Source of the DNA: Tetradesmus obliquus
Lineage: Eukaryota; Chlorophyta; Chlorophyceae; Sphaeropleales; Scenedesmaceae
Assembly: GCA_030272155.1 (NCBI GenBank)
Contig: CP126205.1
Span: forward strand, 484,501 to 548,500
Length of the DNA: 64,000 nucleotides
Direction: 5' to 3'
In this document: positions 1-64,000 of the stretch, in pieces
How positions within the stretch are numbered: position 1 is the stretch's first letter
Layout of the letters: each line of letters opens with the position of its first letter
Notes under the pieces: model-generated
Told to the model about the DNA's origin: nothing
Database searches by the model: none
The model's input: only the letters and a program-made list of their open reading frames with translations
Program-made: the position numbers and the translations under genes

Positions 1-3000
1 GCCCAGGCCCCAGTGGAACACGTAGTACTCCACAGGGTTGGCCGCCAGCAGCGCTGCTGTCTCAGGCATGGCCATGCCCAGCCGCCCTGCGCATGTCACA
101 GAAGTTGCACACAAGGCGGTATGCACAGGTGGCTATGAGAGATTATTGCAGTGCTACATATGCTGTCTCAGGCATGGCCATGCCCAGCCGCCCTGCGCAT
201 GTCACAGCAGTTGCAGGGCAGTTGCAGTTGATGCGGTGTGCACAGATGCCCATGGCATGTGAATGTATCAGGCATGGCCATGCCCAGCCTCCCTGGCGTT
301 GTGCTGTAAGAGCAGTGACAGGCAAGGAAGTAAGCTCAAATCACCAACAGCCACAAGATGCAGGAAGGGAGCTGCAGCTGGACAGTGCGCATCAGGCACT
401 GCTGCTGCAACACATGTTGCCTTGGGCCTGCTTTCATACATTGTTTGCAGTCAATACTGCTAGCTGCGTACGCACCTGCGTAGTGGTTGAAGCCCATTTC
501 GAAGCCAGTGGGCAGGTACTTAGAGCCCAGCACATACTTGAAGCTGTCGGTGAGGTTGGACACCCACGCACCTGCAGCAGCACCGCCAGCAGCAGGAGAC
601 AGGCCTGGCACATACTGCGTGAAATGTTTGATGCAGTGCATGGCAGCAAGTGCAGCAGGCAGGCTGCTGTCTTTCTTTCTGCATTGCACTGAAGTGCGGC
701 AACAGCAACCATGGCAATGCGATTCGGGTGACGCTGCCGACCATCAGCATACAGCTGGTCCTGGCACTGATGCTGCTGCATCTACTTCCTGCAAAACAGC
801 GACACAATTGTGCCTCTGACACACACGCTCCCACCTGTTGTGGTGTTGAAGGCCATCTACAGCTGGCTTGGCCACATGCAGCCTAGGCTGCGGGTGATGC
901 ATCTTGCTGGCGCTGTTCAACATGCAGCATGCTGCCGCTGCTGCTGCTGCAAGCCCCCCACCCCCACCCCACCCCCTTTACAAAAAGTCCTGTGCATTCT
1001 TATGCCTGCGCCTCAAGCTGGCATGCGGGCCCACCTGTTGTGGCGTTGACGGCCAACCACAGCTGGCTGCCCAGGTTGATGCGCCACACGCAGCCCTCAG
1101 GCGGTGGCGGCATGGAATCAAACAGCCGGAAGTTGGGCGGCAGCAGCGACTCATCCGCACCTGCAGGAAACACATTCAAAGCAACCCAGTGGACGACAGG
1201 ATAGTGCCACGCGAGTCAACTGATGCATGGCTACACTGGTATCTGCATAATATATGGTTGCTTATTGGGTCAAAGCTGCTGTCGCAGTGCAGTAACACAA
1301 TCAATGCAGGCAGTCCCTACCTGCATTGACGATGCGTGAATGCACCTCCAGCGCCGCAGCCAGCACGTGCCCGCTGCTGCTGTACAGGTCATCGTCCTGC
1401 TGCCACGCCATCTCTGCGGTCTGCAGCAAGCTTCCCAGACCTGCATGCACACACAGACAGGCAGTTCGATGAGGGTACCACTGGTGAGCGCAACACCACC
1501 AGTGAGATGCCGCCAACATGCAGCCGCTTGACCTGACGCTTACACTATACAGCAGCATTATGGGAGCTGCACCTTCTCAAACTGCAAGCCGCTGTGTGGA
1601 GATATGCGCTGTGGGTGAATGTGCATAGCTGTGGTGACTGTGCTGTTTTGGACCAGCAAGCACAGCCACTCCTACGCATAGCACTGCCACTGCAGCGCCT
1701 GCGCACCAAACAGGGTGTGGTAGATGTCCCTCAGCGTCTCCGTGCTCTCCCCTATCAGCCTGTTGGCGGCCCACCTGCCGCGGCCCCACTTGAGGTAGCC
1801 AGCCACTGTGGTGTGGAACAGCTGCACCGCCCTGTCGTAGCGCGCCCTGTCATCTGTCAGGATGCCAAACGCCATCCAGCACTCTGCAATGCTGGCATGC
1901 CTGCGAGAAAGCACCAGCGTTTGATATTCGTGGTCATCTAACAGTCCATGCCCATCTCTGGTGCGCCTCCAAGGCACATGACGCCGCATTCCAATTGCTA
2001 GTGCAACCTAGCCCTGCCATGTGCATATCAGCTCATGCCAGAGCACTGCTGTGAAAGCTGGCGGTGCATGTATATATGCATGCACACGCACCAGTTGGCG
2101 TAGACGTTGCCATCGTGCCCCCACTGTGGTGGCGGTGTCTTGAAGGCCACCCAGGCATCAGTCACAGGCAGCAGCACACCTCCCATCCAGGCAACAAACT
2201 GCTGGAACACTTCGTCGCTGCCAAATTGCTGCCAGCCTGGGTGGGCCCGCAGCAGCTCCATGGCCCTGCTCAAAGAGGCACAGCCCTGCAGTGCACACAC
2301 AGCAGCAGCCATGCGCAGTTACAAACAGCACAAGGGAGCACATGCTGCTGCACATGCAACACACGGCTTGCACGTTGATACTTCGTGCCACTGCTGACGT
2401 GCTTGCAAGCTGACCATGCCGTGTCTCTGGCTGATGCATTGCTACAGCAACCATAGCACGATCAGATGCTGTTGTAATTGCTTGCATCCCCTGCACGTGC
2501 ACGTAGGACCCTGACAGGAGCTAACCAGCACCTGCTGCTGCACCGCGCCTGCAACACACAACGCTTTTGTTTTCACTCACCCACGCTGCCTCCAGAGCCC
2601 CGTTGCCGTCCATCGCAGGCCCAAACACCTTGTTCACTGCCGCCCAGCCACCCATAATGCGCAGCGCTGTGGCTGCATGCCTGGCATCCCCCGTGGCCCA
2701 AAAGGCCAGCGCCTGCTTAAATGCCATCTGGCCATCCAGCTCCACAAAGCTGACGTGGCCACAGATGTGGGCAGGGGCCCCTGGCGGGTAGTTTGGCGCG
2801 CACTGGCCCTGGCTGGGGTCGTTGAGGCCGCCATACCTGCAGGAACAGCAGCAGCAAATAGCCCATCAGTGCTGTTGCCTATTGGGTTTGGGCAATGATG
2901 AGTGGCTGGCAGTAAAGTTGAAAACGTTCCTGCTTTGCAGATTGCATGCAGGCTGCTCCCCCACGCTGGCCATGCGCCAGCCGCATGCACCCACCTGATG

Positions 3001-3476
3001 AGTGCCACTGGCATCGGGTAGGGCCCTGTGTAGTTGTCTGGCGAGCAGTCTGTTGGGGGCGCCCAGCCGCTGACAGCGTCCATCACTTTGGGCGGCACGC
3101 GCAGCCCAGTCAGCAGGCTGTGCAGCGCCGAGGCCTGCGGCTCTGAACCGCTGCGCAGCTGCTGCAGCATGAAGGCAAGCTCTGCAGGGCCTGCACATGT
3201 GCCGGGATGCATGAAGCCGCTGATGGAGTTGATGCGGCTCCACGCTGCAGCATCAGTAGATATACTGCCGTTATTGCTGCTGCTGCTGCTGCTGCTGCTG
3301 CCGCTGGTGCTGCTTGACTCTGGCGGCAACAAGGGAGCCGCGTCACGTGTTGGCGGTGGTTGTGGCGGTGGCACTGCTGCTGCCTGCAACAGCGCCTCTG
3401 CCTTGATTCTCACAATGGCTTCCTTTGTCAGCACAGGCACAATCTGGTACATCTGGTTCAGCTCCTCTGTAGTTTG

Positions 3477-3543
<67 letters not shown>

Positions 3544-3932
3544 AACGCTGGCACATGGGCCCGTGTGAAGTTAACGCAGCTGCCACTGCTGAACTCCAAG
3601 TTGGAATTGGCAGTCAAGTCTAACCGCAGAACAGGTGGAAGAGGGGGAGGCAGAGGTGTGGTGCTGTTTGTGCTGTTCGCCTGTGAGACGCCCGTCTCAC
3701 TGTCAACAGCAGCGCTGCTATGCACAAGCCGAGGTGCATACATCGCACAGCATGCGCGGAACTCCGTTGCTGAGAAGGGAATGTCGCTGCACATCACTAG
3801 CTGCTGTTGATTGCTGCAGGATGTGGCGTGTGTGCCAGGGTATAGCTGCAATGCCATGCATAGTGGCTGCTTGATCAGCACTGCTGCTACTACGACCACT
3901 GCCAGTGTATAACCTGGGGTGTTCCTCAACAT
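1..3932 (-). CDS. Secreted alginate-lyase-superfamily protein, 3' end beyond the window
   Basis: Eight exons can be joined in phase: 3932-2995, 2836-2581, 2285-2092, 1900-1707, 1440-1321, 1160-1035, 571-476 and 86-1, giving at least 670 residues. The start at 3932 gives a hydrophobic signal-peptide-like N-terminus (TLAVVVVAAVLI). A variable linker follows, with a poly-Ser run near residues 131-151 encoded by a CTG repeat. The domain begins near residue 225 (FMHPGTCAGPAELAFML). It continues with GGWAAVN, ELLRAHPGWQQFG, ASIAECWMAFGILTDD and YLPTGFEMGFNHYAG, and ends with RLGMAMPETAALLA. The HPG start, the GFNHY segment and the MPET segment are the pattern of the PF05426 fold, whose members are polysaccharide lyases. 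A secreted role on uronate-rich wall or mucilage polysaccharide is an inference; the substrate is unknown. The protein is cut by the window edge at an in-phase codon. Introns 6 and 7 carry copies of neighbouring exon ends. Confidence 0.82.
171..297 (-). repeat. Two intronic copies of the start of exon 8 (lyase-like gene)
   Basis: The true exon 8 begins at 86 and reads RLGMAMPET. Near-identical stretches occur at about 171-205 and 270-297, in the same orientation and each preceded on the minus strand by an acceptor-like dinucleotide. They therefore lie upstream of the real exon within intron 7. They are too short to be exons of this fold and look like duplicated splice junctions. Confidence 0.8.
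829..876 (-). repeat. Intronic copy of the end of exon 6 (lyase-like gene)
   Basis: The segment matches the last ~35 bases of exon 6 plus its donor (true junction at 1035). On the minus strand it includes the ACAACAG then GTGGG boundary. It lies downstream of the true exon, in intron 6. One in-frame stop (TAG in place of a Trp-region codon) shows it is not a working coding copy. Confidence 0.75.
3480..3542. repeat. (CTG)n microsatellite inside a coding exon
   Basis: About 20 uninterrupted CTG units lie inside exon 1 of the lyase-like gene. On the coding (minus) strand they are read as AGC and encode a poly-Ser linker between the N-terminal segment and the catalytic-type domain. A second, shorter run lies at about 3276-3301. 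Length polymorphism would change only linker length, because the unit is a codon. Confidence 0.95.
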
Positions 3933-5653
3933 GACCTCGACTTATAGGCGAGAAACGCTGACCATCACTGTGCATATGACCATCGTGTCAATGGTGTCCG
4001 TCTTGCTGCTGCTGTGTCTCTGCTGGCAGCGTCCCAAGCCGTGTGTGCATGCAGTGCATCGTCACCATGGCTGGCAACTGAGTCCCTGTAACAGGACAAC
4101 CAACCCTGCAGTACTCATTGGCTCGAACCAAAGTACTAAATTGGTATCGTACTGTCGCCGCTCAATCCTTTATGGCGCATGGTGTAGTTGAGCTTGGCCA
4201 AAATGTGGCGCGGAACAGAATCGACGTTGGAGATCAACGAGATGTTTGGGCCCTAGTAGTCTATCTGATCACAAAATGCGTTACTGATTTGTTTGACCTC
4301 ACCTAGGTGCATCTGTGTGTTGGATGAGCTCTGTGGGCTATGCCCGCGATCATTGTCAGCTGGTTCCCGTCCTGCGGTATTGCCGGGTTCCCGATGGAGC
4401 AGTTCTTGAGGGTATTTGATGCGTAGACTACATATTTGAACCAGCAGCACTGCAACATCATGATTGGTAGTGTTCGCTATACGGCAATAAGATGACAGGC
4501 TGCTGTGCTGCGGGAGGTGGTGTGGTGGTGACCACTAACACGTAAAGGGCCATCATAAAGTAAAATAAAAAGTATCTGTAATAATACACTGTTCTTGACG
4601 CTTGCGGATATCTGCTGGCTGTTGCATAATGCAAGCAATTGCCTTGCTTCAAACACGTGCCTGCTGCTGCTGTTGCTGTTGCTGCTGCTGCTGGCAGCAG
4701 ACATAAATGTTATCGGCGCTATCTGACATCCGCGCCATGATCGTCACAGTGATGCTTCACCTGGGCATGCCGTTTCTTGATGTGACAGCAATCCGAGCTC
4801 TGCTTAGCACAGTGCCCATATGAAAGCATGATGGCCAAAGTCCACTGTCTGCGGCAAACTGCCATGTTTGCACGGCCTGCACCGCACATGCTGTAGGTGT
4901 CGGAAACATTGCACAGGATATATTACTTAAACAGAGCTGTGACCCTAGGTAGCGTTGATGTAATCAGCAGCATTGGATGTGGTGATGGATTGTTACATGG
5001 TCCTGCATGCTACCGTAGCATGGTACCGTATGGCATAAAGAAACGCATTGGGGCATCCCACCAAGGCCTGTGCTGAAAATAGGTGTGCACGAGAATGTGC
5101 TGTTCAGTGCTGTCAAGCCAAAACATTTTGAGCACTAAAATACAATGCTGTCACAGGGTCAAAACCTTGCAGAGACACACTACAGTGCTGCCAGCACTTT
5201 CATGCCAGCCCAGACATGCAGGTGTATTCAAAAAGGACATTCACCAATCCAATCTAGCCCCAGCAGTCACAGGTTTGTTCACAACTGCACTTGAGCGGCA
5301 GTTCAGATGCTGGGCAATACTGAAGAAACAATGGCAGAGCACGCGGAAACATCACACAAAACCAGATTGGACAATCAACACAGTAGAATGGTAATCATAA
5401 ACAGCTTCAAAGTAAAGGGTCATAATGTCATGTAAGTATGTCACGCTGCATACATGCAAATAATGGAAGACATACATCAAAATCAAATCCACCGTCAAGG
5501 TTACTGAGCTGTCCCTATCAGTACACCAAACAACTGCCAGCGATGGCCGCCAGTGATAGAGCTGTTTGTTCCCTTGTGCCGTCAATGAGGAGAGTGTCTG
5601 CTACTATCTGTTTGACAGACTGCCATGCCAACAATCACAGAAAGCCGTCAACA
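3933..5653. other. Spacer between the lyase-like gene and the protease gene
   Basis: This 1.7-kb stretch should hold the promoter and 5' UTR of the lyase-like gene (to its left) and the 3' UTR of the protease gene (to its right). Base composition is visibly more AT-rich than the exons, especially around 4440-4600. A short CTG/TGC run lies at about 4662-4693. On the minus strand a TGTAA-type element falls at 4992-4996, a possible but distant 3'-processing signal for the protease. No reading frame here shows a recognisable domain. Confidence 0.5.
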
Positions 5654-8600
5654 CTAGCAGAAAGAGCACCAGCTACAATAAGTACACCAGGCTGGCTTTG
5701 TTGGGAAGGCCGGGAAAGCAGGGGTTGGCGCTGGTGCAGGCGCAGATGGGGTGGGAGCAGGTGTTGACGGCTGAGTCTGGGGTGCAGGGGTTGGAGTGGT
5801 GGGCTGCGGGCCCGCTGCACGCAGCCTGTCTGACATGCTGTTGAGCAGCCGCTGAGGGGAGGAGGACTCAAAAAACACGGCTGCAAGCAGCAGTGGGAAC
5901 AGCAGAAGAGGATCCGCAGTAGCGGGGTCAAGCAGAGCCGATGTACGTGTGGTTGCAACTGCAAGGGTGCGAGTCGCAGGGCATAACATCAAATATATTG
6001 CAGGTACCAGTCCCAGCAGTACATGATTAGCTTCTGTTCACCTGCAGCTGCGCGCATCACGGCCACTTTCACTTCCCGAACTGACGCCCCAGGCCTGTAC
6101 TGCAAGTACAGCGCCGCAACACCACCAACGTGTGGTGCCGCCATGCTGGTGCCGGACATAACCTGCGAGCATCACACACACTGTTAGCACCTCCGCACAG
6201 TGCGACAGAGCAAATGTAGCAGCCCGGTTAGGCATATCACAGTTCGGGTGGGAACAACAGCACGTGCCTGTATTGCTCTCAATGCCTGCATAACCCACCT
6301 GCTCTGCCCAGTCTGAGGATGTGCTGGCACTGTTGATGGAGCTGCCAGGGGCAAACAAGCTCAAGCATGGCCCAATGTTGCTGAAGCTGCTCATAGCATC
6401 TTTGTCAGAAGAGCTAGAGCCCACAGTGATGGCAGAGGGAGCAGAGGCAGGGCTAATGGTGCAGGCATCAGCACCGCGGTTGTTGCCGGCGGCAATGACG
6501 GGAACAATGCCTGCTGCGGCCACAGCTGCAGGCAATAACAGATAATACAGGAGAACAGGTTGTCGGCTGGATGAATGGTGTTAGGCTGTATAGCTGCAGC
6601 TGTTGTCCCATAACATGCATGGCAAGTGGCACCTCCTCCACCTCACAAGCACTGCATCACAGTGCGACATACCTTCAATAGCATCGTTCAAAGACTGACT
6701 CTTGGGCCCTGCCAAGGACATGACTATCACAGCACTTTGGATGTTGTTGCGCTGTTTGTGGTCTTTGACCCTGGTAAAAGCAGATCAGTTTAGCACATGT
6801 TAAACTGATGAAGTAATAAAAGTGCATGGCAGGTTCAGTTCCCCACCTGCAAACATGCTTTGCCAAACAGAAGATTTCATAGCGGCACATCCCTGACCTG
6901 ATGCCATGTCTAACCTACCAATTCAGTGCAGCGAGGATGTTTGAGAAGCTTCCACTGCCATCCGCACCAAGTGCCTGGCCAAAGCAACAGCATGGAGTGA
7001 GTCAATCTAAATGGGTAGCTGCTGTTTCAATGTCACATGTTGGTGGTGAGCTGCTCAGTCTCATCTGTAACATTGTCCTCATCACCTTACACATAGTGCT
7101 ATCTGCGAGAAACACAAGGCTGCGCGCAACCATGCTATGATTCACCGCGCACCTTGACTGGGTGGAGGGTTGCACCACGTGCCACACCATGGATGCTACC
7201 CATAGCAATACCAGCAACATGAGTACCTGCAACTCAGCAGCGAGAAAGTGTCATCAGTCTGCAACCCAGCAGCGAGGAAGTGTCATCTGTCATTTTTCTG
7301 CCGCATCACCACAATGAGCGCGGGGTATGGCTGTGCTGCGCATGCAAATGGTACCCACCATGACCATTGTCGTCCCATACGCTGCCTCCAAATGTTGAAG
7401 CACCATCACTGATGCGTCCTGCAAAGTCCTGGTGACTGGTGCGCACACCCTGCAGGACAAGAGTGACAGTAGGTGCACCCATACAAACCTAAGCCGCATA
7501 ATTTGACGACTTGTTTGCTGCAGCAGACGGAGAGAACAATTATGTACAGGCACAGGAGCAGGGCTGCCCTTGTTGATGTGAATTTGACTATGCTTGGGTG
7601 TTGTTCATTGCTTGCTGTTCACACATGCATTTACTGCTCCTCAAAAGCTCACCGTGTCAATCACATAGACTGCAGAACACAACAACCAGACAGCAGAATG
7701 AGCAGTCAAGGAGAAGTTGGTGATGCTGCTGCAAATTTATGCGGGCAGTGGAAAGCAATAGGCATGCATGCATGCCAGCCCAACCGTTGTGTGTACACTG
7801 GCACCTCCATGCACCAAGCAATGCCAGCAGCTAATGTGCCATGGGGCGCTGACAGTAACTCACTGTGTACACCACGGCCATCGTAATCGCCGGAACTGCA
7901 AAGGACATGAAACAACTGAGTGTCATGCACGATACTATGCTGTTGCCAGCATGTTGCCTGTGTCACGCAACTGTACTCCCTGGCAGTGCCCAGTGGGAAA
8001 CGCAAGTGCATCCTAGCCTCGATACCTCAGATTTTGCACACTCGCTCATGTATGCAGCATTCCCCCCTCACCTGTACTGACCATCCAGGGGAAGCCAATA
8101 CTGGTTGATCCTGTCAAGGCCCCTGCAGATTTTAGATGTGGCAGCAGACAAGTCAATGAATGCTTGCAAGCAGCAGGTGAACATACTGTATGCGCAATGC
8201 TGCTGGGTTGCTCTGCCTGCAGATATTTACTATGCTGCAACACCACCTGCAGACACATGCACAGCTACTCGGCAGCCACCACTGTGAGGCTGTTTGAGGC
8301 ACTCACCAGCTGGCTGCAGATGATGACAGTTTGTATGGTTCAGTTGTGTTGTCATCAACGCTCTGGGCACGAACAATGTCGCCTCTTGGCAGAGCATTTT
8401 CACCCCATCCTAGAGTGGGGTTTAGATTAAGTCCGGGTGCATCAGTTGCGGTGAGGCTGCGGATTGTGGAGAAGACCCTCAAATCTGCCTCAAGATATTC
8501 AATGTAAGGGCCAAGATGAGCTCTTAGCGCTGCCAGGTCATCTTCGCTGTTGACAGTCACTGCCATATGGGGCCACTTGACCAGGGTTGAGGATGCTGAG

Positions 8601-10592
8601 GTCTTGCCAATCTGCAGAGCACACATATGTGCTATGATGGGAATATGCAGGCTGATACGAGTTGACTTGGTAGGTTTGTGCTGTATGTGCAGCTACTTGC
8701 TAAAACAAAGCCAGCGGCAACTACATCCAAGCATTATTAATGGTTGTGCCTCACCCAAGGCAAGGGCGCAGTGCTGTTCATCAAGTCTCACCGTGCTGAG
8801 CGGCGTGTTGCAGATGCCCTGGAACCGGCGTGCAACGTTTGCATTTCTCCGTGTAGCGTTGGCCAGCTTGCCACTGAGCTCAGCGCAGATGGAGGAAACG
8901 TCCCCAATGGTGGTTGTGCGCTTCAGCTTGATGATGTAGCGGTTTAAAGCAGACTTCAACTGCATATAAATTGGCAGCCCGCATGAGTAGAAGACCATCC
9001 GTGAGGCACCCTTCCCATGTGTGGGTAAGTGAGCGGGCAGCAAACTGCAGGATCTGCATTGATGTGCACTCTAGCTGCCAAGTTGTCTAGCACTTGCACA
9101 ACCGTACTTTGGGTTGCACTTGCACGAGCACGAGCAAAATGCATCCTGTCAGTTCATTCACCTTGTTGAGGTCGTTGCCAAACACGGGTGGAAGAGCAGT
9201 TGACCTTCCTTCGGCTGCGGTGAACAAAAACTCTGACACCTTGAAGTCGCTCAGCCCCAGCAACAACCGGACGTTGTCAAGGATCAGGTAAAAACCCATG
9301 CCTGACACATCCTTGATGATGATCTGGTCAAAGGTCTGGCTGCCAGCGAGTCCACTCTTTGAAGGGACCAGCGCAGCTAGATTGATCCGGTAGTGCTGCC
9401 AGCCATCATCATTCGCGCCTATCACAGCGACCACATTGGTGTCCTGGTCTTGGCGCGATAGACGTAGGTCACTGCAGAAGCGCAAAGTGAACAACAATGC
9501 CATGAGTAGCCATGCTTGAACACATGAGCCGCATGCAGTACACAAATTGCAGGTGCATTAGACGCTGGAGCCACGACCAGCAGCAGAGGCTGATTGATGA
9601 GCATGAAGACGAGATGGTGCATGCGTTACGACCTGGCCCACGCTGACCTTGCACACATTATGGTCACTTACTTTGATTCGGATCTTGAGCTTCCATCCCT
9701 CACGAATATGGCTACAGACGTGAGACCAGAGCCCTTGGCCCAGAAGTCCAGCACACTGCAGAACAGGGAAAGGAGATCCATAAGTGACAAAAACGCCAAC
9801 AAATAGCAGTTTGCCAGCACATAGACTGTCCAGGGTGCTACAAAGCTCGCATGCAGGACAGTGCATACCCTAGCGTGGCTGCATGCAGCATGCTGGTCAT
9901 GGAACCACGACCCTCTTCTGCTGCGCTGGGCATATTTCATGATGTACCTTGAGGTTGACTGCTTCTTCTGTGATTGGAAGATCAGGGATCCCCATGCGGC
10001 CACAGAGGCGTTGAAGCTGGAGGTGGAGCCATTGCGCCGCTGCAGGTGCAGGCAGCAGGAGCAGGAGCAGCAGCACCAGCAGGATGAGAACAAGGTAGCA
10101 AAACACACATCTCCCATTCATTGCAGGAGGCAAGTTTGTCGGTTTCTGCAGGTCAACAGGTTGGAATATAAAAGCATGTGCTTTACTGGCGACGACAAAC
10201 GGCTCTCACGTGCGCGCACGATGCCTGCTACTGCTGCTGCGCCTCACCACTATCGTATCGGCCCACGTGCAGACTGTGCAGCCCGTGCTTGCATCATGCC
10301 ATTTATCTCCAAGAGTACCGTTGGCGTACACAACCACAGTTTCCTGCCAGGGGCAGAATGAGAAACGAATGAGAACGAATGAGAAACGGGGTTGAATGTT
10401 ACAGTTGTTGTGCTCCAAACACAGTGAATCACAAACTAAATGAATCGGTTAATGACAGATGACTGACGTGATGACTTTTCAGCAGACACTCACCTTTTCT
10501 TTGTCCTTGTCACTATCAGCAAGCGTGCTGCTGCTGAGAAGCAGGCAGCTGACCAGGGCCAGGAAGACGTAAAGCGCGGAAGGGCGCGCCAT
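5654..10592 (-). CDS. Secreted subtilisin-like serine protease (S8, proteinase K type)
   Basis: Seventeen exons close in phase to 741 aa: 10592-10494, 10343-10248, 10039-9948, 9755-9672, 9471-9162, 8959-8792, 8611-8307, 8122-8072, 7895-7864, 7669-7653, 7449-7359, 7226-7153, 6974-6919, 6770-6673, 6525-6299, 6162-6042 and 5958-5654. A clear signal peptide starts the protein (LYVFLALVSCLLL). Residues ~40-230 form a beta-rich domain ending in LILDNVRLLLGL, which resembles carbohydrate-binding beta-sandwiches. An I9-like prodomain follows (RYIIKLKRTTTIGDVSS). The catalytic triad is visible: Asp417 in YVIDTG, His451 in GHGTHVAG and Ser606 in SGTSMAAPH. The oxyanion Asn539 lies in AAGNN. The C-terminus is a Pro/Thr/Ala-rich tail ending in a Cys cluster. 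Proteases of this class include the chlorophyte hatching enzyme sporangin, so a wall-lytic role is possible but inferred. Confidence 0.93.
7235..7290. repeat. Short tandem duplication in a protease intron
   Basis: Two copies of a ~35-40 bp unit lie next to each other in intron 11: CAACTCAGCAGCGAG followed by AAGTGTCATC, then CAACCCAGCAGCGAG followed by AAGTGTCATC. They start a few bases outside the acceptor of exon 12 and contain no exon sequence. Confidence 0.7.
7653..7669 (-). other. 17-nt microexon carrying the catalytic Asp of the protease
   Basis: Exon 10 of the protease is only 17 bases long. It is flanked on the minus strand by TGCAG and GTGAGC, and it supplies the codons for YVIDT. 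Skipping it would remove the catalytic Asp417 and shift the frame, since 17 is not a multiple of 3. Exon 9 just upstream (7895-7864) is also tiny, at 32 bases. Phases on both sides agree with this placement. Confidence 0.85.
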
Positions 10593-11501
10593 GCTGGTTG
10601 GGAACAACCAGCGCTCAAAGCTTATGGAAAGACTCAAGTATCACAATCAGCAAGTAGTAGTGCCTGCGTGAAAGGGGCAAACACCAGCCCAAGCTAACTA
10701 ACGTTGATAAGGGTAAGCTGTCGCACTGTTGCGCCAGTCACTATACCTTAGTTTGGTGAAACACAAGCTTAAGCTTGAGCTCAAAATTATAGCTGCTCAT
10801 CGTCAGCTTTGACCGTGAAATTGCTAATCCTGTCATTAATAAGGGTTTGCCGAACACGATGTTTGAATGCTGCATCAGCATCATGGACGCCACATGATCG
10901 TTGTTTCTGAGACTCCAACAACACTGGACTGTTTTGTGAGGATCAGAGAACCTGCTGCTTGGAGCTGCTGTGACGTGATCGTAAGACGTTCATTGAGCGA
11001 AGTTCGCTACGCGAGCCAGCTCTCCACAAATAGAGTATCCTGGTTCCTTCTAAGGTTCGTTTGGCGTAGAACCTGTCATCATAAGGTGAGCTGGGCGCTG
11101 AAAGGGGTTGTTGGGCAGGACAGCCAGCCGGAGCAGAGCACTCACAGCACCGCAACTTGTTGTGAAGCAGCATGCAGCTCACGAAAACCTTAGACTTGGT
11201 GATTTGTGACACAACAATCAGTTAACAGCAGTTTCTCGCTGCTCCATCATACGTCTTGTGCAGTACGGCTATAGGGCCAACACAGCTGTAGCTGCTGGAG
11301 CAACCTTGGATCCACAGGCCCAGCAAGCAGTTGTTGCAGGAAGTGTATCAACAGCAGACACGCGGCAGGGGTGGCAGTGGCAAGCAGCAAGGAAGCCATA
11401 CAGTGTGGCGGCAGCGATCATCAGTGAAAATCTGCAAGCAGCAGTACCCTTGTAAGCAGACAACCACAGCAGGGCAGTGGCATCCTTTCACCATCAACTT
11501 C
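10593..11501. promoter_or_regulatory. Divergent intergenic region, protease (-) / small gene (+)
   Basis: This 0.9-kb spacer separates two divergent start codons and should hold both promoters and 5' UTRs. An inverted segment AAGCTTAAGCTT at about 10766-10777 is the only palindrome that stands out. No convincing TATA box is visible. An in-frame upstream ATG for the small gene exists at 11331, so the 5' boundary on that side is uncertain. Confidence 0.45.
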
Positions 11502-12395
11502 ATGGACATGCACATGGATCCTGTCACTCCTGGAGGCATTCCTGCTGCAGAGGATGGCCAAATAGAACAGCAGCAGTCAGAACCGCAACATGAGAAAGAG
11601 CAGCAGCTGTCAGAGCAGCAGCAGCAGGCGGAGCTTACTGACACCATCAGGACAGGCCTAGATGCGATGAGCGGCAGGCACCAAGACATCCACGCAAAGG
11701 TGTGTGCAAGCATGAATGTTTTTGCACTGTGATGCACGATGCTGCTCGATAGTAAATATAGTTTGCGGTGTTGAGCAGGTTTGTGACATGCATCGCCAGG
11801 CGAGCAGCGATGAGTCACACTTCTTGACATGATGGCAGCAGCACACTGGCATGCAAAACAGCTGGCTTGCACAGCGCATGTGAGTGTCCTGCAAGGAAGG
11901 GTCTGCAGCTGTGTCGCATGTGCACTGTCTGCACCACTGCAGGTGATGTTCTTGCTGAGATGTTTTTCTCTGCTTGCATGCCCGCCTGTCCTCTGTTTTC
12001 ACACAGATTGACGAGCTCAGCGCTGTTCTGCTGCGGTTCCTAGAGACTACAAAGCTGAGCTTCATGCAGCTCATTGACAGGTGCGCACATCCGTCCCCAA
12101 ATTTTTTGAATCTTGCATGCGTTAGCGTGCACGCTGTGGCTGCTTGTATGCTGTGTTCGCCTCCCAGCAGCAGGAACCGTACTGACGTTGTGCTTTACAC
12201 CACCAATCCATGCGTCACTGCAGCTACCGCAAGGACGTGGACGGCTTCTGCGACACAGTGGTGGCCTCCAACAGCCAGGAGGCTGACGAGACGCTGAAGG
12301 CCATCTGCAGGCTGCAGCGCGCGCAGCGCCTGGTGGAGGGGCTGGGGCTGAATGTGCTGCACCCTGATGCGCAGCAGGCAGGCATGCAGCTGTAG
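11502..12395 (+). CDS. Small uncharacterised helical protein, three exons
   Basis: Exons 11502-11699, 12007-12080 and 12224-12395 join in phase to 147 aa. The start at 11502 is the first of a set of close ATGs (MDMHMDPVTPGG). An in-frame ATG at 11331 would add 57 residues of low-complexity sequence and cannot be excluded. The N-terminus is Gln/Glu-rich. The remainder is predicted helical with heptad-like spacing (IDELSAVLLRFLETTKLSF, then DETLKAICRLQRAQRLVEGL). I do not recognise the family. Size and helicity resemble small coiled-coil subunits of tethering complexes of the BLOC/BORC kind, but no diagnostic motif is visible. Confidence 0.6.
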
Positions 12396-12658
12396 CGCGG
12401 TCTGCGCAGCGCGTTGCGGTCGTGTATCACACAACAGATGAACCATGATGCAGTGGAGTCTTGCAGGAACGCGTGGCTGTGGGAACAGTGTGATGGGAGA
12501 CCAGGAAGTGTTCCTGCAAGCACTTTTGTTGGGAGTTCACCGGACACATGGTGGTGTTCCTGCAAGAGTGCGCAGAATCATACAGCTGTTATTGATTGGC
12601 TGGTTGGGTGGCGGTTTTCAGGCTGGTGACTGCTGTATAGCTGTGCACGGGCTGTTAG

Positions 12659-12663
12659 TGTAA
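12659..12663 (+). terminator. Putative TGTAA polyadenylation signal
   Basis: TGTAA, the usual chlorophyte polyadenylation signal, lies 264 bases past the stop of the small three-exon gene. The pentamer is short and can occur by chance, so the evidence is its position only. Confidence 0.35.
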
Positions 12664-15600
12664 AGAAGGACGTAGCATGCGACAGCTGCTGCTGTGCAGC
12701 AGAGGTAGCAGTGGTGTAGGAACTGCATGATGCATCATCCAGGCGGCCTGTGCTTCAAGCACGGTGTCACTGCCTGGTCAGCAGGGCGCTGCTCTTATGG
12801 CATGCACTCTTTGAAAATCCCAAGATCCTCGTGGCGAATGTTTGCACAAACAGCATGTTTTACATGTTTTGTGAGCCTGCACACAGCATCAGAAGTGGCA
12901 GGCAGCAGATGCGATGTGCTGCTTGCGACGTACAAGCAAAGGTTAGGAGTGTGGCGTTCTTCAACACACGCAGGACAATGGAATGACGGCATGATCTTGA
13001 TGCTGCTGTGGCGTTGACTTGTAACCTGTGGCAGCACACGGCAGGGAGTTCAATCTAATGGTAGCCAATATTGGTGGCCTGACGGCTGGCGCTGAACGCC
13101 GCTGTAGCCGCCGCCTCCGTCATGCTCCCTTCAGCATGCAAATAGGTATTGCGTGCAGGACTGTGATCGAATCCGTGACCTGACACCTTCTGACAAGTCC
13201 ACCTTATCTGCTAAACCTGTTACTTCGTAGTTGCAACATAGTTACTTCATGGCAGCAGCGTGCCAGAAAAGCAGTAGGTAGCAGCCGCACCAAGCCGGCA
13301 GTCACGCAAGCCTGGAACTTGTTTACGCGTCAAACTGAACAGCACGGTGGAGTGGTACAGGGGCCACAGCCCATGCTGTAGCAGCAGTACGCATTCGCAA
13401 GGGGTAGGGTACGCTGCGCTGCTATCAACATGGCGATGACCTGAACGCGGTCAGACAGAGTCACAATTCGGTCATCATGAATTGTTACCTCAACATGGCA
13501 TGCGGTTTCATTCTCACCGGCACCACAACATGGGCAGCAGCATGCACCAAACACAAGTATTCGCCAAACTTTCACAGCTGGGCGCAGGCTGCAATCCACC
13601 CGAAGTGTCCACATGCACCCACATCGCATTTGATGCAAGTGTTTGTAATGCTTGTAATCAGACAGTCCTATCAACTCCCTGGCTCTGGGGGTGTCATCGC
13701 TGTCAACACTATGGCACACCACAGCCCAGTTTCTGCTTATGAACAGCACACCCGTTCACCTCCAGTACCGAACAACGGTCAGTAGGAGCTGCACCACACA
13801 TACCGCATCTGGAAATGGTGCCGTCTTGACAATAAAGAGCCTCGTCATCAACTTTACAAGCACATGTCTTTGCAGCAGATGACCTGTCTGTCTGTCTGTC
13901 AGTGCAAGCTCGATCTGAAGCGCATGCAGCTGCACCACCACAACCGTTTGCCCTCAGGCAGCACGAGGTGCACTGCATGGTGCCCAGCACATGCCGCACG
14001 CATACCCAGCCAACAACACATCTAAGACGCCAAAGCACAAAAGCCCAACACAATAGGACGCTACGGTTGGTATACACAGACGATGGTGATTCTGCAACGC
14101 ACGCATATGGTAGTAGCGCCATGTTCAGCCGTGCAGCCGGCGCCTCCAAACAAGCTCTAAAGTAATCCACAATCCCAGCCTGGGCAAAAGCACGCATCAC
14201 ATGCTTTGCCGTTACCCCAAATCTTCTCAGTCACATAGTAGCATTGCTGCTCCTGGGGCAGCTGTGTCAGCCGTGACAGGAGCTGTGCCATCAAGTCTTT
14301 CACTAAGCCACACATGAGGAGAGAACATGCAGAGGAAAAACCTATGCAACACAGGCGACACAGGTGCAACGGCCCAACACACCAGATGAACTGCTGGTGA
14401 TTAACAAGGAAACATACGCACATGCAATGCCAGCATGCGCACCATCGCACACAGCTGTTGTTGCAGCCAAGTGGTGCGAGGCTGTCTTGGTTGTCATTCA
14501 CAAAAAAGGGTGACACGAGTCAGGCTCACAGCTGCAAGGCTACTACACCCATGCCTGCCAGCTGTAGCAGTCCCCAGCAGTGGCCTGCATCCAAGCAGCA
14601 GGCAGCAATCCAAGCCCAGGTGCATGCATGGCGTGCCTCGCATACTGTACACAGTCAGGAAGCTGCAGCAGGCTACACAGCAGACAACTGCCGTACTGAT
14701 CGCACTACAGCCGGCTTTGTGCAAGCTGCTCGTCTGCCGTCATTCCCTGCCGCGTCCAGAACGCACTGCACACACTCTACACCAAGCCATGTGCAGTTGG
14801 TGTGCTGGCGCAGCAGCAGCACTTGCAGCCGCCATACATTTTGCGCTGCTGCGGCTGCCATGCCAACCACCTCCTGCGCGCCCGACTGGCCGCATCCTAA
14901 TCAAACAGCTGCCAGCAATGTAAGCAGGCTGGGCACAGTACAGAAGACATGTGACAAGTCCATGTGCCTGCATGTACCACCTGTAATGTTCGTGTAGACT
15001 GCTCCCAGCCACGCCACAAACCTTTACTAGCGGCAGACAACACCAAGCAGCCGCAGCGCTTGGCAGAACATGACGACGTGCATAGTGTTTGCAAATGCCC
15101 AGCATCAAGCGCTGCGCAACATGCAGGCAGCAGCCTGCCATCAACAGCAACATACAAGCAGAGCCACTGGAACACGGCAGCGCATGCTAGCCGGCTGGCG
15201 TATGACAACCAGCCGCCTTCCGCGCGTCTCCAGGAGGCGAAAACAGCACACCCATAACGCTCCCAGCAGGGAGAACAACCTGCAGGCAATACGTACTTGA
15301 CAGTAGAGCAACACAGTACGCACTGCCACAGCGACTGCCTCACCAGCAGCCGATGCTGCGTTGTTGAACTGCTCAACTGCCTGCACACTCCCAGCTGTTA
15401 CCCAACACTGCGGCTGTAATGGCTCACGCAACATAGCTGACCTCACAGCACAGCCTTGCACAACTAACCATCCCTACTTGGTGCCTGGCATAGGGCCGTG
15501 CTGGTGCGCCAGCCAGCATAAACACACCATGCCACCACACAGGAGAAGCAGCAGCAGCCCTCCGTCACAGTGCACTCACACATACACCATACCGTGTATG

Positions 15601-16342
15601 TGCAAAGCAGCAGCAACAAGCAGCTGGCGGTAGCTGCAGCAGGCTTCAACTCCAACGTGAACTTGCATCCTGAGATACACGACATCCTTTCTATGAGCAA
15701 CAACATTCTGCCCACCTACTGCATGTCTGAGTGCTTTGCGAACAAGCCGAGCCAAACCCTCACATGCGTCAACAGCGACAATGCAGAAACATCAACTGGC
15801 CTAATGCATGCATCATGCGATTTAGGCCCTGGCTCCGCACACAAGCCTGGGTGTATGCAACGTGGGCTTGCATGCGCAGTTTACGCGCACAGCAAGCAGC
15901 GGCAATGGCACACATGGTGCTCTTAACCAACCACAGCAGCCAAAACTGTACACAAGTGCGTACGCCTGCGACCCTGGCACAAGTTCAACCTTCAGAGACA
16001 AAAGCCGCCGGCACACCACAGAAGAGCAGCAGCCATTTAACAACATAGACCTAGCAGCCACACACAGCTGACTGCAATTTCTGTCAACAACTGCTGTGCA
16101 AGCAGCAGGCAGCAACAAGCGTAGAGCATACCATGGCCGTGTTCCTACCATACCCTCCCCCATGCACAATAAATTACTCTGCTTGACACACAGACAACAG
16201 CAACAGCGCGCAGTTGGCCCAGCTGCCGTCAACAGCCATGCGTGCGTTAAACACAGCAGCTGCAGCCTCACCGCTGCACACACACGAGCAGCAGCCCTGC
16301 CCAAAACCCAGCAGCAAGGCCAAGCTAGCTGTACACAAGCTG
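12664..16342. other. Gene-poor stretch, possibly including a long 3' UTR
   Basis: These 3.7 kb lie between two convergent genes. Frames are open over up to ~160 codons on both strands, but they are Cys/His/Ala-rich, lack recognisable domains and look like products of CAG/TGC-rich composition. One stretch at 14100-14310 on the minus strand looks more protein-like and is listed separately. The part nearest 16342 probably includes the 3' UTR of the bZIP gene. Confidence 0.45.
14100..14312 (-). pseudogene. Weak candidate: protein-like fragment with a frame change
   Basis: On the minus strand one frame reads VKDLMAQLLSRLTQLPQEQQ and continues CYYVTEKIWG. Then, in a different frame starting at the run of four G's near 14223, the text continues TAKHVMRAFAQAGIVDYFRA and on to ARLNMALLPY. 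The two halves read naturally as one helical segment, so this may be a short unrecognised intron, an assembly indel in the G-run or a decayed gene. I recognise no family and found no flanking exons. Confidence 0.25.
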
Positions 16343-19300
16343 CTACGCCCTCACAGTGTGCTGCATACCCATGAGCTGCGTGCTGCGTGGCGGCCGCCCC
16401 CGCCGGGTCGGCTTCTTTGCGCCCTGCCGCGCCTGCGCGGCATCCGCAGCAGCAGCGGCCGCCGCCTCGTCCTGCTGCTGCAGCGCAGCCATGATCGTGT
16501 GCCACTGGGGCAGCCAGGGGTAGCTGCTCACGCAGGCAACTGCCATCTGTGAGCCACTAATGATGCTGGTCACGGTGTGCGCAAACACGCCGTCCAAGCT
16601 GGAGTACGCTGCTAAGCTCTTAGAGATCGCCTGCAGCACCTCTAGGCTATGCGCGCGCAGCAGAACCTTGGACACACGGTCTGCTGCCTCCTCGGCCTGC
16701 TGCAGCGCCTTGTACTGCGCATTCAGCGCCAGCCGCTGATCCACCAGGCGCGATAAGCACGCCCCAAAGCGCCGGTAACACGCCAGCGCGTCCTGCCGCT
16801 GCTGCTGGTTCAGCTCCATGGCTTGCAGGACAGCTGCCCACAGGCTTTCTGGCGGCTCTGCTGGCTGCAGGGTTTCCAAACTGCGCTTGTTCATATCGTA
16901 GACCACGCCTTGGCCCTTGGCCACCAGGAAGGGCTGGAAGACTTCACTGATGGCGCTGCGCGTGAGCGCATCCAGCCGCGCATCCGCTGCTGCTGCGATG
17001 GCTGCACAGGGAAGGCAGGATGCGCAGTGGCAGGGCAGGCAGGAGGGAATGAGCACGCTAGCATTAAATGGCAGCAGCACTGCCTTTCAGCAGAAGCTTG
17101 CGCGCAGAGATCAGCACAGCTCCACAACAAAACCCAGAAGCGCACAGCTGAAGCGCGCACACGCGCGCATGCACAAGCACCGCGCAACAAGCACAAAACC
17201 ATGCGCACAGAGCCGCACTCACATACACGCGCGCACACATGTGCCCTCGCATGCAGCCCCAGGCGCGCGCGTATGCAGGCGCAACACGCACATGAAACCA
17301 TGCGCACGCGCGCGCACGCCCGCACACGCACATATCCACTGCGCCTGCTGCTCACCAGGGCCAGCAGAGCTGCGCTGCACCATCTGTGCGTGGCTAACAA
17401 CAAAACACCATATCGACCACCACAACGCTGCATAACACTCAAAAACATGTGTGCGTGTTCATCATGGCTGCTGCTCACCAGGGTCAGCAGAGCTGCGCTG
17501 CACCATGAGCGCCGCGCACACGGCTCACAACAAAATACCATACTGACCACCACTACACTGCATAGATTTCAAATACATGCGCGCGTGTACATCATGCCTG
17601 CCGCTCACCGGGGTCAGCGGAGCTGCGCTGCACCATCAGGGCCTGAGCCTTGCGCAGGAACTCCTTGTACAGCACCACACCCTGCTCGGGGCTGCTCACA
17701 CAGCCCGACAGCGGGCCGGTGTCAACAGCCGCCGCCGCCGCTGCTGCTGCCGCTGCTGCTGCCGCGCCGTTTCCAGCGACGCCGGATGCCTCCAGCGCCA
17801 GTGCTTGCTGCCGCTGGTGTTGCTGCTGGGCATCCGCTGCAATGGCCTGGAGGCTGCTGCTGCCGCTAGCTACCTCTGCTGCATGCTGTTGCTGAAGCGG
17901 GCATGCCTCTGGCAGCTGCTGCGCCTCAGCTGCTGAGGGCTGACCAGGCAGCAGGGCCTGCTGATCCCAGGGCAGCGGCCTATCAAGCAAGCTGCTGCTG
18001 CTGCCGGCAGCATCCAGCCCGGTGCTGCTGCCACTGCCAGTGCTGCCGCTGCTGCGCAGCAGGCTAGCACCCATCCCCGGCGTCCCAGGCGACACCAGCC
18101 CTGCTGCTGCTGCCGCGGCTGCTGCTCCGCTGCTGCTGCGGCTGCTGATGCTGCTGCTGCCGCTGCTGCCGCTCATGCCGGAGTTGTCGGGGCTGCTGCT
18201 GCTGATGCCTAGGCGGTCCACGCCATCAATGAGCTGCATGAGGCCGTGTATCTGCGTGGAGCAGTTAAGGGACGTCTCCAGCACGCGCATCTTGCTCTGC
18301 AGCGCTGCGTTCTCCGCCTGCAGCTGCTGCAGCAGCTCCTGCTTCTCTGCCACCTCTTGCTCCATGGTGGTGATCTGCAGGTGCACACAATGTTGCCACA
18401 GCAGCATGAAATGCTGCGAGCTTGGAGGCGTGTTTGCTCATGAAAAGAAGCATCCGCTGGTATGCTGTCAGCTGCTTGATGAGCATGGTGCAAGTTTGGG
18501 CTGCAGCGGGGTTACCATCTCAACAGGGCACAAGCAACAGGGCTGCACAACACAACATGCACAACATGCACCACAATGTCAAGCGCTTTGTTGCTTGATT
18601 GATGATGTAATGATAATACAGTCCTCAAGCGCAGGCACGCTGCATACTTGAGCACGGAATACAAGACGTACAGTGCATCAGGATCAGAACCATAGCTGTG
18701 CTGCTGGTAATGCCCTGTCCATGTCGCTGCGGCTGTTGCCAGGTGTCAGAGTTTGCCAGGCCAGTGACACTCTGCGATGTGATGAAGCTGCATGCACTGC
18801 AGCAAATGCGCCATCCAGTCCATTGCAACTGCTATAGCAATGCCTGCACTCTCAGCTGCTGGGACTGCAGCACTCCAGCAGCAGCTAGCCATATGCATGC
18901 AAAGACCAGCACTTACATTCTGCTTCTTGCGCTCCCTATAGCGCTTGTGAGCATCTTTCTGTGCCTGACTTTTGTAACGCTTGGTGTTCTTTGGGCGCAG
19001 CTTTTCGTTAAATAGCTTGCTGCTGCTGCCACTGGCCTGTTTACTGCTGCTGCTGCCGCCACCATATGAGGTGCCTTCTTGCTGCTCCAGCTGCTGCAGG
19101 GCAGCACCTGCTGTGCTTGGAAGCAGCTGTGGCTCAGCATCCACAAAGTCCATCATTGCCACCATATCCAGCTCAGGCAACAGCTCTGTGGGTGCAGGCA
19201 CTTGCTGCAGCTGAGAAATGAGCACCTGCGCATCTGGCACAAACTGCCCTTGATATTGCCCAGGAGGAACCAGCTGATCTTCCTCGCTCAAGAGTAGATC

Positions 19301-19363
19301 GTTTTCTTGCGCAAACGCGTCCAGCCACGCTGCAAAAGCGTCCTGTGGTTGCGCCATGCCCAT
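16343..19363 (-). CDS. bZIP transcription factor with Gln in place of the invariant Asn
   Basis: Three exons, 19363-18917, 18374-17609 and 17001-16343, close in phase to 623 aa. The acidic N-terminal half (DLLLSEEDQLVPPGQ) is followed by the basic region QKDAHKRYRERKKQN near residues 137-149. Splicing at that point continues into the zipper ITTMEQEVAEKQELLQQLQA and ENAALQSKMRVLE. In plant and animal bZIPs the basic region has N-x7-R; here Gln stands at the Asn position and Tyr replaces the usual Ser/Cys, while the Arg is kept. A long Ser/Ala/Gln linker leads to a helical C-terminal domain (residues ~410-600, e.g. AISEVFQPFLVAKGQGVVYD), a layout I associate with green-algal bZIPs. The end has an AT-hook-like TRRGRPPRS. 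It is a nuclear regulator by inference; its targets are unknown. Confidence 0.85.
17140..17345. repeat. CA/CG-rich dinucleotide-like tract in bZIP intron 2
   Basis: This stretch is dominated by alternating purine-pyrimidine text (GCGCACACGCGCGCATGC and similar). It is a degenerate (CA/CG)n tract between the exon-end copies and exon 3. Such sequence can adopt Z-form DNA and is prone to slippage. Confidence 0.7.
17351..17505 (-). repeat. Two intronic copies of the end of bZIP exon 2
   Basis: The true end of exon 2 with its donor lies at 17604-17637. Near-identical 34-base stretches sit at 17351-17384 and 17472-17505 in the same orientation, each with a donor-like GGTGAGC. Both lie downstream of the real junction, inside intron 2. 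Spacing is about 121-132 bases, so the repeat unit also includes ~90 bases of intron. Confidence 0.85.
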
Positions 19364-20270
19364 TCCAGCAAGGCGAAGAGCCCCGTGCCAGACAAAAGAG
19401 GACTATAGGCGTCTGAATCAGCTTACGTCAAAGCATGCCTGTGTGCAATGCGCTGAAAGCAGGTGACGACGATTGGCCAGTATGTGGCCTAACGCAGTCA
19501 AGCACGTAGATATCAGCATTTGAATGATCACTTACCACCGTCAAATGTTAAGGCAGGTCATGCCGCAGAAGAGGGTTGTTTAAAGGTCTAAACACTGGCA
19601 CTCTCAGGGCCTGGCCCGGCCCTTGTAGATTCGGGCTCTGACGACAACGATACTACTAAAACACTGTGAAGTAGCATTGAATGCCTTCCTGGCAACGCTC
19701 CTGCGCCTCACGCGCTACCCACGTACTTGCAGGGACGTTGCTTTGAACAAGGCCTGTCGCTTGCTATTGAACAAGTGTAGGGATCAACTGTGAGGGAATC
19801 ATAATACGTTTTGGACCGAACTTGCTGGTGCATCAGACCCACATGGGGTAACCAGAGAGGAGCAGCAGCAGAACTGCTCTGTCAGAGCTGTCTTAAAGCC
19901 TTGCTTTTGCACGGACTCTCTGCTTCAGCCTCAGTAAAAGCTACTGAGGATCTGCTTCTGGACTGACAGCAGTCTGACCTTGAAGAACAAGGGGGCAGGC
20001 AAGTTGAATGGCGCCAACATGCTGGCAGTGAGGGCGGTTTGTACCGTCAAAGTGCTTGCAGAGCGACAGCTGCCGGCAGCTGCTGACAGCGTTGCTGCTT
20101 GTGGCAGGGCTGTGTATGCACACGCAGACATCACCATAGCACTGCTGTGGTCACTGTATACATGATCAGGTTGCCTACAACCACTTGGCTGTACGTTGCT
20201 TCTTGTGGTGTGCAGCTGCAGGAAACTCGCAGCAGCAGCAGCAGCGGCAGGAACAACAGCGGTTGTCTGG
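19364..20270. promoter_or_regulatory. Divergent intergenic region, bZIP (-) / ARF-GEF (+)
   Basis: This 0.9-kb spacer lies between two divergent start codons. The composition drops in GC relative to the coding regions and CTG repeats are nearly absent until ~20230, which fits a promoter region. A short AGCAGC run immediately precedes the ARF-GEF start. I see no convincing TATA box or named operator. Confidence 0.45.
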
Positions 20271-21193
20271 ATGTCCCAGCCCAGCAGCAACCTGCAGCAC
20301 CAGCCAGCAGCGGAGCTCATCAGCAATGCTTTGCACAAAATCAAGAAGCTCGCTGGCGGGCGCAAGCATGCAGAGCTGTCGCAGCAATGCCAGGGGCTGA
20401 TCGACAGCATACATGAGGTGCGCGTGCGGTGCGGCTGTGCACAGCACACGGCAAAGCTGGTTACTTGATTGTGCCAGCTGGCAGCTCTAGGTGCATCACT
20501 TGCCTGGTGCTGCAGCTGCAAGCTGCTTGTGCCGCCCCGGTTGAGGTGGGGCATCTGGCTGAGTGCCAGGTCAGCACTGCCGCGGCATGGATGCTCCAAG
20601 CAGGGCGTGTGGTTTTGCTGAAGAGTGCGTAGTGCTGCGCGCATGCATTGCCTGTATCCGCTGGGACGTGTCATCTTGTCCATGCTGCGGCAAGCGCTTC
20701 ACGTGTGTGGTCTGGTTGCGTGATGTTGTCCTGCAGGTGCTGTCACCAGAGTTTGCAGCGCGCGCTGCAGCACAGCCCAAGGCAGCTGCACAGGCAGAAG
20801 CAGTTGCTGCAGCTGATGAGCCAGCCACGCCTGCAGCAGACAGCGCTGCAGGAACAGCAGAGCAGCCTGAGCAGGTGCGCACAGCGCAGCGCTGGTCCTG
20901 AGTTTGCGCGAAGCGACAAAGGCAGTGCTGGGCTGTCGGTTGCGTGTCTGCAAGGTGGTTGCGCACAGCACAGTGCACAGGACCCTTTGTGCAAGTCCTT
21001 AATAGTCACCAGGGTCGCGCGTGTTCAACTGCTGCGTGAGATGCAGCGAAACACCTGGTGCTCATCTGCCATTGTTGTTGTCACCATACCTTGCAGGACA
21101 CGACATCGGGACGGGCTGCTTCCTCAAGTGGCGGTGTTGCTGCAGCTGAGCCACCTGACAGCAATGGCAGCCCAGCAGCAGCGGCTGATGATT

Positions 21194-21227
<34 letters not shown>

Positions 21228-24200
21228 CACCGCAGAGTCAGCAGATGCAGCCACAGCTGAAGCTGAAGCAGCAGCTGCGGAGGCAGCTGCTGCAGCAGCA
21301 GCGCTGGAGAAGCGGGCTGCTGATGCTGCACGGCTAGCTGCTGCAGTGCAGCTGCCGCAGCTGCAGCCGCAGGACCTCGTGCAGCGCACTGACAGCGCAA
21401 TCAGCGACGCTGCTGCAACATCAGTGATGCAGGTGGGCAGGGCGGCTGGTGACACATCTGCAGAGAAGCCCACCATCCTGCACATGTGTGCTGCTCAGGG
21501 TTGTCATGCCTGTGTCGCCAGTTGAGCGCGCGCTGCTGCGCGCACCTGCCTGTAACAGCCGGTGCACAACGCGCAAGCCGCAGGAGCAGCACACGTGCTG
21601 TTCAATTTAATTACTGCTGTCGCTGCGCCCGCTGTTGCTGCTGTGCTGCCGCAGGTGCTGCAGCTGGCGGTGGACACGCTGCGGCCCAACATTGTGGAAG
21701 TCACGCTGGACCTCATCCACAAGCTGATTGCCTTCAGGTGCGCGCAGGCAGTGCTTCTGTGGGTGCTGTTTTGATCGTTGCATTGGCCATGGCCATTGCT
21801 ATTGTCAGGGCCTTGGCATGAGTGAAGCAACCTCAGCTTTTGCCCACTTGCTCGGCAGCAGGCACGTGACGGCACAGCAGGCATGTGAGAGCTTGTCACC
21901 GAGTTCTGCTTGACAGGGTTGATCTGCTTGTGTCCACGCGGGACATCATGTGTTTGCTGAGCAGTGGTGTGCATGGGCTGCCTGTCTATGTATGCACAGG
22001 TACCTGCAGGGCGCAGCGCACAATGTGCAGGCAGACCGGCACGACGAGGACGCAGCAGGCGACAGCAAGCAGCCCAAGTCAGCAGCAGCCGAGGCAGCGC
22101 AGCAGCTCACGCCACAGGCACTGGCGGTGCAGCTCATCTGCCGCTGTGATGAGATCCCTGATGAGGGTGTGGAGGTGCTGGTGCTGCGCGGGCTGCTCAC
22201 TGCCAGCACCAGCCTCACTTTTACAATACATGGGCAGGCGCTGCTGCTGGCGGTGCGCACGTGCTACAACATCCACCTCATGAGCCGCAGCGAGGTCAAC
22301 CAGACAACTGCAAAAGCGGCGCTGACGCAGATGCTCAACGTGGTGTTCCAGCGCATGGAAGCAGGCAGCGTGAGGGTGGCGGTGAGTTCCCCTGCGCCGG
22401 TGCTGGCAGCAGTTCGCTGCTTTCGTTACCGTACGTGTACTTCAAGCAAGTAGCGCTGTACGTTCGCGCAGCAGGCTGCGCATCAACTGTTGGCTCACCT
22501 CTTGTGCGTCCCTGCAATCAAACTCCTTGCCTGTAGTGCAACCATTGTGAGGGATGGGCCGCTGCGCTGCCGCTGCTGCTTGCTCCTCCAGATGAAGCCT
22601 ATCACTGTGGCAGACATGCTGGGGCTGTATTTCAACTGCTGTGCCTTATAAAATTCGCCTGCTGCGCTGCTGCTGCTGCGTTTCATTTGCTTGCTCCTCC
22701 AGGTGAAGCCCATTGCTGTGGCAGACATGCTGGGGCTGTCCAACCCAGCCAAGTCCAGCGCGGCTGATGCCAGCGGCGTCACCAGCGCCGTGCAGGGCTT
22801 TTTGAACAACGTGGTGGCAGCAGCAGGCTACGGCGCAGCAGTAGAGACGCACCAGCAGCTGAAGCAGAGCCTCACGCGAGCCATCCTGGCTCCCAGGCAA
22901 TCCACAGATCTGGGGGATGGCGGCGCAGCAGCAGCAGCAGCAGCAGCAGGGGGTGGCGACAGTGCCAGCCAGCAGCAGCAGGAGCCTGTTGTGGTGGTAA
23001 CGGGTGAGGTGTCAGATGATGAGGAGGATGAGGAGCGAGGCACATTCCACCTGGCAGGCAGCGGCGGCAGCGGCAGCCTCCCTACATACAGCAGCAGCGG
23101 CACGCCAAAAGCCGCGGCTGGCGCAGCTGCAGCGGGCGGCGCAGGCGGTGCAGCAGCATCGCAAGTGGGTGGCGCAGCAGCTGCTGCGCCGCATGGTGCT
23201 GTGGTGCTGCCAGCTAGTGTGGCGCTGCTGCACAAGGATGCGTTCCTGGTGTTCCGCGCGCTGTGCAAGCTGAGCATCCGCACCAGTGACCTGGTGACCG
23301 TCAGCGACCCCACCGCAGTGCGCGGCAAGGTGAGGCGGCTGCGTGGCGGAAGGCAGTGCACCGCTGCCCACACTGCCACAGTTTCGGTCATGTCCAGCTT
23401 GCTATCCAGGGTCGCACTCGTAAGTGCTGCTCTCATATGCCGCCATCAACAGCGTGCACTCTCATGTTAGTGGGAATCATTGTGTCGCACCCGCGCAACC
23501 TCCTGCCGTTCCGCTCTTGTAACAATGTAACACTTTTCAAACCGCCTGCGCGACAGCTGCTGGCGCTGGAGCTGCTCAAGGTGCTTCTGGAGAACAGCGG
23601 GCCCGCCTTCAAGGCCAGCGAGCGCTTCACCGCAGCCATCCGGCAGTACCTGTGCCTGTCGCTGCTCAAAAACAGCGCCAGCAGCATTCCTGCAGCGCTG
23701 CAGCTGTCAGCCAGCATCTTTCTGAGCCTCCTGCAGAAGTTCAGGGCTGCGTTGAAAGCAGAAGTGGGTGTGTTCCTGCCCATGGTGGTGCTGAAAGTGC
23801 TGGAGCCGCCTGCTGCTGCTGGTGGGGCCGGCGGCGCTGCTGCTGCTGCAGCGGCTGCGGCGCAGACGAGCCTTGCTGTCAACTCGTACAGCTACAAGTG
23901 AGGAGGGTCTTGCTGCCGCATTTGCTGCAGCTATTGCAGCGCGTGATGTTATTTGTCGTGATGCAGATGCTGTCAGCATGAGTGCACAAAAGATGAGCCA
24001 GCAGCAGGCCTGCATGAGTGGCTGTTGTGTCAATATGCTTGCAGGACTTTTAGGCTGCACGTTACAGATGGCTTTGCCACCCTTCTTTCTTTTGATCACG
24101 CCCTGCGGCAGCTTTGACCTATCAATTACGTAGTGCGTGCTTGCTGTTGCGTGCTGCGGCTGCGCTGCAGGGTGGTGGTGCTGCGCTGCCTGCGCGAGGT

Positions 24201-27200
24201 GTGCGCAGACGGGCAGCTGCTGGTTGACCTGTTTGTGAACTACGACTGCGACATCGGCAGCAGCAACCTCTTCGAGCGCCTCATCAACGGCCTGGTCAAG
24301 ATGGCACAGCAGGCGCTGCCTGTTAACTCAGATGCGCAGCAGCTGCAGCAGGAGCAGTGGCTGCGGCAGGAGGCGCTGCAGTGCCTGGCCAGCGCGAGTG
24401 CGGCGCTGCTGAGCTGGTACAGGCAGAGCACAGGGCAGGGGCTGGCGGCGCTGGAGGGCACGTGAGTGGTTTGTTTTTGTTTTTGACTGTGTGCAGGCAT
24501 GCAGCGTGGTTGCATTAGCTTAGTTATGGTGCTAGCTGGGCAGCACTGCTGGATGTACTGCAGCAAGCTGTGTTTAGCTCATGCGCTGGGACAGACACGA
24601 CCTGTCGGCCCTTGCTCTAATCAACCTCTTCCGCACACAACCACTTGCCAGCTGCGTTATGGTGATGCTTTCCTCTTGGTCGTAAGTTGTTATGTGCCGC
24701 TGTTGCCCTTGACTGCTTACTGTGTTGCCCTGCAGTGATGAAGATGCATTGCTGCCGCACTCCAGCTCACAGCCCAGCATGGCAGGCGGCCTGCACACCA
24801 ACCCCAACAGCAGCAGCAACCTCGCCTCTGCAGCAGCAGCAGGCGGCGACGGCGAGCCAGGCAGCACCAACACCTCCAAACCCAGCACTCCGCTGGCAGG
24901 CGCATCTGCTGCTGCTGCTGGTGGTGATGCGGCCGGCTTGGCTGGTGCTGGTGCCGCTGGCAGTGCTGCTGCTGGCGATGCGCTGAGCAGGAAGCGCGCC
25001 TTTAAAGAGAAGTGGCAGGAGGGCATTGCGCTGTTCAACAGCAAGCCCAAGAAGGGCATCGCGCTGCTGCAGGTGTGTGCAGTGTGTTTTGTGTAATGTT
25101 GAAGGGAGGTTGATTGCACAGGGGCTTGCAGCTGGCGGGGCAGCAGAGGAATTTAGTGTGCCTGCTTGTGCCCATTAAATTCTTCCAACCAGCATGACCT
25201 TTGGATTGCTGCACAGAGGGTGTGGTGAATGTGCAAGCTTGCAGGTCATGTGTACCGGCATCTCCAGGCTGGCATCGCCACCCGCGGTACACAACCGACT
25301 GCTGCTGCTTCAATTCATGACTCGCAGAATGAGGACATGCTGGGGCGCTCCCCAGAGGCTGTGGCCGAATTCCTGGCTAAGACTGAGGGCCTGAACAAGA
25401 CGCTCATCGGTGAGCAACGCAGCTTGGTGGACACCTCTGCGCAAGCTGCATCATGACGCGGTGCCGCATGCACCTGGCTGCTCTGCCTGCTTGAACAAAT
25501 GTACTACGAGGTGCTGTCATTGGACTGCTTGCCATGCACACATGTGAGGAGATGGCGGCGGACGCCTTAGTATGAAAAGCAACCCTCTTGCGTGTATATC
25601 AACCCGCTGCCACGCTACAGGCGACTATCTGGGCGAGCGCGAGGACTTTGCGCTCAAGGTGATGCACGCCTACGTGGACGGCCTGGACTTCTCCGGGCTG
25701 GAGTTCGACACCGCCATACGCACCTTCCTGCAGGTCGGCGCTGGCCAAATCTTGTTTACATGCGTGCCTCGGCGCCTGGGCTGGGTTGTGGTGGAGTGGG
25801 GTCAAGTTATGATAGGGCGGAGTGCGCCGCCATACCGCCCCATGTCTCTGCCAGCCCTTAGATCTTGGCATTGGGGCTGCTGTACATGTGACAATACACA
25901 TGAGTTGTGCTAGCTTTAAATGGGACCCGGACCATCGTGTTGCACCGTCATTGAGCCGCCTGCACTCCTGGCTGCCCTGCCTGTCCCTCACCACCATCCA
26001 AACACCCTCAACCTCTTAAAACACCACCTGCAGGGCTTCCGGCTGCCGGGCGAGGCTCAGAAGATTGACCGGCTGATGGAGAAGTTTGCGGAGCGCTTTG
26101 TGTCCTGCAACCCGGGCAGCTTCAAGTCTGCTGACGTGGCGTACGTTCTGGCCTACAGCGTCATCATGCTCAACACCGACGCACACAACCCACAGGTGCG
26201 CAACGAGTTACGCCCCCTGCGCAAAAACACATTGGCTTTAGCAGCGGCCGCCCACCTGGCCCGCAAACAGCGCCACACTGCCAACAATGTGACAAGGCTT
26301 TGTTGTGCAGCAACACAATTGGCCAGTGTTGAGGCGCGCACCATCACATGCTGCCTTTGCATGCCGCACTGGGTTGGTGACAGCTGCTCCCCTGATTGTG
26401 CTAAATGATGTCGCCTCATGAGTTACCCGAAGCTAAGTGGTTGCACTAAGCTGTTCGTTGTGCGTGCGCCTGCGGCTGCTCGCCGTGCCGTGCAGGTGAA
26501 GAAGAAGATGAGTGCGGAGGACTTTTTGAAGAACAACCGCGGCATTAACGACGGCGCAGACCTGGCGCCTGAGTTCATGCGCAGCCTGTACGAGCGCATC
26601 GTGTGCAACGAGATCCAGGTGCACCGCAACACCAGCAGGCCTCATTAAGCTGCTGTTCATCTGCAAGAAAATGTGCAGGCCAGGTGGTACAATTCCTAGT
26701 GCACGCTCAGCTGGCTGCAGACAGTAGTGGAGCCGGGCTGCAGATGCCTTGGCACGTGTGGTGAAACTGCAAACACTCTCTATGTATGCACAGCAGCCTA
26801 GCCATGCGTGTGTCAATGCCTCTTGAGCCAGCAGGCAACTGCAAGGTGTGTTTGCATTCATGTGCGCTGCTCCATTCACAGATCAAGGATGACCTGGTGG
26901 ATGCTGCCAGCGCCAAGGCTGCGGCAGAGGCGGCGCAGCGTGGCAACATGCTGATGAACGCACTCTGGAGCATCGTGGGCGGCGCCAAGCAGGTGCGGCG
27001 CCGCACGCAGCAGCCCTAGGTCTTGACTAAGACATGGACATGGCTGCAGCCCGCTTGCAGGAAACGCATGAAGCTTTGTGTGCAGCGTGTCTGGTATCAC
27101 AGCATGGCTGGCAGACGCCGACAGCCCGGCAGCACAAAGTAGCATCCTTGTGTGAAGGCACCTCAAGCCGCCACACTGCTGCTACTGCTGCTGCTGCTGC

Positions 27201-30200
27201 TGCTGCACCGCTGCAGGCCGAGAGTGCTGAGCCCAGCGATGACGCCATCAAGCGCACGCTGGACTACCTGCACGACCGGGCGCAGGGCGCCACCTACTTT
27301 GTGGCCAGCGACCCAGGTGGGCGGCTGCTGCACTGTTGTGCGCCTTTTGATTGCATGCATGTGTGCTGGATGTCTGCTGGTGGTGCGGCTTCTGCCTGCG
27401 CGTATGGATAGCCACGTGAAATTAGGGTGATTGAAGCACAAGCAGCATGGTGGGCAGCACCTGCAGCTGCCAGCAGGCAACTTTGCACTGGTGTTGGGCC
27501 ATCCTGCGCCACCATCCCACTACCTGCTGGCTTCTGCATGCTGCTGCACACTAGCATGCGTGCGCGCAGATTCGGCCATGCACCTCATGCTGCTGCTGTT
27601 CATGGTGCCATTGGCTGTCCCCCCAAGCTTCGAAAACCTTCTGCTGACACCTCAACCTTGCTGCACGCTGCTGCTGCTGCTGCTGGGTCCGCAGACACGG
27701 TGCGCCCCATGCTGGAGCTCATATGGGCGCCTTCAACTGCCCTCTATCACCGTACAAACCTCGTCCTAACACCTCACCCTTGCTGCCTATTGCTGCCGCT
27801 GGGCCTTGCAGACACGGTGCGCCCCATGCTGGAGCTCATCTGGGCGCCGCTGCTGGGCTGCTTCAGCCTGCTGTTTGACGAATACTCCGACCCGCGCCTG
27901 CTGGCCATCTGCCTGGCGGGCTTTGAGGCAGCCACCTGCCTCGCTGCGCAGCTGGGCGTGGCTGATCTGAGGGACGTGTTTGTTGTGAGCCTGTGCAACT
28001 TCACGCACCTGCACAGCCCCGCCACCATGAAGCCCAAGAACGGCCTGGCCTTCAAGAGCCTGATCAGCGTGGCGCTGCAGGTCGGGGACCACCTGGGGGA
28101 GAGGTGAGGGGTGGTGGAGGAGGTGTGCACTGGTGATTATGATGCAGGATGATCCGGTACTGTGTGTGCGTCGGTTGCGCAAGTACCTTCTGCAACGGGC
28201 AGGCTTGTGGGCAGGCCTTCCTTGCAAACAATGTGTTGGGTTTGAGTGTGCGTCGCTAGCTGCTGTGTGATGGTGGTCTGCTGCTGCTGGCTGGCCTTCA
28301 AGAGCTCATCAGCGTGGCGCTGCAGGTCGGGGACCACCTGGGGGAGAGGTGAGCGGCAAGGCGTGCAGCGGCGTGTGAATGCAGACGAGCATCAGCCGTT
28401 GCTGGGTGCGCAGTGGCTGCCGGGGCTTGATTGATACTGCGGTTGCAGCGCGCACAAACTTTGTGCGCTGAATACGCCCTGCATTGTCCCTGGGCTCGCC
28501 TTAATTCTAAACAACGTGCCCCCAGCTGCAGCTGTTATATTGCTTGATCAGCGTGGCGCTGCAGGTTTGGGACCACCTGGGGAAAGGTGAGCGGCAAGAC
28601 GCGCTGCTGCGATTGCATTTGCACCTGCAGAGGGGTATCAGGTGGTGCTGCGCATGCTATCTGCTGTGGTTGCAGCACGCTCAGGTCTTGTGCGCGAGGC
28701 TCGAGCCTCCTGGTGTGTTTAGGCCTTCCCTGCAGGCAATGTGATGGTGAGTGGGGAGAGTAGCGCTGCAGGCCAAGACCACCTGGGGGAGAGGTGAGGG
28801 GTGGTGGAGGAGGTGTGCACTGGTAGTGATGATGTAGGATGAGCATGTGCCATGTGTATGCGGTATGTACCGTGCGCGCGGACTTGGCACCGCCTGCAGT
28901 GTGTAGGCCTTCCTTTCAGACATGTGGTTTCAAGTCGGCGTGTGTCGTCTGCTGCAGTGTGATGGTGGCCTGCTGCTGCCCCTGCTGCTGTTGCTGCTGT
29001 TGCTGCTGCTGCTGCCAGGTGGCTGGAGGTGCTGCGCTGCATCAGCCGCTGGGAGCTGCTGCAGCAGATTGCCAGCGGCATGCCCACAGACGCCGTGCTG
29101 TTTGCAGCGGCAGGGGAGAAGGCGGGCGGCAAGGGCAGGGGCAAGGAGCAGCAGGCCACACGGCTGAGCGCGGCTGCAGATGCGGCAGGTGCAGGTGCGC
29201 TGGGCTGGCTGCAGTTGCTGATAGCGTGGGCTGAATTACATGTGTGTTACTTTCAAGCCTGCTTTTAACAAGAGGCAGCGGAGCTAACAGCTTGGTGCTG
29301 CCTTGCTGCATGTGAGTGCTGTGGTTTCTGTCGTAACGTGATGTAATGGATCGCACTGAACAACCGTACATCTGCTGCTGCTGCTGCTGCTTCCAGGTGG
29401 CGCCAAGTCGATGGACACCATGGCCATGAGCGAAGCCTCCATCAAGCGGGCACACATAGGTGAGCGCAGCGGCTGCGTGTAACACGCAAGGCTGGCAGCA
29501 TGAAATGGGCATGTGTAGTGACAATCCAACAATCGACATCACTTGCTGCATGCAGACACAGCTTGAGCTTGCTGTAGCGCTGCCTGTGCAAGCTGGGGAC
29601 CTTTTTTGTTTTGCCTAGGCGCAAGGCACTATAAATGGCGTGTTTCCTGCAAGTGTACTTACTGTTGGTTCTCCCAGCTTCAATGCTGGCGGCTGTCGCA
29701 ATCTACTCTGTATTGCTGCTCTGTCGCTGCGACCTGGCCATGCAGGCGCTGGCAAGGAGGAGGGAGTGGCGGTGCACCCAGAGATCATTAACAGCGTGGA
29801 CACCGCACAGCTCAACAAGGTGAGGCTGCGCCACGACAGCGCTACGCTGCAGGCAGCTGCAGCTCCAACCCGCCAGCTGCTTCGCGATCATGCTGCATGA
29901 GAAGCGATGCGATGCAGGGTGTAGAAGCCTTGCGCATTTACAGCGCCACAGCAGCATGCGGACCACTCTGCTTGCACTCAGTGGTCCATCGGCATGTGGC
30001 GTTTGTGTTGTGGGCTGCAACTGACATTTTGCCGCTCCACTGTGTGCTGTCTTCCCTCTGCCCCGGTAGGTGTACGTGTCCTCACGGCTTGACAGCGGCG
30101 CCATCGTGTGCTTTTGCAACTGACATGCTTTTGCCCCACTGTGCTGGCTATGCGTTGTGCTGCAGGTGTATGTGTCGTCCTCGCGGCTGGACAGTGATGC

Positions 30201-33085
30201 TATCGTGGCCTTTGTGCGCTGCCTGGCGGCCATCAGCCTGGACGAGCTGCGGGACGCGCGCGCACCCCGCGTGTTCAGCCTGACCAAGATTGTGGAGATC
30301 GCGCACTTCAACATGGGCCGCATCAGGTGAGCCTGGCACAGCAGTGTGCTGGCTTCGCTCACAGGGGTGATGTGCAGCTTACGCATCCAGCCCTTCAGCA
30401 GATCCTGCATGCCAGTTTGACCATGGACGCTGCGGCTTGCACCTGAGCCACTGCTGCGCTTGGCTGCCGCACAATCGCAGGCTGGTGTGGAGCCGCATCT
30501 GGCGGTGCTGTCGGCCTACTTTGTTGTTTTGATATCCCCACTGCTGCTGCGGCTGCTGTGCTGCTCCCTGCCTGCAGGCTTGTGTGGAGCCGCATCTGGG
30601 CGGTGCTGTCCGCCTACTTTGTGACGGTGGGCTGCGCCCCCGCGCTGCCTGTGGCGATGTACGCGGTGGACAGCCTGCGCCAGCTGTCCATGAAGTTCCT
30701 GGAGCGTGACGAGCTGGCCAACTACACCTTCCAGAACGACTTCCTGCGGCCCTTCGTGGTGCTCATGCGCCAGAGCACGGTGAGTGTATGCGTGTGTTGG
30801 GGAGGGAGAGGGGGATGGGGAGGGGGGAGGGGCGCTGCACATGCTGCCTGTAGCTATGGCTGGTGCCAGCTGCTGTGGGCGATGTGAGCTGTGACGCATG
30901 ATAGATGCCTGCAGCTGCTGTGATTAGTGCCGGTTGTTGCTGGCTGCTGTTTGTCGACTCGTCACACCTCTGCCTTGCTGATGCTTCCCTTCCTGCAGGC
31001 TGTGGAGATCCGCGACCTCATCATGCGCTGCCTGAGCCGCAATTCTCAGCTTTTACCATTGCTGACTGAACTGTGCTTGTCACGCATCTGCCTTGCCGAC
31101 GCTTCCCTTCCTTTCCATAGCTGTCTGAACTGGACTTGTCATGCCTCGGCCTTGCCAACGCTCTCCTGTGTCTGCCCTTGCTGCAGGCTGTGGAGATCCG
31201 CGAGCTCATCATCCGCTGCCTGAGCCAGATGGTGCTGGCGCGCGTGAACAACGTGAAGTCCGGCTGGAAGAGCATGTTCATGGTCTTCACCACGGCAGCG
31301 GGAGACCCAGACCCCACCATTGTGCGCCTGGCCTTCGACACCATCGAGAAGATTGTGCGCGAGCACTTCGGGCACATCACGGGTGCGCTGGCTGCTGCCC
31401 TTCATGCAGTGCTGTGCATGATAGAGTCTGTGCAAGCAGGGCAGGGGGGAGATTTATGGTGGCAAGGGTTGCAGCATGAGCAGAGCGGTTGGCCAGTTGC
31501 ACGCTATGGTGCTGCAAATCAACTGTTGCTGGCCATCAGCGCCCTGTAGCGGCGTCACCAGTGCCCCTGCTTGCCTGCCGCTGCTGTTGCTGCTGCAGAG
31601 ACGGAGACCATTAGCTTCACCGATTGCGTGAACTGCCCCATCGCGTTCACCACTGCCCCTGCTTGCATGCTGCCGCTGCCGCTGCTGCTGCTGCTGCCGC
31701 GCCTGCTGCCGCCTGCTGCTGCAGAGACGGAGACCACCACCTTCACCGACTGCGTGAACTGCCTCATCGCGTTCACCAACAACCCGCACAGCATGGAGGT
31801 GGCGCTCAACGCCACTGCCTTCCTGCGCTACTGCGCCACCAAGCTGGCGGAGGGAGCCATCGGGGAGCTGCCGGAGGCGCTGCCTGGCGGGGTGGTGCAG
31901 GCGGAGCGGCTCGCACCCACGCGCGTGGTGAGCGGTGCTGGCGTTGTGTTTCCAGAAAGGAATTGGTGTGCAGGTTGTAGTGCGTGCTGCAGCGCCAGTG
32001 GTTTGCATATTGTATCTGGTCTGTGCTGTTTTGTGTGTTTCTTGCTTGTGTGCCTGCCGGATGAGAAGTGCCCCCTGCACCATCAAGCTGGCGGAGGGGG
32101 CGATAGGGGAGCTGCCCGAGGCGCTGCCTGGGGGCGTGGTGCAGGCGGAGCGGCTAGCGCCCACACGCGTGGTGAGCGGCGCGTGGACGTGTGGCGTGTT
32201 GCTGGGTTATTCATGCTGTTTGTTGTTGCATGCACTGCCCGGGGTTGTGATCGGCGCAGCGGTTGGCACCCACACGCGCAGTGAGTGTGGATGCTGAGCG
32301 CAAGGGCATTGCAGTGGAGAGTTGTAGTGCGTGCGTGCATGCTGTTGGGCCAAAAATGCTGATGCTCTGTGGTCAGCATGGTGTTTTGCGTCTGGCTTGT
32401 GTGTGCTGGAAGCTGAATAATCAAGCTGGAAGCTGCAGTGTGCCATCAGGGTGTAGTAGTGCATCAACTGGAGTGCAATCAGCATGTTGATGGAAACCGA
32501 TCTTTGATCAGTACGACACCTCACTGCTGCCTGCATCGTGTGCGCCACGCCATGCCGCAGGTGGCTTTGGACCAGCAGCGAACCGCAGCAGAAGGCAGCA
32601 GCAGCAGCAGCTATGCAGCAGGCAGCTCCTCAGCCTCGGGTGCTGCTGCAGGCGCAAGCAGCAGCAGCAGCGAGCGCGGCCAGATGAAGTTTGTGGACCG
32701 TGATGAGCACGTGTACTTCTGGTTCCCGCTGCTGGCTGGCTTGAGTGAGCTCACCTTTGACCCGCGGCCAGAGATCCGCCGCAGCGCGCTGGAGGTGGGT
32801 AAATTATCAACCCGTATGGTTATGCATGATTCCAAGTGCCCTTGCAGTTGCCGTGGCATGCGTAGTGCTCAAAAGCCTGTGCCGGTTTACCTGGCATGCG
32901 CAGGAGTGCGCGGCAGGTGCACATTGCAGTTTGAGCAGCTCGTGCACGTGCTGCGCCGTCTGGCGCTGGTCACCAGGGTTACATGCGGGTGCTGCTGGGT
33001 GTGCCGGCAAAGTGCTTGGCTGTAATTTTTCTCGTACACAGCAAGACCCGCGGCTGCAAGTCAGGGGGCTGCTTGCATCGATTCG

Positions 33086-33151
<66 letters not shown>

Positions 33152-36100
33152 ACATCTCAGCCAGGGTGCTGTCTCCTCTGCCCGATGTGCCGCCCCGCAA
33201 GTGCTGTTTGACGTGGACCCTTGGTGGCAAGGAGAGGGGCTGCTCACACCAGCTCTTCTGTTGCCGCTCCAATTGCTGCTTACACACATGATCTCCAAAC
33301 TGTTGCCACGCCGCAGGTGCTGTTTGATGTGCTGATGACGCATGGCGGCAGCTTTGCGGAGAGCATTGTTATTTTTGGCTCACTTAGCCGACATCGATGC
33401 AGCGGGATCATTTGTGTCGTGTTGGCTGTTGCGATTTCACTATTGCCGCGCACGTGCTGTTTGATGTGCTGATGACGCACGGCGGCAGGTTCGCGGAGAG
33501 CTCTGATATGTGGCTCACTTGGCCGACAGTCAATGCAGCGGGGATCATTTGTGTTGTGTTTGCTGTTGCGATCGCCGCGCCGCAGCTGCTGTTTGATGTG
33601 CTGATGACGCATGGCGGCAGTTTCGCAGAGAGCTTACATATGTGACCCAATTGGCCTACATTAAATGCAGCGGGGATCATTTGTGTCGTGTTTGCTGTTG
33701 CGATTGCCGCGCAGGTGCTGTTTGATGTGCTGATGACCCATGGCGGCAAGGAAGGGGGCTGTTCGCACCTGCCCCTCTGTTGCGGCTCCAATCGCTGCTT
33801 ACACACGTGTTCTGCGAATTGCTGCCGCGCCGCAGGTGCTGTTCGATGTGCTGATGACGCATGGCGGCAGCTTTGCGGAGAGCTTCGATGTTTCGCTCAC
33901 CTGGCCGACATCCAATGCAGCGGTGCTCACTTGTGTCGTGTTTGCTGTTGTGATTGCCGCGCAGGTGCTGTTTGACGTGCTGATGACGCATGGCGGCAGC
34001 TTTGCGGAGAGCTTCTGGGCGCGCATCTTCGAGCGCGTGCTGCTGCCCATCTTCGACCACGTGCGCGCAGAGGTGACCGACACCACCACCTTCACCAGTG
34101 AGAGGAGAAGAGCGCAGGAGGACGCGTGGCTGTACGAGACCTGCACACACTGCCTGCAGGTGCGCAGGTTGCCAGACATCGCGCTGCTGTCGACTGCTGT
34201 GCTTAGAATGCTTTGCATGCACCACTTGTACCTGCAGCGCCGCCCAGACGTATATGCAGCACCCACGGCTAAAACTCATGAGGTGAATTAAAAATTCTGG
34301 CTCTGTTTTAGCCTGTCTTCCTCTACTCTGCGTACATAATCACGCATTCACGACAACGTGTCATCCCTGCCGCTGGCAACTTGTCCGTCTACACGCACAG
34401 CACCTGGTGGACCTGTTCGGCCAGTTCCACGAGCCCATGGGCCCGCTGCTGCCACTCTTCAACTTGCTTTGCATGCACCACTTGTGTCTAAATCGCTGCC
34501 CAGGTGCCTTTGCAGAACCCCACGGCCGCAATCTCCCAGGCACATTGTAGCTGAAGCTCTGTATCCGGTTAAAACACTCTGTTCATGTATTCAAGACGGT
34601 GTTTCATCCCTGCCGCTGCTAAACATCACCGGTGTCCCGCGCAGCACCTGGTGGACCTGTTTGGTCAGCTCCATGAGCCCATGGGGCCGCTGCTGCCATC
34701 TGTTGTGCACGCACGCCTTTTGTCCTGCACCACTGCACAAGTGCATTTTAGCACCTCGCGGCTGCAGCGTCGGGAGGTTTATGTTAGCTACTAGCGCCGC
34801 ACTTTTTGTCTCCTGCTACTCTGCATGAGTGCCCACACCAATGTATTACGGCCGCTGCCAACTTCACCGCAGCACCTGGTGGACTTGTTTGGCCAGTTCC
34901 ATGAGCCCATGGGCCCGCTGCTGCCACGCCTGCTGGAGCTGCTGCGAGGCTTCATCGCGCGCAGCCACGCCAGCCTGGCCAGTGTTGGGGTGGCTGCCTA
35001 CACGCGGCTGCTGGCCAGCTGCGGCGGCCAGCTGGACGATGAGGCCTGGCAGCAGGTGGGCCATGATGTTTCCACAGCTTGCTGCTACTGCTGCTGTGGT
35101 TGCATGCAGCCAGGAGCGATACGCTGTAGGTGTGTACTAGGACGAGTAGGCATGTACAACCGTTATCACCTGCTGGGTCTGTAATTTTGCTGGTCAACAT
35201 CTCCTTGCACTGTTCTGGCTGCGGGTATGCAGGTCATCGGCATGCTGCAGCAGGTCATGCGCGACACGCTGCCAGATGCAGTGGAGCTCGTCACGCCGCC
35301 GCTGCGCGCAGCAGGCAGCACAGACGTACAGGCACCCGGCACACCCCTAGCAGCAGCAGCAGCAGCAGCAGGCGCCTCGTTAGCTGGCGGGCAGCCGCGG
35401 CCGCCGTACTCGCTGCGCGAGGGCGTGGGCATGCGGCGGCTGGTGAAGTTCCGGGTGCAGGCTGGCGTGCAGCTGCTGCTGGTGCAGGCGGCCTCGGAGG
35501 TGTATGCGCAGCACTACCACCACATGGCGGTGAGTGTGGTTGTGCAACATTGTAGTGGTGTAGAGCTGGTGCAGCAGTTGGCGTGGTTGGGTGGGCACTG
35601 CCATGTGTATGTGCAATGTGTAGTGTCGTGTTTGGTGGGGTTGCTGTCTGGCTGCAACGCATCACTTGCATAGTGTTGCTGAGGGACGCCCCATCATTCT
35701 TCGTGCTTTGGCTTTTCAATCATCTGGAGCGCAGCGCAGGCACCAGCGCATCACTAGTCACTCAGTGACTGTCGCTAAGCGCTGACACATTGTGCACCAC
35801 TGCTGCATGGCTGCTGCTTTCACTCCTGCAGCTGGGCGCCATGTGTTGCTGGCAGATGCGCTGCAGCAGGTCTCTTTGCCACAGTCACTTAGCGCTGACT
35901 GTCTCTGCACCGCTGCCGTTACGCCTGCTGCCACCGCCACTGCTTTCATCCCTGCAGCCTGGCGCATGTTACTGCTGGCAGATGCGCTGCATCAGGCCTC
36001 TTCGTCATAGTCGCTTACCGCTGACTTCTCCTGCACCGCTGCCGTCACGCCTGCTGCCACTCCTGCAGCCGGGCGCCATGTTCCTGCTGGCAGACGTGCT

Positions 36101-36746
36101 GCAGCAGGTCTCTTTTGTCACAGTTGCTTAGCGCTGACTGGTTCTGCACCACTGCCGTTACGCCTGCTGCCACCGCTACTGCTGCCACTCCTGCAGCCGG
36201 ACGCCATGGTGCTGCTGGCGGACGCCTTGCAGCAGGTCTCGCAGCACGCGCGCGCTGCCAACACCGACATCGGCCTGCGCAAGCGGCTGGCAGCCCAGCA
36301 AGCAGCAGACAGGGTGCCCGAGGAGCGCTGCATCCCTGACCCGCCGCTGCTGCGTCAGGAGGCTGAGGCAAGCCACGCGTACCTGTCGGTGCTGATGCAC
36401 GTGGCCAGCAGCAGCGGCGGCAGAATTCCTGGCTGGGCTGGGGCACAGCAGGCGGCGCAGGCCATGCAGGTGTGTGCGGCGTTACATTTGTGCTGTGTGC
36501 ATGGTGGCAGGCAGCATAGGTGTGGCTTCCAGGCACAATACAGCATCACGAGATGTGTTGTAGAGTTGTGGTTCTCGCCGTGTGTTGCCGGTGCAAGACA
36601 CGGGGCCTGTTCTGTTTAAGCCGTACCAATGCTATGTGCTGCCGTGCCACACGCTGTGCTGCGCCGCAGGCATCTGAGCGGCTGGTGGCGCTGTCATATG
36701 CAGTGCTGGAGCGCTTCGGGCTGGGCACAGATGCAGGCAGCAGCAG

Positions 36747-36779
<33 letters not shown>

Positions 36780-37362
36780 GTACAGCAACGGCAATGCAGG
36801 CGGCGGCCTGAGCAGGCTGTCTGCTGTGGGCAAGGGCGGCTCCTCAGGCAGCCTTGTCAGCATTGCTGCTGCCTCGGTGGAGTACACCGCGTTTGCGCCA
36901 CTGGTAGTGTCCACGCTCAAGGTGCGCCGCTGCGGGCAGCAGCAGCAATCGAGTGGAGACAGTCACTCGTGATCTGCAGACACAGTGCACCAGAGCTATC
37001 TGCTGTATCTCGTGTGCGCTGAGCACTGCACAGCCTGCTGTCGATATGCAAAGCACTGTGTCTTGTATTCAGTCAGCAGCGATCACACTTGACATGATCA
37101 AGGTCTCAAAACAGCATTGACGCTACAGGCAACACGGTCATTTCAAGTGCTGCTGCCCCCGCTGCTCCTGCTGCTGCTGCTGCAGGCGCTGTCCACGCTG
37201 GAGCGGGCCACCTTCCAGGCGCAGCTGGGCCGCTTCTTCCCGGTGCTCACCGCGCTCATGGCCTGCGAGCACGCGCCCGCTGACGTGCAGCGCGCGCTGT
37301 CCGAGCTCTTCCTGACGCGCGTGGGGCCGCTGCTGCCGGCGCTGGCGCAGCAGCAGCTGTGA
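20271..37362 (+). CDS. BIG-family ARF guanine-nucleotide exchange factor (Sec7 domain)
   Basis: Thirty exons close in phase to 2,114 aa. Boundaries: 20271-20417, 20737-20874, 21097-21432, 21655-21737, 22000-22381, 22703-23329, 23557-23897, 24171-24461, 24736-25072, 25328-25409, 25621-25733, 26034-26195, 26496-26618, 26882-26992, 27217-27316, 27812-28103, 29019-29188, 29397-29459, 29746-29819, 30166-30326, 30578-30779, 31187-31382, 31725-31927, 32561-32794, 33965-34159, 34873-35055, 35233-35529, 36197-36469, 36670-36921 and 37186-37362. The N-terminal DCB/HUS region shows [20 protein letters not shown] and [20 protein letters not shown]. The Sec7 domain spans ~895-1054, with the catalytic Glu966 in [20 protein letters not shown] and [19 protein letters not shown]-type repeats follow ([19 protein letters not shown]). 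These match BIG1/2-type GEFs, which load GTP on ARF1 at the trans-Golgi and recycling endosomes. Length exceeds the usual ~1,700-1,850 aa because of Ala, Ser and Gln insertions. Introns hold many exon-end copies. Confidence 0.96.
22578..22628 (+). repeat. Intronic copy of the start of ARF-GEF exon 6
   Basis: The run CTCCTCCAG, then ATGAAGCC and GTGGCAGACATGCTGGGG, repeats the acceptor and first ~40 bases of exon 6 (true start 22703). It lies ~120 bases upstream within intron 5. Because it keeps both the polypyrimidine tract and the AG, it is a plausible competing acceptor. Confidence 0.85.
27691..27737 (+). repeat. Intronic copy of the start of ARF-GEF exon 16
   Basis: The text GCAGACACGGTGCGCCCC and the ATGCTGGAGCTCAT that follows repeats exon 16 (true start 27812) 117 bases upstream, with an acceptor AG. 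Similarity also covers the preceding intron, which contains CTAACACCTCA or CTGACACCTCA elements that could be branch sites in both copies. Confidence 0.88.
28295..28810 (+). repeat. Three intronic copies of the end of ARF-GEF exon 16
   Basis: Exon 16 ends at 28103 with ...GGGGACCACCTGGGGGAGAG and a GTGAG donor. Related stretches with donors occur at about 28297-28350, 28548-28589 and 28766-28820, all downstream in intron 16. The third copy also repeats ~45 bases of intron (GTGGTGGAGGAGGTGTGCAC), so the duplicated unit spans the donor. Confidence 0.9.
30068..30112 (+). repeat. Intronic copy of the start of ARF-GEF exon 20
   Basis: GTGTACGTGTCCTCACGGCT and the bases after it, through GCCATCGTG, repeats the first ~40 bases of exon 20 (true start 30166), about 97 bases upstream. 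The following intron words CTTTTGCAACTGACAT...TTTTGCC also recur around each copy. The copy follows a GGTAG, so it keeps an AG in the acceptor position. Confidence 0.85.
30475..30530 (+). repeat. Intronic copy of the start of ARF-GEF exon 21
   Basis: The sequence repeats the acceptor (CGCAG), then GCTGGTGTGGAGCCGCATCT and CTGTCGGCCTACTTTGT, which is the first ~50 bases of exon 21 (true start 30578). One base is missing relative to the true exon, so the frame is broken. It lies ~100 bases upstream in intron 20. Confidence 0.9.
30992..31045 (+). repeat. Intronic copy of the start of ARF-GEF exon 22
   Basis: CTTCCTGCAG followed by GCTGTGGAGATCCGCGACCT and CGCTGCCTGAGCCG repeats the acceptor and first ~42 bases of exon 22 (true start 31187). 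It keeps the reading frame through [13 protein letters not shown] before diverging, so it could serve as a competing acceptor. Confidence 0.9.
31590..31655 (+). repeat. Intronic copy of the start of ARF-GEF exon 23
   Basis: The segment repeats the CTG-rich acceptor region and the first ~50 bases of exon 23 (true start 31725), reading [18 protein letters not shown] against the true [18 protein letters not shown]. The frame is intact over this length. After it the text returns to a CTGCTG-rich acceptor tract that leads into the real exon. Confidence 0.92.
32084..32290 (+). repeat. Intronic copies of the end of ARF-GEF exon 23
   Basis: A ~95-base copy of the 3' end of exon 23 with its donor occurs at 32084-32180 and reads [20 protein letters not shown] without a stop. 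A shorter third version lies at about 32262-32290 (GCACCCACACGCGC then AGTGAG). Both are downstream of the true exon end at 31927, in intron 23. Confidence 0.92.
33093..33150 (+). repeat. (CTG)n microsatellite in ARF-GEF intron 24
   Basis: About 19 uninterrupted CTG units lie within the intron between exons 24 and 25. The tract is not in any exon of the model. A CTG run of this length is likely to be length-variable between strains. Confidence 0.95.
33190..33964 (+). repeat. Array of intronic copies of the start of ARF-GEF exon 25
   Basis: The true exon 25 starts at 33965 ([16 protein letters not shown]). Full copies of its first ~50 bases start at about 33316, 33453, 33584, 33715 and 33836, a spacing of 121-137 bases. 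A more diverged one lies near 33197. The intron part of the unit is repeated too: GCTGTTGCGATTGCCGC acceptors and CATTTGTGTCGTGTTTGCTG recur. A larger ~100-base block with GGGGCTGCTCACACC or GGGGGCTGTTCGCACC occurs twice, so the array has higher-order structure. One copy has AC in place of the acceptor AG. Confidence 0.95.
34395..34710 (+). repeat. Two intronic copies of the start of ARF-GEF exon 26
   Basis: Copies of the exon 26 start ([18 protein letters not shown], true start 34873) occur at about 34401-34457 and 34645-34699. They are ~230-245 bases apart, in the same orientation, and each is preceded by a GCAG-type acceptor. The copy at 34401 keeps the frame through the whole motif. The longer unit again includes intron text. 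Confidence 0.93.
35824..36115 (+). repeat. Three intronic copies of the start of ARF-GEF exon 28
   Basis: The true exon starts at 36197 ([15 protein letters not shown]). Copies begin at about 35830, 35958 and 36070, each with CTCCTGCAG or CCCTGCAG acceptors and ending in GTCTC. The unit of ~110-130 bases also includes the recurring intron text CTTAGCGCTGACT and CACCGCTGCCGTTACGCCTG. Small indels break the frame in some copies. Confidence 0.93.
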
Positions 37363-37405
37363 TGTGTTGTGAATGGATATGGCGAACTAGCGATGTGTTG
37401 TGCCG

Positions 37406-37410
37406 TGTAA
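37406..37410 (+). terminator. Putative TGTAA polyadenylation signal of the ARF-GEF gene
   Basis: TGTAA lies 44 bases past the ARF-GEF stop codon. Its position and match to the chlorophyte consensus are the only evidence, and such a short 3' UTR would be unusual for algae. Confidence 0.3.
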
Positions 37411-38829
37411 CTTACTTGAACGTGCGTGCTGGCAGGGGCTTGAAGACATGCATGTGCTGTGGTACACATGGGACGGATCGTCACGTGCATTGTGATCTGT
37501 GGATATGTGTCTGCGGCCGATTGCCCCACTGCAGGTGCAGAGTGTTGACTTGCGCAGCGCTGACGGTTACTTTGTCGCTTCCACTACGTAGATATACCTG
37601 GAACTAGCCGTCAGGGTGTTGAGCTGTGTACAGTTTTTATTGGAACAGCCGGGTTTGTGCGGGTAATTTCAATTGCCCAAGTATTGAAGGAGGAACTGGG
37701 TACCTTTCCAACCCTCATGAGCAGTAGACCGGCTCGCTGGGCTTGGCTTCAGGTGGGTCGGTCCCATACTTTGGTTTTGGTCAAAATGCAGCGCTTACAA
37801 ACCTTGTCGCAGGCTGCGATCGTGCAGCTGCCCAAAAGCCATCATTGGTACTAAACACTGACACAAGGAACAGGTGTGGGCATTACCCGGCGGCTGAGCC
37901 TGCAAACATGCCACTCTCACGCCGTGAAACACACTCCTCCTTTAGAGTCACTCTACGTAATATGGTATTATTCTGTAGTGCACTACACAGTACCCACAAT
38001 AGTGGAGAGTGTGCGACACATGCCGATGGCGACGTTGCTATGGCTTAAATGGTAACATGATGATGATGATGAGAGTGTGCGACACATCCAAGCTGATGTG
38101 TGCACACCCAGCCCAGCTTATGATAAGCTGTAGGCTGTGCAGCCCCTTGGCTCATGTGCAGAACCTTGGCCAGCAAGCATACGTCAAAACAGCCACACAC
38201 GACACTGTTTGGTGCTGTTATGTCAGCAGACGGGCCTTGATGGGTAACATGATGATGAGCAGACGGGCCTTGCACGGGGCACTCCGTCTCCATACCCAGA
38301 AGCATACACACCACAGTGGCAGCACATGTGTGCGGTGTGCATTCCATCCTCAGCTGCTCTGCTCGAGATGCAGTGCTACACCACTAGTCGAGGTCGATCA
38401 ATCGCAAGCTGCATGGCATGTGCAGTCGCACTCGCTGCGGCGCATGCGGCAAAGCACAGACCCTTGCTGCAACAGCCTAAAGCAACAGCATGAGGTGGGT
38501 GATGGCTGCTGGGTGCAGACGCTGGCTCCGTTCAAACAACAAGCCAGGCTATACAGTTCTCTGTGTGCCCAGCAAACCAACCACCGGCCGCAATATAACA
38601 GAATAAAAAACACGTAGGTAGACGGATACTGCAGTGCAGGGATCCCGGCACCACTGGCTAGTCACCAGAGCTGTGCAGTGCACAGCAGTCGGCGCTCACC
38701 CTGCCACGCAACAAAGCGGCTACACAGATAGTACAGATCATGCATGGCAGACAAAACCATAATCAAACTATCAACGTCATGGCAGGTTGTGTTCGAGCCT
38801 GCAAATGATGTGTGCAATGTCCAAAGCCA

Positions 38830-38860
<31 letters not shown>

Positions 38861-39065
38861 TGCCCGCCAGGTGGCTGCTTGGTGTAACCACAGGCAAGAG
38901 GGTGCCACCCAATTTGCAACCGCCAGAACAGCTGCGCTTCTTGTGTTCAGGTTGCTGCCTATGCACATGCTGCTGCAAGACGTGCAGCCCCAAGGTGGCG
39001 TCATGCGCGCTGACCTCATTCCCCCGCAATACATCTTTCTGCTGATGGATGATGCACTTGGATGC

Positions 39066-39600
39066 CACAGAGAGCGCAACCAACCGCGTGCGGTGAGTCG
39101 CAGTAGTAGTAAAGCAGCAGCTCACAGGGTGTATGAATGTATTTTGCAGGCAACGCAGCAGACAGTGCCTGGCATGCACACTGCCAAAGCGAAAGAGTAC
39201 AACACGACAGCAACAAGGCAAGTGCTCAAACAAGCAGCACCAACCACAACACACCACGTGCCCTGGCAGCAACTAAACAAAGGTTGTGTGCCTGAACGCT
39301 TTGGGTGTGCCGCTGCCTTGCTCATCAATGCACTCCAGTTGTACAGAACGCGCAATCAACCGCATGCGGTGAGCAGTGTACTTGTAAAGAAAGCAGCTCA
39401 CAGGCTGTATGAATGTATTTTGCAGGCATAGCAGCGCAGCAGACAGTGCTTGGCATGCGCACTGTGGCCCACAGTGACGCAGTGAAAGGTATAACACGAC
39501 AGCAGCAGGGCAAGTGCTCCAGCAGGCAGCACCAACCACAATACACAACGCGCCCTGAGGCAGCAACCAAACAGAACTCGACTGCGTGCACGCGTGACCT
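39066..39600. repeat. Imperfect ~280-bp tandem duplication
   Basis: Two blocks, about 39066-39292 and 39347-39595, share long stretches in the same order: CGCAACCAACCG with TGCGGTGAG, AAAGCAGCTCACAGG, TGTATGAATGTATTTTGCAG, GCAGCAGACAGTGC and GCAGCACCAACCACAA. The conserved ATGAATGTATTTTGCAG and GGTGAGC could be an acceptor and a donor, so this may be a duplicated exon-intron unit of an unknown transcript rather than simple sequence. Confidence 0.8.
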
Positions 39601-41299
39601 GTCGCTGTCTTGCTCACCATAAACGCACTCCATCTGTACTTGCCTCACTCGCTGCAACAGGGTGCGCCAGGCGCGTGGCAACGTTGGAGCAGAGCAGACA
39701 CGGCATTACGCAACACCAGGTGCATGCTGAGACTCCTACAATGGTGCATGACCAGCTAACAGCACACATGTGACGCACGCGGTGGTTGTTTTGTGTTAGG
39801 TTTTATGCATGATCCGTGCCAGGCGGGTGACACCCACAGTTGACCAGCACATGACAAGAGCGCCCACCCACACAGCCGCAAATGGGGTATGCTGACCTGT
39901 ACAGCCGCCAGCTGCAACAACTGCCTCACACCAAACACACGTGTATGCCAGCATAGCCACAGCGGCAGCCATGGCATCCTGCAGGCGACAGCGTTTACAC
40001 ACCGCAGCGACCACAGAACACAATCTGGTTACAGCCGGCGCGCTGCACCGCCCGGCTGCCTGGTAATCCCAATGCAGGTGGCAGGCAGAGACCACACACA
40101 CAGCAGCAACCGTTTTGGTGAAGCGAAACAATTGCCCAGGGCTGCACACCCCCCTGCTGCAGACAGACCACACACGTCTCTTCAGCAGACACTACAAACA
40201 CTAGCAACACAGCCGCATGCTCAACAATAAACCTGGTTGCCTGCTGGTGTACCATCGTCGTCGCATTTGCAGGCCCACGGCAGCACTGCATGCACCTGCA
40301 CAGCATGACGCACGCTGCACCCTTCCAGCGCGCATGCTGCTGATCAAGTGCCAGTTTTGTGCAGGAAGTGCGCCCTGCAACCTGCTTAAGAAGCCTAGCC
40401 AGTGCTACGCTGCCTGCAGGGATGCAGCATGTTGTGCTGCCCAGCCAGCTGCAGGCGTGGAGGCCCGGCTGTGCTTGCACACGTTGCGCTGCACCCTGCT
40501 CGGCTTTATCGCCAATGCGCAGCATAACAACACGCGTGACGCGTCCTACTAGGAAACAAGCTCGGCAGCTGGTAAATATGCATCCAGTGCAACAGCAGCC
40601 TCTGAGAGGACCGCAATACTGAGGAGCTAGTCCAGCAGGCCAGGTTCTAGCTTTTCCCGAGCCCTTTGACCTGCACGCGTGGCACAAGTGTGTGTGCCAG
40701 CCGCCGCCACAGCTGTCCTGCTCACATCAGCAGCACACCAGGCACACCTGCCCTGTTGCAGACAACTAACGACAACCAGCATCACTGCACTGCAAGCAGC
40801 ACCCGCAGCAATCCTCCGCATGCCCTGCGTATGAAGTCTTCATAGAAGCAGCCAAAGAGCTCTGCATGCGTTCATTGCTGCAGCACCAACAGACAGCTGC
40901 ACAAGCCAGGGCCACAACTGCATGTACCTGCCATAACATGCACGCGCCATAATCTGCCCATAATCTGCCCAGCCATGGCCCACTTTCCCCACAAGCGCAT
41001 CCCTGTGCACACTTCTTTTTCAGCCATGCATGCATTGAGACCTTGCCACATGCAACAACGCCCAGCGCCGGACAAATTGATGTGACAGACAAGCGACGTC
41101 CGAAGTCCCACCCCTGCCCCCAAACTCTTTCACATGATCTCGCGAACCATGTTATGTTCAATCAGCAGCAAACCCCGCCCTGAAGATAAGCCAGAACCCA
41201 GCACAATCGTACCACGTTGCTTCGCAGCACACAGAGAACCATGCCCACCCACAGCAGCAAACCAGCCAGCTGCCTCTGCAGCTGTGCCAGAATCACAAT

Positions 41300-41304
41300 A
41301 GCAG

Positions 41305-41337
<33 letters not shown>

Positions 41338-41340
41338 CAG
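41300..41340. repeat. (CAG)n microsatellite
   Basis: About ten CAG units in an otherwise unassigned stretch. On the minus strand they can be read as poly-Leu, which produces a misleading membrane-like reading frame. Confidence 0.9.
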
Positions 41341-41845
41341 CAGGATGATGCATCCTGATTCTGGCTTCTGCGTTCAGTGCGCCCGCCTGCCGCAGCCTGA
41401 CTGCTGCTGCTGCTGCTGCATTGTTGGGCGCGCCTCATGAAGCCGTTCCCAAGCCATACCAAGCTCCTGCAGCCAGCCAGGTCAGCACCAGCGGCACCCA
41501 CAGCTGCAGCAGCACCTGCACAGCACCAGAAGCAGGGGCATGGGCAGCGCAACAAGCTCAAACTAGATGCTAATAATTGCATGGAAGAAGCTGCCCCTGC
41601 CACGTATCACACATCTGTGCAGGAACAAACAGGATGCACACGTGGAGATGCCAGTAAGCCAAGCCCAGCAAGACCATTGCCGCAGGCGCTGCGCAGCACA
41701 CGAGCTCGATCTGCATGCTGCAGCCGCTGACACTGCTGCAGCCAGTCATCCGCCACATGATAATCTGGACAGTGTTGCGAGCAGTGCTATAGCTGGTCAA
41801 TTGAAACTCGGCAGTTCAAGCTGTTTCAAACGTCCCCACCCACCT

Positions 41846-43763
41846 GAGGCAACTCCAGCCACCAGGGCAGGGCGTACACATGGCCCTGCATGGCAGCCAC
41901 TGATGCCGGCAGGTGCTGCTGCTTGAAGCGCAGCCGGCAGCCGCGCTCAATGAGGAAAGTGGCGTACACAGACGCACACGACAGCAGCACCTGCACGCAC
42001 GGGGCAGCGCAAGGGTTCTTGCCTTGTGACTCGTGTGTGTGCACTGTACATATGTCGATCATCATGCAGCTGGCACACTGCAGCGAGGAAGCCAGCCAGC
42101 AGCCCTGACGTGACAGCAGGACACCGCTGGCCGCACAAATAACGATTGTTGCGCAGCAGTGCGACTTGAACGGCCAGGGCCTGAAGCCTCAAGTGTGTCT
42201 CAGTGCTTGGCATACTGTTCACTTATGCTGCTGGTGGCGCTGCGCAAAAGGCCTGTGCTCGCATGCTGACACTGCACGCTGCTGCTGCGCCGCACCCGCA
42301 TGTTGCCTACATTGCACTCTGCCGCTGCTGCCCACCTGCACGCTGCGTACATTGCACGCTGCCGCTGCTGCGCACCCGCATGTTGCTTACATTGCACGCT
42401 GCCGCTGCTGCCCACCTGCATGCTGCTGACCGTGGTGCTGCACACAGCGAGCGCAAGCGCCGGCTGATGCAGCTTGCGCCTGAACACGCCAGCCGCCGCT
42501 CTGTCGAGTGCTGCTGCCAGCCGCCGCCACGCCGCTGAGTCAGCAAAGGGCCCAGCCAGCAGCTGGCTGCAGGAGGGGCGCACAGTGGACCTGAGCACTG
42601 TGAGGCCCACCAGAGAGTTGATTGCAGCTGCAGAGGCAACACGCAGCGACGCAGGAAGGCAGCAGCAGCAGCAGGGTGCGGCACGGAGGAGTTCACAGCT
42701 CTGTAGCATCAAGAGACATGCGAGTTTGAAGGATGATAAGCGTGGAATCTGACACTGCTGCGCAGCCAGGCTGCAACTGATGTGGGCAAACCGCCATGCT
42801 TTGTTTTGACACACAATGCTCTGCTGCCGCTGCACGCTCGTGGTGCTTGGGTGCTGCAGCTCGTGTCACGCACGCATTCGCTGCTTTGCTCTGCTGCTGG
42901 CCACGCACCTACACGCCAGCCATCCAGGAAGAACAGCGAGCCCACAAAGTTGTGCAGCGCGCCCGTCTTCACCAGCAGGTGCAGCACCGCAGCTGACACG
43001 GGTCCGCTCGGGTGCCCGGCCCTGACTGCAAACTGCTGAACGTACGGCAGGGTCAACATACGCCGTGCAGTGGTGATGGCTGTGCGGTGCTTAGTGTAGA
43101 AGTCTGGGTACCGCCAGTGCAGCGCAAGCGCCAGCACGGCTGCCAGGCAGCACAGAGCTGTCAGCATTTGCAGCAGCGACTGCGATGGTGCAGTGGCCCA
43201 GCACGCAAGCCATATGACCAGGTCCAGGGGCAGAGACACGTTGTCGAAGGCCTTGAAGTTATAGTTGACGTGCCTGTGTAGCGTGGAGCGCAGCAGGCAG
43301 CCAGGCACAGCAGCAGCACAGGCACAGCAGCAACAGCATGCTGTCAGGCTCCAGCACAGCACAAGCGCACGATATTGGAACTACATGCACAGCAGCTGAT
43401 GCTGAGCTTCGACGAACAGGCTATCTGGGTTTGCCCTGAGATCAGGCAGTGCAGCAACAAAAGCGTTCGCGAATGGGCCCACCCGAAACACGCACCGCCT
43501 GACGGGGAAGCTCAAGGCTGTGCGGTGCTGTTGTGCTGTAGACAGCCAAACAGACTAACTCACCATTTTTGGAAGGCTTTGTCCACGAACCAGGGCCTGA
43601 AGGACATGTCAAAAGGCAGAGTAGAGCTCCAGGCGTGCTTGCTTTGAGAAACATGTTGGCACACCGCCTGCCTCACTGCCGGACGATCTACAGGATCGGT
43701 GCTGTTACGGGCTTTGCAGGAGGCCTCGGCAGCCTCGCACGAGGCCTGCGTGGGCTTCGCCAT
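41846..43763 (-). CDS. Uncharacterised membrane protein (3' end unresolved)
   Basis: Exon 1 at 43763-43564 starts with MAKPTQASCEAAE and ends WFVDKAFQKW. It splices in phase to 43273-~42913, giving HVNYNFKAFDNVSLPLDLVI, then hydrophobic stretches (TALCCLAAVLALALHW), YPDFYTKHRTAITTARRM and HNFVGSLFFLDGW. A third exon ends at 42416 (INSLVGLTVLRSTVRPSCSQ...VSSMQ). Its start is ambiguous (about 42624 or 42690) because two donors and two acceptors fit. Likely further exons are near 42200-42090 (ALAVQVALLRNNRYLCGQRC) and 41999-41846 (VLLSCASVYATFLIERGCRL). I see 3-5 possible membrane segments but no known family motif. The C-terminus is not placed. Confidence 0.5.
42262..42425 (-). repeat. Short tandem repeat spanning an exon-3 donor (membrane-protein gene)
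   Basis: Four units of ~41-44 bases lie side by side, each with GCCGCTGCTGC, then CCACCTGCA or GCACCCGCA, then a GTACATTGCA-type segment. The first unit on the minus strand holds the proposed donor of exon 3 (CAG then GTGGGC at 42416). The rest repeat this junction downstream in the intron, the same geometry as the exon-end copies in other genes. Confidence 0.75.
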
Positions 43764-44534
43764 CTACAATGCGATGTTGCTGGCAAGCTCAGCCATTTCG
43801 AACAGATATGCAAATTATGGTAGTAAGTGCTAGCACGAGCTGCTGGATACTGCGCTGCTTTGCCACTTGGGAGGATTTGGACCGTCATCGGTGTTAGCTG
43901 CCACAGCATTGGTGACCTAACTCAATGGCCCCCTGGAGGGCTGTTTTCCCAAGCTGAAGCTTTCAGACGTACTTATCAGCATAGTCTAGGGATCCTTTCC
44001 TGCTGGAAGCGTGGCTGAACGTCGATGGGACCCTAGCAGCTGTGATGCTGCAGTGCCATCACCTTGTAGCCACCAGTGGGATGGTGCCGGCCTGGGCGGC
44101 GTTGAAAACGCCTGCACCTCGGAGGTTTCAGAGTCTGATTTAATTGCAGCATCTTATGTACAGCATCTTGGTCGCAGGCATCATGTGGTCAGCACATGCG
44201 ACGCAGCGCGGCGGCATATATTTTTGCAGCACCCGCCTTGTCAGGCAGAGCACTCAGTGACTGGCCCAGTGGCACAATGCCGCATGTGCTGCTGCAGCAG
44301 TCACTAACAGGCTTACGCCCGTCTAGAGGCAACCATTAAAGCAATGCTTGCAGTCTCATTACTACATAGGCGGGGCTTCATGCAGCGGCATGTCAGGCAG
44401 TGCACGCCTCAGCATGGCATGGGGGCCATGGTGGGACACAGCACTCATCTTGCCCACAACCTCCGCTGCACCAGGTGCACGCACCTGCCCCCACAGCACA
44501 CAAAGGCTAGCACAGCAGTCTGCGGTAGAAAAAG

Positions 44535-46067
44535 TCAGCAAACTAACTCAGGATATAGTCCAGGGTTCATGTATGGGATGAGCGCCATAGCCACAACCTG
44601 CTCATGATAATCCGCGCGTGTGACTACATCGTGCGTCAAATGCCCCACGGTGCCGCTGCCCTTGCCAGATTCGAAACGGCCAAATAACATGTCATCTGCA
44701 GCTCCTAGCTCCAGGCCCTGCTGCAGCACCAGGTCTGCCAGCTGGCGTGGCAGCAGGAACTCTGCCGACCTGGCAGTGCTGATGGCACCTGCGGGTGGGA
44801 GAGCGCGAAGCAAGGCAGACGCATCAAGTTGTCACTTGCAAGTGCCGAAAAGCTGTTCCCGAGGAATGTGTGGCTAAACCTGTGGGTCGGCTCTGGCAAC
44901 ATGCTGTGCAGCAGCACAGAGGGTTTGTGGTACCTGTCCACCTGCTGCAGCGTGTTGCTGGCTGGCATTTATGCAAGTTCCTGCCGTAACCAGCAGCAGG
45001 AATTCTGCTGACCTGGCGGTGCTGATGGCACCTGCGGGTGGGGCAAGGACAGCCAATTTGTGTGGCAGGAGCAACGCAGGCGCGTCAAGTTGTCGCTTGC
45101 AAGCGCGGCGCAGCAGGCGTGACGTGCTTGATGCGTCCTTGGGTCTTGCTGCCTCTACGGAATGTGTGGCTGATCCTGTGGGGTGGTCCTGGCAACATGC
45201 TGAGCAGCAGCACAGAGGATTTGCCCATTACCTGTCCACCCGCAGCAGCGTGTTGCAGGCTGCATTGCAAAGGGATCTTCTGCCGTACCCAGAAGAATCA
45301 ACCCCGCACCTCACCTGCTGCCGCCGAGGCTTGCTTCACTGCTGCCCAGGCGAAGCAGTGCAGGCCATCACTGCCGCGCTGCAGCAGCCCTCCCTCGATT
45401 GACACAAGCAATGCATCTTTGGGCCAGTCCTGGCGCTGCCTGTGTATGCTGTGGATGCGGTTCACGGCCCTGCAGGCAACACGCCGCTGAGTCTGTGACA
45501 AGGAGTTTCCACAGCACCTGGGAGGTGCGAGTGCTGCTGCCGCCTGCACATCAGCTGCATGCTGAGGCGGCTGGCATTTGCTAGTGCTGCTTGCCCATGC
45601 TGTCAGCTCTGGTCTGCTTGCTGGCGTCCACAGCACCGTGCAGCACCAGTCTGCCTGAATGCACCACAGCTCAGTTGTTCATTGCTGCTGTTGCTGTAGT
45701 AATGCTGCGCGCACCCTTTGAGTGTCTCCTCGTCTCCCAGCGGCTGGCCTGGCACACCCGACTCGCTCTCAACACCTGCCTGCACAGGCAACACACCCTG
45801 CTTTTAGCTCCACTACTAGTGCGGCTTGAAGCGCGCTGGAACCAATAGGCTGCATAGCACCTCAGGGCGAACTAGCCTTTTACCAAATGCATAGTAGCTG
45901 CAGGCCAGTGCATGCTGGTTGTACAATCACATAAGCGCACCTTGAATCACCATGCGTCTGCGTGGAAAGCAGCGCTGCACAGCAGCAGTGGCCGCTGCAA
46001 TCTTGGCAGGGTTCTTGCTGGCCACCACCACCAGGCGGTCACCACCCGGCACCAGCAACCCTCCCAT
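44535..46067 (-). CDS. Inosine/xanthosine triphosphatase, DUF84 (YjjX-like)
   Basis: Four exons, 46067-45941, 45775-45715, 45469-45315 and 44788-44535, close in phase to 198 aa, close to the ~170-180 aa of bacterial YjjX. The N-terminal nucleotide-binding segment VVVASKNPAKIAAATAAVQR is followed by GVPGQPLGDEETLKGAVNRI, which holds the family's QP-x-DEET motif. Then come VSIEGGL and CFAWAAV, SAEFLLPRQLADLVLQQGLE, LGAADDMLFGR, GTVGHLTHDVVTRADYHEQV and ALIPYMNPGLYP. Enzymes of this family hydrolyse ITP and XTP to keep deaminated purines out of nucleic acids. The usual substrate-pocket and Mg2+-binding motifs appear intact. The start at 46067 gives a short leader without an obvious transit peptide, so a cytosolic location is likely. 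Intron 3 contains a ~250-bp duplication that includes the start of exon 4. Confidence 0.9.
44743..45265 (-). repeat. ~250-bp duplication spanning the acceptor of ITPase exon 4
   Basis: The stretch at 44990-45265 repeats 44743-44960 in order. Shared segments are TCTGC(C/T)GACCTGGC with GTGCTGATGGCACCTGCGG, GTCAAGTTGTC followed by CTTGCAAG, GGAATGTGTGGCT, GGCAACATGCTG with GCAGCAGCACAGAGG, and CAGCGTGTTGC. It contains the first ~45 bases of exon 4 with its acceptor, so intron 3 has a complete second junction upstream of the one used in the model. Most of intron 3 consists of these two units. Confidence 0.85.
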
Positions 46068-48815
46068 GCTTGATCTCTTCTTGCTTTTATGCTGCCCCAG
46101 CAAGCAGCTCGAGCCTGCTGCGGTGATGTGTGCGCAGCGCTAACACCTGCTGTGCTGGAGTTCTGCTGGAACACATGCCATCACCGCATCAGTACTCAGG
46201 TAGGTGGGCAGCAGGTAGAGAGTCCAGCGAAACGATGGTAACAACTCTACACGTTACTGCCGACAGCAGGTGATATCTGCTCAGCCAAAGCTACCCCTTG
46301 CAGCTGCTCCTCCTGCTGCTGCTGCTGCTGCCGCTGCTGCTGCTGCTGCTGCTGCTGATCCCGCCTCCTGCTGCTGCTGAATCCGGGAGTCGTTGATGGC
46401 AGCAGTACTAACTGCAAGTTTGTTTTGTTTTCTGTGCTATATCGTCCTGAAGGCTTCCGCGCTCGCAGAACTACTGGCTCGCGCTCTTTCTGATCAGAAT
46501 CCTGTCAGCGCAATTACCGTATACAGAGTTGCAGGAATTATTGTGGGAAAACATAGGAAAGTCACCTCGCGTTTATTACACCAAAGTTCGTTATTGCCTT
46601 GCTTCCAACACAGCCCTTGCACCTGGAACCCTTCACACCCTGTGATAAATTCTTGCAGGACGGTCCTGGGTGACCTGGCGACAAAGCAGCCCATGCCGTC
46701 AACTGGAAAACAGCCGTCAAGCGACCTCAGGTGCCAGCACAGGAAGTCATGTACTTGCAGCAGATCGCAGCAGAGCACGACAGCACCACACATCACCAGC
46801 ATGCCTTCAGCGCTGCCAGCAAACAGAAGGCTGGCTGAATGCGCCCTCTCCCGCCATACCCCCTCTCCCACCCGCAGCTGCAAGTGGCCGAATGGCAGTC
46901 AAATAGCACTGCATCCCCATGAAGCCAGCAACCCCTAGCGGCCTGGCTAGGAGGTGCCTGAGTCCTAGGAGGGCTATATAGCCTATATATGTCAGGCTAC
47001 ACTGCATACGCCCAACAAACTGATTCACACCAGCGCACTGCTGCCATCTGAGCAAGGCATTGCAGCACGCATGCAGCTGTTGCAAAGCCCACTGCAATAG
47101 CATGACACAAAAAGCATTGAAAGCAGTGGGCAACGCCATCGCCACAGCAGCAGGATAACACAAGCCGGGTGCCAGGCTCAGCAGCTGGCTGGCGCAACCC
47201 ACACTGCATCCCAGCTGCACCTCAAACACCAAGTGAAGGACCTCCACATAGTACACCGCAGTCAACATACAATGCAGCATGCCAGCTGCTCGCCTGTGAG
47301 ATTGAGTCAGCTTCCAACCTCACAACCTGCCACCAGCATCAGCTAGTACGCCAGCCAACGACAGCTGCCTGCCACCAGGCCCTGTCAACCTCACCCCGGC
47401 TCAACCCCAAAGCACAGCCACAAACACACACCATTGCTGGCCAGCCAGGCGCCTAAGCACAGCCTGCCAACAGAGCAACACACACACAGCCCTGAAGGAC
47501 CCCAGACCCAATCATCCCCTCTCTCAATAGGTCCATCGCCCCCCACTAACACGGTGTTATACCCTCCCTGAACAGGTCCCCTACCAAATGCAAGCCGCTG
47601 TCATGCCAGCAGGGTTGAAACATTGTATAGCACAGAGCACGTGCGTGCTGCCTAGTACCCTGCTGTTTTCAAGCCAGATATGATGTAGCAACTCCATCGG
47701 TTGAGTTGGGGGGACAACACGTTCACGCCAGGCATGCACCACTGAAGCTGCAGCACAGCACGCAGCCTGCCGCCAGAGCATGCACAACAGCAAGCAGGTT
47801 GGGTTGACATATAGTATTCTGTTTCTAACGCCAAGCCAGCTGAGCAAGCGCACGCTGCCAATGGCGCAACCAAAGCAGCATAGATGCCATGTGGCATGTA
47901 TGCTGCCGCTAAGCGCGGTGTGCATGCACCACAATACGTGCACACACCTTGGATTGAGTTGGGTAGGCTTGTCCCACTCTGCACTGGTTTGTATGCATAT
48001 TGCATGACCAGTAAGCTGAACACGCTCGTACGGACAGCACATGTAATTGCAGCTCCCAAGAAGATGAGCACACTGCACAGCAACTCACGCCAGCCTGGCA
48101 CAGGCCGCGCCAGCGGCTGAAGTAGCTGCGCGGATTGGATTCAATTGGAGCAGGTTCTAGGCTATGTCGATAAGTTTGACAAGCAAGCCACACGCAACGT
48201 GCAATAGTACTCAACACTGGGGCCCGCCTGGCACAGCCACCAGGGTAGGCTACACGTCACAACTCTTACAGCTGCAAGGCAATATGCATGCAGCTTTGTG
48301 GTGCAGAAACAGCAAGGGCAAGCACACAAGACAGCAGCTGGCATTGCTGCGCTGGTGTGTCTGCCGCCAGCATGCATTGCACAAGGGTACTGGTATGGAA
48401 CAAGTAGTAATTCTGATGCACACCAAGACATCTAACCTTTTGCATGATTGCCTGTTGATGTCAGCGTGCTTGCAAACCACAGCCCAAAGCATGCACGTAT
48501 CATGTGAATGCGCCGTATATATCCTGTTGTCAACATACGGCTCCTGGCTCATCACTCGGCAGGCAAGGCCCCAATGCTGTGACCCTGGCCCCCTGCAGAC
48601 TCCGATGCCTCGACGATACCATACATATTGTAACACATACGACCACAAAGCACTAATTAGTTACGTAATACACACACACAGCCATATACCCTGCAGCACA
48701 AGATCACGCTGGCGCAACACCAGCACAAACAAAAGCAGCGGACAGTAACAACAAACGGCCCACACACATGCATTGGTGCAGAGCAGCATCTGCAAAAGGG
48801 TGCAGCCGCCGCAGC
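46068..48815. other. 2.7-kb region without a confident gene
   Basis: A CTG microsatellite lies at 46313-46378. AT-rich palindromic text (GGCTATATAGCCTATATATG) at 46971-46990 resembles a TATA region but has no gene start nearby. A plus-strand frame of 181 codons at 46393-46938 lacks a known domain. The part near 48.8 kb should contain the 3' UTR of the cation ATPase; a minus-strand TGTAA lies at 48267-48271. I see nothing else. Confidence 0.45.
46313..46378. repeat. (CTG)n microsatellite
   Basis: A CTG-rich tract with a few interruptions (CCG, ATCCCGCCT) in the spacer between the ITPase and ATPase genes, upstream of the ITPase start. Confidence 0.9.
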
Positions 48816-60349
<11,534 letters not shown>

Positions 60350-62373
60350 GCTGTTGACTATGCTGCATACGTTGACAGCACACCGAGAGTCAGCAGTTCC
60401 AAGGATGCTTCCAATATGTTTGGCAGTTGTACGTTTGAACCTCTAACACGCTTATAATCCAACACAGATGTATGCTGGTAGTACAGGACGAAGCCTTGGC
60501 TGGGCTGCCAGCGTGGTGGTGGTCTTAGAAGCACATGACGTCCACTAACACCATCACGTCACGAGGCAACACGTGCCAAAAGTTGACTTGAAGGCGCGCG
60601 TTCCAAAGCCTTGAACACCCGATGAGTTTACAGATCAGTAGTCTACGTGGTTGTTGGGCCGAACATTCATCTCTCATTGGCTTAGGAGGCTGATCTGCCT
60701 ACACACCGTGTGACTGCGTGCAGCAGCATTCAAAGTTTGCATGCGATCTGCAGGACAATCATGCCTTGATCAAGAGCAGCTGAGAAGCTCCAAGATGTCA
60801 GTACCAACAACAGGCTGGTTCTTCGCCCAGGAAGCTTCGGAAGCAACAGCTGCCGCCGACCTCTGCCTGCCACCATCTTAAGATGGTGCAAGCTTGCACC
60901 ACTGGCAGCTGCAGGTGGATGCTGTGCCAGCACCTGACAGCAGCATCTCCCACAAGAGTTGCAGTTGCAAGAACGATGTCAACACAACCTTGATTGTTGG
61001 TTAATTGGACTGAACTCAATCCTGCGGGGTCGCAGCACCGCCTCTGAAAAAAGTGTCATGGTCATCAAAAATTGACAATCAGGTTACCTTTCAGCCAATG
61101 ACATGCAGCATGTGTGAAAACAGCATAATGTTCCCACAAGCAGGCAGCACAGCAGCTTGAAATCTTACTGACTGTCTGACTGAAGAACGGCTGACTCAAA
61201 AGCAGGAGACGGCAGAAACACAACTTTGTAGAACCTGGTGCTGGCCTTGCTCCTCTCAAGGCCCACAGTAGGACTCCTGTTTGCTGTACAAGAGCTGATG
61301 CTTATGACTGCTGTGTATCATAAGGCCGACAATGCACTTATATGCCTGCAGCATCTTCAATGCAGAGCAGGCGCACACAACTGCACATTGCAAGGCATAC
61401 CAAGGTTGAAGCAGGGCATCACAAAGCAAGGGCATGACAGCGTTGCAACAGCTGCGGCCCTCCACTCATCATGTCATGCAGGTGGCAGTGCTGCTACAGA
61501 GCTGTCTGTAAGAACAGCGAGCCACAAACCACGTGTGCCACACCCTGAATCCGCTGTACTCTTCAGGAACAATACTTGAACGCAATGCATCCAGCGTGCA
61601 GGTATACAGCAGGTGTGCAGCAGCCAATAAGCAATGATGACATGTAGTCAACATCCTGCCCTTGCAGGACATGGTCACGGAACTGTATCACATGTAGTGA
61701 ACCATGCATGTATGTGTACCACGCAACACTGGGCTGCGCTCCCCTGCATGCAGGCACGCTGTGCTTGTACACGACACATGCCTTGGTCACTACTCAGTAC
61801 TGGCGCCCTACAGAAAAAACTCAGCATGCTGCTGCTCTCTGCTGCTGCTGAGGCACATCCTGCACAAAACCGAGGTGGAAAGCCATGCATCCATGTAGAT
61901 CACTGATGAACAGTTGCTGTGGTAAACATAATTGTCGTTGTGACGCGCGGTCACGGCTAGCAGCCTTGCACCTGACAGTACTGCTATCACTTAGTTGATC
62001 ACTTGCCCTTACGCTGCCACCCACGTCACAGTTCGGGTCACCACGTGGCATGTAGCCGGGCATCAACTTAAAGAGTTCGCAACACTACATGCCTGGCGGA
62101 CATGGCACACCAGGAAAGTCACCTCCCAGCTGGCAGCTGATTGCGCAGAGGCGCATGAGCCACCTTGCAAAAGCATTTAGTAAACTATATCACTAGTCTG
62201 CTCATCTTGACAGCACTGCTGCCATTGTCTTGCCCTACCTTGTTTCACTAGTTTCTTCAAGAGGCCAAGAATCCCCTGGCCGCCAAACCCAACCCCATTG
62301 CCCACGACCCTGCTTCGCAGCATCTACACAGCTGCAAGCACGGCCGTCCATCCTACGCCGCATCCCTTGCCCC
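60350..62373. other. 2.0-kb intergenic region
   Basis: This contains the promoter side of the ATPase gene (start 60349) and the 3' side of the transporter gene (stop at 62374). It has almost no CTG repeats and lower GC than the genes. No frame above ~110 codons shows a known motif, and I see no RNA gene. Confidence 0.5.
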
Positions 62374-64000
62374 TCACGACTTGACGTCCTTCTCCCGAGG
62401 CGTGTGGCTGTCCGGCTGCTGCTCCCCCACTGTGCGTGGCAGCTTTGGCGGCTTCTCCCTGAGGGGAGCTTGCTGGAACAGCGAGCCGCCAGCCAGGCCT
62501 AGCACCAGGAAGGCTAGCTGCACCGGTGATGCATGCTGGTCCCAAATGAGCAGGTTGAGCACTACTGAGCCCAGCTTGCACACCACGCCCACCACCACGC
62601 CAGCCGTGGCTGACACATTGCTGCGCATCAGGTAGCCTGCGCAGCACAGCAAGGGCGACATGTTGAGATGCAGCCCTGAGCATGTTCCTGCAAGCGACTG
62701 GAGAGTGCTGGACTGAGCAAGTGCAACTGGCTGCGACGCTGGCACATCACAGGCAATGAAGCTGGCGGTCAAATTCGCCGCACTCCACACATCAAACAGT
62801 CTAACATGATGTACTGCTGTGTCATCAGCATGTGCACCGCCCCGCACACAGGCCCTGCCTGGCAGCACCTACCTGCATGACTCATGCACACGCCCACAGC
62901 GCACGACAGGCACAGCAGGAACAGCTGAGCGTGCGTGAAGTGTGTCTGCTGCAGCAGCTGGTGCTCTGTGCGGCACAGCGGGAACACCACCAGCAGTGCC
63001 AGGCCTGACAGCAGGTTGGTGTAGTACACACGGCCCCAGTTGCTCATGTGCACTGTGTCGCACACGTGCTTCACGTAGCACGCCTCAAACAAGAAGAAGA
63101 TGTACCTGCACAGCAGCAGGGGCAGCACGCAGGGCAGCCGTGAGCAGCCTGGCTGGCTGAGATGTGCACACTGATGGCGAGGGGCAAGGCAGCTCAGCAG
63201 CTGCTTGCAAATCTGGTGATGCGCAACATTCACGCGCTGCTGCAGTACGGCAAGTCAAGCACAGCCAGGTCGACGCCGGGTAAACAAGCAGTGCCAGCGC
63301 CAATGGTTGCTGCTGCTCACCACACACACAGCCAGGTGTATGCCTCCAGCTTGAAGCCCTGGTCGTAGTAGGTATAGCCAGAGCAGGACAGGATGAGCAG
63401 CAGGATGCTGAAGATGCTGCGGCCGCCCGGCAGCTTGCGCCCCAGGAACAGGTAGTCAAACACGGACAGCACGAGTGGCGTGGAGGACCGGAAGGTGATG
63501 AAGGTCTCCACGTTGCTGTACACCAGCACCTTGATGTTGGCTGCGCGCGCATGATTGTTTGCAGAGAGTTTGCAGGAAACGGATGACGGTGAGAGTTTGC
63601 AGGAAATGCCCTATATCCACGCTGTTGCCAGTCTATAATGAACACGGAAGCCCCAGCAAACTGGCCACACAATCAGCATAGACAAGAGGAGAGCATGGTG
63701 TTCTTGCCACCAAGGTGACGTTTGCGGGAAGTGAATATACGGCGTAAAAGCATGCAAAGTGGCATGCGCGGGTTCTGCTGTTTGCCAGCACTGCCAAGCC
63801 AGGCAGTTGCAGCTATTGCTACAGCTGCGACTATGGTATTGCTGGCATATGTAGGTACATGGTGCTGGTGTATGCAGCTGCGTGTCCCATCATTGCTGCT
63901 GATGAAACAGTAAACAAGCAGCACTCACCAAACACAGTGCCCAGGAAACCGACAATGATCAGCAAGAAGGGCCGCACAAGCCGCCACTGCAGTTTCTCTG
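62374..64000 (-). CDS. Nucleotide-sugar transporter (GONST-like), 5' end outside the window
   Basis: Four exons are visible: 64000-63929, 63540-63321, 63105-62873 and 62636-62374. They join in phase to 262 residues of a protein whose first part lies beyond the window. The text EKLQWRLVRPFLLIIVGFLG continues into NIKVLVYSNVETFITFRSST and PLVLSVFDYLFLGRKLP. Then come YVKHVCDTVHMSNWGRVYYT and a final pair of helices (VVVGVVCKLGSVVLNLLIWD). The NVETFI-x-FRSSTPLVLS-x-x-DYLFLGR text is typical of GDP-sugar carriers of the plant GONST group (DMT/TPT superfamily). These exchange nucleotide-sugars for nucleoside monophosphates across Golgi membranes. About seven membrane segments are present here. The C-tail is charged and ends KDVKS. 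Substrate cannot be told from sequence alone. I saw no exon-end copies in its introns. Confidence 0.88.

Follow-up and report, generated by a model that had tools for sequence, protein, structure and literature searches.

The terminal parts of exons in the DNA of Tetradesmus obliquus analysed here recur, in the same orientation, inside the introns that adjoin them. Such copies, called echoes below, were found at 70 of 858 exon ends in 314 kb (score of at least 28), as against a mean of 0.6 of 858 and a maximum of 1 when introns were swapped (10 repeats), 1 of 858 when the reverse complement was searched, and 3 of 406 when an exon end was compared with the intron beyond the opposite end of its exon. 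The reading that we favour, and to which we would give a little less than even chances, is that introns are enlarged by tandem duplications spanning their splice junctions, and that the exon-derived parts of the copies stay alike through sequence exchange with the exon. A first-pass annotation of the window, i.e., the whole 64-kb stretch of DNA presented above, had claimed that at least 20 exon ends have copies in the adjoining intron, upstream of exon starts, downstream of exon ends, and always in one orientation; 25 echo-bearing exon ends were found there, and the scan of exon ends against their flanking introns that it had proposed, carried out on the 314 kb, gave the counts above and with them the same geometry. 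Any junction-crossing tandem duplication that leaves the mRNA intact gives such a geometry, so that the rule alone is no discovery; the non-trivial feature is the rarity of repeats that lack a junction.

The analysed DNA consists of the window, located on contig C15, and a further 250 kb sampled on C1, C2, and C9, together 0.3% of the genome (104.66 Mb, 17 contigs); the GC content is 57–58% across the sample, consistent with the value tabulated for T. obliquus (PMC5966456), and N is absent from all of it. Gene structures are predictions of a small purpose-written hidden-Markov gene finder, which used neither an annotation nor a relative. It converged on the donor CAG^GTG(A/C)G and the acceptor CTGCAG^G (the caret marking the junction) and returned 47 genes with 639 introns, of which 429 remained after removal of introns shorter than 70 or longer than 1500 bp and of those adjoining predicted exons of less than 36 bp. 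An echo was defined as a same-strand match of an exon-only 60-bp query to the adjoining intron with a score of at least 28, and a stricter set at score 40 comprises 49 events. For the splice-pair test and the profile of homology around the junction, events with a distance d between copy and exon of 75–160 bp were restricted to those with less than 60 bp of homology past the junction (30 of 33); for spacing and composition, a limit of 30 bp on that homology and a spacer of at least 35 bp were imposed (29 of 33). Of the 50 single-copy junctions, 39 were usable in the analysis of flank erosion and 40 in that of spacer likeness, while one junction with twelve copies was left out of the analyses of codon positions, spacer likeness, and alignable flanks.

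Echoes occupy 58 of the 429 introns, 20 of them among the 97 of the window, 20 among 124 in C1, 14 among 145 in C2, and 4 among 63 in C9; the window is thus rich in them but not unique, and the echo load varies among genes beyond chance (p 0.014). There are 107 copies over the 70 exon ends, and 50 of these ends have a single copy. The 25 echo-bearing ends of the window fall in four predicted gene models, one of which is probably two fused genes, and not in six genes as had been stated. Among near repeat pairs in the 314 kb, 147 are direct and 4 inverted, array pairs being counted several times. Pieces of exon taken 70–130 bp from the junction matched in 4 of 464 cases, as compared with 47 of 464 for the terminal pieces of the same exons. 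The copy lies 82–158 bp from the exon in 33 of the 49 stricter events and 182–682 bp in the remaining 16; in the 29 filtered events d has a mean of 117 bp (SD 17), the exon part measures 26–72 bp, and the spacer 41–104 bp, four array cases with a spacer below 35 bp having been excluded. The spacing of 100–140 bp described earlier as typical agrees with these values. Echoes were found at none of 44 predicted starts and none of 44 predicted stop codons, a result that is no more than suggestive, as the predicted ends may be wrong.

Same-strand repeat pairs are present at all 11 places of the window that the first-pass annotation had listed. On the plus strand, echoes of exon starts lie at 22593–22628 (exon from 22703, intron 22382–22702; 92% identical, d 111), at 27695–27731 (exon 27812–28103), where homology continues into the intron, and at 30481–30525 (exon 30578–30779; 94% identical, d 97), and the end of exon 27812–28103 has two echoes, at 28291–28349 and 28542–28582. 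A direct pair, 31573–31652 and 31701–31778 (88%; 31573–31778), is mostly predicted exon and was therefore unscored as an echo. Two tandem arrays on this strand occupy 33216–34013 (period 132, 5.5 copies), with exon end and start around 33317–33367 and 33836, and 35814–36240 (period 126, 3.5 copies), which contains exon starts. An array on the minus strand at 17343–17636 (period 130, 2.3 copies) crosses the junctions at 17383 and 17609. It is also worth recording a 276-bp direct duplication (76%) at 39067–39639, where the gene model is unreliable, and a 40-bp repeat in four copies, mostly predicted coding, at 42269–42426.

The remaining loci of the window lie on the minus strand between 48831 and 60349, within the model of a P-type Ca2+-ATPase gene, a model that also takes in the gene that follows. 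They comprise an array at 49036–49359 (period 91, 3.5 copies; exon start at 49076), echoes of exon ends at 49650–49712 (exon 49774–49920; d 124, flank unlike) and 50199–50250 (exon 50297–50394; d 103), an array with a period of about 181–228 at a predicted exon end of the ATPase gene (50731–51480), an echo of an exon start at 53571–53635 (motif-bearing exon 53291–53494; d 141), in which the copy alters one motif residue, an array with a period of about 114 at exon ends of the ATPase gene (54668–55674), and an array with a period of 208 (57230–57737), in which two extra copies contain the PEGLPA-coding exon end, the donor, and the start of the intron. In the array at 51875–52706, a 62-bp unit is repeated in 11.9 copies that are 98% alike, each with the start of exon 51734–51904 and its acceptor, a further copy of the unit lying at 52669–52698; this is the most homogeneous array of the window (51875–52611) and is perhaps variable between strains.

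Judging from alignments of three echo-rich genes to solved proteins, we take the copies to be intronic. In the gene for pyruvate dehydrogenase E1 alpha, residues 98–426 align to a solved protein and span all four of its echo-bearing exon ends. In an aspartokinase-homoserine dehydrogenase, an echo that was predicted as a small exon is part of an insertion in the kinase half, and the other half has a match to a solved protein in the hit table. The Ca2+-ATPase model in the window has three consecutive PEGLPA segments, where the homologue aligned has a single one. Several echo copies were called exons by the gene finder, and their resemblance to small exons calls for caution in gene finding.

Echo-bearing introns are long by a whole period. 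Their median length is 410 bp (41 introns), as against 256.5 bp for echo-free introns (378); subtraction of the period brings the former to 263 bp (p 0.16), and subtraction of the copy alone leaves 345 bp, still above the echo-free value (p 6e-5). An event thus adds the copy together with its spacer. Homology ends 3–16 bp beyond the junction in 34 of the 49 events. In 13 donor and 17 acceptor echoes, the 20 exon bases next to the junction show an identity of 0.86–0.91; past the junction identity is 0.69 over the first six donor bases, the value expected for unrelated splice sites also being 0.69, and 0.70 as against 0.76 expected at acceptors, both then being near background. In the 29 filtered events the strand composition of the spacer resembles that of the true intron start or end.

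The favoured reading may be set out as follows. A short tandem duplication across the junction would involve a unit that is typically close to 117 bp long and to which exon and intron contribute about equally; the working splice site would stay with the copy joined to the exon body and the other copy would turn into intron, so that the intron gains one unit and the mRNA is unaltered. The intron part of the unit is mostly at least 40 bp long, presumably so that the exon-attached copy retains a complete splice site. Arrays would grow and shrink through unequal pairing between copies. The exon end, fixed by protein selection, would keep exchanging sequence with its copies, through gene conversion or unequal pairing, and the intron parts, free of selection, would drift apart; where a locus has two copies, exchange between spacer and outer flank would cease once these had diverged.

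Repeats that lack a junction are rare, although units of such a size, if placed at random, are predicted to cross a junction 1.35 times for each one that falls inside an intron. With BLAST, pairs within introns turned up in 8 introns, every one of them echo-bearing, and interior repeats in none of the 371 echo-free introns. Of the interior windows, 25 of 108 from echo introns and 2 of 480 from echo-free introns reached the exon-end score, the same 480 giving 3 with the reverse complement and 1 with swapped introns, as compared with 63 of 588 exon ends matching in the same set of introns, those of at least 220 bp. Duplications without a junction do occur, as seen from an echo-free C9 intron (index 372, block L022–L026) with a real interior repeat of score 89. 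Tandem arrays with a period of at least 60 bp, their units standing head to tail, number 15; a predicted junction lies in 14 of them and the 15th is built of exon-tail copies, a count that is inflated since some copies were labelled exon by the gene finder. Ten of the 15 have a partial terminal unit of 0.3–0.5. Copies of one junction tend to share their exon-side edge, which agrees to 3 bp or better in 18 of 34 pairs (chance, 14%), and in 10 of 26 after removal of the 8 in which the exon or the query ends there. An extreme case is C1 33180–33760, where an exon and three echoes make up four 36-bp exon tails, 97–100% alike with identical edges, separated by spacers that are mostly unlike.

It has also been considered that splice junctions are themselves the target, in that a splicing- or transcription-coupled process duplicates about 117 bp at the junction and, by repeated rounds, is a main source of intron growth, affecting some ten thousand introns. 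We regard this wider claim as doubtful, while giving it appreciable weight; the figure assumes that the 250 kb outside the window are typical of the genome. Such targeting could, for example, come from breaks or switches of template at places where the gene is paired with its spliced RNA, or where the polymerase pauses at exon ends, and any link to splicing or transcription is putative.

The copies diverge from the exon by 0 to 21%, the single-copy echoes at near one rate (chi2 61.9, df 49). Gaps in copies shift the frame in 26 of 28 cases and 5 stops occur within 870 codons; the splice site is kept as GT in 10 of 13 and as AG in 13 of 17. Eight of the 39 single-copy echoes look like plain tandem duplications across the junction and 31 have an eroded intron flank, so that the earlier statement that the repeated unit includes intron plainly applies to the former, while the flank is nearly unalignable in the latter. 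The exon part nevertheless differs by 10.6% (89% identical) in the 31 eroded echoes and by 8.5% in the 8 alignable ones. When eroded flanks were compared with other pieces of the same intron, p was at most 0.5 in 28 of the 31 and at most 0.05 in 6 of the 31 (KS 9e-6); we take this weak similarity and the intron-like spacers to be remnants of intron sequence within the duplicated unit. A likeness of the first and last spacers, seen in a few multi-copy arrays, was dropped, the farthest copy being the best in 3 of 17.

In the 20 copies with an alignable flank (flank score of at least 18), divergence in the exon part is 6.0, 4.4, and 16.4% for first, second, and third codon positions, and that of the intron flank is 12.4%, about twice the 5% of positions 1 and 2, the flank figure being capped by the selection. 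Positions 1 and 2 stand to the flank as neutral decay of copy, flank, and flank copy predicts, and position 3 is high. These copies fit a plain tandem duplication across the junction with neutral decay alone thereafter, from which the geometry and the added length come automatically. As an account of the whole, such a course is unlikely: in 31 of the 39 single copies the flank is near chance beside an exon part 89% identical, several echoes are 96–98% identical with sharp edges, and the rarity of interior repeats is left unexplained. In C1 62911–63283 (L008:2911-3283), which holds three 121-bp units, units 1 and 2 have six differences over 68 bp of exon (five of them third-position changes, the sixth CTG/TTG) and a single one over 53 bp of intron; this greater change in the exon part is not explained by neutral decay, and it speaks against the favoured reading as well. 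The first-pass annotation, which had proposed junction-crossing duplication followed by decay, is supported as to the duplication, the use of the exon-attached copy, and the enlargement of introns; its plain decay fits the copies with alignable flanks but not the majority, whose intron part is almost unalignable.

The survival of the exon-derived part beyond the intron part is most simply explained if the exon end exchanges with its copies. We infer that tandem duplication is the origin of the eroded majority too and that exchange may be what keeps its exon part alike, although no exchange event was directly seen. Stretches of 26–72 bp are short for ordinary gene conversion. The lack of echoes at stop codons, which the favoured reading would allow, speaks against it, as does an excess of differences at third positions, which exchange would not lead one to expect: the ratio is 2.63 between exon and copy (95%, 2.10–3.35) and 2.50 between intron copies (1.73–5.08), while a neutral-copy simulation gave 1.7 with a maximum of 2.43 (60 runs, rate 0.06). 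The excess hints at an origin of the copies from once-coding sequences, e.g., on other haplotypes, or else at faster mutation of third positions; the coding-like differences may be due in part to composition, so that the pattern is no proof of function.

Diverged haplotypes or strains, with exons alike and introns unlike, could have recombined in such a way that a second, once functional exon end was put behind the first. Besides the third-position excess, both between exon and copy and among copies, this would account for the splice sites kept in copies, the unlike spacers, and the nearly uniform divergence of single-copy echoes. We consider it distinctly improbable, as the frameshifts and stops in copies show decay, the plain tandem class has the same codon pattern, neither d near 117 bp nor the common edges are explained, and at two loci neither the exon end nor the spacer was found again in a genome-wide search.

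An artefact of assembly or polishing, by which two haplotypes were joined where like exons meet unlike introns, would fit edges centred on the junction and a unit shorter than the reads, and a single assembly was examined. It is very unlikely in view of the frame-shifting gaps (26 of 28), an array of 12 units, divergences ranging from 0 to 21%, the N-free 314 kb and the 17 contigs, and the lack of echoes at predicted coding ends (0 of 88); introns are long in the UTEX393 assembly (1,368 scaffolds) too, with a mean of 462 bp, the longest for T. obliquus among five algae tabulated (PMC5966456), a figure that bears on intron length and not on echoes.

Use of the copies as alternative exon ends, now or recently, would account for their kept splice sites and for the third-position excess. 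It is highly improbable, given that the partner site at the opposite edge scores at control level, that a usable internal pair is present in 1 of 30 events, that copies contain frameshifts, and that the insert is missing from aligned homologous proteins. Cassette or duplicated exons were likewise rejected, the partner splice site being no better than in the control and the frame broken, and the AGGT model of intron gain was set aside because a donor and acceptor pair with scores like those of real sites was present inside copies in a single one of the 30 events.

Least probable of all is a templated insertion during break repair that copied the exon end alone, with unrelated filler as the spacer: it would suit the majority with sharp edges and unlike spacers, but direct pairs outnumber inverted ones by 147 to 4, the flanks are weakly alike, and the spacer has the composition of an intron end.

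A mobile element or introner in the spacer was unsupported, no dispersal of exon ends or spacers having been found: the genome-wide search of two echo loci gave no second copy of the exon end or the spacer elsewhere, and 29 spacers searched against the 314 kb had, among the matches listed outside their own array, none longer than 47 bp or stronger than E 4.7e-6. A different part of one of these two queries is a dispersed repeat, which lies beside the pyruvate dehydrogenase E1 alpha gene, at L003:1210-1324, with 19 matches of 76–96% on many contigs.

Intronic minisatellites undergo concerted evolution and resemble the arrays of 60–230 bp units described here; unlike them, these arrays go with splice junctions, and the majority of loci have two copies with an eroded flank. 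The core-Reinhardtinia belong to another order than T. obliquus. Like it, they are chlorophytes with conspicuously long introns, the driving mechanism of which is left open in an account that, in the portion consulted, describes no echo pattern (PMC8226300). A single case of tandem duplication across an intron-exon boundary was described in a potato RdRp gene (PMC4974935); there as here, the duplicated stretch spans an existing boundary and brings splicing signals along, but a new intron and a new exon arose in potato, whereas in T. obliquus the old intron absorbs the copies, at 70 of 858 exon ends. The model of Rogers, intron gain via tandem duplication of an AGGT exonic stretch (as described in PMC4974935), shares with our favoured reading a local direct duplication near a splice site and an unchanged mRNA, and differs from it in that a usable splice pair was present in 1 of 30 events and the copy lies inside an existing intron; novel introns from tandem duplication have also been described in Drosophila (PMC2891723). 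New Daphnia introns have direct repeats of 4–12 bp, left by staggered breaks, at the opposite end of the intron, and a passive drift to longer introns was proposed in the same work (PMC4202315); these repeats, too, are shared by an intron and its neighbouring exon, but those of T. obliquus are 26–72 bp long, mostly about 117 bp away, and in longer introns. Duplication across a junction is thus on record in single cases; in the open-access literature searched, no account was found of a pervasive pattern of exon-end copies by which existing introns are enlarged. Junction-crossing duplication may be one route of intron growth, and a recognisable growth step in 58 of 429 introns would make intron lengthening directly testable.

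The P-type ATPase domain PF00122 has 43 exon-level matches over most contigs, and this large family could offer the same introns with and without echoes. An exon of ctpA in the same genome is identical in 89 of 89 residues to PDB 1FC6, the photosystem II D1 protease of Scenedesmus (now Tetradesmus) obliquus, in keeping with the source of the DNA. At C1 87351–87648 (C1:2087351-2087648; L010:7351-7648), the two members of a 72-bp pair, 94% alike with d 226, both contain AAG^GTGGGC, and a predicted 208-bp intron spans from copy to copy; an intron may have been gained here through tandem duplication, or the pair may be a duplicated coding end with its stop.
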